Below, in pieces: positions 1-64,000 of a stretch of DNA of 64,000 nt. How positions within the stretch are numbered: position 1 is the first letter of the stretch; each line of letters begins with the position of its first letter. The notes beneath the pieces were generated by a model. It saw only the letters and a list, made by a program, of their open reading frames with translations, made no database searches and was not told the DNA's origin. The position numbers and the translations under genes were made by a program. This DNA is from Vitis vinifera (Eukaryota; Streptophyta; Magnoliopsida; Vitales; Vitaceae): the NCBI RefSeq assembly GCF_030704535.1, contig NC_081812.1:23411501-23475500 (forward strand), in the 5' to 3' direction.

Positions 1-1643
1 TCATGGTGACTTGGAGGAAGACCTTTACATGATTCAGCCAGAAGGCTTCATTGTTCAGGGACAAGAAAATCTAGTCTACAAACTGAGAAAGAGCTTGTAT
101 GGCCTTAAACAAGCTCGTAGACAATGGTACAAGAAGTTTGACAGTTTTATGCATAGAATTGGGTTCAGGAGATGTGAAGCTGATCATTGTTGTTATCTTA
201 AGTCTTTTGACAATTCTTACATCATATTATTGTTGTATGTGGATGATATGCTTATTGTAAGGTCTGGCATTAAGAAGATTAATAATCTGAAGAAGCAATT
301 GTCCAAACAGTTTGCAATGAAGGATTTGGGAGCTGCAAAGCAAACCCTTGGTATGAGAATCATTAGAGACAAGACTAATGGTACATTGAAGCTTTCACAG
401 TCAGAGTATGTGAAGAAAGTTCTCAGCAGGTTTAATATGAATGAAACTAAACCAGTGAGCACACCCTTGGGTAGTCATTTCAAATTAAGCAAAGAACAGT
501 CACCGAAGACAGAAGAAGAAAGGGACCATATGAGCAAGGTGCCCTACGCCTCAGCAATTGACAACTTGATGTATGCTATGGTGTGTACAAGGTCAGACAT
601 TGCACATGTAGTGAGAGTTGTGAACAGATTCATGAGTAGGCCTGGAAAGCAGCATTGAGAAGCAGTCAAGTGGATTCTAAGATATCTGAAGGGTTCATTA
701 GATACATATCTTTGCTTCACAGGTGCAAGTTTGAAACTTCGGGGTTATGTAGATGATGATTTTGTTAGTAATATTGATAGTAGAAAAAGTACTACTGGGT
801 TTGTTTTTACTCTAGGTGGTACAACTATATCAGGGGTTTCAAATCTACAAAAGATTATTACTTTGTCTACTACAGAAGCTGAGTATGTTGCAGCAACTGA
901 AGTTGGAAATGAGATGATTTGGCTACATGGTTTCTTAGATGAATTGGGTAAGAAGCAGGAGATGGGCATTCTACATAGTGACAGTCAGAGTGCAATTTTT
1001 CTTGCCAAAAATTCAATTTTTCATTCAAAGTCGAAGTATATACAAACAAAATATCACTTTATCCGTTACTTTGTTGAAGATAAACTGGTAATACTTAAAA
1101 AGATTTGTGGATCTAAAAACCCGACAGACATGTTGACTAAGGGTGTCACTATTGAGAAATTGAAGTTGTGTGCAACTTCAATTGGTCTTCTAGCTTGAGG
1201 ATAGGAGGATGAGTTGCAGGGATGAGGGATTGTTTCTTGGAGGATAGCGGTTTGATGTTGGTGATTGAACTAGTCTCCAAGTGGGAGATTTGTCGGGCTT
1301 TGTGGAGCCTAGTTTTGTTTGATCTGGTTTAACAACCCGACATGAATAATATTGCGTGGTTTTTTTTTAATGTGCAGTATTCGTGCAATATTTTTTGGGT
1401 CCGTTTAGCCCATTGTGGAACCGCATTTTGTAATTAGGGTTTTTTAGTGTGGTGTGGCGGTTGCATTTCATAGAGAGAGAAAATATTGTAGCCGACAGAA
1501 GTACTCTATATTCTTCTCTAATAATAGTGATATCCCTGCAACTCCGTGGACGTAGGCAAATTGCCGAACCACGTAAATACTGTCTTGTGCGTGTGATTGT
1601 TTTTTCTTTAGTGTGTGTTTTCTCTATTTTTTTGTTTCTCACA
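1..1643 (+). mobile_element. Ty1/Copia LTR retrotransposon, 3' part (fossil)
   Basis: The left edge enters the pol region of a Copia-type element. Readable parts, in order, are reverse transcriptase with the YVDDM core, the Copia RNase H region (SRKSTTGF, then TTEAEYVAA), a purine-rich tract and the 3' LTR. The domain order RT-RNaseH-LTR fits Copia. Gag, protease, integrase and the 5' LTR are outside the window if present. The visible part is broken, with a small number of breaks, so it is a fossil, but the protein text is still easy to read, suggesting moderate age. Age cannot be estimated without the 5' LTR. Confidence 0.93.
1291..1643 (+). repeat. 3' LTR of the Copia element
   Basis: The LTR begins TGTCGGGC directly after a purine-rich tract (about 1275-1290, GTGGGAGATT). 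It ends in CA at 1642-1643, giving about 353 bp with TG..CA ends. Its second half has the CCGTGGACGTAGGCAA block, which is common in plant Copia LTRs. The right boundary is inferred, since no 5' LTR is available for comparison. Confidence 0.72.
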
Positions 1644-2079
1644 GGTTAAAAAATCGGCTTAATTCCCTTCAAATCTTCTACAGTCCAAATTACATGAATG
1701 TAAAGATTGGTGAAGAAGAATATCCAAATCATATTACAAGGAGAGTTTATGGTGAAATGGTTGTACTAAATGTGGTTAAGATCTACTGTATGTAGTGTAG
1801 TAAACAAGTTGGCTATAAGATCGTAAGAAACAAAATATCATAACTCCTACTATGCTCCCTATTTTATCTTTTATTTATTTTTATTCGTTTTTTATATTCC
1901 AAATATATTTAACCTAATGTTTAAGGTGAAATTCAGAAGCAGGTGGTTGAGCCCCAAAACCTGCCTCCAATCATTCCAAGGGAATTTATACTGATAAAAG
2001 GCCAAGATTGGAATGTGCGCCTTCTCATATGATGCAGGTGTAAGGTGTCCCAACAGGTTTTTCTTTGTAGTCTCTTTCT

Positions 2080-2225
2080 TTGGTTTACGATGACAATCAG
2101 TTGTGAGGAAATTCAGTTGTGTAGCACTTACTTGGTTTACAATGATAAAAGTTATGATGAAATTCAATTGTGTAGCACTTTTTTGGTTTACATCGATGAT
2201 CAGTTGTGATGAAATTCAAATGTGG
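2080..2225. repeat. Three tandem copies of a 51-52 bp unit
   Basis: Copies start at about 2080, 2132 and 2183. Each begins TTGGTTTAC, followed by a TCAGTTGTGA-like stretch and GAAATTCA, and the first two end GTGTAGCACTT. The copies differ at several positions, so the array is not new. No coding potential is evident. Confidence 0.85.
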
Positions 2226-2418
2226 GATTACAATTGATACTATAATACTAGCAGTACTATGATTTCATAGATCCATTTGTTTTTCATGTCCTCTTTGATG
2301 TTCTAAGTGTTCCTTTTTCAAAGATTAATTAATTTGTTTGTACTTTGAAATCATTATTGAATATACTCACGTCCAAAGTGATGATTGCCAATTTGCCACA
2401 ATATTATTGAAAATTTTA

Positions 2419-2741
2419 GGCAACTGAAGTAGGCAAACCAGTGTGATAAGATATGAAAAGTATAAGTTGGAGGTGGATTTGAAAACAATATGAAGCATAA
2501 TTTATTTAGAAACCAAAATTAGGGCAATGGAGTTGTTTAGCCCAAGATGCTGATAACATTTGTAGCAGAATGTTGTATATGCAACTGAAATGGGCAGGCT
2601 AATATGATAAGAAATGAAAAGTACAACTTGGAGGTGGATTTGAAAACAATATGAAACATAATTTTTATCTTTCTGCTAGAAACCAAAATCCGTTGCTTAG
2701 CTCAAGTATATGATAACATTAGTAGCAGAATGGTGCATGAT
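2419..2741. repeat. Tandem direct duplication of a ~160 bp unit
   Basis: The first copy begins at about 2420 and the second at about 2581. Both carry GCAACTGAA, then TTGGAGGTGGATTTGAAAAC, AGAAACCAAAAT and a GATAACATT..GTAGCAGAATG block in the same order. Substitutions and a small indel separate them. Function unknown. Confidence 0.85.
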
Positions 2742-3907
2742 GGGCTTCCCAAGTCCATGCCCCTTTATTCAATTGCCTGCCTACCAATGAAATTCTAGTT
2801 AATATAATTAGTAGCATAATGCTGGGAGTTTGGGATTAATGGTTACAACTTAAGTGCGGTAGTGGGTGTGGAAGACCTCAGAAGACACTGTCTATCGAGC
2901 ATGTCATGTCATAAAAGAGCTTGAAGAAAACATTACAATAGCGAGAACTGAGCAACTTACCCATGGCCTAATAATGTAACAATCTCCATTTGGCTTAAAG
3001 TTGTATAAAACTTTGAGAACTGTTTAAGAGAAAATAACAGGGAATAAAATGGAATGAAGGCGGTGTTATCGGTTAGTTTAAATAACCCTATCCTTTTTTT
3101 CAGCAAAAGAAAGATTAGGATAGTAGTAGGAAAGATTGATAGAATTTGAATGATATGTGGTTTTTTTCTTATCTTAATTTAAATAAGATATGTTCAAGTA
3201 TAGTTTTTGCATGAGTCCTTATTGATCCTTGGTATCTGATGCTTCAATGGTTCGCACATAGTTTTGAAAGGTACAATCCGCACCTAAAATACAAAAGTCT
3301 TCTATAGTTTAGGCCAAAACACACCAAAAGATACACTACTGAGTGAAGTGAAATACTGTTTAATGCATATCAATTTTATAAAATATAATCTAAAATCCAA
3401 TCTTATCAACAAAAAATTTACTATTTCAACATTTTAAATAAACATTCAATAAAAAGTAATGAAATTATATAAATTTTAATACACAATTAAAAATTTTAGG
3501 AAGACAAGGTGCACATTTCCAACAAGGCCTTGGCAGAGAGATGCCATAATCAAGGAATGGTTGTGCCTTGACTCCAAGTGCACTTTTCACAAGTCACAAC
3601 TATGGGTTAGCATAAAGAATTAATGCATTCATTAGATGGACAATAAGAATAGAGAAAAATGGATGCATCTAGAAAAGTTAGAGGTGACACTAATTGATGA
3701 AAAAAATGAGAAAGTTGTTAAGTCTTATCGAGTCAATCAAGTCAACCACGTTGTACAAGGAAAAGAAGAGTGCGTTTAATAGCAATTTTTAGAAGTATTT
3801 ATAGTATTTCTAATACTTAAAAAATAAAAATTTTTAAGTATTTAAAAAACCAAAAACACTTCTCAAAAATCACTGCTAAATGCACTCGAAATATGATACA
3901 AATAAAG

Positions 3908-4063
3908 CAGCTAACTGGGGGTGTACCTGGATGGTTGACAAGTGATGGTTCCACCCCTTTAGTGAATGGGTTTACTCAAGCAAGTGCGGATGTAGTTGAT
4001 TTATGTATTCCCACTCTTCTTCAAGAGTTGCTTCAATCAGAAAAGAATTATCTTCGGATTCAG
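3908..4063 (+). pseudogene. Patatin-like lipase, isolated internal exon
   Basis: The translation contains GVPGWLTSDGSTPL, FTQASADVVDL and SEKNYLRIQ, which is the mid-to-C-terminal block of plant patatin-like phospholipases. It ends at CAG followed by GTTGGT, a splice donor where patatin genes do have an intron, and an AG precedes it. Near position 3917-3921 the run of G has one base too many: GCT AAC TGG and GGT GTA CCT are in different frames, so a +1 shift interrupts the exon. No other patatin exons lie next to it on this strand, so this is a gene fragment. A second patatin remnant lies on the opposite strand at 8460-9085. Confidence 0.85.
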
Positions 4064-4199
4064 GTTGGTTGCAAGGCATACATGTATGGATTAACGTCAC
4101 TATAATACTATTTCTACATGGAGATATGAAAAATGATTGGATTTGTTGTTTGAATGAAAATTATAGTATGATTCGCTAGATGTTGCCACCAAAAAGGGT

Positions 4200-4346
4200 G
4201 GCATGCTTCTGCAAACCTTCTGGAATATCCACTTCTGAGGGCAAGCAATTGACACACATATTGGCAGCAGTAGGTGCCGTTGGAATACCGCATTTGCAAC
4301 AGGGAACTCTTCCAATGGTTTGATGATGTACTCTAAACATGCTTGA
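4200..4346 (-). pseudogene. NMD3 (60S export adaptor) N-terminal fragment
   Basis: The minus strand reads MFRVHHQTIGRV, then CCKCGIP, AANMCVNC and SEVDIPEGLQKH. This matches the N-terminus of eukaryotic NMD3, the adaptor that carries the 60S ribosomal subunit through the nuclear pore. Two cysteine pairs of the zinc-binding N-terminal region are present. The match stops after about 50 residues; the following stretch turns into an unrelated sequence and a stop, and no downstream NMD3 sequence is seen. It is a truncated fragment next to the patatin exon. Confidence 0.82.
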
Positions 4347-4412
4347 TTCTCGAGCCACTGCTGATAAGGGCAAAGCAAGAATAAGAGGAAGATATGATAA
4401 TTTTAATATCAT

Positions 4413-5803
4413 ATTTAAATGTCAAGTACTATGTTTTAGTAAAGGAAAATAATGCTAAGAAATGGGAAGTATAAAAGAAAATAAAATTTAATTAAAAGAA
4501 AAAATAATAATGGAAATGAAAATGAGCTTGAAAAAACATGTAAAAAATAATATACTACTCCTTTTGATTTCCTTCTATTTTTCCTACCCGGGAATGAAGT
4601 GCTTGATATGTTGAAAAATATTACAATGTTTCCTAAAATTGACCTCTTCGAGAAATATTCCCCTCTTCCAAAAAAAATTTCTGGTTTTGTTGGTCTAATT
4701 GATTGTCTTCGTTTGTCAGTTCACATCCTAAACCAAAAAAAAAAGTTTGATTTTCTGCTATATCCTTCTGTGAAAAAAGAAGGGACGAATTGAGGGTTAG
4801 TGTTTACCTGCCGGCTGTATTGCTTCGTATTGAGGTTCTGTGTCTTCTTTCTTCCTATGCATGAAACTCTTCACTCCTCCTAAGAGCGTAATCTAAGGAA
4901 AGAAAATAAGACACAAGAGAAAAGTTATTTTTATTTATTATTTATTATTTATTAAGAAATAAATAAATATATTTTTTATAAATATTACTTAACGGGTAAT
5001 TACTAAAATTGTATTTCATATTTGATTCCTAATATGATTAACCATTATAAAAAAATAAAATTTCAATAGAAATTTAAGTTCTCTATCTTTAGACAAATAT
5101 ATTAGAATGAACAGAGATCTTACTCTTATTATGTTGCAATAATTTACTTTCAAAAATATAATTTTTACTTTCAATGTAAAATTATAATTTTTAGTCACAA
5201 ATTTTAGATGTGAATGAATGAATTCCATCATTAAAATGTAAAATTATAATTTTTATTCACAAATTTTAGATATGAATTAACGAATTCTATCATTAAAATT
5301 TTGGATTCCTTAAAAGATAAAAAAATCTTGAATTTCTTTTAAACTTTAACTCTCCTTTTTAATAAATCTTGTTTCCTTTATAATAAATTTCTATTTGTAT
5401 TAAAAGTATTGTATTATAAATTCAGTGCCATATAACAAATTATATTGTTATAACTTTGATTTCTTACATTATTGGCATTACTTCCACTTCTTACAAAAAT
5501 TTTCTTAATCTTAAACCTTATGGCATGCATCTATGGATATGTGGAGATGTGTTTAGGTACAAATGAGGGGTGATTTGAATTGAACACCACCAATGTGTGA
5601 TAATTAGACATGATACATAGGAAATGGGAAGCCTCATTGGTCTATAAGGGCACCAAAGCAAAAGAAGCAAAGATAGCCCTTCCCCACTCCACTTACCCCC
5701 AAATCTTATTCATTGGTTTTTTTTTAATTACGTCTCACACGTCATGATTCATGATAGTAGGCCTAGTTTCCCTTTGGCTTGACACGTTAAAATACCAAGT
5801 TGG
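4413..5803. other. AT-rich intergenic region
   Basis: No gene seen. The region contains A/T runs and one 62-bp tandem duplication (5175-5298). The 64-codon frame from 4599 has no family resemblance. Confidence 0.6.
5175..5298. repeat. Two tandem copies of a 62 bp AT-rich unit
   Basis: Both copies begin TGTAAAATTATAATTTTTA and end CATCATTAAAA or TATCATTAAAA, with starts at 5175 and 5237. A few substitutions separate them. Confidence 0.85.
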
Positions 5804-5811
5804 GTTGGCTT

Positions 5812-6442
5812 TAGGGATGGCAATGGGGCGGGTCATTTCGGGTACCCGCCCCGCCCCGCCCCTAATGGGATGGGATATTATTTTTCTAAATGGGTTTGGG
5901 ATTTTTTTTGAAACCCGGGGCGGGTTCGGGTATTGCCCCACCCCGTCCTGCCCCGCCCCGATTATATATAAAATTAAAATTAAATTTAAATTTAATTTAA
6001 AATTTAAAATTTAAATTTAATTTAAAATTTAAAATTTAAAATTAAATTTAAATTTAATTTAAAATTTAAAATTTAAAATTAAATTTAAATTTAATTTAAA
6101 ATTTAAATTTAATTTAATTTAATTTTTATTTTATTATTTTTAATATATAGATAATAATAAATTATTTTTAATAAAATAAGTTATAAAAAATATAATTATT
6201 TAATTATTTATAAAATATATTTATTTTAATATAATTAAAAAAATTTAAAAGTAATTTTTTAAAAAAATTAAAATTAAAATTAAATAAAAAGTTAAACGGG
6301 GCGGGTATGGGAATGTAGCATACCCGCCCGCCCCGCCCCGTTTAATTTTTTAAATGGGACGGGGATGGGAATTGGTTTAAATAAACGGAGCGGGGTTGGG
6401 AGGGGGGCGCCCCGCCCCGAACCCGCCCCGTTGCCATCCCTA
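5812..6442. mobile_element. Non-autonomous hAT element (MITE-like), 631 bp
   Basis: The element starts TAGGGATGGCAATGGGGCGG and ends with the inverted counterpart, CCGCCCCGTTGCCATCCCTA. It is flanked by identical 8-bp copies of GTTGGCTT at 5804-5811 and 6443-6450. An 8-bp duplication and a TAGGGATG-type terminus are hallmarks of the hAT superfamily (Ac/Ds begins TAGGGATGAAA). The GC-rich subterminal arms repeat the CCCGCCCCGCC motif in both orientations. The centre (about 5965-6300) is almost pure A/T with repeating AATTTAAA units. There is no transposase, so it would depend on an autonomous relative. The intact duplication suggests a fairly recent insertion. Confidence 0.92.
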
Positions 6443-6450
6443 GTTGGCTT

Positions 6451-7469
6451 AACCTAATTACTATGGCACGTTGTACTGTCATAGCTTGATCTTTTGGGTC
6501 TTGGGCCCAAAGGCACAGCCCATTCTGCTTTCGTGTCGATCCGCTTATCCCGTTCTAGTATCACTTTTTGTTTTTTGTTTTTTGTTTTTTTTTCATTTTT
6601 TACATGTCAAATGTCATAAATCCATCTTTCAACAACTATATAATGGTTAATTTGATGGGTAACTTAATATTTATAGTAATGTATTTTTCACTTTTTTTCA
6701 TGTAATTTGTTGAAATATTCAATAAAAAAATTATATTTCCTAGATTTCAATTTCTTTGAAATAATTAAAATAAATTCCACTTAATAATGAAAAAAAAATT
6801 ATAACTCCATAGCATCGACATAGCCCACCCACACAACATGCTTGACACGTGGGGTCATGGGCCGTGATAGGTCATCTATTTGATTTGCAAGGGCTAACAT
6901 GACATGAGCATGATAAGGGGGGGTGAAACCATTTTTTTTTTTTTTTTTACTTCTTTTCTTTTTTCCAATTTGGCGAAACTTTGACAAATTGAAAATTTTG
7001 ACTTATATGGTTGAGGCCTTTTAAGTTTGATGAGTCTAGTGGTTAATATAACACATCATTTGAAGTCAAAACATGTTAACTGAGATTATCCAAGATGCTT
7101 TTGCGATAATCATTAATAGCTTTGGAACAGGTTTTGACCCAATTTAGGAGGTAAAAGCCAAAGGCATGTATGTTAAAATTTTATGGGATTTTACACATGT
7201 GAGTCATTTGCATTTAGAATGAGTCGTTTGCATTCTCCAAATTTAGGTACAACAGTTGAGCCTAAACTACATTCTTCAGGTGAGATCCGATCCTCAAGTT
7301 ATACCCTCCCGACTTCAAAGCCTCACCTTACTCTTTCCAAAACCATCTCCTTTTAAAAGCCTCTCAATTCACATCCATCATCAAAGAATTAACCAGACAC
7401 TTTGATTGAACATTGCCCATCACCCCATCACATTTCATATAGCTTGTCAATCAAAAGCAGAAGGCAAAA
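6451..7469. other. Intergenic region upstream of polcalcin
   Basis: AT-rich with T-runs (for example 6932-6949) and no gene. The last ~200 bases are less AT-rich and should hold the polcalcin promoter and leader. A weak TATA-like TTTTAAAA lies at 7351-7358. Confidence 0.5.
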
Positions 7470-7724
7470 ATGGCAGATAACCCCCAAGACCAAGAGGAGA
7501 GGGAGAGAATCTTCAAAAGGTTTGACACCAATGGGGATGGGAAGATATCATCAACGGAGCTGGGCGATGCCCTAAAAACATTGGGTTCTGTTTCAGCAGA
7601 TGAAGTTCAGCGTATGATGCAGGAGATTGACACGGATGGCGATGGTTTCATTTCATTTGATGAATTTGCAGACTTCCACCGTGCCAACCGTGGCTTGATG
7701 AAGGATGTTGCTAAGGTTTTTTAA
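7470..7724 (+). CDS. Polcalcin (two-EF-hand pollen calcium-binding protein)
   Basis: An intact 84-residue, single-exon protein, the usual polcalcin length. It begins MADNPQDQEERERIFKRFD, close to birch and grass polcalcins (Bet v 4, Phl p 7 type). Two canonical EF-hand loops are visible: DTNGDGKISSTE near residues 19-30 and DTDGDGFISFDE near residues 54-65, both with all calcium ligands and the final Glu. The tail RANRGLMKDVAKVF is typical of the family. Polcalcins are cytosolic calcium sensors expressed in pollen and are known pan-allergens. Pollen expression is inferred from the family, not from a promoter signal here. The gene stands alone between gene fragments and repeats. Confidence 0.95.
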   Translation: MADNPQDQEERERIFKRFDTNGDGKISSTELGDALKTLGSVSADEVQRMMQEIDTDGDGFISFDEFADFHRANRGLMKDVAKVF

Positions 7725-8459
7725 TTTCTTTTATATTTATTTTTATATAAATGTGTTGTTTTTTCATATTTGTTTTTGCTTTCACCCCCAACCCCAAGAG
7801 TTGCAGTCGCCATTTTGATGTGTCTCATTTTTGTTTTCTTTGTTATAATGTAATAGAATTGTGTTGGAAGTTTCCTAAGCATCACGTGTAACATAGGACT
7901 CATCCATCTTCACATTTAGCCGCCGTTAGAGATTATGGTTTTTGTGTTTCAGACGACTGCCTTTTTCATTCCATGAAGTTTTACAAAATAAAAAATGTAG
8001 CATTTTCAATGGCACAATCAATTTAAAAACAACATGGGATACTTCAATTAAAATCATTATTATTTTCTTATTTGTTTTCATTATACTTTTTTATTTTGTT
8101 AAATCTACTTGAACTCTTAAGCCTTTTTTAAGACATGGAGTCGAATTTTATTGAAAAAAAATCATCAAATTTAGAATATTATTACATTTGATTAATATTA
8201 ATTAATTAAATTTCACTTTTTTTTAGTTTTAAGACATTAAAAAAAAGTAAAATTCTATTTTATGTCTAAAATGAGCAAAATGCTATGATCACACCTTAAG
8301 ATTTTAGTAGAATTTTTAAAAGTAATAAAAAATTATTATGAAAAGTTATAATGTAAATAAAAAAATTTAGTAACATTTTACTAAATTTGTTTTAATTTTT
8401 TAATTTTTAATTTTTTTAATACTTTTAATTTTTAAAGTATCATATTTCTTTTCCCTATG
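7725..8459. other. AT-rich spacer
   Basis: Presumed 3' flank of polcalcin followed by A/T-rich sequence. No gene seen. Confidence 0.5.
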
Positions 8460-9085
8460 TGAACCTGTTCCTAATGATATCACTAGGAATCGACCATAAT
8501 CCACCGGCTTTACAGGGAAGAAGTCAGGACTCACTCGTTCATCTCCTCCATCACTTCCCCAATTGCAATTAAAGTCTGAAAAAATATTAATAATTAAGTC
8601 AAAATTAATTTGCATAGATGTAGAAGAAGATTAGCATAAACTACAATTTTCAATCATTCGTGTTGAATTCTCTCACTTTTCCTTCAAGGCTTTTTGTTTC
8701 AAAAAAATGAGCCAGGAGGTACGTTGGTGCTGCCGATGTCCAATGCATATATCGGATAGCAAGGCATCTAAGTTTGATTTCCTCTTCAACTGAAACATCA
8801 AATTAAATAAATGCTAAATAATACTAATCAAATATGCATCTTCATTTAGCCAGAAAAAAAGAAAGGTGTGAACATGGTTGTGGGCTTTGCAGGGAATATT
8901 TTAGGACATTCATTAAGATAGAAATTCTTAGTATCTTTGGCAGCAAACATTGGACGACCATTATCATTAAGTGTGGTTAGCATGGTAGTGACAAGACCAC
9001 CTGTGCTTGTACCGGCAATCACATCAAAATAATCTGCAATTCTTGCATCCTCCCCATCCAGCTTTTGAACCAAGTTTAAAACGGC
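8460..9085 (-). pseudogene. Patatin-like lipase pseudogene (5'-truncated)
   Basis: Minus-strand pieces follow patatin order. [20 protein letters not shown] contains the G-T-S-T-G nucleophile elbow. About 8740 reads LLSDICIG, then after a one-base shift TSAAPTYLLAHFFET. About 8575 reads TLIAIGEVMEEMNE, then after another shift SPDFFPVKPVDYGRF and LVISLGTGS. The upstream exon with the DGGGIRG oxyanion motif is absent, and the segment expected to carry the catalytic DGG aspartate is missing after VREFN. At least two frameshifts plus lost catalytic parts mean it cannot make an active lipase. It may be from the same ancestral locus as the plus-strand exon at 3908-4063. Confidence 0.87.
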
Positions 9086-9142
9086 TTAAAGATAATAGTT
9101 TAATTATAAAATAAAATAAGAAGTATTAGGGTTAAGGTTGTT

Positions 9143-10980
9143 ATGACCCTGCATTTCTTGCATGCGTTCCTTTTCGATGATGAGACTCACTTTTTATTTA
9201 TAAAATATTTTTTTGAAAATTGTTTTTGGAGTCACCACTATTTTTGTTTTATATTTTTAAAGGAAAAACAAGTTTATAAAAAACCAAGTATAGGCCTAAG
9301 GGTCAGGTTACCAATTGGGAAGGTACGGTGAAAGACCGTAGCACCCCTCTAAGCCCTAAAGTTAGGCCTCTATTGACCAGTTAAGACAAGTGTGACAATT
9401 GATTGATTAATCATAAATACCAAATAGTGATCAAGGGTGTAATGTCTTAGTATAAAATGAAAGGTATGTAGGTATCTAAGATCATCCAAGTATGCTGAGA
9501 AAATTGAACTCAGTGTGTCAATAGCTTCATAATCCATCGAAAGCAACAATCATAAACAGAAAGTCAAATCTCAATGTCAAAGATCAACAAAGTGGCTATG
9601 CCCCAATATAAAATAATGTCCTTTGATATGGCTATGCCACAATAATGAGGACAACATGAAATAATCGAATGATCTCCATACTACTCGTCAGATGCTTCAA
9701 CTTAAAGAATCAATTTGATCTCGCTCCAAAAGATGGCTATGCCCCAATGTAAAGGATCCAATAGGGTGGCTATACTCCAATATAAAATACTCTTCATCAT
9801 GACTATGCCCTAGTACAAAATTGTCTGAAGTGGCTATATTCCAAGATAAATCAAACTTCATCGTCGATGAGAAAGCTATGCCTCAGCATTCATCATCAGT
9901 TCAAGATCAATCTCAACTCCTGATATTGAAAATGGGTATATCTCAATGTAATCTCAACAACTCTTAGCTCCATCATAATGGAATGAAATGGTTATGCCTA
10001 CCATGAAAATCTATGAAGCAATTGTGTCTCAAAATAAACATCACCTCAAAAATCATCTATCGATGAGAGGAGTGTGTCCTAATGTAGAATATCAAGGAGA
10101 GTGATTGTATCTTCAATAAAAGTATCTCTGAAATGGTTATGCATTAATGTAAGGTCATCCCACAACTCCTAATCCATCATAATCCAAGTGAAGAAGCAAA
10201 CTAGTTATGCCCTACTATAGGGCATCATCTCAAAAAATTTCTCATCAATGAGCATTGTATGCCCCAGTGTAGATCACATCATCTCAAAAATCCATAATTG
10301 ATAAGAGGGTTATGCCCCCCGATGTAAATCATATCATAGTTCCTCATCCATCATACTCTAAGCAATAATCTCCAACCAATCCCAAATATCACCCATGTGT
10401 GAGCTGTCAAACATAATGTGTAAAGTCATGGCCTTAGGATGGTCTTAAGACACGGGACGTAATGTAAGCTAAGGTAATAGGGTGAAAGAAACGAGAGGAA
10501 ACTAGGCTCAATAATCCCCATGATATAATCCTCATACCTCTCATGTGTGTGATGCAATGCATAGAAAACCTCATAAGTCATGGACTTAAGGGTTCCCACA
10601 CGAAAATGATGATAAAGGAATGAGCATATCAAATAAGCAAGAATAACGTGTGGATACTGAACCCAAATCGAACATCAAGCAAGATAAGAAAAGAAATAAA
10701 TGAAATGAGGGATAATGAAAATGAGTAATGGAATAGAGATGAAAACAAAGAAATAGAAAAGTGAGTGATGATCAACCTACATCAAAGCATGAAAAACAGT
10801 CACATTAGAAATAATGGAATGATGGATAGAGCAAGGATCCAGAGACCCTAAGGAAATGTCGTTTGTCTCTCTCACAAAAATCGAATAGGCGACTTATACT
10901 CTCACCCAGAAATATATATCAAGATAGAATTGAGTAAAATAAAAATCTCTAAAAGCTCACAGCATTTGTGAAGGAGAATG
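9143..10980 (-). repeat. Old LTR-retrotransposon-related repeat (family uncertain)
   Basis: The segment 9200-9380 (GGAGTCACCACT; AAGGAAAAACAAG; CAGGTTACCAATTGGGAAGG; GACCGTAGCACCCCTCTAAG) matches, in reverse complement, the block at 20890-21100. Such blocks recur in plant genomes as parts of large, probably Gypsy-type, LTR elements. No coding domain is readable, and both ends are indistinct. It is broken and old; the downstream part is the degenerate array described separately. Confidence 0.55.
9590..10330. repeat. Degenerate array of a GGCTATGCCCCAATRTAAA motif
   Basis: About 16 variants of GGCTATGCCCCAAT(A/G)TAAA occur every 25-80 bases, for example near 9592, 9624, 9733, 9757, 9830, 9988, 10136, 10204, 10251 and 10302. 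Linking phrases such as CATCTCAAAAATC and TCATCAATGAG also recur, so the underlying unit is longer and badly decayed. It lies inside the LTR-kin repeat. No reading frame persists across units. Confidence 0.7.
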
Positions 10981-11838
10981 AGTCCCCTAAGTAGAGAGAA
11001 TGGCCATGTTCAATCTTACTAAATATAGATAAAAAATAAAAATAAAAATAAAAATAAAAAACCTGTAAGACTCAATATTATGGATATAATCATATAAAAG
11101 AAACTTGAGAGTTTGGTTGATTGAGAATTGCGTCCACGTTTCTTTGTTTTGACCAAAATAGAACCTTTCCCCTCTGAGCACAAGTCAATACATGTGGACA
11201 GCTAAAGGCCAAAGCCATGAGTTGAAGATTGTCCAAGTGAATGATGTTAGCAGAGTTAAGACCCAGCTTGAAATCAAACTACCGAACTCACCGCCTAAAT
11301 GTGGGTACCCACCCATAACCTGCCACTGACCACACCATTGTAATCTTCCTCCAAAATGAAAGGAAAATTATTAGATACTCTCAGAAAATAGCACTGGTTT
11401 GTGTTTGAAACAAACAAGCATTTCACATGCTTGTGAATTGCATCATGTCTTTGAACTTTAGACCCAACTAACAACGCCTTCAACATATGCTCAAATATCT
11501 CATATCCCTCTGCAAGAGGGATATGCCCACATCCATATTTACCTTCTAGCTTTAGTTTTCAAGCCACTGTCTTTCTTCTCAGCCAGGTTAACCATGGAGG
11601 GGGACAAGAAAAGAAAAGCATCATCAGAAAAATCAAAACACAATTTACCTGAGGCTTAACATTTCACTGCAGCAAACCTCCATATACAGAAGAAAAAAAT
11701 TAATTAAAATGAAAGAACGCTTGCTTCAAAGCTTTATTTTTTTATACTAAATGTGCAGAAGAGGGCATGTGAACACAGTCTATACAATCTATACAAGAAC
11801 TCAATAAAATGGGGTGAAGACAGAAAAACGAATAAAAC
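10981..11838. other. Intergenic, 3' flank of the GT61 gene
   Basis: Contains a short AAAAAT microsatellite (about 11032-11060) and otherwise unremarkable sequence. The last few hundred bases probably include the GT61 3' UTR. Confidence 0.5.
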
Positions 11839-13896
11839 TCAATATGACAAAAAATGAGAGTGTCGCGAGGCTTTTAAGATGTAGTAGTCATAGGCACAAA
11901 CCAACTGCTTCCGAAATCTTCTGAGGTCCAATGTCACAGTTTGGTGATCCAGATATACCCTCTTAGTGAATTCCCATCCCTTTTTGGCTAGACTGTCTGG
12001 GTCTCTCAGAACAGGATCATCTTTAGCATACTCATTGTACAATGAGCTCTCTCTTGGAAGAATCTTATAGCCCATGTATTTTAAACCAAGCTTCTCTGCA
12101 GGTTCCCCATAGTAAGTTTCTGCCGGCCATTCTGTTCCCAGAGGAATTACTTGGATAAATACAGAGCCAGGCTGCAGAAACAGAATATGGGTCATAGCAG
12201 CACCATGGACTCCAACCATGGCATCACTTGAATTTAGCACCCTATAGATCTTGGCCAGTTCAGTGGCTCTATTGGGCCTCAGAACTTTGACTTGAAACCC
12301 TATTTCCTTAGCCATTTGCACCATCAAATCCTCATTAGTTATGGCTCTGGCGCCAGTTCGGGACAGTACAACCAATTTCGGTTTCTTCAACTGATGTACT
12401 TGCTCTTCTTTCCCTGTTTCTAATGGGGGCTTTAGTGATGGTGGTAAAGATGGATCCTCTTTCATTTTTGACTGCACTTTCTGTTCCTTGGCTTGAATTA
12501 AACTTCTGATTCTAGGCAAATAAGCCTGGTCTAGAAGGTTACGGAAATCTCTGATGCTCTCATTTCCCTCCACCAATGAAGAATCCACAGTGAGCTCATC
12601 ATGGATCCTCAAACCAACAATCGCTTCTGGAAAACAATGGGTTCTGTTATCTCCACTAAAATCAATTGGTGGGTAATCTGATAACTGCGAAATCACGTCT
12701 CCATACTTAGTAATCCACCAATCATGGTACTCAAGAATAACAAACACAACCCTCTTGTTCAGATGCTGGGAAGTTATATACAAAGGAAGAATCCCATCAT
12801 TGAATTCATGGTATATGTTACCTGTATAGCCTCCGGTGGAGAAGAACACAGCTGGAACATCATGGTGGACATCACAGTGATGGTGAGTGCCGTAACCCTC
12901 TTTTTTCGAGATAAGGTGTAATTCATCAATGGTGTCCATGACACTGGCTTCCCATTTTCGGGTATAAGGTTTGATCTTTTCGTGTTGGAGTTGCTCTTCT
13001 TCAAACTCCTTGCCTTCTCCAGATATGCTTGAAACATGATCAGTAAAGGCGTTGGGGTTTCTTGAACCATACAGGAAGATTGATGATGAAGAAGAGTGCG
13101 TTCTTACATCCCCTTTCATGAAACATGTATCTGTACGAAAGGCGCTTCTATCACAGCAAATAGTTCCTGCATTTACACAAAAAAAAAAACCCTTAAAATC
13201 TACAAAATTTCAAAAATCAAATGGAACCCCATTTTCCAACTGCTTATATCATCTAATAAAAAATTCATTCCACGAAGAATGCACTGTTTGGATGCAGAGG
13301 ATACAGAGGAATTTGAGCTGATTATTCATCTTTGGCGAAAAAATCAATATGAAGCAAAAAAATAGAAAATCTTCGTCTTTCCCCTCTTTTCATGAACAAA
13401 ACTGAGGGGAAAAGGCAATCAACAGTCAAACGACAATCTCTTTCCGTGGGTCCAGCTATTACGTTGAAGGAAAAAAAAGTTCAAATAAACCACCCAAGAA
13501 AGCAAAATAAGAGACTAACCATTTGCGATTGAAGAACAAAGGGTTTTCGCATCCATTTCAGCAACAGGGCCATCATATTCTCCAAATGAATCTGCAAAAC
13601 CCAGAACATAAACCTCGAGATAAGACAAAAAAAGCAAACAAAAAACAGAGAAAACAGCGGAAACCCGTGAAAAAAAAAAAAAAAAAAGAAAGAAAGAAAG
13701 GCTCACATATGGGAAAGCTGAAAAGGCAAGGGGCCAGGACAAAGCAGCAAGAGAGCAGAGACAGAAAAAGTAAGGCAAGAAGCTTGGGCCTTGTTCTCTT
13801 GTAATAACCAGCGCTTCCACACTCATCAACAAGGCTCTGTGCCTCTTCATCATCTTCGCCTTTCCTCAACTGATGATACCGCTGATGGTGCACCAT
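11839..13896 (-). CDS. GT61-family glycosyltransferase, Golgi type II membrane protein
   Basis: Three exons join in frame: 13896-13707, 13591-13520 and 13166-11839. All have GT-AG borders, giving 529 residues. The start MVHHQRYHQLRKGEDDEE is followed by a basic TRPK stretch and a single hydrophobic anchor at about residues 41-60. The exon 2/3 junction makes SIANGTICCDRSAFRTDTC, then MKGDVRTHS, the conserved entry to the GT61 (DUF563) domain. C-terminal motifs SRTGARAI, VGVHGAAMTH and TEWPAETYY are present. Plant GT61 enzymes add xylose, arabinose or N-acetylglucosamine-type sugars in the Golgi; some decorate xylan, for example MUCI21 and XAT. The exact donor and acceptor cannot be told from sequence. 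Length and motifs are complete, with no sign of damage. Confidence 0.93.
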
Positions 13897-13990
13897 TTCT
13901 CCTGTTGAAACACAGAAAAAAGCAAAGCTTTTGTTGTGGGTTATGGAGTCTGAACCCAACACAGACAAAGAAACAGAGAAAAAGAGAGAG

Positions 13991-13999
13991 ATTTATATA
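13991..13999 (-). promoter_or_regulatory. TATA box of the GT61 gene
   Basis: Minus-strand TATATAAAT lies about 97 bases upstream of the start codon. It predicts transcription starting near 13960 and a leader of roughly 65 bases. Single good match, not experimentally known. Confidence 0.6.
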
Positions 14000-14079
14000 C
14001 AGAAAGGGAGAGCTGGTGATGGGTGGTTCTGGGTTCGTTCCTGTTGGTATGAACTATGAAGCATAAACTTGAAATGGGT

Positions 14080-16190
14080 GTACAGAGGGAGAGAGCTGGA
14101 AAGAGAAGGTGTCAACGAAAGAAGGCTGGTTCAGGGGAGGGGGCTTTCAAGGTGATATTCCTGATTCCAGTCAAATACGTGTGCTGGTGCCCAAGCCCAT
14201 CAAAATACACTTGGCCGTTTTAGTGGTTTTCCTTATTGGCTACGGACCCTTGTATTTTCATCTCACGCGCCCCATTACTGCCTTAAATCCCTTCTTGGAA
14301 AGTCTTCATTATTGGATGTTTTTTCAAATAAGACTTTAATATGATAAAATAAAATGAGGCTAAATAATTTTTATGAAGATAATTGTGAAAGGTCCGATGC
14401 TTATGAGTTGTCATACTGGGGTAATAATATTTTCAAAAATTAGTTTTTTAAAATGATTTTTAAAACCGTTTCTTAAATATTTTAAAATTTTTGAAAATTT
14501 AAATATAGAAAATAATTTTATAAACTTATTCAAGATGATACTATGCACATGTATGATATAAATTTTTTCTATTAGTATATAGATTTTTAATGATATACCT
14601 AACGCGCTAAGTAGTTGCAATAATTATATGTAAAAATACGGGGCGTATAAAGAGACCTCACGCTTCCTTGGGGCGCGTGGAGATGAATGACGGCGACTGT
14701 GCTTTGAATGAGCCAATCTTCCGCAGCAAACATCCTCCAAACGCTGGTGGGTTTTAATTTTAATATTCATGGTGGGAAGCTACAATCTCAATGCCATTAA
14801 ATATTGAAAAAAAAATCTAAATTGGACCGCAAAAGCAGAATTTAGTTATCCTGTAAGCAACATTAAGGCATCTTTATAAGTTGTACAAGCATAAAAAAGT
14901 TTATATTTTTAATAAATGATTTGAAAATTCTTAAATTTTTCGATAATTATTTAATTTTTTAAGGTATTTTATGTATTGAAAAATGTCCAAAGGTATTTTT
15001 TTATATTTAAAAATATATATAATTTGAATAATAGATTCTAGACAAACTCTTATATTGCTGTTTTTTTAGAAATAATTTCAAAATTTTATTTTTTTTTCAA
15101 TGTCTCTTATGGGTTGAAAATTTCATAAAAGGAAAAGGAAGTAAAAGACCTATTGATACATTGGAAACATAAATTTCTTGGAGTAAAGCTTTTAAGTTTG
15201 AAAATTTATTAAAGGTGGTAAATAAATATTGGTGGTTGGGTAATAGGGAAGAGCCGAAGAGAGCATCAAGATTCAAAAAGCGCAAACAACTAACCGCTAA
15301 TTGAGGCAGAGGCATTTAGGAATCAAGTCTGCGTTGGCGGCAAAAATGGATACAAAGATCAGGATATTTGCATTTGTGCCCCTTACATTTTGATAGTTTT
15401 TCTGTTTGTTCCATTTTATTTTCATAATTTATTCAAAGAAGATGCCATTTTACCTTCTTTTTTTTCTTTTAATATTTAATATTATGAAAAACAGAAGAAT
15501 GTGGCCATATAAAAAACAAAAAGTTGTTCTTTTAACACAAACTTAAATATAAAAAATAATTTCAAAATCCTCAACTTTTTTTTTTTTTTGGTAATGAATG
15601 GGATGATATGGAATTGTGGGGAAGAGGTGTGGGTTGAGTGAAAGCAAGGTGCAATTAGTTGACAATTGGACCGTTGGATAAAGGGTCCTTATTTTGGCTT
15701 GTCCAGTCCAGCTGACTTCTGCTGGACTACAGCAGGTCTGTCACGTGAGCGGTGAGCCGAATAGGCTAATACCAGTATACATCCTGGTAAAAAGAATTTA
15801 TATATATATATATTTATAAATAAAAAACCTTGGTATGGTATTTTATGATAATAAGTGAATAAAACTCCTTTTCATAATTAAGTTTAAATGGAATTTTGTT
15901 CCCAAAGATAACATAGAACTAACCATTATCAAATAAGTTTTAATATTTTCATTGTTTAACCACTAAAGATTTTTGGGAAGGTTTTTGACAATTTTAAGGG
16001 TTACTTATAAAATTTTGACAAGAAAAAAAAACAATTAAAACTTATAATATATTATAGATCCCAAAATTTGTCCCAATTTTTTTTGTTATTTTATTTATTA
16101 TTTATTTATTTTTACTTTTGTTTATTTTACTTATTTTAGGACTTTTTGGTTAATATTTATTAAGCCTTTTCAGTTTTATTGGAGAATTAA
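14080..16190. other. Intergenic, AT-rich
   Basis: No gene seen. A TA-rich microsatellite-like stretch lies near 15800. The small block 15690-15770 is GC-richer and holds a short imperfect palindrome (CCAGCTGAC..GCTGG), with no assignable function. Confidence 0.5.
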
Positions 16191-16535
16191 TCGTGGTCCT
16201 TCCTTTTTCCATCAATTCCCAATCACCCATTTCAAACAAAACCCTAATCCTCTCTTTTCTCTCTCCATCTCAACCATAGCCCACTCACCCACGTTTTCCC
16301 CAATCTTCTCTTCTTCCACTTTCTTTCTTTTTGTCCATATTTTCTTTTTCCTTTATTTCCTTTTCTTTCTTCTTCATCTCGTCACGTGGCCGTCTCTCAC
16401 CATCGATGACGCTACTACCGGTGACCCACTGCCAGCAACCCATTATCAGCGACACCACTACCGACGACGCTACTATCGGCCGACAGCCATCTCCAACACC
16501 GATAGTCCTCTCCATCACATCCTCTCTCTTCTTTC
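16191..16535. other. C/T-rich gene-leader-like sequence before the tandem array
   Basis: The stretch has ACCCTAATCCTCTC, long CT tracts and short CCACTACCGACGACGC-type repeats. It resembles a plant 5' leader or a transposon-carried leader. The frames found are low-complexity and are not accepted as genes. Confidence 0.4.
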
Positions 16536-17560
16536 CTACCCAACATCACTCACCATCTCTGTCATCCTAAACCTCCCAATCATTGCCCTAACAGTCATGG
16601 TTGTGCTGCTCGGTCGCCTTAGAAAATTATACGACAACAACCTTCCCTACCCCACATCTACACCAAAGTCAAGTTGAACCCTTCTCGGGTTTATTCACCT
16701 TCTTCCCTACCCAACATCACTCACCATCTCTGTCATCCTAAACCTCCCAATTGTTGCCCTAACAGTCATGGTTGTGCTGCTCGGTCGCCTTAGAAAATTA
16801 TACGACAACAACCTTCCCCACCCCACATCTGCACCAAAGTCAAGTTGAACCCTTCTCGGGTTTATTCACCTTCTTCCCTACCCAACATCATTCACCATCT
16901 CTGTCATCCTAAACCTCCTAATTGTTGCCCTAACAGTCATGGTTGTGCTGCTCGGTCGCCTTAGAAAATTATACGACAACAACCTTCCCCACCCCGCATC
17001 TACACCAAAGTCAAGTTGAACCCTTCTCGGGTTTATTCACCTTCTTCCCTACCCAACATCACTCACCATCTCTGTCATCCTAAACCTCCCAATTGTTGCC
17101 CTAACAGTCATGGTTGTGCTGCTCGGTCGCCTTAGAAAATTATACGACAACAACCTTCCCCACCCCCACATCTACACCAAAGTCAAGTTGAACCATTCTC
17201 GGGTTTATTCACCTTCTTCCCTACCCAACATCACTCACCATCTCTGTCATCCTAAACCTCCCAATTGTTGCCCTAACAGTCATGGTTGTGCTGCTCGGTC
17301 GCCTTAGAAAATTATACGACAACAACCTTCCCCACCCCCACATCTACACCAAAGTCAAGTTGAACCATTCTCGGGTTTATTCACCTTCTTCCCTACCCAA
17401 CATCACTCACCATCTCTGTCATCCTAAACCTCCCCAATCGTTGCCCTAACAGTCATGGTTGTGCTGCTCAGTCGCCTTAGAAAATTATACGACAACAACC
17501 TTCCCGTTCCCACATCTACACCAAAGTTAAGTTGAACCCTTCTCGGGTTGATTCGCCTAG
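16536..17560. repeat. Tandem array, six copies of a 171-172 bp unit
   Basis: The phrase CTACCCAACATCA recurs at 16536, 16707, 16878, 17049, 17221 and 17393, so the spacing is 171, 171, 171, 172 and 172. Each unit also contains GTCATGGTTGTGCTGCTC, AAATTATACGACAACAACC and AAGTCAAGTTGAACC. Copies are nearly identical except the last, which diverges and ends near TCTCGGGTTGATTCG. The one-base length change comes from an extra C in CACCCCCACA. The unit is GC-moderate and every frame is interrupted, so it is a minisatellite, not a protein repeat. Confidence 0.95.
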
Positions 17561-18596
17561 AAATGTGAGTTTTCTCTTCATTGATTCGTACAGTAACGAT
17601 TTGGATTTGGATTTGGGTTATTGGATTTCCCATATGGCCTTTGATTTATTCATTTAGACTTATTTTGGGTTGATTTCTATTTTCTATTTATTGGTGTTGC
17701 GCCTTGGCTTGTTGGATTGCTATTTGGTTTGAGTTGGGTCATTATATTAGTTGGATTTGGGCTGGTATATTTATTAAATCTTGTATTAGGTCTTTCTTTT
17801 TGTTGTTGCTGAGAACGGGAAAAGAGGTGTGGTGTTGATTGGGAGGAGGAGGACGACTCTTGAGACTTTTTGTAATCTTCTTTGCGTTTCCTATGATATT
17901 TGTGAGAGGGTTGAGGGTTTTTTTTTTATAGTATTTTTTAGCTTCATTTTGAAAGTTTTTGGAGGGTCATTACTTTTATTGGACTGCACTTTTAAGGTTA
18001 CTCCTACGTCCTTGTCCTTCAAGTTTTATTGTATACATTCATTTCATTTCAGTTTTCTTCTTATGTACATGTGAATGTATCATTCGTGTTTAGATTTTTT
18101 ATTGTATATGTATATTTAATTTGTGATTCATGGATTAATTTTTGTTTCCATTTATTTGTTATCCTTATTTAATATGCTCTATTAGCTTTTGTTTTGAGTT
18201 ATTTGTGTTTTATTTTTCTGTTAAGGGAATAATCCAATAATGGGATAATGTTTTTGTTTGAAAAATATTTTTTTTTCTTCTTACCTTTAATGAATGAAAA
18301 TTCTTTTTAGAATAAATATTTAGTCCTTTTTAATAAACGTTTTAAAAGATTTTTTTGTATTAATAAGTATAAAAACCATTTTCAGAAACCTTTTTTTTTA
18401 AAAAAAAATATATTAAATTAAAATAAAACTCTGAAAATTTTGAAAAACGGTTTTTCTTTTATATATATATATAAGAAAAAAAAGAAACATTTTTTAGAAT
18501 AAAATAAAAAGGAAAAGAATATAGATTTTTATTTAATAAAATTGAATTTTCCTTTTAAATATATTGAGATTTAAAAAAAATATATTTTTTAAATAA

Positions 18597-18637
<41 letters not shown>

Positions 18638-19270
18638 TTAATAAATTTGAACTTTTTTTTCTCTCTTTTTATTTTTTTGTATAATTAATTTAAAATAATT
18701 TTTTAGAATAAAATGCAGATAACTTTTTTAAAAAATAAAAATAAATAAATTGTAAAGCTTTTCTAAATAAATTTGAGAGATTTTTTAATTATTTTCTAAT
18801 TCAAGTAGAGATTCGTTTTTGTCAATAATTTTTTTTTTTGTAAATATTTAAAAAAAACTATTAAAATTTGTTTTGAATGGAATTATTTTGTAGATAAAAT
18901 TGTGAAAAAGGTCTTTATTTTGAAATAAAAGATAAATTAGATTTTATTTTTAGATAAACTTATAAAAATATATATATTTATTTTTCTTTTCTTAATAAAA
19001 GTTAAACAAATTCCCTTATCTAAACTAAAATTTTGAAAAATCATATCTTTTAAATCAAATTTGTAAAAGACTTTTATTATTATTATTACTATTCATAAAT
19101 AAAATTGTAAATGGATTTTTTTTAAATAAAATTGAATTAACATTTTTTTTATAGTAAAAATCAAGTAAAATTCTTTCCTTTCAAATAAAACAGTGAAAAT
19201 GAAAAATTATTTTTTTAAACAAAATATAAAATTTTAAAGTTCATTTTTTTTTAAATCAACAATCAAATTG
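17561..19270 (+). repeat. AT-rich repeat, left part of an old LTR-kin sequence
   Basis: From about 18240 the sequence is a monotonous series of AATAAAATTGAA-like phrases with A and T runs and a TA microsatellite (18603-18632). The same texture resumes at 20309 after the inserted element, so the two parts were probably continuous. No coding domains. Broken and old; family assignment rests on the block at 20880-21200. Confidence 0.45.
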
Positions 19271-19278
19271 TATTATTC

Positions 19279-20300
19279 CCAATGTTTTCAAAACTGGACC
19301 GATCATTAAACCGAAAAAGTTACCGGTTCGCGGTTCATTAGTTTGATCAACAGTCAAACTGGTGACGTCATAAATATATAAATTATAAATTATTAAAATT
19401 TAAAATAATTATAAAATAAAATAATAATTTATATATTATTTAAAAATTAAAATTTTATTTAAAAAATCATTAAATTATTCTCATAATAGTCATGGTTCTT
19501 CTTTAATCATGGAAGAAAAACTCACATGCCTATTTAAAAAGAAAAAAAAAATGGCAAAAACATTGAATGTGAGTTTTAAAATTTTTAATTATTTATTTGT
19601 TAAAAAAAATAATATTTAGAAATTCTTAAATTTATTATAATAAACTATAATTTTATTTTTATTTAATTTTTAATAAATGCTCATTGCCAAATGGGTCATA
19701 GGGTAAAAAAGGAAAGAGCAAATCCTCTCCACTCTCCACTCTCCACTGCTCTCTTGTCTTCTTCGTCCTCCCTATTTCTTCTTCCTTCTTTTTCCACGAC
19801 TTCTCATTTCTCTCCCAAACCCAGTTCTCTCTCAGTGCCACCACACTCCTATTATCTTCTCTTTCGGCGATTCCAACTTTGACACTAGCGGACTCATCGA
19901 CGGGCTTGGCTTTCTAATCAACTTCCCCAATGGTCGTACCTTCTTTCGCAAATCAACTGGTCGTCTCTCCGACGGACGCCTCATCATCAATCTTCTTTGT
20001 AAGTTACCGCACCCAACCACTCCTCTGGATTCTCATTTCTTCTTCCAATGCGGGGGGTGGGAGGGTGGCATTCCAAGAAGGGTGGGGTCCTGCCGATGGG
20101 AGACGATGAGGAGGGGAGGGCTTTTCCAATAGTAGGGGATGGCAACAGTGGAAAAAAAAAAAGTTGAACCGGACGGTTGGGGGAAACCGTTTGGTTTATC
20201 CGGCATGCCGGTCGGACCACCGATTTAACCGGTCTAATTTCGGTCTGAACACTATCCAGCCTAAATGATCGGATCCGATCCAGTCCAGTTTTTAAAACCA
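19279..20300. mobile_element. Non-autonomous hAT-like element carrying a gene fragment
   Basis: Identical 8-bp flanks TATTATTC lie at 19271-19278 and 20301-20308. Just inside are inverted ends: TGTTTTCAAAACTGGACC on the left, and on the right the complement of GGTTTTAAAAACTGGACTGG. Subterminal ACCGGTT and CCGGTCGG-type motifs repeat on both sides. The 1,022-bp length, 8-bp duplication and lack of transposase fit a non-autonomous hAT element. The interior at 19848-19998 is a GDSL-esterase exon with its splice donor. The insertion splits an older AT-rich repeat. Confidence 0.78.
19848..19998 (+). pseudogene. Captured first-exon fragment of a GDSL esterase/lipase
   Basis: One open frame reads PIIFSFGDSNFDTSGL, then INFPNGRTFFRKSTGRLSDG and RLIINLL. 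This is block I of plant GDSL esterases, with the FGDSNxDT nucleophile motif and the GRxSDGRL(I/V)I signature. It ends in CTTCTTT followed by GTAAGT, a good donor at the position where this family has its first intron, in phase 1. The signal-peptide region upstream is not convincingly in frame, and no later exons follow. It lies wholly within the hAT-like element. Confidence 0.83.
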
Positions 20301-20308
20301 TATTATTC

Positions 20309-21200
20309 ATATGAATAAAACTTGAAAAAAAATATTTTTTAAATAAAATTAGATAAAATTTCTTTGTAGTTATTTTTATTTTTATTTATTTATTTACTTT
20401 TAGTCTTAATAAAATTGAATAAACCCTTTTTTCAATAATTTCATTTTTATTAATAAAATCAAACAATAAATAATTTATGGTAGATAAAAAAAAAAGATTG
20501 AAACATTTTTGTAATTGATTTTGGAAAAATTTGTGTTTCTATTCATTTTTTTTCTTTTTATATATATTATTTTTAATAAATTCTTTTGATACAATAAGTG
20601 TAAATATATATTTTTTAAATTTTGAATTAAATCACTTAAATAAAATATTTTGTAAATAAATAAATTGAAATCACTCATTCAAAATCATTTTTAATAAAAT
20701 CATTTGAAATTTCTTGAAAACTATTTTTTTTTTCAATAAGTCATTTTGCATAATTCTCTTATTATTTATTTTGTGTATTATTGTAATTAGATTTTATCAT
20801 TATTTTTATGTATATTATTTTTTTTTTGTATCCATAATTAATTAATTAATTAATTGTCACAATTCCTTTAATTCATTTAATAGAGGCCGTGCATATATGG
20901 GTTTAGAGAGGTGCTCAACTCACCACCATATTTTCCCAATAAGTAACTTGACCCCTGAATCAGACTTGATTTTTTCACAGACCCCTTTTTCATTCAGGAG
21001 TCACACTTAGAATTTTTATTTCTTATTTTGTTTTTCCCTTTAAAAATAAAACAAAAAATAAGTGTCAACTACAAGTATTTTTATAAAAATCAAAATTTTA
21101 CCAAATAAATGAAAAGCGAATCACTCTATCGAGTGGAAATGCATCAAGCGAAACGCGAGGTCCATATATATGTTCTAAAAATAATTTATTTTTATAACAA
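20309..21200 (+). repeat. Right part of the old LTR-kin repeat
   Basis: 20309-20880 continues the AATAAAATTGAA texture. The block 20880-21100 (GGGTTTAGAGAGGTGCT; TTTTCCCAATAAGTAACTTG; AGGAGTCACACTTAG; TTTTTCCCTTTAAAAATAAA) is the reverse complement of text at 9200-9380. After it, AAGCGAAACGCGAGGTCC resembles the usual end of this plant repeat family, probably Gypsy-related. No open domains. Broken and old. Confidence 0.55.
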
Positions 21201-21474
21201 ATTCTCAAAAAATTATTTTTTGTTAAAATTTTATCAAGTTATTTTTATTATAAAAAAACTATTTGTCAAACTATTGTTTGTTATAAAAAATAAAAAACCA
21301 TTTTCATTAACATGATTAAAATTTGTTATGATGAGCTACAATGAGAAATAGCCGGAAAGATTTGAGTTTCCAATAAAAATAATTTATTTGAAAAAAAAAA
21401 TTAGCGATAAATATTCTTCCAAAATCATTTTTAAATTAGCACTTTTGTACACATCATAAAATTTAAGAATATGA

Positions 21475-21857
21475 TCAACGATTATTACAATATCGGGTAA
21501 CCCCGTCATATATTTAATCCCACCCAAATATGTTTGCAAGTGAGATAATTGTCTCTTTAACATAGCTGCATCTCTTTTCGGAAGACGATTGAGTCTCCCC
21601 GTCTTTTGTTCCATTCTCAAGTCCCTGAATTTATGAAGTCTCGTTTCTGTAGTGGACCAATTCGTTGACATACCACCGAGCCATTTTTTATTAACATAAT
21701 GACACCGAGCCTTTATTGCAGCCCATGCTACTGAATCCGCTGCTTTATTTTTGGTACCAACAATTAAGAATTGTTTTCCCCTACTTGCTGCATCAAAAAC
21801 TAAATCACAAGCTTCTGATAAAAAGCGAGCAGTTCTAGTAAGATTTGTAATATGGAT
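21475..21857 (-). pseudogene. rps2: Plastid DNA insertion (NUPT): part of chloroplast rps2
   Basis: Minus-strand translation runs from [20 protein letters not shown] through [40 protein letters not shown] and [16 protein letters not shown] to [10 protein letters not shown]. This is chloroplast ribosomal protein S2, roughly codons 43-167. The frame is unbroken, but there is no start or stop and both ends pass abruptly into AT-rich nuclear sequence. Near-native protein text indicates a young transfer. It is not expected to be functional. Confidence 0.92.
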
Positions 21858-21869
21858 TTTATATTTAAA

Positions 21870-24200
21870 AAAATTGTGAAGGTGGTTGAGATGTACTAAT
21901 CTAAAAATGATTTTTGTAGAATATCTATTTTGTGGAATTTTTTTTTCTCAAACATGTAATTTTTGCTTGTAACTTGAGAGATTTCATATGGGATGATGAT
22001 TTCTTTGAGATTGAATTTTATGGAAAGAGTTTACAAATGTTGTCAAAATTGAAGAGACATGCTTGTTTCTTCTTTTGAGATGGGCTTGCACGCTGGTCAA
22101 GATCTCTTCGAAAAAATTGCCAATAATTTCGGCGACGTTTTATGGTAAAAGGAGCCCATGCTTGGATTTGGGGATCTCTTCTATGGCCATTTGCATGATG
22201 AGACGTGTTCATCCAACGCTCCTAAGTCATGTCTCTGCTTTTTATATTCTACCATCACCAAAGTTAGAGTCTCAGTACCTTTCACACTACATTATTTCGA
22301 TTAATAAGTTAATGCTATGTGTTGATGAGAGAGAAAATATGAGAAAAAAGATAAAATATAAAAAATATATTTAAATTTAATAAATTATATATTCACAATT
22401 ATTTCAAATTTATTTCACTTATTTAATAATTTTAACTTGTAAGATATTTTTACTAATGAAAATATCCAATGTGTGATATGTCAAGGATTAGGGCATCATC
22501 ACTCATACAATATTTTATAACAGTGTAACTTGAATGAATAGTCTAATTCAATTTACAACAAACTTCACATTTGAGGAATTTTAGTAAAGTTTTTATAATT
22601 ATGAGCTGAGTACACGTCACATTTTTTTAATTTAAACTCAATTTAAGTTAAATTTGAATAAATATTTGAACTTAAAACGGGACTTTATTTAGTATTTTGA
22701 TAATATTTATAATTTTATATCATCCTATATAATAATCTTAATTTTATTTTAATTTTTAGATTTGTTTAAAAAGTTAAATTGTAATTATATGACATACTTT
22801 TTAATCTTTTAAATATATGTAAATTTATTTATTTTATTTTTTGCTATTATCTTTGATTTTTTTTTCTTATTTACTATTTAAACCTTAAAATAAATACATA
22901 AGAAATATCATTACAACACGAGCTTAAAAAATAAGATTAAGTTAAATTTGGATAGAATAATCCGATTGATTGAATTAAGTTTAAATTTATTATATTTTTA
23001 ATCAAGGTTTGACTTTTATCGCCACTAACTCAATCCATCCATATTGCATTATTAATATTTTCTCAAATAGGAAAAAAAGGAGGTATTTTTTTTTTTTTGA
23101 AAGAAAAATTATTTTATTTATTTATTTATTTGTTTTATCCATTGATTTTGTGGATAAGGCAATTGACCAATTAAATATTTTTTTTATAAATGATAATTAA
23201 AAAATTAATTTCCAAGTACGAGTATAAACCATCCCAAAGACTTCCTATTTAAAACTTTTAATAGAAGAGGTTAGGAAAGCTATTTTTCATATTTGACTTT
23301 TATTCCTGGAATTAATTAGGCATCACCCACCACACTCAAAACAACAAGCTACAATTCCTTAAGAAAACTCTTTTCCATATCAGAGAAACTATCTCCATTT
23401 ATGGTCTGAATTTTTTATATCACAAAAATAAAATTTCAATGCTATTCATAAATGGCTTATTTATAAGAAATGTTTTGTTAAAAGCTTTTATTTTCGTTGA
23501 TTTTTAAAACAGAAAATATATTTATATTTCCCATCAAGTTACTTTCCTTCCTATTTTTAAAAAACAGCAAGAAAAAATGAATTATCCGATTCTATGCTAG
23601 ACAAAAATTAGAAAAGAGCCGATTTTTTTTTTCATTTTTATTTGACTCCGACTTTTTCATAGTTTGCTTCCCCTTGAAGCCCTAATCTCATCTTCCCATT
23701 TAAAAGAAAAATTAAAATAAAATAAAATAAAAAAATAAAAGGGATGAATAGAGGAAAAAAATGAGAAAGGTAGTGCAAAGGAGTAATTACTATATAAAAA
23801 AAATTTAATATATAAAATATGTCCAAAATTTAGGCTCCCAACAAAATGGCCCTGGATATAAAATAAAAATTTGTTTAAAGGATCTATGAACTAACTTCAG
23901 AATCTGAAAATATAAACAAAATTTAGGAGACCTCTGTAAAAGATTTTGTTATTATAAAGGTTAAAAATACTGAGATAGATTTAGTAGTTTCTGAAAACCG
24001 AACAATTCCTTATCCAAACAAGCTGAGCCGACCTATATGTAATCAAAATGTGGATAAGAAGAAGCGTGCTACCAAACACGGTGATTGTCCACCTGGGCAA
24101 ACGCACATGCCAGTATGCCACACATGAAAATGGAACTGGCGTGAGCTTTCTAACGCCGACCCACAATTCTCTTTTGTCTATAAATGCATTGACCCGCTGC
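21870..24200. other. Intergenic region between the rps2 insertion and TFIIB
   Basis: AT-rich. A less AT-rich patch (about 22020-22290) has frames on both strands that I cannot assign to any family. Purine or pyrimidine runs occur near 23050-23130 and 23690-23830. The TFIIB promoter should lie in the last 200 bases. Confidence 0.5.
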
Positions 24201-24216
24201 CCGTTACCTCCCCCTC

Positions 24217-24222
24217 TATAAA
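24217..24222 (+). promoter_or_regulatory. TATA box of TFIIB
   Basis: TATAAA within CCCTCTATAAACTTTC lies 132 bases before the start codon, followed by a GAGA/CT-rich leader. It predicts a start near 24250. Confidence 0.6.
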
Positions 24223-24353
24223 CTTTCCCGAGAAAGTGAGAGAGAGGAGAGAAGAAACGCTCCTCTTCCGATCCTCTCTTCTCGTATTTTCTCACCTATC
24301 AAACACCCCAGCCCGTCCTCAAGCAAACCCTAATTTTCTCCTGAATCTCATCA

Positions 24354-27300
24354 ATGGCGGATGCGTTCTGCACCGACTGTAAGAAAAACACCGAGGTCGT
24401 GTTCGATCACTCGGCGGGCGACACGGTGTGTTCCGAGTGCGGGCTTGTGCTAGAGTCTCACTCGATTGATGAGACCTCCGAGTGGAGAACGTTCGCTAAC
24501 GAGTCGGGCGACAATGACCCGGTCCGTGTTGGCGGCCCATCCAACCCGCTTCTCACTGATGGTGGCCTTTCTACCGTTATAGCGAAGCCGAACGGGGTTT
24601 CGGGCGATTTCCTGTCGAGTTCGTTAGGGCGATGGCAGAATCGGGGTTCGAATCCTGATCGGGGTCTGATTCTGGCTTTCAAGACCATCGCGACTATGTC
24701 TGATAGGTGTTAAATTTGTTTTCGGTTTTTGTTGGAACCATAGGGATGCTTTTTTTTTTTATTGGGAAAATTAATTTAGTCGATGGGAAAAGTGTAGGGA
24801 AGGTTTAAGCTTCGAGTAATTTGGGGATGAAAAAGATGACATAGGGTTTACTTCTTTGATCATTGTCAACCCTGGAGCTTGCTTGGTTGCCAAGAAAATT
24901 AAGATCTATTGGATGGGTCATGAAAGTTAAAAGGAAGAATAGAAAAGTAAGATTTGAGCATTGAAGTGCAGTATGGTTGCTGCAAAAATTGATGATATCT
25001 TGACTAGTGAGCAAATGTAGGAAAACAAGTCCTAGGAAGAGAGCCTTCGGTTTAATATCGATCTTCATTTGCTGGGATCTTTTTGGCTGCGGAGAGTGTG
25101 GGAAGGAAAGAAAATGAAATTGTAATTTTGAATACTCAAGATCCGTGGAACCAAAAATGCCCAATTAAACAGATTGACTCCATTTTAAGTATCGTGCTAT
25201 CTGGGACTGGGGCCATAGGAAAAAATCGCCTACGGGTCCAATAAATTTGGGTTTTGGCTCGTTGTTAGTCCTAGATGCCATATTTGGTCCCTTTTAAAAT
25301 GTCTGGAAATAAAAGAAAAGAAAAGAAAATTTAAATCTTGGATTACTTAGAGAAGAAGTGGAATAGTCATATACTTGATTTCAAGGTTTTGGTTTAAGTC
25401 ATCCGTAGGTTGCTTTTCACGAAAAGGCTAACTCGGAATAAAAAACCAGCATAGGAACTTAATTTGATTTGGCCACCTTTCCTAAATCCAAATTTGTCAA
25501 ACTAGTTGGGAGTTTAAACTCCTGGACGCGGGTATACATTTAAATATTAATAGAAGTTCGTAATTTATTTTTGGATAGGTTTATAAGATGTCATTAATTT
25601 ATTATTTGTTTAAGTAAATTGGTCTCATAGAGACCCTAAGCATCTAATACAAGGTTAAGTTAATATTGGTTTTTCCATACTAATATGTGAGGATGTGTAG
25701 ATTTTTATTGGAAAGTCTTCATATTGCTAAATCTCATATTTTTCCAAAAATTAGCTTGTAGAAATATTTTCATAAATTGCTATTACAAAAAATGTAGCTA
25801 ATGCAGCTACTTTATGTTTCAGGTTGGGCCTTGTTGCGACCATAAAGGTATGCTATCTATGTGCTGCTATCATATTACATTATGAGATAGATAGTTTCAG
25901 CCCACACAATCCCAAACATAGATAGTTTAATGAACTAACTCCTTTGTATTTTCATTGTTTGTAAATTATATGTAATATATGGGGTATTATCCTTTTCTTT
26001 CCTTTTTGTGTAAAAGGAATTATTTTGTCTAGCAATTTTAACATTGGGTTGGTGCTAACAAAGAAGAAAAAAATTGTCTTTGAATATGTATTACTTCCCT
26101 TTTTTGTTTGTTTGTTTGTTTACCTTCCAACAATCTTAAAATCAAAGGGTACTTTAGTACCAAACTTCCATAGACTCTTATGCTGATATCACATCGTGAC
26201 AGGGTTGTCATAAATGAATAAAGCCTAGGCATATCAGTAAAGAAATTCTAAAAATAAAAATAGCTAAAATTATAGGAATCCACATCTTTTGTTTTCAATC
26301 CAACATCCCAACATCCCAGTGATATATTTGCAAATGATTCATTATTTCTCAGAAATTACTGAAATAGAAGAAAGGTATTTTGATCTATGACATGAAAAAA
26401 TGCAATTCAATCTTGGGAGAAAAATAGAAACCAACTATCATGGGTGAGGAGGCTGTTTGCTCGATTAGTCATGCATGAATGTGACTTAAGTGTAAGTGGT
26501 CTTGGTCAAATTGGCATTAGAAGCAACTCTGGAAATCATCCTTGTATGTCGGGTTTCTTGTTTATTGTTTGTTGAGTTTTTTGGGTTTTTGCAAGCCTAT
26601 GAATAGAGCTATTTAATATAAACGACAATGATTATGCTAGTTATCTTTGCTATCTATAAAAAAAATGAATGCTAGTTATGTTTGCATTCTTTAGTGGTGG
26701 AATACCATTACTATCTCCTTTTAGATGAGGCCTCTGTAGGTCTCAGTGATCAAAGGTTTTAACTCTTTGTGTTCCTCCTCTATGTTCTCCTTGCTTTTAT
26801 TTTACCATATTTTTTGTTGCCATTAATTTCTCATTCCTATCCTTCAATCCTAAGGAAGCGACTCCGTAGCCTGTGATTACTTGATTTTATGCAAGTGATA
26901 TTCTTGTGGCATATTTGGATTGGCTCTTGGGCTGCTTTATCTTACCTTTTGCCTATAGAAGTTTGCTATTTATCGGGGAGGCTCTATTTTGGCATCAGTT
27001 GGTTTTTTAGTAAAATTCTAAAAGGCTACCTCCATCAATTATGTTTTTAACTAAAATGCCATTTCATAATTGCCTCCTTTCCTCTCACCCTTTCTTTGGT
27101 AACTACTTCCAACATGCATGTTTAGCTAGATGCAGATCATGTTTGTCCAGCAACAGCCAAAGACGAGTGCAGAGAAGCTAAGTTTAACAGGTTTATTATG
27201 GTTTAGAGGTCGTAGACGATAGTGAGAGGGAGGGATAGCAGCAGAGCAGTAAACCTTGAAAAGAATTTGGAAAAAAATGTATTAAACATTTCTTGCATTT

Positions 27301-30300
27301 CAATCTATATATGAATACGAATCTCTGGTATAAGTTGAACAAAAAGTCATATTTCTGTCTGTGCTTGTTATTCCTCCCATAATTTAGTTTCAAAGTTATT
27401 TGAGTATCGTATCTCCTCTGATGGTGCCTTTGTAATTTATTTGAAGGACCGCGCTAATGAAATATATAAGAAGGTAGAAGATCAAAAGTCTACTAGAGGA
27501 AGAAATCAAGATGCTCTGTTGGCTGCCTGTCTCTATATTGCTTGTCGACAAGAAGACAAACCACGCACCGTAAAGGGTACAGCCTAAGATTCTTTTAACA
27601 TATGGATGCTTCCTGATTTACTATTCTCTATGCGAATGAGCTTCCTGAAACTGTGGATGTCAACTAGAAATTTGCTCTGTTGCCAATGGAGCCACAAAGA
27701 AAGAAATTGGCCGAGCAAAAGAATACATAGTGAAACAACTAGAGGCTGAGAAGGGTCAATCGGTAGAGATGGGAACTATACATGCTGGAGACTTCATGGT
27801 GAGGATTTTCTGAAGTTAAGCACATTTGTTATGTTTATGTAGGCGGCATTTTGTACACTGCAATATTGTTGTTTCTTAAATATGTCTTGTTAATGACATT
27901 AATCTTAATCTAATCTCTAGAGGAGATTTTGTTCCAATCTCGGGATGACCAACCAAGTGGTTAAAGCTGCCCAAGAAGCTGTGCAGAAGTCTGAAGAGTT
28001 TGATATAAGGTATAGTTCTGGTTTTCTACTCTTGTCATGTTACTATCCTGATACCATTATGCTTAATGATGGTTATTTGCAATTTTTATTTTTCTATTCA
28101 TATCAATTTTGCATGATTTCTGAATCAGTACATTTAGCTGGACAAGCAGGAGTATCTGAAAGAACTTTTAATTTTCTCAAGCAACCCAAGCAGCAAATTA
28201 AGAAAAGAGCTGATTGAGGTAGTATAGGGTTTATGAATGTTTAGAATGAAAGTCAATAAAGAACACCCATAAGAAACTAGTCAATTTGAGCTAGCTGAAG
28301 GTTCTCTATGAGGGATTGATTAGGACCAAAAAGGTTGTTCATGGAGTTTGGTCAAAGTCAAAAGTTTTGGCATCTCATGGTATCTTCAGTAAGGATTAGA
28401 TCTGCCCAAAAGATGAATGACTCTTTGGCGTGCTACTCCCTCAATCTCATAGTTGTGTTCAAGCGCATGTGTAAATTAGATTTACCCTAAATATGGTATT
28501 TTAAGGGAAATACTCCCTCCCTTCCGCTGGGTTATGCATGTGTATTTGCAATCCCTATAGTGGCAAGTGTTGGAATGGAGTCTAACTCGAAAAATGTATC
28601 GTTCTGCTTTAAATATGGCATTTTGAAGGATTATGCATTAGAAATCCTCATTCTGCTTTAAATGTGGTATTCTTCGTTCCGCTGAATTTTGCAATAGTGT
28701 TAGCAATCCTCTTCTAGCACTGGAAATAGGAAACTAGGGCCCAGATTGAACAATGAATGACTGCTTGAACTACAATCCAAGCCTTGAGTTTAACATGGGC
28801 TACCCGACCAAAAAGCTGCCCAGTCTGATTTTCTTGAACTAGAGGCAAAACAACTTGGTAGTATGATAGAACGGAGAGATGAAGCTTGAGAGATGTGTTG
28901 AAATGAGGAGGATGGTGTCAACTGGTGATGGGAGTGCAGTGTTGGGGGTCGGGGGGACCTAGGGAAAGCAAGGAGCTGGTTGTGTTTGTTTTGGTTTGGT
29001 TGGAAACATAATGGACTTAGAAGTTAGAATTAGAGAAAATCACCTAGTGAGAGAGGACATATGGGACTAAAAGAGTTGCTCAGACTTCATTCTGATCATG
29101 TGCACTGAAAAACAGAGGTCAATCGTGCTGAAGATGCTAGGGTTTATTTTGTAAGAGAAGCAGGGGATCTAAAAGTTTTAAGTTTTTTATGCCTTTGAAG
29201 CGATGTACTATGACCAGTAGAGAGGAGATATGCAACATGTCTTTTGAGTATAGGGTTCTTTTATTATGTTTTGTACTTTTGACCCCCTTCCTTTTTTACT
29301 GGATAGCACAAGATGCAAACAAATATTGATCACATGGGTGCATTCCCTGATCAAGAAATGGGAATTTTTTCCCATTCCCTGATCAAGAAATGGAAGTAAT
29401 GGTTTATTGATATCATTAGCCCACATAAGTATTATTTTTTTAATTTATAAAAATTTAGTAACTGTGCATGTTCAAAAGTTTGCTTTTTCGAAATATTCTG
29501 TATTCACCAAGAGGAAACCACTGCCATGCAAATTGTCCTCTTGTGAACTACTAACCTGTCAACTGTCCAAGGTCTTCACTGCTCAGTTCATGTCCCAGAA
29601 ATGGTTCATCTCTGGATGGCACTAAAATCATGGTGCTTTAAAATTTTACCCCAAGAAACCAAAAAAAAAAAAAAAAAAAAAAACTGAAACTGACTCCTGT
29701 CTCTCTCTAGCTCCAGATTTTTTTTTTTTTTCACACAATGGCCCAAGTGTACATAAATTTGAGCCTCTGCATGATTAGCCAAGTTGTGCCTCAGAAATGA
29801 TTTTCTGTCTTCATGGAACATAAAAAAGGATCTTTTCATTGATATGGAGGTTTTTTATGGTTATTTATTGTTGTGTTTGTTTGTTGGGATTTGGGTTTTG
29901 GGGAAGGAGGGGTGTGGCCATTGTGGGTGGATTTCTTTGTTAAGAATAAGGAACATTTTTTATTCAGAAGTAAAGTGTTCATGGATCTTGCTCAAATGGA
30001 AGTGTTTTGCTTTTTTTTTAGTCCCTCTCATCTTGGTTGTTTATCTAATGATTACAACTTGCCCATAATAATAAAAATTAATAACTCTTTTTGTCTTTTT
30101 ATTCTTTTCTCATTTCTTTTGTTTTTTAATTTGTTGCAGGAGAAGCCCAGTATCAATTGCAGCAGCAGTTATTTACATTATAACTCAGCTTTCAGATGAG
30201 AAGAAGCTTCTCCGAGGTTTAAACATCCACCATTTTATCCAAATTGGTTTGCATAAGAGCCTTGAAACTGAAAAATAGGGGGTTTCTTATTGCCTTGCTA

Positions 30301-30640
30301 CTATCCCCTTTACACACACTAATTCTGCATGATTGTTACCAGACTGTCCATGGTCGCATAATTAGAATAGAATTTTAAGGATTGACATGGCTGATGGTTG
30401 GGCTCCAACATTGCAATCAGTGAGGCCAATGTTGGCTCTTTGTGTCTCCTATTTATTCATATTTTGAAGTTGTAGTTTGGTAATAATGGAAACATGGGTG
30501 GTGCAGATATCTCAATTGCTACGGGAGTTGCAGAAGGAACAATCAGAAACTCCTACAAGGATCTCTATCCCCACATTTCAAAGATAATACCAAGTTGGTA
30601 TGCCAAGGAGGAGGATCTCAGAAATCTTTGCAGCCCTTGA
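24354..30640 (+). CDS. TFIIB: Transcription initiation factor IIB (TFIIB)
   Basis: Seven exons join without a break: 24354-24706, 25823-25847, 27447-27576, 27668-27798, 27921-28009, 30140-30216 and 30507-30640. They give 312 residues, the same length as Arabidopsis TFIIB1. All introns are GT-AG. The N-terminal zinc ribbon uses C6, C9, C26 and C29 (FCTDC..VCSEC). It is followed by the B-reader/linker ([20 protein letters not shown]) and two cyclin folds, for example [20 protein letters not shown] and [20 protein letters not shown]. It ends with the C-terminal [25 protein letters not shown] bridges TBP-bound promoter DNA and RNA polymerase II in the nucleus. Exon 2 has only 25 bases, and introns 2 (1.6 kb) and 5 (2.1 kb) are long. 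Confidence 0.97.
28010..30139 (+). other. Long fifth intron of TFIIB
   Basis: 2.1 kb without exon-like sequence. Around 28480-28680 phrases such as CTGCTTTAAATATGG(C/T)ATTTT recur two or three times. A 22-base A run begins near 29660. No transposon ends were found. Confidence 0.55.
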
Positions 30641-31480
30641 ACAAAGTTGTGGAGCAAAATACAACAGCAGCGGCAGAGCACACAATATCCGTCTGGGAGC
30701 ATATCTTGCATTCGAATGTTCTCCAAGTCTTGTTTAACATACAAAAACCATTCCAATTTTCCTTTTCCTTTTCTTCTTCTTCTTCTCCTCCTCTTATTTA
30801 GTTTTCCATGAATGGTACCAATGCCCTTGTGGATTTTGCTTGGATTTTTATTTTAACACTTTAGGCATCAGCAGCTATTTTTTTAGATGTTGGCTATCCC
30901 TTGACCAACACACACTCCCAAGAGTGCATATAATATAAGATATTTCATTTCGTTCATACTTGCTGGGTGGCTCATGCTTAAAATAAATATGTTGTTGGTA
31001 TTTTGTTCCCTTCTTATTTATTCTTAAATAGTATAACCAAGTCATTTTCAAAGTCTTTCTTTTCTCATTATGAATCCCCTTCCATTCCACAACAATAGAA
31101 ATTGCTTTTGTTTTAGACATGGAGACTGAATTGAAACCACGCCGTTTTCGTTGGAGAGAATCCATCTCTGCTTGATTTAATTTTGCTAATTCCTCTAGAG
31201 CTTATGGGCCATGGGGGGGAAAATTAAGTACTTGTTTGGTAATTGTTTTTGTGAATGTAGTCTATTTTTCGGAACAGAAGTGCAAGAACCGAAAATTTGG
31301 TATTCGAAAAACAAGAAACAAGAAGCAATTTTTTGTTTTTAAAATAAAAAATAGGGCGTTAATAGAGGGTATGCTGTAGTGTAACGTGCACTTCTCTTCT
31401 GTCGGCCACAAGGATTCAAGCGGTGCGTTTTCGCTCCTTTTTGTTCCGCAGTCTTTCTCCTTCTTCCTCACTCCCAACAA
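30641..31480. other. Spacer between TFIIB and the SEN54 pseudogene
   Basis: Starts with the TFIIB 3' region (CTT microsatellite near 30770). The part 31220-31380 (TTGTTTGGTAATTGTTTTTG, AAACAAGAAACAAGAAG) looks like a common short plant repeat, but I could not define its ends. No gene. Confidence 0.45.
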
Positions 31481-32888
31481 ATCCGTACAATCATCAACCA
31501 CAGCATCGGAGAAGAAAGAAGAAGACTGCCTCCACCCTACTGCAGAAGGAGGGTATAAAATCTTGTTCTCTTTTCCATTTCCCCTTTTTTCTAAGAAAAG
31601 TTTCTAGTAGTTTTTTAGAACTTGTTTTTAAAATCAGGGGAAAAAATGTCTTCGTCCTAATCAACTGAGATTAAAATCCAACACCAAAATTATCGGTGCA
31701 GTGACTTGTTATAGTTTTTGATTTTTTTCGTCTTCTTCTTCTTCTTTCTTCTTTTTGGGACAATTGGAGTTTTCTAAAATTGAAATGTGATTTTTTCAGT
31801 AATTGGTATCGTGGAGGATGAGGATTGGGCAAGTTCTTCCGGTGGAGCTAGCAATTCTGAGATCTATCTTCAAGATGCCAATGATGAAGAAGAACATTAC
31901 TGTATTTCTGGTTCTATATCCAATTTGCAATTTAGGTAGAGCTTTAGAACCAATAGCTCCCATCGAGGTCCAGAATAGTGGTTTTACAACCTAAATGTGT
32001 GTATTGTTTCGCAGCAAAGCAGTTTCCAAGGCGATTTGGAATGATGAGATAGGAATGGCTGCGGTTGTGGAAAAGAAGGGCAAGATATGGATAACAACTG
32101 GAGTAGTTCGAAACAGCAAGACCTATTGCTCAATTGAGGAGACTTTGTATGCGACATACTGACTTTAATGTTTCTAATTCTTGTTTTCTTATTGTTGTAA
32201 TTATTATTTGTTCCTTTATCATTCCTTACATCTCTTGACAAGTGATAATGCAACTACCATAAACCCAATGCAAGTAATTGAGCGAGTCTTTGATTTAATT
32301 CATTTACCTTTTTGAATAGGATGCTAGAGTCTTCCAAACATGAGCTACAAAACAAATCTTAGAGAGCCTAGACATTATGACTACATTGTTGTGCTACCAG
32401 GTAGAGGATGGTCAAGTGGAGGATTTGTTGATGGATGTAAAGCTGGTCAAATAGACGTCTTAGGACACATTAAACATTGTGAATAATCTATCTACTATAT
32501 AACACAGAAAATGTGTATCTACTGGAAACATGGGAAACTTTAGTTGGGGCTTGGCTCAATGTAAATATGGTTTTGAGTATGATATAATTAGTTGCAAGAT
32601 TGCTTATATTTACATCTCACGGAATACTTTTAACACAATGAAAGCTCAAAATAGTATTATTTTCTTTGTAATTTTGTTGGTTTTAGCCATAATTTTCTTT
32701 GGTGCCTTACCAGAGGAAAAAGAATGGCAACGGAAAAAGTAAGCAAAGAGGTCTGTAAACGCTAAACAATGTTGAATTTACCTTACCAAAATTTCAATTT
32801 ATCATGCTGTCTAAATTAGCCAATTTCAGCAAGACCTGAAGGTTATTCAAAAATGCGTAGGGGTTGAAGATGGTAGTACTTACGAAAT

Positions 32889-33240
32889 ATTTTTTTAATA
32901 GGTAAGCAGAATCTGATTAAAGATGCCAAACAGAAAGGAGTTACATCCTATGTACATGGGGGGTATAAAAGAAAACCAAGCAACCTAACTATGTATAGTT
33001 TAGACTGTCAATGAATTCCATCAATTTAAAATTTTCATATGTAAAGGGAATCTAGACCCTTCACAAAGGAACATAATAAGAAACTCCTTTAATTTTTTTA
33101 TTTAAATTCTCTTTCCTTTTAAAACATCGTTTGTGCTGCTCTCTCCAAATGTACCAAGAAGCAAAGGGTGGTCGGACACCAAACCTTCGTTAATTTATCT
33201 AGCCTCCAAAACTTTTAGTCTAATAAAAAGTCTTTGACTA
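32889..33240 (-). mobile_element. L1-type LINE 3' end, shared by both SEN54 copies
   Basis: Minus-strand sequence ends in the L1-like 3' tail and matches 54640-54973 in the other SEN54 arm, in the opposite orientation as expected. Peptide traces are LINE-like (CLFWHIL..) but decayed. Presence at the same place in both copies means it predates the duplication. Confidence 0.72.
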
Positions 33241-34037
33241 AGGAAAAATCCGTTGTCTTCCAAATATATCCAGCAACATTTCCCACAACTGTCTTGTTAT
33301 GGTACAGTCAAAATTACCCTCAAAATGTCTCTTTTGATTGTATATTTCTTATCTAGTAGTATTTGAGAAATATACAATTAAAAAAAAAAAATATCGATTT
33401 TAACTTTTTTTAAGGAGAATTAAATTTTGCTATACGCATACAACAAATTATTCACTTGTGCGATCTTTGAGGAGAAGATTAAGAAGTACTCACTAGTCAT
33501 ACCCTTTTTGTTAGCAATATGCTTAAAGCTTTTTGTGTAGGTTTGTGGCTGAACAAGGAGCATTGCATCTATTGGATGATAATAATGTGACTATTTCCTT
33601 AAAAGGTATATATGATAAGGTTGCACAAGGGAAGTGTGGATGCTTTTGGGAGTCTTTTGAGGTTTATAGGCACTTGAAGTCTCTTGGTTACATTGTTGGG
33701 CCGCATGGGATCCTTTGTACTCCGAAGAGTACCAAAACTTGTTTGGAATCCCATTAGGGCACCCTAGAAGGCAAGGTATGATACATGGAGAATCAAAGGA
33801 TAAAATTTCCATCATAGAACTGGTCAATAATGTGCACATTACTAAAGTTAAACTGGTTTTTGATGTTTATCTTCCTAATAGCAAGTTTAGGAAGTCTTTT
33901 TCGGGTGATCCAAGTATACCATATTTCATCAAGTTTTTTATGGCAATCATTTGTTTCTGGGTTATGTCCAATTTCCTGCTATATTAGATATAGCCATGAT
34001 GTTTTTTCACAAGAAGGCATGTCTAAGTCGTGTTCTT

Positions 34038-34934
34038 TTTTGATAAGTAGGAAATTGTATTAAAAATGCATAAAGCGCACAAGAGTACACTGGGAGTATG
34101 CAATGAGCGTAAAAAACAGAATAAAAAAGGGGGTAAACAAAAACAACTCCTACCCTCAGGAAGGACCCAACCAAACTACACAATCAATTAAGGACAAAGA
34201 ATTCTCATGAATGTACACCTAAATCCACAAAAAAAGATTGGCAAGGAAAGAACTATTAAGACTTTGATCTCACATCTCCTCATCTTCAAACACTCTTCAA
34301 CTTCTTTCCTTCCATAGAGTCTAAAAAATACATAAAGGGGCTGCTCTTCAAGCTTTCTTATGCCTTATTCCACTAGAAGAACTTTGCCACCCTAGTAGGG
34401 TGTCTCATACCGAGGTAGAAACAACCCATGGGATCCCAAATAAAGAGAACACCAACAGCCATAAGATCCTTGCCTTAGCACAATGAAGAAGAATGTGGTT
34501 GATGGATTCCAACTCCACTCTGCAAAGAGCACACCTATTGACTAATGACCGACCTCTTCTTTGGAGTGGTCCAAAGTCAACACCTTCCCCCAACAAACTT
34601 CCCAAGCAAAAATTTTCACTTTAGAGGGAACCCAAAAATTCCGTATAATCCCTATTGGAAAAGGGGTAACACAATCTGGTTTCAACGAGTAAAGGACTCT
34701 TACATAAAATCTTCCTTTACTATATCGCCTTTCCAAACCACTCTATCCTCCTATTCCCTATTCACCGAATGACCTTGCAATTGAAGAAGGAATCTCTCCA
34801 CAAAATCCAACTCCTAATCATTTAGAGTCCTAGCAAAATGGAACTTCCAAGCCCCTCCTCCCTCCTTTTGCTCCCACAAATCTACTACCTACACCTTTTT
34901 AGCGTCGGATAAAGCAAACAAAATAGGGAACATA
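34038..34934 (-). mobile_element. 5'-truncated L1-type LINE inside the SEN54 pseudogene
   Basis: Flanked by a 14-bp duplication TAAGTCGTGTTCTT at 34024-34037 and 34935-34948. The plus strand begins with a T run and TTTGATAAGTAGG, the complement of an L1 3' tail ending ..TATCAAAAA. Minus-strand frames show the C-terminal zinc-knuckle region of plant L1 ORF2 (zf-RVT): VPSKVKIFAWEVCWGKVLTL, then NRCALCRVELESINHILLHC. The element is about 0.9 kb, with several frame disruptions. The intact SEN54 copy has the unoccupied site. Confidence 0.92.
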
Positions 34935-36480
34935 TAAGTCGTGTTCTTGGAAAAGGTACAAAGTTTTTTTCCCAAATGTTGTGTGGTTTAAGAAAAAACT
35001 ATATGTCAAGATATCAATAGATCTTGAACTTTTTTGGAAGTGGAACTCATGCTTGTCATAGCTTTTCATAGTTGTGACAAACAAAAAATATTTCTTAAAA
35101 AACGACTTTGAATGTGAAGGCTACATCAAAATGCATTTTAACTCCAAGCATTACTGAAGTTTTATTACATTCTAGAAGGAAATTATTTTTGGTGGGCTAT
35201 TAGAGTGGTGAATACATGGATATGAATATCCATGTTTCTTTTTTAAAACGTTATTTCCATTAACTTTGTGGAAATTTTCTTAACAATTTGAGAGGGAACA
35301 GTTGTCATCATTGACATCTTTTATGGGTTGACTAATTTGTCCAGCATGAAGAGAAGCATGTTCCTTGTTTGTATTTGAAGCAATTTTCTTACTATGCTTT
35401 CCTTCTGTGTCAAAGAAATTATTTGCATAGCCAAAAACAATGAAAACTTGGAAATAATAAATTCTTCACTTAGTAGTTTCAAATTCTGTTTTCTAATAAT
35501 TTGGACATGTAAGAAAGAAAGCTCAACCATGGTTCTAGTTACACAGAACCTGTTTAAAGCTTTCTTATTCTTTGATGTCACTTAGACTGCCCTATTTGGT
35601 TAATATTTTGATAGGTTGTTAATAAAAAATGTGCAAAAAATAGCCTGAAATAAGCAGGGGCTGTTGCATAATAATAATCAGCCAAGTAACATTTTTTTTT
35701 TTAATTCTCCATGCCTACAGGTCATGCAATGTATTATTGCTCTTTTTGTGCTGTATGTTGATTATAACTCGATTAAAGCACCTTAGGCTTATTTGCTAGC
35801 AGTTTAACATCTTTAGCTGTTAAAAATGGGGGAAACAAAGGAAATTTGGAATGTTACTGTTCCTTGGTTCTTTCTTAAAAGAAGCATTTACTCTTGAAGA
35901 ATACTTCTGAATTAGGCCATAGCTATCATTTCAATGGTCGTTAGAGTTCAGTCATTCATTTCCAAATGCTTCATTTCTTCTCCCTTCTATGCATTTGGTT
36001 GCTTATTATTAACATGTTCTAAGAGCTAAAAATTTTGTTTTCTCACATAGTGGTCCTCCACCATTGAAAGCACAGATTGAAGACCTTTAGAGACAGCGCA
36101 GTGGCGTTCCTTTCAAGTTTTGTCATGTAGCACATGGACAGGTTAGTTTCTTCTCCTTCAGCAGAGTGGAACGGAACTGTTCTGCCCTGACATTCTGGAT
36201 GAAGTTTTATGTGTACAAAATCTGTTAGATTAGTCTAACTAAAATGTAGTTGGAGTTGCCAGAGCGTATCCCTACATTGTGGTGTGTCTTATTTATATCA
36301 GGACAATAATGTTTGCATATGAAAGTCCTTTTTAGAGTGTTTGCACATGGAAAACTATTTGCGAATAACCATGTATTTTATCTCTGTAATGCATAAATCA
36401 TTTACTTGTCAAATGTTTGCTTTGAGAAAATGATCAAGGATATATGAACCTCTTGGTCCCCAATGCAAGCCTAAAATTTT

Positions 36481-37388
36481 TCTCAGAATTGGTCTTTTAA
36501 AAAATATTCAGTTAATTTAAACTTTTATCAGATATTGGTACCTTTGTCTTGTCAAAAATTTCAAAAGGGATAATATTAGCTTTTGTGGGACTTCATCAGA
36601 ATCATAGAAAATAACACTCTGAAGCAGTAAGCTTTTGGCTATTAGCCCTTTTCAGAGTTTAATTGTTCTTTGCAGTTTATAGAGACAAAAAAAAGTTGAG
36701 AACATGATTAGACTTTTAAAGTACTATGAGAAATCAAATCTTAGAAGAAGGATCAGTTTCTAATGGTGAGCTTTATTTAAAAGCAGAAGGAAAAATACAA
36801 GAAGAAGCTTCTCTGCCTAGCCAAATCTTAGATGGATCTGTTGTGTTACTCCTCTAGTCTATTTCGTTTGTCTATTCTTTTTCATTGCATTCATGACTAA
36901 TCATGGTAAAATATTGTACTGATTTGTAAATGAGGTTAGTTGGCTAATTAACAGAATTAATATTCTAGCTAAGGCAAAACTCCATGGAAGCATTATGGGA
37001 CTGAAAAATAACAATAATAACAACAATAGTAGCCATGAACAGGTCTCAATACATTTCCAATATCAATCATTGTATTACACTTAGTGCACTTGTTTTTGGA
37101 TGTTTGCTATAATAAATTTATTCATGATCATGACTTTTGATTCATTTATGTTCTTATCAAAGTACTCAGTATATTGATGGGCACCTTTTTTTTTCCCTTG
37201 TTTTTCTTCATGGCTAATGTTTTTTATTTTCTTTATTGCACAGAGTTTGAACATGGAACCTCTCCCATTCTCATCTCTATCCCTTGCCACTTGAGCAAGT
37301 CTCAAGGGCTATGCTGAGAAGATCTTTACCAAACTAGCATTAGGTCTGAATTCAAAAAGATTACTATTGTCAATTTTTGGAAGCTTAT
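36481..37388. other. Spacer beyond the duplicated SEN54 segment
   Basis: No gene seen. Near 37200-37310 the plus strand has a phrase (TTGCCACTTGAGCAAGTCT) of the kind seen in degenerate plant retroelements. Boundaries could not be set. Confidence 0.4.
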
Positions 37389-37936
37389 TGTCATGACTTG
37401 CTCAAATGGCCCTCCCTTGAGCTTATATAGGTGAGTGGGAAGTTTCTAAAACCTTGGAGTCATCTACACTAGTGGAAGAGTGTGGAAGGTTCTGGAGAGA
37501 CTTAGAGATGTTGACACATCTCTACACTATGGTGGAAGACAAGGGAAGAGTATGGAGCTATCTACAAAGTTCCAGAGGTCTCTTGTAAATACTTTTAAAT
37601 AGTCTATGTATAGAGAATTCTAGGATAGTGGGGAATCTTTGGGGGTTCTAGGGAGTTCCACTAGTGCCTATAAATAGGCGAGGGCCTCATTTGGCCAAGA
37701 CATCACTCAAATCACCTCCTAACCAAGCAAGTGAGCTTCCAAATCATTATAAAACATCCTTTGAGCAATAAAAACTTCCTTTCTTTAAGTGTCTTTTGTT
37801 CTCGTAGCTTCCAAGTCATGTGTCTAATTTAGCCTAACTAGCTAAGGACAAGGGGAAGGCTAAGTTAGCAACATCAAGCGTCTTGAAGTTGTCTAACTAC
37901 CGCACATGAGCTTAGGAGAAGCCTAAGTCCGTGACA
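37389..37936 (+). repeat. Probable solo LTR, ~548 bp (fossil)
   Basis: Begins TGTCATGACTTGC and ends GTCCGTGACA, so the ends form the TGTCA..TGACA inverted pair typical of LTRs. TTAT flanks both sides (37385-37388 and 37937-37940). It contains CTATAAATAGG near 37667 and AGCAATAAAAAC near 37763, a plausible LTR promoter and polyadenylation region. No internal domains adjoin it, so it looks like a whole solo LTR. Family not assigned. Confidence 0.62.
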
Positions 37937-37940
37937 TTAT

Positions 37941-38828
37941 GCATTTATTAAATATGTTAGAAGAATACGGTTTGTATAACTAAAGGCTTAGAGATTTGTT
38001 TATTAGATAGCTTAGCCTAGAAATGATCTTATGATCCATTAGGGGCACATATCCGTTGCAATAAAGAGACTGTTGGAACAAATTGCAGAGTCATTTTCAT
38101 GAAGCTCATTATGTGCTCATTGTGTGGCATTCCTTCTTTGTTCTTTATGGTTTTGGCAGAGAAGGGTTTGCCTTGTTCTTTTCTTCCAACCTAATTTCAG
38201 TTATAGACATTGTAGTGTCTGACCAAGTCTCATTGTCTCAACCTAGTGGCCTATGGAATGTAGTGGCCAGACTGAAGATTAGAGTGCTTTGGCAAGACTT
38301 TTCCATACCTGGAGCAGTAAGAAAATCATTACTCTAGAGGTCATTTTCTAGATTTGGAGAAGTTTGTTGCCCAGTTCATCACCAAAGCATTGCAAGCATT
38401 ATGGAGAAAGTTCTTATATCTCTAATAGTTTTAAGTAAGATTTGCAATTTAACTACTCAATCCAAGTTTTTTTTCTCTTTTTAACTTTTTTTTTTTTTTT
38501 CCCTCTCAAATTAAAGAAGGTTAATAAGGAGAGATTTGTAAAGCTATTCTTATATTTTAACCTTTTCTGATCCTAGGAGAGCCTTGCTTTGTTGATTGTC
38601 AATCCCTTCAACCTGAGAACTGTAGTCACAGGGATTCACACACACATACACATTGCACACATTCATCCCCAGATAAGTAAGAGCTTGCGCACACTTACAA
38701 AATGATTAATTTCAATAAGTGAAGTGTATTTTGTAGTACTGATTTTCATTCAATTTATCAGAAGATTTGAATCTAAAGAAGACAATTCTAAGGTAGGACA
38801 TTTTTTGCTTCAATGTGACAAATAAATT
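37941..38828. other. Spacer 3' of the UGT pseudogene
   Basis: No gene recognised. A CA/AC-rich stretch lies near 38637-38665 (CACACACACATACACATTGC). Confidence 0.45.
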
Positions 38829-40230
38829 TATCTGCTAATATGAGCAATGAAAGAATCCAACTCCATGCAAGAAGCCCCTCTGTCATCCATTGACCTCCAG
38901 ATGGCACCACCCAATTCCACAGCCCTCTTCCTTATGTCATTGCCTTCTTTTGATGCCATTAATCTTCTTAGGGCCTTTTCAATTGTAGACGATGTAACTA
39001 GTTCTTCCTGATGTTCCCATTCTCTAAAAACTAGACCAACTTTGAGCAATTAGGTTACTAGCAGACTGTTCTGAGGCTGGTCCGAGTGCATTGGCCATGC
39101 TGCTATAGGGACCCCCATGGTAATGCTCTCCATGCATGAGTTCCATCCACAGTGACTCATGAATCCACCAGTAGACACATGCCCCAGAATTTCCAGTGGG
39201 GGTGCCCAGTCTCTCACAACCATTCCCAGTCCCATTGCTTTCACTCTCTCTTCTTACCCTTGAGGAAGTTCAGCTCTCCTGACTTCTCCAGTAAAAATAT
39301 CTCCTCTATAAGCATCCCTCAACACCCAGATAAACTTTTGCGCACTCTGTTCTAACCCAATAGCTAGCCCTTTGATCTGGTCATCAGAGACCGAGACAAA
39401 TGTTCCAAATGAAATGTGTACTACAGATTGTGGATCTTGTTTATCTAGCCATTCCAAGCATTTATCCGGGCTATTTGAGTTCCTATGCCGGTAGATTGTT
39501 ACTGGGTTTAGTGGTCCAATTGCCCATTGCTTCTTGTTTCCATTCATCTGTTCATTAGCTAATATATCAATGTGAGTACCTTCTGTTATCTGCATGTGTT
39601 GTAGAGATCTCCAACTGCAGTTTTCGCAAACTCATATTGATGAGCAGAGAAATTCATGATCTCAAAGGTGAAGCAAGGATGGAAGCTCGTCAGGTATTTC
39701 TGCTGCTGGTGGGACAGTTTTTCCCAGGGCTTCCCACAAGTAGGTGAAAACGGAAAAAGCAGTGCGCAGTGGAACCCATAGGCTTCAGCATTTGGGATTG
39801 AAGTAGCATCCCAAACAACAGAGGCTATAAGAGGGTCATGGATGATAATCATTCTTTTGGTTGTGGGAGAGAGTGCGCTGACGGGTTGGCGAAGGTGCAT
39901 AGAGGCTTCAATGGATGGCTGAAGGTGTGCAGAGCATTTATTGGAGGAGTTGGGGTTGGGAGGAGGAGAGACGAAAGGAGGCATTGAGAAGTCAAGGAAA
40001 TGGATTTTAGTATTGTCCATAGGATTCAAGCCATGAGCTCGAAGCTTGACCTGCCGATTATGTACGGCGGACCATTTGTAGTGAACTTGGATGTTATAGG
40101 ACGAGATGAGGTGGGACAATTGCAAGAACTGGTTGAGATGACCTTGTGCTGGTAAAGGCAACATGATTACAACTACTGGAGCTCGTCTGCGGCCATCTTG
40201 GTCATGATTTTGATGATGGTAATGCTGCTC
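38829..40230 (-). pseudogene. Zeatin O-glucosyltransferase-like pseudogene
   Basis: Minus strand, aligned with the two intact neighbours from VVVIMLPLPAQGHLNQFLQL to ELDSFIAHISR. The acceptor-deprotonating His (PAQGH) and the UDP-sugar (PSPG) block are readable: [20 protein letters not shown], then [20 protein letters not shown]. Lesions: no in-frame ATG before the APVVVIM start region; frame change near 39590 after DLYNTCR; stop at about 39256 after RAELPQG; stop at about 39050 after NSLLVT. Several segments are shorter than in the intact paralogues. It is the most 3' member of the tandem series. Confidence 0.92.
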
Positions 40231-41453
40231 AGCTATTGATCAAACTTGGGAAGGTATCTACTTCTTCACGGAATAAGGAAATAGGTTTTGGATTTTGGTT
40301 GAAATCCCAAAATGTATTGACCACTGACCAACTTGACTTTTAGTGTTGCCCCCATTTCTTGTCTTGACATTTTTGTCCCGTAATATGGTATAAGCATATG
40401 ACTCTTGTTCATGATAATATATATCATTGAGTTTTGAAAACGAAATTGCATGGCTCTTGCATCATTATTCATATCTACATGGTGGAGAACTTTAGTTTTT
40501 TCGATGCCTACGAAACCTTGAATAAATTTTGACAAGAACAGAGTAAGAGCAGAAGAACCCACGTGGCACTTAAGCTTTTGGGTATTTTGAAAGGTTCATG
40601 AATCCACTGCAAAGAATTGGGAAGTGCTAGGAAAGCTCTAAATTAGCTTTTGAATCTTTGTGGTGATGTGTATTTGGACGCATAGTAGATTAGGACCCCA
40701 CTCTCACTGTGTCACCAGTGGCACAAAGAACCCACTGTGTAGATTAAATATATTAATGCCTGGTCTTAAGGTGCTCAGGCTATTAGTTAGCACTTAGCAG
40801 CACCTTCTCAATACCACTTACCTAGTGGCATAAAATATCTGTCATCTGTACTCAGCACTAGACTTTATGTCAAAGGCTTGTATCCACAACTTTCCATATT
40901 TGGAATTTTCAGGCATCAGTAGGTCATTCAGTTAGTAAGAAGAGAACTTGTGCAAGCCTCATTAATCATCAAATCAAGGAACAGAAGGCCCATTTTGTTT
41001 TGTTAGGAGAAAGCTTGTTTTAAATCCGAATTGATCGTCCAAGTGCTGTAGGAACCCTTCATGCTGTCAAATTAGGAGGGGTTCTGAGAACCTACATTCG
41101 AATAAAATAATAGGTTTTTTTGTTTTTTTTCCAACCTTATTTTAGTCACACTAGATTAGTAATGAAATTTTGACTTATTCTGAAAATAATTTCCCTTTTT
41201 ATTAATAGTGTCTTTTTCTTCAGCATTTGGACCTGTAGCTAGGCTGAAGCGGACTTTCAAACCCCTTAGGCCGGCCCTCACCGTCATCATTCAATATTTA
41301 GGCTGAAAACATTGTATGCTGCATTAGTTTATTTTGGAGAAATCCCGAGACATCCTTGGCTTAAAAAGACAACAAAAGCTAAAAGAATGGGTGATGAATT
41401 TGGATGACATCCTAATGCAGGGGCACACACGCAATCCACCAGGGCAAACCAAT
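40231..41453. other. Spacer between the UGT pseudogene and first intact UGT
   Basis: No gene seen. Presumably holds the old promoter of the pseudogene and the 3' flank of the next UGT. No repeat ends recognised. Confidence 0.45.
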
Positions 41454-42875
41454 CTATCTAGTGATGTGAGCAACGAAAGAATCCAACTCCTTGCGGGAAA
41501 CCCCCCCTTCATCCATTGACCTCTGTATTGTGGCTCCCAATTCTGCTGCCCTCTTCCTCATGTCATCTCCTTCCTTTGATGCCATTAAACTTCTGACCTT
41601 CTTTTCAACAGTAGATGCTGCCACTAGCTGCTCTCTTTGGGCCCAGTCCCTAACAACCAAGCCAACTTTAAGCACTTGCGCTACAAGCACAGTGTTCCTT
41701 GGCTGATCTGAGTGCATAGGCCATGCTGCTATGGGCACTCCCATGCTAATGCTCTCCAGGCATGAGTTCCATCCACAGTGACTCATGAACCCACCTGTTG
41801 AACTGTGCCCCAATATCTCCAGTTGGGGTGCCCAATCTCTCACCACTAATCCCATCCCTCTTCCTCCCACTCTCTCTTCATACCCTTCTGGAAGTTCTGC
41901 TCTCCTGACCTCTCCACTGAAAACATCTCCTTTATCCGCATCTCTCAATACCCAGATGAACTTTTGTTTGCTTTGCTCCAACCCAATTGCAAGCTCTTTG
42001 ATTTGTTCGTCTGTTAATGACGTCGTGGTTCCAAAAGAAACCAATAGGACCGACTTTGGAGCCTGTTTGTCTAGCCACCCCAAGCATCTGTGTCCAGGAT
42101 TTGATTTTTTGTCATAGCATATAGTCAACGGGTTGAATGGCCCTAACGCCCAGTGCTTCTTCTTTCCACCATAGATCTCTAGACCGTCCAGTAAATCGAC
42201 ATAACAACCCTCCATTGATTTGCATGTGTTGTAGATATTCCCGGAATTGAGCTTCTTGAACTGATGTTGAGAGGCGATAAAATTAAGGAACTCCAACGGG
42301 AAACAGCCATCAAGAGATGGAACATCTTCAAGAAATTTAGCCTCCTTAAGGACAGGTTTCCCCGCAGCCTCCCAGAGAAACAAGAAAATAGAGAAGGCGG
42401 AGACACTATGGAAAGTGTAGGATTCAGCATTACGTATAGAGGCAACATCCTGAATCACGGAACCCATAAGGGAGTCATGAATAACGATGATCCTCCTAGC
42501 TCTCGGAGAAAGTTCACGTAGGAGTGCAGCAACAGGCTGGCGAAGCTGTGAGGATGCCTCAAAAGATGACTCCAGATGGGCTGGGAATTGAACAGAGGAG
42601 TTAGGATTAGGAGGAGGAGAGTGAAAGTGAGGCGTGGGGAAATGATGAAATTGAAAGTTGGGGTGGAGAAGAGGGTCCCAACCCTGAACTCGAAGCTTGG
42701 CTTGGTGGGTGTGGGTGACAGAACCTACATAGTGAACAGATACGTTGTAGGAAGAGATGAGACGAGAGAGTTGTAGGAGTTGGTTGAGATGACCTTGTGC
42801 TGGAAATGGCACCATCACTACAGCCACTGGGGCTTCTTTCATCTCACTTTCTTCATGGTTTTGGTGATTATCCAT
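41454..42875 (-). CDS. Zeatin O-glucosyltransferase-like UGT (UGT93-type)
   Basis: Intact, intronless, 473 residues, starting MDNHQNHEESEMKEAPVAVV. An upstream in-frame ATG at 42995 would add 40 residues but lies 5' of the TATA box, so 42875 is preferred. Catalytic His29 lies in FPAQGHLNQ and the partner Asp134 in VIVIHDSLMGS. The 44-residue PSPG box runs from Trp348 to Gln391 (WAPQLEILGHSSTGG..SDQ), and the final Gln fits UDP-glucose use. The family O-glycosylates the side chain of trans- or cis-zeatin in the cytosol, storing cytokinin reversibly; the maize and bean enzymes differ in donor. Substrate here is inferred from family only. It has one intact tandem paralogue and one dead one on the same strand. 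Confidence 0.93.
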   Translation of the reverse strand: MDNHQNHEESEMKEAPVAVVMVPFPAQGHLNQLLQLSRLISSYNVSVHYVGSVTHTHQAKLRVQGWDPLLHPNFQFHHFPTPHFHSPPPNPNSSVQFPAHLESSFEASSQLRQPVAALLRELSPRARRIIVIHDSLMGSVIQDVASIRNAESYTFHSVSAFSIFLFLWEAAGKPVLKEAKFLEDVPSLDGCFPLEFLNFIASQHQFKKLNSGNIYNTCKSMEGCYVDLLDGLEIYGGKKKHWALGPFNPLTICYDKKSNPGHRCLGWLDKQAPKSVLLVSFGTTTSLTDEQIKELAIGLEQSKQKFIWVLRDADKGDVFSGEVRRAELPEGYEERVGGRGMGLVVRDWAPQLEILGHSSTGGFMSHCGWNSCLESISMGVPIAAWPMHSDQPRNTVLVAQVLKVGLVVRDWAQREQLVAASTVEKKVRSLMASKEGDDMRKRAAELGATIQRSMDEGGVSRKELDSFVAHITR

Positions 42876-42939
42876 TCCCAGACTCGCAGAGGCTTGTGGC
42901 TGTTGAATCACTATGAGGTTTGATCTGCCTCTTGCCCAG

Positions 42940-42947
42940 CTTTTATA
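42940..42947 (-). promoter_or_regulatory. TATA box of the first intact UGT
   Basis: Minus-strand TATAAAAG, 65 bases upstream of the preferred ATG at 42875. This placement argues against the upstream ATG at 42995. Confidence 0.68.
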
Positions 42948-43833
42948 AACAAAAAAACAAACTTCCCTTGGAGATAAAGATGATACTATTTTCAATGGAA
43001 TTTTCTCCTGTATGACAAAGCAGTTAATGACATGCCACCGATTAGTCTCCCAATTTTGTATCTAATTAATCATCTGGTTCATCACATGTCATGTGAATTG
43101 TTTTTATTATTTTGCAAACTTACTATTCTTCCTCTTCAATATTAACATAATTATTAAATTAAAGTAATTAAATAAATATTGAGATTCGAGATCTTAAAGG
43201 TTTGACCATGGTAGTAAAGGGTTATTTTCACAAAAAAGAAGAAGAGAAAGGACTCATTGTTTGGGATCTTGTAAGTTGTCTTGTTATTTTGTATGTATGT
43301 TATGTTGTTTTGTATCTTGATATTAATATTTTATATTTTGATCTCCTAATTGGATTGGGAAATGGTCTAAAATTTTCCTTATCTTGTAGCAAAATGAAAG
43401 CAGAGCTATCCGTCCACCTTTCATTTTTGTTCATTTGGTAAGTATATAATATTTATTTGGATTTAGAAATGGTATAATAATCTTCAAAATACCTATTATG
43501 GTGGGAAAATTTCCTTGTATAATGTTATATACCAAAAAATGAACGTCAAACCATTTTAAAATAGGTGATTCCCAATCAAGCCAATCCAATCTGCTTTCAA
43601 AAACCGAGGACATGACAAATCACTACCTCCCAATTTGTTTTATGCCACATGTTGCCTAGTTTCTCTTTTCCCAATCACACTTCCATGATATCCCCCGTTA
43701 AGCCCAGTGGGTACGTTTCGTAATATATATATGAAAAAAATGATCTAAAAATTAGGAACCCAAATACCCATTTGGCCTTTCAAAATACTGTTAGCATTTT
43801 CTTAGTTACTCAAGGAAAGAAAGACGAAAACCC

Positions 43834-43864
43834 AAAAAAAAAAAAAAGGGGGGGGGGGGGGGGG
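43834..43864. repeat. A14 followed by G17 homopolymer run
   Basis: Fourteen A are followed directly by seventeen G, then AAGGGGAAAAG. Runs of G this long are rare in plant DNA and are error-prone in sequencing. Confidence 0.9.
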
Positions 43865-44192
43865 AAGGGGAAAAGAACCGCTTTATGGTTCGACTTGTTT
43901 GGGACCTTTGAAAAGGGACTAAACCTTGTTATTTGTAGCAGGCTACCGGCCACTCACACATACACCACAAACTGAAGATGAAATAATCAAAGATATTCAC
44001 AAATTTGGGTTTTGATTGCATGGGTTTAAGATTTGATGGAAACTGCTGAATAGATTGGTGCTTTCACAATTATTGTGTGGGTGAGTTTTTATTTATTTAA
44101 TATCAAGTCCATGTGCCCATGTGGCCATCTTATCTGATTCAGTAGGCATATAAAAAAAACCCAAAATATTTCAGTTTACCATCTCTGGTATC

Positions 44193-44369
44193 TTTGTTAG
44201 CATTTTTGTTTTAATCGCTTTTTCGGGTCATATCCATTCAGGATGGTTTATTTGGCATCTATATTCACTTTGCTAGCATCTTTGTTTTAATCACTTTTGG
44301 GTAATATCCATTCATTCAGGATAGGTGTTAGCATTTTTGTTTTAATCACTTTTGGGTCATATCCATTCA
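44193..44369. repeat. Three imperfect tandem copies, ~55-75 bp
   Basis: The phrase (T)GTTAGCATTTTTGTTTTAAT..CACTTTTGGGTCATATCC, ending ATTCAG, occurs near 44196, 44270 and 44326 with small indels. Confidence 0.8.
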
Positions 44370-44649
44370 GTTTTTTCCTTCCTGTAATATTTTTTATTTA
44401 TTTATCATTTTTGTATTTTTTTTAACTATTGTGTTAGTAATGAATGATAAAAATGATGTTATTAGCAAATTTATGTAATTCTTGTAATGGTAAGAGTTTT
44501 TTTCTTTTCTTTCTATTATATTAAAAAGGAAACATTGGATGAGAATGAGTCATGGAGAAAGATAATGAAATTTGAAAATAGAGTTGTATATCTAAAAGAC
44601 TTAAAAATTGGTAAATTGGTTAGGTGAGATACTGAAATGAAAATGGAGG

Positions 44650-44990
44650 AAAAGCGAAGAGGGAAGGGCCCAAAGAAAGACTGGACCACCATGTGTTGTC
44701 CAAGGAAAGGAGTGCTCAGGAGATAAGTAGCAGCCAGCTCTGCCAGTTATTCACTGCCCCACAAATGCCATGAAGTCTTTGGACAGTGACACAGTGTCCT
44801 CCCCTTTCCACACAATTGACATTCCAGTAATCAGTCACCACCAAAATTCCCTTTCTTTTTCTTTTTAATTTCCTGAATCTTGCTTCTTCTTTTCCCCCTC
44901 TCTGTCTTGCCTTGGAATGATAGAAATTCCTACTCGTCCACTTAATAAATAGAGTCCCAATGCACATGAAGCCAAGTGCCTGGTTAACCT
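44650..44990. other. Block resembling the region upstream of the next UGT
   Basis: Shares GAGATAAGTAGCAGC(C/A)AGCT(C/T)TGCCA, and with similar spacing a CCATG..TCT, (A/G)CACA(G/C)T(G/C)T(C/T)CTCCC and (A/G)CATTCC series, with 50330-50700. Each block lies 1-2 kb 5' of an intact UGT. Open frames here are not convincing as genes. Probably part of the UGT duplication unit. Confidence 0.4.
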
Positions 44991-47830
44991 AATCACCCAC
45001 CAAAGCAACCATTGTGATTCACTTTAAAGCTTCACGCCTTCAACCTCTCCTCACAATCAAAGACTATCCACTTTGAAAATAATTTTCTAATTCACCTGTT
45101 ATGTTTCCTTTTTAAGCAATTTGTACTGCAATTATATTGGTTTTTGAAATAAATTAAGTGTTTTTTTTATATTTTATAAAATATTCTAAGTAATTACTGA
45201 AAATACAAAGAATGTTTTTAAAACTTTTGCATTATATGTATGTATACGAGTATAAGGGCTTCTAAAAGACCCTGGTGATTTTCTTTGCTGATAAATTTTT
45301 TATTTATTTTTATAATACTTTATAATAACTAAAAACATCTTAAATTTATTTTATCAAAAAATTATTGTGAATAAAAAATTTGTCAAACTTGTATGCTAAA
45401 TTAGAAATTATTATTTTTTCATTAAAGAATAAAAAAAATATTCTAAAAATAACTATCAAATAGATCATGGAGAATAAATGATAGGTTTGAAATCAATAAA
45501 TTTTGTTAGGTTTTTTTTTTAATTTATTTTTTCTATATATATATATATATATATATACATTGTATTTTTTGTGGTAAAGAAATTAAAAAGAAATTGGTGA
45601 GAAATTTTCAGGAAAAGAGAAGATAAATGAGTAAATGAAAAAGAAGTAAATCCAAACAGTTGACATCAAGGTAGGAATGGGGGGGAAGAATCCTTGACTT
45701 GTAAAGCACGTTAGGAGAGCAGGCAAAGTGGGTTTACAGATCACATGCTCATTGTCCATTGTCTCCTCTTTGCCATTTCTTGAACTCGTCCCTTTAACAT
45801 CCCATCTTCCTTTTTCATTTCTCTAATCAAGGAAGGAGGATATTCTGAGCCTTCAGTCATCATTGGAAAGTGGAAACTACTTTTTAAAATATTTTTTTGT
45901 TTTTTTTTTTTAAAAAAAGAAAACATATTTCACAATAACAAAATAAAAAACACTTTTATACTTTTTGGCTAATATTTTTAATTATTTTCACTTTTTTTTA
46001 AGCTTTAAAAAATAACTATAAAACTAGGAAGAATAATTAAAATTAAAGTTTTAAAATAAAATTATTTTTAAAATATATTAAAAAATCATAAGAAGTAGTT
46101 AACAACATCTCAAATTAATTTTTATTTTACAAAACATCAATTAATAGTTTTTAAAAATTATTTTTTAAAATATTTTTCAAATGTGAATGTGTTTGAAAAT
46201 AATTATTATCAATTTAAAAAAAAATAAAAGTCTATTTAAAAATTCAAATTTTAAAATTAATTTTTTAGATTTATTTTTTTCATAAAAATATTATATATTT
46301 ATATATTACATAAAAGTTTTAAAATATTATTTACTTAAAATACTTCAAAAATAAATTAAAAAATTTAAATTTATTATAAAAATTATTATTTTTCAGAATA
46401 ATTTTTTTTTAAAAAAGTTGTGTTATATTTAAAAAAAACAAAAAATTATTTTCAATAATACTTTTCAAACACCCTACATCTTAGAGGTAGTTGTTGAAAT
46501 GGGAGCAAACCCATCATTCAATGGGTGATGGTGGAGGAAGAAGATTTACTATAAAAATAAGTAAAAATTGTCTCCATCTTGGTTTAGAGTCGGTGTTTCC
46601 TACTGGGCTGAGAGTGAGACCCACCAGTGATGTGCTGTGTCGCCTAGTCCTGGATTTGGGACAGGCCTAGCGATAGTACAAATGAGTTGTGTGTCTCAGT
46701 GCATTTAAGTCAAATGATTGATACCTTTCTTCATTTTATGCCAACTTATCCAACAAAAGATTCCAACCTTCACTTTCAGGCCACCCAACCACAATATCCA
46801 AACTAGAAGAGTACAAATAATGACACGTGGCATCATCTCATTTGTGGTATCTTTTATTTGTAATAATCAATAACTTATATCATTCTACTTTTGATAAATT
46901 AAGACCTTTTCAAAATATAACTTGTTTTCAAAATAATTTTTTTAGAAACCTATTTTTAATTTAAAAAAATGGTCAAAAACATGCTTTTTGAATTAGAAAA
47001 CTGTTTTTAAAAGAATAATAAGAGAGAACTTATATGAACCACACTCGTAAAAAATTAAAGGTTTATTTCACAACATTTTCAAAAATAATTTGTAAAATTT
47101 ATTTTTTAAAATAATTAGAAATAAAGTTTTTAGCATAAAGATTAGATTTTTCAAACATATCCATGATGAAAATACATGTAAATAGTTTTAGTATTAATAT
47201 TTTCTTTTAAAAATAAATTCCTTCTACAGCCTTAAGGGTGATCCATTAGGAACCCCGAAAAATGTATTTTCACTGCCTTGTTTTCTCTTTCTATTAGGCT
47301 TCCCATGGCTCCAAAAGTTGAAGTTTCTCTCCATCTCCAGCCGTCAAAAGAGTTGAGGTTGTTGGAAAAAACCTCAACTTCAACATTAATGATGAGTGAA
47401 AAAAGTTAAATAAAAAATATAAGGAAGTATTTGACAAGACAAAATTTCAAGTCAATAATGATGAGATATATTTAACCTAAATATAAATCAAAATTTTTCT
47501 TTTTTAATTTCCTTTGTTATATATTATATAAGAAAAAAATAATTTTGTTATGTATTCTATTTATCAGCCATTGATGTAGAAAATCATTTTATAAAAAGTG
47601 CTTCTACCCTGTTCAAATCACTTTAAAAGTAGGTTACTGCCCACAGAGGATGGTGGTGAAATTAAGACCAAAAGTCAGTTGATCCCATTTCTGAACTCTA
47701 TGTTCTTACTTCTTTAGAAGTAGCATATTAATAATCAGATACTTGTAAAACATCTACTTATTTTAGAGAAATTCTTAGGCCTCCTTGCCTAATACAGGGT
47801 GAGAGTTGATCACATTGTAAAATGCCGCCA

Positions 47831-49276
47831 TCAGAAGCCAAGCTGTCTAGTGATGTGAGCAATGAAACCATCCAACTCCTTGCGAGAAACCCCACCCTCT
47901 TCCATTGACCTCTGTAGGGAGTTCCCTAGTTGTTGTGCTTTCTTCCTCATAGCGTTTCCTTCCTCTGATGCCATGAGCCTTCTCACTGCCTTTTCAATGG
48001 CAGATGCTGCCACCAGCTGCTCCCTCTCTGCCCACTCCTTAACAGCCAGACCAACTTGGAGTACTTGTGTCACCAGAGCAGCGTTTCTTGGCTGATCCGA
48101 GTGCATGGGCCATGCTGCTATGGGCACTCCCATGCTGATGCTCTCCAGGCATGAGTTCCATCCACAATGGCACATCAATCCACCCGTGGAGCTGTGCCCC
48201 AGTATCTCCAGTTGGGGCGCCCACTCTCTCACCACCACCCCCATTCCTGTCTCCTTCATTCTCTCTTCATACCCTTCTGGAAGTTCACTTCTCCTGACTT
48301 CTTCGCTGAAAATATCTCCTTTATCCGCATCTCTCAATAACCAGATGAACTTGTGCCCACTGCGCTCCAACCCAATCGCCAGCTCCTTGATCTGTTCATC
48401 TGTCAGTGAAGTTGAGGTTCCAAAAGAAACCAATAGGACAGACTTTGGAGCCTGTTTGTCAAGCCATTCCAAGCATTTGTCCCCAGGATTTGATGTTTTG
48501 TCACTGTATGTGGTCACCAGGTTGAGTGGCCCTAATGCCCATCCCTTCTTTTTCACACCATCAATCTCCTCTTCCCGAAGTATATCCACATAGGGGCCCT
48601 CTATCAACTTGGATGTGTAGTAGAGGTTCCCAGAGCTGAGCTTCTTAAACTCATGCTGGAAAACCAAAAATTTGAAGAACTCCAATGTGAAGCAGCCGTC
48701 CAGAGATGGAACATCCTCTGGAATTTTGACCCCCTCCAGCGCAGGTCTTCCCAGACTTTCCCAGAAGAAGAAGAAAATGGAGAAAACGGAGACACTGTGA
48801 AAAGTGTAGGACTCAGCATTACCAATACCCACAAAATCCTGAACCACAGAACCCATGAGGGAGTCATTAATCACAATGAGCCTGTCAACTGTAAGAGAAA
48901 GCTCACGTAGAAGCGCAGCAACAGGCTCACGAAGCTCTGAAGATGCCTCAAAACATGGCTGCAGATGAGCAGGAAATTGCACAGAGGCATCAGGATCAGG
49001 AGGAGGAGAGTGAAAGTGAGGAGTTGGGAAGTCATGAAAATGAAAATTAGGCTCCAGAAGAGGGTCCCAACCCTGGAGTCTGAGCTTGGCTTGGTTGATG
49101 TGGGTGGCAGAGCCCACATAGTGGACTGGTATGTTGTAGGAAGAGATGATGCGAGAGAGTTGCAGAAGTTGGTTTAGATGGCCTTGCGCTGGAAATGGCA
49201 CCATCACCACAGCCACATGGGGGGCTTCTTTCACCCCATTTTCCTCATGGTTTTGCTGATTTTGATCTTCACCCAT
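47831..49276 (-). CDS. Zeatin O-glucosyltransferase-like UGT (UGT93-type), second copy
   Basis: Intact, intronless, 481 residues, starting MGEDQNQQNHEENGVKEAPH. An ATG 45 bases further upstream overlaps the TATA box and is rejected. His33 in FPAQGHLNQ and Asp138 in LIVINDSLMGS are the expected catalytic pair. The PSPG box begins WAPQLEILGHSSTGGLMCHC and ends SDQ at about residue 395. It differs from its neighbour by CHCGW in place of SHCGW and by a C-terminal QLGF extension. Same probable role, O-glycosylation of zeatin-type cytokinins, with substrate not proven. Close similarity, orientation and shared intronless structure show tandem duplication. Confidence 0.93.
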   Translation of the reverse strand: MGEDQNQQNHEENGVKEAPHVAVVMVPFPAQGHLNQLLQLSRIISSYNIPVHYVGSATHINQAKLRLQGWDPLLEPNFHFHDFPTPHFHSPPPDPDASVQFPAHLQPCFEASSELREPVAALLRELSLTVDRLIVINDSLMGSVVQDFVGIGNAESYTFHSVSVFSIFFFFWESLGRPALEGVKIPEDVPSLDGCFTLEFFKFLVFQHEFKKLSSGNLYYTSKLIEGPYVDILREEEIDGVKKKGWALGPLNLVTTYSDKTSNPGDKCLEWLDKQAPKSVLLVSFGTSTSLTDEQIKELAIGLERSGHKFIWLLRDADKGDIFSEEVRRSELPEGYEERMKETGMGVVVREWAPQLEILGHSSTGGLMCHCGWNSCLESISMGVPIAAWPMHSDQPRNAALVTQVLQVGLAVKEWAEREQLVAASAIEKAVRRLMASEEGNAMRKKAQQLGNSLQRSMEEGGVSRKELDGFIAHITRQLGF

Positions 49277-49319
49277 TGTAAACTTGTATATGATTATTGC
49301 AATGAAGCCTGAGCTTTTC

Positions 49320-49327
49320 ATATATAA
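49320..49327 (-). promoter_or_regulatory. TATA box of the second UGT
   Basis: Minus-strand TTATATATGAAAAGC, about 45 bases before the chosen ATG at 49276, implying a very short leader. Confidence 0.6.
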
Positions 49328-49329
49328 GA

Positions 49330-52281
49330 AAAGAAAATAAGGGTTGCATTGGAGACAAGAGGATACATAACATTTCCATTGATGCTCTTTTCCCCTTAGA
49401 TAAATTAAGCATTTAATGATTTGCCAACAGACTTTCTATATATATATATATATTTATATATATATCATTTAGTTTTTAATTGAATCAAATTTTCATACTC
49501 ATCTCATGTTGTCATTAGACAAAGTCTCGAAACTTCAACCCTCTCTCCTTTTTAACATCAAAATAAATAGGAAGGGACAGTGTGTGAGCTCTTTCATTTG
49601 GAAACAGCAATGAATGCCATCCCCCTTTTACCTTTTCATTTTTGTTGATTTCATAAAATGGAAAATATATATAAAATAGGATACTGGCTTTAAAATGTTG
49701 AAAATTATTAGTGTTTTACCCTACAATCCAAACACTCCTAAGAAAAATCATTAAATATTTGGCCTTTATAATCCATGTTTTTTTAATACTGCATTGTATA
49801 ATTAAAAAATGATTTTTCGAGGAATTAGTTGTAATTTTATTGTTTCAAATTCACTTGGAATATTTTTTTTTAATCTTAAAAGTGATTTTTAAAGGTTTGA
49901 TAAATTAATATCATATTTCTACAAGAAATTGTTTTTAATTATTACAAGGCATTTTTAATCCCTTCAAAATCATTGTTTTTTCAACTTGATAAATTAAACC
50001 TGGTAAAACTTCTATCATTAATCCAATTGGGTGCCTTTGAAAATGATAGTAGAAACCGATCTCAAAGATCCACTTGACCTTTGAAAAAAATATAGGATTT
50101 TTTTTTTTAGACAGGAAAACAAGGAGAAAAGAAGTGATATATAATTCAATAGTATTTTAATTAAAAATATTTTAAATAGAAACACCGTCAAACAGTATAA
50201 TATTAAGGTTAATCCATGAGTAAAATCAAACATTTGATGAGCGTCAAGATTGTATAGGAAGAGAAGTTCCCAACTTTTATAAAGAATCGTGTAGACATCA
50301 GGAAAGCTGTAAATCTAAAATAGGCAATATAGACGATGTAGTTTGAGTGTGTGACGTGTGGGGGACAAACTGGGGCCCAACCACAACATCATTTCCAAGT
50401 GTTGACTAAGAACGACAGTCAGTAGCTTTGTCACATGGTTGATGAGATAAGTAGCAGCAAGCTTTGCCACTTCCAAAATATTTCTTTTCTTGTCCACTCC
50501 ATGCAATCTAACATGAACAAATGGGAGAGTGGCACACTCTTCTCCCATTTCCAGTAGGCATTCCCCGACCTTGACACCTGTGGAATGACAAGATTGCCAT
50601 GTCTGAAGAGACCAAGGCACTGTGGGAGCACTAATGACACTCAACATCAAGGAAGGTTACAAAACAAAAGAGGGCGTGCAGCTTCCACTTGAGCAAGTGT
50701 AGGGACGCCCAAAATGGGCCATGACCGAACTGGCCTAATCCGAGCCATACAATTGCTCCTTTCTCAAAAACACGTATCATCAGAAAAGAGTAGATCATAA
50801 TAACTTGTTCCTCAAACAACCAAGTAGGTGTCAAGATAATGGCCGATCTCTCTTCTTAGCTTGGGACTTCCACCCTGGGCCCACCGCCCACTGCATCCAA
50901 AGGTTGTGTCAGGCGTGGATGAAAATGCCTGGATATTTTGTCGAAATATCGATAGAGGTGGACACGCCGATTATCCGTTTGGAAAAATTGGTAAAATCAT
51001 CTAAATATTGTCGATTTATTGATTTATCGATGATTTCTCGACGCAACATGTGCATGTGGAAGGAAGAAAATAGGTGATTAATCGCCAAGAAACCAGGCGA
51101 TTTATCAGTGATTTTTCAAAAAAGCCCATTTTAAAACAAATTTATCCTAATTTTTTTAATTTATATTTTATTTTAAATTTATATTACCCTTTGTTTATTT
51201 ATTTTTTATTATTTTTCATATTTATTTCATTAATCCTATTTTAAAAAATTACCATCACTTAACTTTTATTTTTTTATATTTATCCTTTTAATTTTATTCA
51301 ATTTTAAATGTTTTTATTTTAAAATATTAAAAATATAAATTTATTACAAATTTGCTCAAATATAAAAAATAATAATAATAAAGTTCCAATATTTTATAAA
51401 TTAAAATTAATTTGATAAGATAAATTATTAATATTATTTTTAATAATTTTAATTATTTAAATTAATTAATGTTTATAGAAAAAAATTATCACTATAAATT
51501 TATAATAAAACTTTAAAAATTAAATCCCAAATAGAATATTTTATATAAATCGATTTAATTTTATATTTAAAATGTAATAAAAACATGTTTTAATAAAAGT
51601 AGTTTTTAATTTTTAAAATAAATGAATATAAATGTATTAAAAGAATTTAAACTAATTTTTTCTGGAAAAAATTTTTTTTGATAAACACTATCTTTCAATG
51701 TACCTATGTCAATTACCAAAATAACTTTAATATGTATATTTTTATTTATTTTATGATAGTGTTCTACTCAAACATATATCCTTTTGGATATAATATAGGT
51801 ACCAATATATCCATGTTTACTAAACACTTGGTGCCAGGACTAGTTTCCAATTTCCGGGAAGCCAAACAATGATATAAGTTTTGGGCCAGGTCTAATGGCT
51901 GGGTATAAAGAAAAGATGGAGTTAGCAGCCCAATAGCCAGCCCATGGAGTGAGGGATGCTCAGTTTCAATGTGTTTGATAGGGTTATCCAACATCATGAG
52001 ATTTTGATTATGTTGCAGAAGAGTCCAAAAATTTAAAAATGGGAAATGAAAATTCACTGCTTCAATTATGATGAAGTCCATTCGCAGGCGTCTAATATCA
52101 CCCCTTCTGAAATTTTGGAGAAGACAAAAGGCATATTAACATGGACGAAAGTTTGAGTAAACTGGATATTTTTTACAGGACCTTTTCCTCAGGGACCAAC
52201 GGTTTTCCATGTCCTACCATGTTGATAATGTTCTCAAAGCAAACATCATATTTTGTACACCTTAAAGTTCATCCAGATTGT
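49330..52281. other. Spacer between the second UGT and SEN54
   Basis: Holds a TA microsatellite (49438-49465), the UGT-upstream-like block (50330-50700), a GATATTTTGTCGAAATATCG repeat-like stretch near 50930-51110, and AT-rich sequence to 51760. The part 51880-52280 includes sequence alignable with 36230-36480, the far end of the SEN54 duplication. Frames found at 50315-50834 and 51764-52081 match no family I know. Confidence 0.5.
50330..50700. other. Second copy of the UGT-upstream block
   Basis: Pairs with 44650-44990 (see there). It begins about 1.05 kb 5' of the UGT start at 49276. Confidence 0.4.
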
Positions 52282-55200
52282 CTACGGTAGAACAGGAAGT
52301 TCCACTCTGTTGAAGGAGAAGAAACTGACCCGTCCATGCGATACATGGAAAAACTTGAAAGGTATGCTACCACACCGTCTCTCAAGGTCTTCAATCTCTG
52401 TTTTCAATGGCGGATGACCCCTATGTCAGAAAACAAAACAGTTCAGTTTTTAGAACATGTCAACAATAAGCAACCAAAAGCATACAAGGGAGAAGAAATG
52501 AAGCATTAGAAAATGAAAAGACTGAATTCTAATGACCATTAAATGATAGTTATGGCCTAATCCAGAGGTGTTTTCTTCAAGAGCAAACACTTCTTTTTAG
52601 TTATAAACCAAAAGAATGGTAACATTCCAAATTTCCCCATTTTAACAGAGCTAAAGATGTTATAAAATGTCAGCGAACAAGCCTATGGTGCTCCAGAGAA
52701 GTCATAATCAACATAAGAGCACAAAACGAGCAGTAAAGCATAGCACAACCTTAGGCATGAAGATTTTTTTTTTTATATATAAAAAAAGTTATTTGGTTGA
52801 TTATTATTATGCAACAGCCCCTGCTTCTTTCAGACTACTTTAACCTATCAAAATATTAACCAAACAGGGCAGTCCAGGTGACACCAATACGAGTTCTGTG
52901 TAACTAACTAGGACCATAATTGATCTTTTCTTTCCTACATCTCCCAAATCTTGGAAAACAGAATTTGAAACTACTGAGTGAAGATTTGTCATTTCCAAGT
53001 TTTCACCGCTTTTGCTATGCAAATAATTTCTGTGAAATAGAGGGAAAGCATAGCAAGAATCTTGCTTCAAATACAAACATTTAGCATAAGGAGCATGCTT
53101 CTCTTCATGCTGGAAGAATTCATCACCCCTTAAAAGATTTTAATGATGGGAACTGTCCCCTTGCAAATTTTTAAGAACATTTCCACAAAATTAATGGAAA
53201 TGACATTTTAATAAAGAAACATGGATATGAATATCCAATTAATCACCACTCAAATAGCCCACTAAAAATAATTTCCTTATAGGAAGTAGTAAACCTTCAG
53301 TAATACTAGGAGTTAAAATGTACTTTGATGTATCACAACTATGAAAAGCTATGACAAGCATGACTTCCACTTCCAATAAAATTCAGCATTTATAGATATC
53401 TTGACATATAATTTTGTCTTAAACCACACAACATTTGGGAAAAAAACTCTACGCATTTGTCAAGAACACAACTTAAACATGCCTCCTGAGAAAAAAACAT
53501 CATAGCTACATCTAACATAAGCGAAAATTTGAACATAACCTAGCAAAAAATGTTTGTCACAGAAAACTTAATGAAATACGGTTTACCTGGTTAAGCAGAG
53601 CACAAAACTTGGATCTCCTGGAGAAGACTTCCTAAACTTGCTATTAGGAAGATAGACATCAAAAAGCAGTTTAACTTCAGTAATGTGCATATTATTGACC
53701 AGTTCTATGGTGGAATTTTCTTCTTCTGATCCTTCATCTGTTCTACTGTTGCCTTCCGGGGTGCCTTGATGGGAATCCAAACAAGTTTTGGCACCCTTCG
53801 AAGTCCAAGGGATCCCATGCCGCCCAACAATGTAACCAAGAGACTTCAAGTGCCTATAAGCCTCAAAAGACTCCCAACAACATCCACACTTCCCTTGTGA
53901 AACCTTATCATATATACCTTTTAAGGAAATAGGCACATCATTATCATCCAATAGATGCAATGCCCCTAGTTCAGCCAAAAACCTACACAAAAAGCTTTAG
54001 ACACATTACTAACAAAAAAGGGTATAACTAACAAGTACTTCTTAGTCTTCTCCCCAAAGATCACACATGTGAATAATTTGTTGTATGCCTATAGAAAAAT
54101 TTAGTTCTCCTTAAAAACTACATGAAAGGTTAAAATCAATGTCTTTTTTTTTATTGTATATTTCTCGAATACTACTACGTAAGAAAGATACAATCAAAAG
54201 TTGACTTTAAGTTAAATTATACTTAAGTTGTTAACTTAAAACTTACTATTTAATTTTACTTTTAAGTATTAAAATTGTTTGATAAAATTAACTTAAGATT
54301 TATTCTAAATCATCAAATTAACATATTTATCTTCATAAATTATAACTAGTGCAAAGGAGCTCGAGTAATAATGGAGGTGGTGGAATAGTAAATGAGATCA
54401 TAGAGTTAACCAAGGCAAATAGGGGTAAAAGAGTAAAATGAAAATGTGGAGTTGAGAATAAGTTAATTGTTTTTACTTATTACTTAAAGTTGTTTTTTAC
54501 TTTAATTCATACCATTAAGTTATTTTACCAAACATACTTAGTTTACTTATTAACTTAAATTAAGTTATTAAGTTAATTAGTTTAAGTTATTAAGTTGGTT
54601 TACCAAACACCCACTTAGTCAAAGACTTTTTGTTAGGCTATAGACTTTGGAGGCTAGACAAAGTAAGAAGGTTTGGTGTTCAACTCCCCTTTGCTTGTTT
54701 TGGCACATTTTGAGAGAGCAAAACAATCATGTTTTTAATAGGGAAGAGATTTCAAATTAAAATTTAAAGGAGTTTCTAGTTATGTTCCTTTGAGAATGGT
54801 CTCTTTAGCTATGAAAATTTTACATTGATGAAATTCATTAACAATGTTAACTGTATATGGTTAGGTCACTTGGTTTTCCCTTTTTTTTTGGTGCCCCTGT
54901 GTATAACCCCTTGTGTACATGGGATGTGACTCCTTGTTTGTCGCCTTTAATCAGATTCTGCTTGTCTGTCAAAAAAATACTTCTTAAGTACTAATAGGTT
55001 CAACTCCAACACATTCTGGAATAAACTTCAAGTTTTGCTGAAACCGGCTAATTTAGACAACATAATAAATGGAAATTTTGCTAAGTTAAATTTTTTTTTT
55101 TTGATAGGTGAAATTTTGCTAAGTTAAATTACGCATTGCTTAGTGTTTACGTTACTCCTTTGCTTACTCTTTCTGTTGCTTTTCTTTTTCCTCTGTCAAG

Positions 55201-56022
55201 GCACCAAAGAAAATTGGGGTGCAAAACAACAAAATTACAAAGAAAATAGAACCATTTTCAGCTCTCATTGTGCGTTAAAAAGGAATTACATGAGATATAA
55301 ATATTAGCAATCTTGTAAGTAATTATATCATACTCAAAATATTAGCAATCGTTCACAATGTTTAATGTGTCTAATGGTGACTATTTGACCAACTTTAAAT
55401 CCATCAATAAATCCTCCACTTGACCATCCTTTACATGGTAGCACAACAATATAGTCATAAGTCTAAAACTGTGGTTGCACAGCTGTCTAGGCCATCTAAG
55501 GTTTTTTTTCTAGCTCCTATATGGAAGACTCACAATAGCATCCTTTTCATAAAGGTAAACATATTAAATCAAAAGCTCGCTCAATTACTCATATTGGGTT
55601 TGTGGAAGTTGCATTATCACATGTCAAGTGATATAAAGAATGGCAAAGGAACAAACAATAAAAAAAATTATGAGAAAACAACAATTAAAATCAAAGTCTG
55701 CAAATCTCATACAGAGTCTCCTCAATTGAGCAATAGATCTTGCCGCTATGAAGCATTCCTGTTGTTGTCCACATTTTGCCCTTCATTTCTACAACCTCAG
55801 CCATTCTCATTGCATCATTCCAAATTGCCTTGGAAACATCTTTCCTGAGAAAAATACACACAATTAGGTTGTAAAGTGCCCATTTTGAAACTTGATGGGA
55901 GTTATTGTTCTAAAAATCTACCTAAATTGTAACTTGGATATGGAACTAGAAGTATAGTAATGTTCTTCTTCATCATTGGCATCTTGAAGATAGATTTCAG
56001 AATCACTAGCTCCATCCTCCAT
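52282..56022 (-). CDS. SEN54: tRNA-splicing endonuclease subunit SEN54
   Basis: Four coding exons, 56022-55922, 55844-55713, 53982-53587 and 52420-52282, join in frame with GT-AG borders to give 255 residues, close to plant SEN54 length. It begins MEDGASDSEIYLQDANDEEE. Conserved blocks are DVSKAIWNDAMRMAEVVEMK, then FLAELGALHLLDDNDVPISL, KCGCCWESFEAYRHLKSLGY, then IVGRHGIPW, and the end VSFFSFNRVELPVLP. SEN54 is a structural, non-catalytic subunit of the heterotetrameric endonuclease that removes tRNA introns. A further exon at about 56329-56224 (MTRQLLIWKN..) can splice in frame onto exon 2 and would add 39 residues; the ATG at 56022 is the conservative start. A non-coding leader exon ends at 57097. 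The dead duplicate lies at 31490-36480 in opposite orientation. Confidence 0.93.
54202..54616. repeat. AT-rich insertion private to the intact SEN54 arm
   Basis: About 415 bp rich in TTAAGTTAA-type words, ending TGGTTTACCAAACACCCACT. The SEN54 pseudogene has about 110 bp of unrelated sequence between the same landmarks (GTCTTTGACTAAG and TTTTGATTGTAT). It resembles a MITE, but clear terminal inverted repeats were not found. Confidence 0.6.
54640..54973 (+). mobile_element. L1-type LINE 3' end, shared by both SEN54 copies
   Basis: Counterpart of 32889-33240. Ends GATTCTGCTTGTCTGTCAAAAAAA on the plus strand, preceded by CCCTTGTGTACATGGGATGTG, the usual L1 3' UTR style. Coding traces are decayed. 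Confidence 0.72.
55091..55109 (-). mobile_element. Minimal L1 insertion: tail only, with target-site duplication
   Basis: The core is a T12 run plus GATAGGT, the complement of an L1 3' end (ACCTATC followed by poly-A). It is bounded by direct repeats GAAATTTTGCTAAGTTAAA at 55072-55090 and 55110-55128. The duplicate SEN54 arm (about 32770-32800) has a single copy of this site and no insert. Confidence 0.8.
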
Positions 56023-57096
56023 TATATCAATTGCTGATAAAAATCACAGTTCAATTTTAGAAATCCAGTTGTCTAAACAAGCAACAAGAAAAAGAAAGGA
56101 AAATAAAAAACAATATAAGAAGTCACTGCACCAATAGTTTTGGTCAAACTTGCAGAATTTTAATATTGAAAAACTTTTTCTTTAAAAAGAAAACAGAAAA
56201 AGAAATGAGAAAAGATTCTGTACCCTTGTTCTGCATGAGTAGTGACACACTTTTCTTCTTTCTCCTCCAATAAGGATTAAAGCTTTGCATTGAATTGAAA
56301 TTCTTCCAAATGAGCAGTTGTCTTGTCATTGTGACTTATAACTTCATCATCAAACCTATCTATGACTCATCCAACGATGGGCTTGTGTGTTAATCTGATA
56401 CTCCATCAAATCTTTTAATCTCCATGTCACCAAATTTTTTAATTTTACTTCCTTATCCAGAGATGATTTCTAAGTTCCCACTCAAGCTTCTTCTATTCCA
56501 CTTCAGAGATTATTTGTAAAATAAAAATATTATTCTAAAAAATTTTTAATGCAAGATATTGGATTATTCTTTCCTGTGCCAATAATCTCATCATGTATAA
56601 TATATAATAACACTAATTTACCTTTTTTTCTGCAACCAATCCCATTTACTAGAAGATATGATAACTCAATCTCAAAGATGGGAAAGTTCACAAATAATGA
56701 CACTTATTCACTTTAATTTATCATTTTAAAATTCTAAAATATATAATTTTACTTCCTCGTACCCCTCATTTTAAAGAATAGTATAGGAATGAATCATAAA
56801 TCCTTGTATCATTCCACATATCGTCTGAGAAAAAAGAGAGGCACAAATGATGAACATGTTCCCAAGACCCTCTAAGCCAAATCCAAAATTGCATTCCTTA
56901 TCATCACTTTGCCCTTCTCCCAATGATACAATGATCTAGTGGATCGTACCTCAATTGATCCTCTCCATAGAAAAACAGCCTTAGCCGACTCTAAATCATC
57001 TCTTGCAAGAAGTTCAAATATCACAACCATCTTTATCATCGTACGACTTACTAGAAAGGTAAATCTTGAAAAACAGAAACTATTGAAATCCCATAC

Positions 57097-57190
57097 CTCC
57101 AGATTTGGCTGAGAGTTGCGTTTGCTGCATGCGCCGCACTGACTGCAATTCGCTTGAAAAAACCCTAATTGAAGAATTTATGAAAGGGAC
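57097..57190 (-). other. SEN54 leader exon (non-coding or alternative first exon)
   Basis: Contains AATTAGGGTTTTTTCAAGCG, CATGCAGCAAACGCAACTCT and ends AAATCTGGAG before GTATGG (donor at 57096). A GGGTTT-containing start is common in plant leaders. A close relative lies on the plus strand at 58830-58925. Confidence 0.55.
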
Positions 57191-57750
57191 GACAGGAGAA
57201 GTGGGTCATGTGAAATGAACCGTATCTACTGAATGGCGCCCCAATAGGCTTGGCCCAATACTCAATGGTTTCGGCCTGATAAGGTTAAAAAGCAGGTTAT
57301 GTTTGTTTGGTTATTTTTATATTGAATTTATGATTCTATTTACATAATACCTTTTAATCTATTTCCTTTCCTTAAGAAGTTGTAAAGATTTTGTGTATTT
57401 TATGATCTAAGAAATTATCTTTTACTACTTTTTAATGATATGGATATTATTTTTATTATTATAAGTCATATTTTATATCATCTTCCATATTATCTTTGAG
57501 TGTGAAATTTGAATTATTTTTAAGGTATTTGTTTGGTTCCATATTATCTCCCAAACTAATTTCTTTCGAACCGAGGAAGTGGTGTGACCGGGCCCAAAGG
57601 AAAAGTGAGGCAATTGGGCCATGATTCATGAAAGAAGAATTCAAAAATAGAAAGTTGGGTAATGAATGCAAAGACTGGACCAGCCAAAGTGAACTACTCC
57701 ACTAGTCTGCAAAAGCCACGTAAGGATAAGAATGGAGGACTTCTTTTAAT
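57191..57750. other. Region 5' of SEN54
   Basis: Presumed promoter side of SEN54. Mixed composition, no gene or repeat recognised. Confidence 0.4.
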
Positions 57751-58742
57751 GGGGGAATCACGTTACCATACGCAACCCCAAAAAATTTGAGCTTTTCAAA
57801 CTTTGTTTTCTGACTTTTTAATTTAAGTGTAGAATGAAAAACCAAATTACAATTTTATACACTCAAACAATAACTCTAAATTTCTTTACAAAATTACCCT
57901 GCCGCCTCGTCCACCACACCAAAATCTGTTGAAACCTCACCGGCGTCTTCTTTACAATTCATCAATTTAATAAAGAAAGGCTGATTTGCATTCCAAGCGC
58001 TTTCAAAAAACACAAAAGTTCAATAACAAGCAATAACATCACGTTATATTCTAAGTAATCACATATTCAGTCAATTTAATTTAATACAATCTCAACACAA
58101 CGAGTAAAAGACAATGTTCAATCATAAACTTTAATTTAAATAAATGGTGAAGAAAATGTTCAATGTATTTTATAGACAGGAGAAATAAACACAGTTTTGA
58201 AGGACTAAAGAACTACTTACTCTTAGTAGCAAAGGGATGTGTCAAATGTTTGGAACATCATAGAGAGTTATGATGTTTTCTGCCTGAAAATAAGTGATTT
58301 AATTTAGTTATCTAGCATTAAAAAATTAGTAACAAACTATTTGGAAAAAACCAATACGAAGATCAGCATCTTGATTATGGTACCGACACATGACAAAATT
58401 GAGAAAGTTTGGCACATCAGTCGCCACCGGTGAGAGGCAGCAAGAGCAGTGGGTCGCTGGTAGTGGTGGCGGTGGTGTTGTGGAAAGGGAAGGAAAGAGA
58501 GAGAAAAAGAGGGAAGGAAATGGAGAGAGGGGAGATTGCCGACCGGAGAGAGGTGTGAATGACGGCCAGTTGCAGTGGAGAGGGAGGGAGAAGCAGATGG
58601 TGGGTATGGGAGAAAAAACAAAAGGATAATTTTGGAAATTCACTATTTGAGTGTATGAAAGGGGTTATTTCTTTTCTATCTTACACTTAAATTGAAAAGT
58701 CAAAAAAAAATTTGGGATTGGTTTATGGTAACATGATTTTCC
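57751..58742. mobile_element. TIR element without transposase, ~992 bp (Mutator-like?)
   Basis: The left arm reads GGAATCACGTTACCATACGC, then GACTTTTTAATTTAAGTGTA and TATACACTCAAA. The right arm is its inverse: TTTGAGTGTATGAAAGG, TTACACTTAAATTGAAAAGT and ATGGTAACATGATTTTCC. Flanks TTCTTTTAAT (57741-57750) and TTTTTTTAAT (58743-58752) match at 9 of 10 bases. Long inverted ends and a ~9-10 bp duplication fit a Mutator-like element, but the superfamily is not certain. The interior is partly GA/CT-rich, and no coding domain is recognised. Confidence 0.68.
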
Positions 58743-58803
58743 TTTTTTTAATTTTTTTGTCTCCTTCACAGCTTACAAAGGGAATCATTTCACGTGGCCC
58801 TCC

Positions 58804-58935
58804 TCTAAAGTCTCACTCGCTCTGTAATAAATTCCAAGAAGATTAGGGTTTCATGGAAATATCTCAAGCGAATCAGGCTCAGTGTGGCCGATGCAGCAAA
58901 CTCTCAAATCTCTATATCCGGAGGTATGGAATCTC
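58804..58935 (+). other. Second, inverted copy of the SEN54 leader
   Basis: GATTAGGGTTTCATGG, CTCAAGCGAATCAGG, GGCCGATGCAGCAAACTCTC and CCGGAG|GTATGG follow the same order as the leader exon at 57097-57190, including the GTATGG donor. Frames starting here are short and differ between the copies, so it is treated as a duplicated leader, not a gene. Confidence 0.6.
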
Positions 58936-60432
58936 AAAACTCCTGTTTTTTGAGCTTTAGTTCTGGATTATGTCATGTGATGCTTAAGATGGCTGTGAGA
59001 TTTGAACGACTTGTAACTCAAGGAGATGATGCAGAGTTGGGTAAGGCTGCTTTTCTGTTGGGAGGAGGGCAAGATAACGATACCGAACGTGAGTTATGAT
59101 TGTTAATTGGCTTAGGAGGTCTTGGGAATATATGTTTTTTCCGTGCATCTCTTTTTTCTTAGATGATGTATGGAATGAAATTAGGGTTTATATTTCCTTC
59201 CATCGTTATTAGGTTAAAAGAAGGGCACAAGGAAGTAAAATTATATTTTTTAAAGTTTTAAAATGATAAAAACGAACAAAAAAGTTTTTCTTTTAACGAA
59301 ATTTTTCTACTTTAAAATTAAGTTACTATATCTTTTAGCAAATGCGGGTAATGACAGATAAAAGATTGTTTGTCTTAGATGATGTATGGAATATATTTCA
59401 TCCTATCGGCACAAGGAAGTAAAATTAAGATAGAACAATGAGTGATAAAGTTATCAGGAGAAGAATGGAAGATAGATTTGTTTGAGTTAGGAACATAAAC
59501 ATGGATTTGCTCGAATTGTTTGTGATAATGAGAAGACAGTGAAAATATGAGAGTGAGGATTATTGGCTTGCTTCTCTAGATTAATGACCAGACTGGACTT
59601 GATCTACGAACTAAACTCGTATTCAAGCTGTTGCTACTCAAAGACTCGTGTCCTGGGGAACTTCAATGCAAAGATAAAAGGTGATTGTGGGACTCATGAC
59701 CTGGGAGGCTTGAATGCAAGATAGAGATGATGCAAGATAAAGATAATTGTGAGTAGTGTTGTTGGAATGAAAATTCATTTGTAACAAATCATCTGTTTTG
59801 TGATGTAATGTTGTTAAAACAATTTCAATTTCCATTCTCTTGTTGCAATGACAATTCCTTTGCAATAACTAGCACTTTTCTTTGAAATTCCGTCAGTTTT
59901 AACATCCCATTCACATATATACATACATTCATGCTTTTCTCGACCCTGGGGTTCTTTCATAGCCAATGCTTTAAAATTTGTTTTATTACAGAATCCACTT
60001 TCTGGTAGAAGGATAGAATTTAATCATGAACAAGTGAAACGAGTTTGCTCACTATTGCAGCAGGTGTTGTAAGAAAGAACCGAAAACAAGTTCTCTCTTT
60101 TCTAATATGGTAATCAACTTTAAAAAAGGGAAATAAGTAAAAATCTTGATAGCAAGATGCTCATATTAACAATGGCAGCCCACTGCAACTCATAGTATGA
60201 AAAATAAGTCCCGCAAAACATTAATTTCTTTCTCCTATTATCAAACAAACAAAACAGCAGTCATGATTCATGAAAGCCTGGTCTTACTGTTTTTGTACAA
60301 AATGTATCTGTGATGCCGTCAACACCGAAGGACCATGTCATTTTACATCTCCAGAATGCAGGTATCTCAAACTGCCACATTTTGTTGCTTGACTAAGGAA
60401 GTGGCATCTCAAACTACCTATCCTTTGTTCGT
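58936..60432. other. Spacer between the leader copy and NUP93
   Basis: No gene recognised. Two similar phrases (TTAGATGATGTATGGAAT) near 59160 and 59378 hint at a small duplication. The right part should include the NUP93 3' UTR. Confidence 0.45.
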
Positions 60433-63400
60433 TCACAACGTTCGAGCAACCTTTTCGTACAAATCACGAGGCCAGTTCCTATTCAAATTGTTTGCGAGAA
60501 AATTGGCAATCTGCAAAGGTCAGAAGGATGCATCCATCAAAAACCGAGAAAAACACCGTGTTAAGAAGCATGCTACATTTTGTTGTTGCACCATGCCTAG
60601 GTTACCTTGATTTTCACCCAATCAACCTTGGTCAGATCCCAAACACATCATCCATCAATTACTCACTAACTAGACTTGTTACTAGGCTACAGATTTACTT
60701 GAGAAAACCATCAAAATCCCATGGACCAAATTGAGGAAACCCTCGTATAGCAAGAAAAGAAGAGACTAGACATACATGGATGGTTCTATCAACTCAGGGT
60801 ATCAGCATGAAACTGACCACAACCCACAAATATTTGCTAAAAGATCATTTTCAAAATTTCACATTACCAAGAAAATTATTTAAAGAGCCACTAATCCATG
60901 AATGTGAGATCAAATCCAAAGGCTTAACCAACTTATTGAAACAGGACATCTATAAACAATAAATAAACTACCTAAAAGGGCAACATGAATGGAATTACCT
61001 GGGGCAATCACAAACTCTGCTATGTGCCTGTAAAACTAAAGGTGCTATTGCTTTATAAATTTATTTTATTTTTAATTAAGTCTTAAACCTTTTAGATAAA
61101 GCAAGCTCAATCCAGCAGAATTATGGTCGGTTTCACGCAAGGCATAAAAAATGTAAACCAACAGTCACCAGGGTTAGTATGAAACTAACTATATCACATT
61201 CAATCTCAAGGCATACACAAATTAGTTTACATAAATACACCAAAAATTTGCATTTCAAATAACACACCCTACCAATGCTACCAATGCCAAGAAATTCTAA
61301 AGGGCTTTCAGGAGGAAGGGCATATAATTTGGATATTTAAAATATGAGGAATATCAAAATTCAGTATTTTTTTTAACATACCTTAGTCCTCAAGGCCCGA
61401 AGTGATCCATCAGTATCCGTCACATAGTCCAGACAACTGAGAGCAATCTTCAGAAGGTCAGGCACACAAGCTTGGACATGGGGAGATAAATTCTGAAACA
61501 CATCAGGTGTGGTATCTGGCGCTCGTGGATCAAGTGGAAGAAATGGAAGTTTAGCAACCTCCCTCAGGGCATCTAGATAATGGCCCACTCTCGCCAACTT
61601 ATGGATAGACAATATTGCCTCAAGCTCTCTTAGTACAGTCTGTTGCTCCATAACATGTTCCCTCTCTTGAAGACTGCACATTGAGTTCAAGTGATTATAA
61701 GTATATAATAAAGTAGCTCGTGCCCACGATGGGCGGGCTCCCTTTACTCATCAAAAAAAATAAGTTTATAATAACGTACTGAGACAAGTTATGAAATTTA
61801 AACCTTGATATCCATAAAAAAAGAAAGCCGACATCCAAGTTAGTGCTTAATCAAAGGATGATATGGTTCAGAATCCTCTGAAAAATTCATATTTCTAAAA
61901 AATAACCGTGTTAACTATGTCATTCTCAATTCACTTAGAAATTATTTCACCACATGAAAGCATTGCAAACTCAAACTAGCAGTCATAATATGATGGAGTA
62001 GTCAGGAAGCCAACAATAACAATAAAACTAACCAGCATAAGAACAATAGTTCTTATTTTAAAAAATGAACATGACATACACTCAAGAAATTCAGTCCAAG
62101 AATTTTTTTTCAAAATTCTCACCAGTGAGAATGAATTTGAGCCAAGGGAACAGATAAACAGAATCCTGTGGTGTTCATAATTCTCTGGAGAACTTCGAAA
62201 TGAATATGATATACACTCAATAGATTCAGGACATTCATGAATACATAAAAGCATGTGACAAACTGAGTTATGCATGTGCTCAATAGAACACTCGTATGTA
62301 ATCTGCACTTCAACAAGTCGGAGAATTTTGTCAGTCTACATAAAATATGGGAGTACTAGCATTTTGCTGGAATTCACACTTGCTTCACACGATAGACTTT
62401 TATGGTACACCTCTCAGTTTTTAAGATCCTCTTTTCACACAACAGTTTATATTTTGGGCTGAACCTTTGGAAAGACATTAGAAAAGGGTGGGAAAAGTTC
62501 ATTCTTAGAACTAGTATCCGTATTGGAAATGGTAGACACACAAGTTTTTTGGTGGGATAATTGGGTTGGGGATTCTAAGTTGAAGGATGTTTTTCCTTCT
62601 CTATTCAGGATTGCAGCCCACAAATTTGCTATAGTGGCAGACCTTTGGGGGAGGCAAGGGGGTGGAGGCGGTTGTTGGGAGGTGGATTTTAGAAGATCTT
62701 TCCAAGATTGGAAATTAGAGGAGGCGACTCGTTTTTTAGAACATATTTCTGTGCAAAAAGTTGAAGAAGGGGAGGATTCTTTGGCTTGGAAGAATGATGG
62801 AAGGGGAAAGTTTAGTGTCAAATCATATTATTAGTCGTTACGGGATGAAAGCAATATTTTATTCCCTGCCAATGAGATCTGGGATTCGTGTGCTCCTCTT
62901 AGAAGTTGTTTTTTTGTTTGGAAAGCAGTTTGGGGAAAAATCTTAACAGTAGACACATTAATGAAGAGGGGATGGTCCATGGTCAATAGGTGCAGCAGCC
63001 TTTGTAAAGATAGTGAATAATCAGCTAACCACATTTTGATTCATTGCGACAAGACAAGAATGTTTTGGATTGTGTTGTTAACTTCTTTCAAACTGGTATG
63101 GGTGTTCCTGGATTCAGTGAGAAATCTTCTTCTAAAATGGAAAGTTAAGGGGCTGAGGAAGAAGAAAAGAGTAGTGTGGAGACTGGCTTCGATGTGTCTT
63201 TTTTGGTATATTTGGGGAGAATGAAATCGAAGGACTTTTCAGGAGTAAAAGATGTCTGACCAAAGTCTGACAAAGCTCTTTACCCGTTCACTATTAGAGT
63301 GGTCTCAGTAGGTTCTAGCATTAGACAATCCCTCTTTTTTTGAAATTTTGGGTGTCCTTAATGGAGACTAGACCTCCTATTGTAGGTCTTGTTTCTCCTT

Positions 63401-63771
63401 TCTAGAGCCTGGTTGGGTTTTGTTTGTATACTGCCTGTATACATGGAGTGCACCCCTGTTTTTGGCTGTTTATTGTTCAATTTGCCTTTGTCTATCAGAA
63501 AAAAAAAAGGTTTTAATATGCATCATAAATTTGGTAGAAGCAAAATTGGCACCAAATAATTTAATGAAATGGTGAAGTATAGAATTGACCTGACTTCAGG
63601 AAAATATTTGTATGTCTCCAGGATCTCATTGCCAGACTGAATTAGCCCAGCAGTTCGGCTCTCACCATCCAATCTACCACGAGCCAAAGCACAAACTGCT
63701 TCAGAGAGGCACTTATTAATTGTATCCAACGCCATTGAAAATGCCCCAATTCTCTTCTGAATTTCTATAGA
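60433..63771 (-). CDS. NUP93: Nuclear pore protein NUP93, last three exons (partial)
   Basis: Exons 63771-63590, 61673-61382 and 60510-60433 join in frame across GT-AG introns and end in TGA. The translation runs SIEIQKRIGAFSMALDTINK, then LARGRLDGESRTAGLIQSGN, REVAKLPFLPLDPRAPDTTP, LSPHVQACVPDLLKIALSCL, and ends NRNWPRDLYEKVARTL. This is the conserved C-terminus of plant NUP93, a scaffold of the inner ring of the nuclear pore. The visible part is 183 residues; the rest lies beyond the right edge. An L1 fragment sits in the intron between the first two visible exons. No damage seen. Confidence 0.95.
62440..63510 (+). mobile_element. 5'-truncated L1-type LINE in a NUP93 intron
   Basis: Plus-strand fragments give the end of plant L1 ORF2: WKDIRKGWEKFILRTSIRIG, FWWDNWVGDSKLKDVFPSLF, then CFFVWKAVWGKILTVD, and the zf-RVT region (NRCSSLC..ANHILIHCDKTR). 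The 3' tail is TTTGTCTATCAG followed by an A run near 63500. Several stops and shifts interrupt it. It is antisense to NUP93. A target-site duplication could not be identified. Confidence 0.88.
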
Positions 63772-64000
63772 CTGTAATTTAGTGGTAAAATTAAGAGGTG
63801 AATTCATCAGACTAGACACAAAATAATGAACAAGATGACAAAGAATAGTTGAAGCAAAGATGAATGTTTATAAGATGCAAACTTGGAAAATAAAACCATT
63901 TCGTAAAACCCTAAATCTCTGCCTTGCTCCCGCTCAACCAAATAAATAATGAAGACAAAAAGAAAGAAATAATGTTGGGGATAGGGGAGAAGAAAGAAAC
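63772..64000 (-). other. NUP93 intron at the window edge
   Basis: No further exon is seen up to the right edge. Confidence 0.5.

Follow-up and report, generated by a model that had tools for sequence, protein, structure and literature searches.

Gene content of the locus

The window analyzed here is a 64,000-nucleotide stretch of Vitis vinifera contig NC_081812.1, and all coordinates are window positions. From left to right, its genes of interest are GT61 (−), TFIIB (+), a dead copy of SEN54 (+), three UGT copies (−), SEN54 (−), and Nup93/Nic96 (−).

Frame 11842–13209, minus strand: GT61 glycosyltransferase
From 24345, plus strand: TFIIB
31505–36694, plus strand: arm with the dead SEN54 copy (BLAST, 31683–36602; ends lengthened by local alignment)
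38831–40218, minus strand: broken UGT copy with stops and a frame change, 48–59% identical to the 473-residue copy
41457–42875, minus strand: intact UGT93-like gene, 473 residues (its enclosing frame matches PDB 8znk, UGT93BB1, at E 5.2e-175)
47834–49276, minus strand: intact UGT, 481 residues, 75% identical to the 473-residue one (its enclosing frame matches PF00201 at E 5.2e-20)
52002–56271, minus strand: arm with the living SEN54 (BLAST, 52065–56144; ends lengthened by local alignment)
56022–55922, 55844–55713, 53982–53587, and 52420–52282, minus strand: exons of the intact SEN54, 255 residues, with an open frame, GT-AG introns, and a match to Pfam PF12928
61376–63867, minus strand: Nup93/Nic96 (Nic96, E 1.5e-13 for frame 61376–61747; frame 63526–63867 lacks a Pfam match and was assigned to Nup93 by visual inspection)

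The living SEN54 contains the tRNA_int_end_N2 N-terminal domain (PF12928, E 1.3e-15, 57.7 bits against a cutoff of 24), and residues 39–252 align to the TSEN54 chain of 7zrz (E 2.3e-18), such that the C-terminal half is alignable as well. From its family, the product is predicted to act as the Sen54 subunit of tRNA-splicing endonuclease. It is the only intact SEN54 gene found by genome search of the 495.6-Mb, 21-contig assembly, in which the window lies on contig 8. No SEN54 was found elsewhere in the genome; with all 10 candidates of the protein search scored, each of its nine matches falls in one of the arms. A DNA search gave 59 matches (40 of 2786 candidates scored), and those outside the arms are all copies of a repeat in intron 2. 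ARAGORN, run with bacterial settings, placed no tRNA genes in the window, and a literature search over a limited set of papers found none on SEN54 in Vitis.

The closest solved relative of the 473-residue UGT is UGT93BB1 (8znk), with the next best at 4.5e-54, for the one of three copies searched (frame 41457–43061). The neighborhood is reminiscent of an Arabidopsis segment in which At3g57360 is, we presume, SEN54. PMC2674657 lists At3g57350 among Nup93 candidates, PMC4036515 identifies At3g57370 as BRP4, a TFIIB-related protein whose gene adjoins At3g57380, and PMC12579940 assigns At3g57380 to GT61. The tag At3g57360 was not met in the literature found for the four Arabidopsis gene tags. If At3g57360 is SEN54, the old order, in a comparison restricted to these four genes, was Nup93, SEN54, TFIIB, GT61, and the inverted SEN54 copy was added inside it, as were the UGT genes.

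Extent of the inverted arms

Self-BLAST of the window gives four main inverted blocks, 31683–32483/56144–55352, 32571–33242/55339–54614, 33331–34037/54200–53462, and 34935–36224/53475–52247, with 75–83% identity and E values of 5.8e-143 or lower, and a fifth, 36491–36602/52182–52065, with 74% identity (E 1.7e-10). The five blocks are collinear, following one order and spanning both exons and introns. The first-pass annotation of this DNA had proposed an inverted SEN54 duplication enclosing UGT genes, and comparison of one arm with the reverse complement of the other upholds this reading, with two intact UGT genes and one broken copy between the arms.

Local alignment lengthens the 5′ end of the arms to 31505–31697/56271–56130, with a score of 113 compared with a mean of 49 (S.D. 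8, maximum 75) for 100 dinucleotide shuffles. Beyond this point, similarity between 31200–31504 and 56600–56272 is at the level of shuffles, 25 of 200 of which reach the score, and in a second upstream test, 164 of 200 do. Past the 3′ end, a weak match continues to approximately 36694/52002 (score 39.0, reached by none of 200 shuffles, the best of which scores 38.5), and local alignment of the whole next kilobase is again at shuffle level. The arms are oriented tail-to-tail, and the spacer from 36694 to 52002 is about 15.3 kb.

Lesions of the plus-strand copy

The plus-strand arm has counterparts of all four SEN54 exons, which carry several lesions.

31811–31935, 32015–32146, 33541–33913, and 36051–36189, plus strand: exon counterparts of the dead copy
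31811–31813, plus strand: lost start codon, ATG to GTG
33755–33757, plus strand: in-frame TAG in the exon 3 counterpart, where the genome protein search also reports one TAG
36088–36090, plus strand: in-frame TAG in the exon 4 counterpart, likewise with one TAG in the genome protein search

In addition, the exon 3 counterpart has a 1-bp deletion near 33774 and a 22-bp deletion after 33913, and the C-terminal end is scrambled. The copy was thus rightly called dead in the earlier annotation on account of a lost ATG and two stops, but the deleted donor described there is a misreading: the 22 bp removed belong to the exon, GTATAC still follows, and the six splice sites inspected are all still GT or AG. 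With the introns of the parent kept and reading-frame lesions present, the dead copy has the features of a duplicated, non-processed pseudogene, and the best reading is that it has no function.

Insertions that distinguish the arms

Both arms have acquired sequence that the other lacks.

54198–54617, minus strand: dispersed repeat of 420 bp that has lost one end, within intron 2 of the living SEN54 and absent from the dead arm
34038–34934, minus strand: 897-bp antisense LINE fragment, in intron 3 of the dead copy and absent from the living arm

The intron 2 repeat has full-length matches of 82–87% identity on many contigs, a lower bound with 40 of 2786 candidates scored. Each of the three members examined continues some 35–45 bases past the right end; this continuation is common to all three above shuffles, and the left flanks show no match beyond shuffles. 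In two members (L007 and L008), the continuation ends in a mirror of the left end; this mirror sequence is missing from the living copy. On these comparisons, the element in the living copy is an insertion that later lost an end. What had been taken for an internal deletion in the plus-strand copy is therefore this 420-bp repeat sitting in the intron of the living one. At the position of the repeat, about 85 bases of the dead copy have no counterpart.

The LINE fragment is bounded by 14-bp target-site duplications at 34024–34037 and 34935–34948, and one 71-residue piece matches zf-RVT (E 1.3e-7). Its insertion into this intron postdates the duplication. About 190 bases near 36226–36415 are present in the dead copy alone, through either gain there or loss in the living copy.

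Divergence and mode of duplication

In the high-scoring blocks, the noncoding DNA of the arms is 84.8% identical (K 0.171, 2410 columns, a value that may be low, as these blocks omit the least similar stretches), and the exons are 86.6% identical (K 0.150, 744 columns). A full MAFFT alignment gives K of 0.28–0.29 for introns 2 and 3, 0.21 for intron 1, and 0.11–0.30 for the four exons; the values for introns 2 and 3 are inflated by misaligned stretches and were set aside in favor of the high-scoring blocks. The pairwise dN/dS of the two copies is 0.70 (bootstrap 0.47–1.05), computed with 9 of 256 codons dropped for gaps and three with stops set aside, and with dN raised by misaligned last codons of exon 4. 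Because the exons are hardly more alike than the introns, at least one SEN54 copy has probably been under little constraint for most of the time.

The near equality of noncoding and exon identity also indicates that the plus-strand copy is a DNA-level duplication that included introns. Nothing was found in favor of an origin as a retrocopy of spliced mRNA, which is refuted by the alignment of all three introns at about the identity of the exons, a point on which the earlier annotation is borne out. One interval holding two copies of one gene might also reflect two haplotypes joined in assembly; the divergence of ~15%, the opposite orientation, the different insertions, and the unrelated flanks make such an artefact extremely improbable.

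The explanation that we consider very probable, polarity being left aside in that judgment, is that an inverted duplication between TFIIB and Nup93 copied a segment of ~4 kb with SEN54, from the 5′ leader to beyond the 3′ end. On this reading, the minus-strand copy stayed intact, and the plus-strand copy lost its coding capacity, gained the LINE, and drifts on as an ordinary duplicated pseudogene.

The TFIIB segment (23435–31101) is itself duplicated on contig 17. K is 0.109 across 6038 columns of pooled coding and noncoding sequence, which in a rough comparison suggests that this duplication is younger than that of SEN54. The contig 17 segment was considered as a source of a SEN54 outgroup and rejected: over 50 kb, similarity stops at window position 31101, and protein search places no SEN54 there. 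Beyond 31101, contig 17 has a 144-base match to the intron 2 repeat and short matches to other parts of the window.

Potential for pairing between the arms

The arms share exact 21-mers at 112 positions, 67 of which lie within SEN54 coding exons, and the longest exact run is 40 nucleotides; on sequence grounds, cross-pairing of RNAs from the two arms would be possible in principle. The dead copy might act in this way, its RNA alone or a read-through hairpin feeding small RNAs that regulate SEN54. With the arms tail-to-tail and about 15.3 kb apart, a single hairpin RNA must traverse the UGT genes, and RNA read from the dead copy in its own direction would have the same sense as SEN54 mRNA. The earlier idea of a hairpin or antisense source consequently finds no support in the arrangement of the arms.

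The inverted-duplication model of miRNA origin reportedly requires one short foldback transcript, and, in contrast to that model, none is evident at the SEN54 arms. The model (PMC3237417) resembles the SEN54 case in involving an inverted copy of a protein gene. In a rice study, 38 gene–pseudogene pairs had complementary small RNAs, 21 of the 38 lying <10 kb apart, which lends a regulatory role some precedent, but hairpins were evaluated there for paralogous pairs within 2 kb (PMC2708354), a far shorter spacer than that between the SEN54 arms. Taken with the shared 21-mers, these points leave a small-RNA function of the dead copy highly unlikely. The rice Lgc1 glutelin pair GluB4–GluB5 likewise consists of tail-to-tail inverted copies on one chromosome; there, a 3.5-kb deletion between the genes causes silencing (PMC10647759), whereas the SEN54 arms, ~85% alike, keep their spacer.

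Polarity of the duplication and candidate promoters

Two further segments bear on which copy is older.

31200–31599, plus strand: 5′ flank and leader of the dead copy, rich in CpG and in pyrimidines, a candidate ancestral promoter
57001–57300, minus strand: candidate for the current SEN54 promoter and leader exon, with TTAGGGTTT at 57168 and a GT donor after 57097

After the start, the N-terminal reading frame of the dead copy includes 24 bp that are absent from the living one. Across the dead copy's 5′ flank, which separates TFIIB from the leader, the CpG observed/expected ratio is 0.95 and 0.74 in two 200-bp bins, and the living copy has three CpGs from 56600 to 55401. CpGs present in a single copy number 10 in the dead and 1 in the living copy for the 5′ part (p = 0.012) and 17 and 22, respectively, for the remaining arm (p = 0.52), counts that are small and divided at 55350, a position chosen after the CpG profile was seen. 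At gene starts, the ratio is 0.93 in TFIIB, 0.71 in the dead copy, and 0.07 in the living SEN54. Among 400-bp windows, the flank of the dead copy ranks at the 88th percentile, and AT-rich repeats rank higher. The earlier statement that no promoter evidence is seen thus needs to be changed in view of the CpG-rich 5′ flank of the dead copy, which is suggestive only.

CpG is high again at 57200–57001, a stretch that holds a telo-box-like string and a GT donor; these features suggest that transcription of SEN54 may now begin near 57.1 kb. Site II and telo box serve here as motif labels, and the TGGGCY and telo-box strings are short, with 42 and 8 matches, respectively, in 22000–64000. A leader ATG before 57097, if spliced to 56033, reads into the SEN54 frame, which has a chance of one in three. 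The candidate promoter segment has one further copy in the genome, inverted at 58864–59344, which retains a short open frame whose ATG is at 58853. With this single, local copy, the notion that the promoter-like segment at 56.6–57.2 kb is a dispersed transposon finds no support.

That the ancestral site and promoter are those of the dead copy, and that the living one arose as the daughter and now starts near 57.1 kb, is to our judgment an even call or marginally better. The low CpG ratios at other starts in the window (EF-hand, 0.28; GT61, 0.46 at a guessed start; UGTs, 0.21, 0.19, and 0.38, the last broken) lower the probability of this polarity. They also fit the opposite polarity, in which the dead copy is a promoterless daughter of the minus-strand gene that was inserted downstream of TFIIB and then died. 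So do the end of the arm inside the leader, the promoter-like segment 1 kb upstream of the living copy, and the usual fate of offspring copies in rice, which are reported to be the likelier to become pseudogenes (PMC7318451). Left unexplained by a promoterless daughter are the CpG-rich leader at the 5′ boundary of the dead copy, the 24 extra coding bases, and the one-sided CpG difference in the 5′ part; we regard that polarity as a credible contender that falls somewhat short of probable. A fuller version of dead-copy ancestry, in which SEN54 function moved to an inverted daughter with a captured promoter and possibly an in-frame chimeric N terminus, and the parent died in place on its own promoter and may still make noncoding sense RNA, is doubtful.

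Comparison with known duplicates and implications

The kind of event is ordinary and well known. Duplicated pseudogenes of rice, as described in PMC2708354, resemble the dead SEN54 in containing introns, lying near the parent, and being disabled by stops and indels, and many of their parents also belong to singleton families. The SEN54 pair differs in being inverted, in having a gene cluster between its members, and in that the dead copy is possibly ancestral. Parent and offspring duplicates of rice share with the SEN54 pair two separated copies of unequal fate; in rice, the offspring tend to die (PMC7318451), whereas the proposed survivor at SEN54 is the offspring.

The twist at this locus is the possibility that the original gene is the dead one, and what is new is the pair of clues to polarity, the 24-bp reading frame of the dead copy and its CpG-rich leader beside TFIIB. 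If the dead copy is indeed ancestral, a housekeeping gene would have changed both its address and its promoter by local inverted duplication, counter to the usual fate of daughter copies. If the polarity is otherwise, the result would be a useful annotation of one SEN54 gene and one pseudogene.

Segments adjoining the SEN54 arms

The segment carrying the TFIIB gene, the left neighbor of the dead SEN54 copy, spans 23435–31101 of the window and has a second copy on contig 17 at 19778719–19785505. The two share ~90% identity over aligned columns, introns counted in, and the right limit of the duplicate lies ~400 bases short of the arm that contains the dead SEN54 copy.

Beside the living SEN54 gene, a promoter-like 0.5-kb segment is found in only two copies genome-wide, 56643–57157 and 58864–59344, which form an inverted pair with 67% identity. 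In the right copy (58864–59344), a short frame is open, with its start at 58853.

Repeats and other features of the window

The spacer between the two arms contains a dispersed repeat at about 37370–37950, which accounts for 42 of 43 among the matches listed. A tandem array of ~6 copies of a 171–172-bp unit occupies 16528–17558 (94–97% identity between shifts), and an AT-rich palindromic repeat at 5952–6305 has weaker relatives near 46139–46458 and 51155–51659. Positions 2–1195 hold a remnant of a Copia-type reverse transcriptase, matched by RVT_2 over 2–655 (E 1.9e-44) and assigned by eye from there to 1195. The frame for ribosomal protein S2 at 21387–21947 (PF00318, E 4.7e-36) is possibly an organelle-derived insertion.
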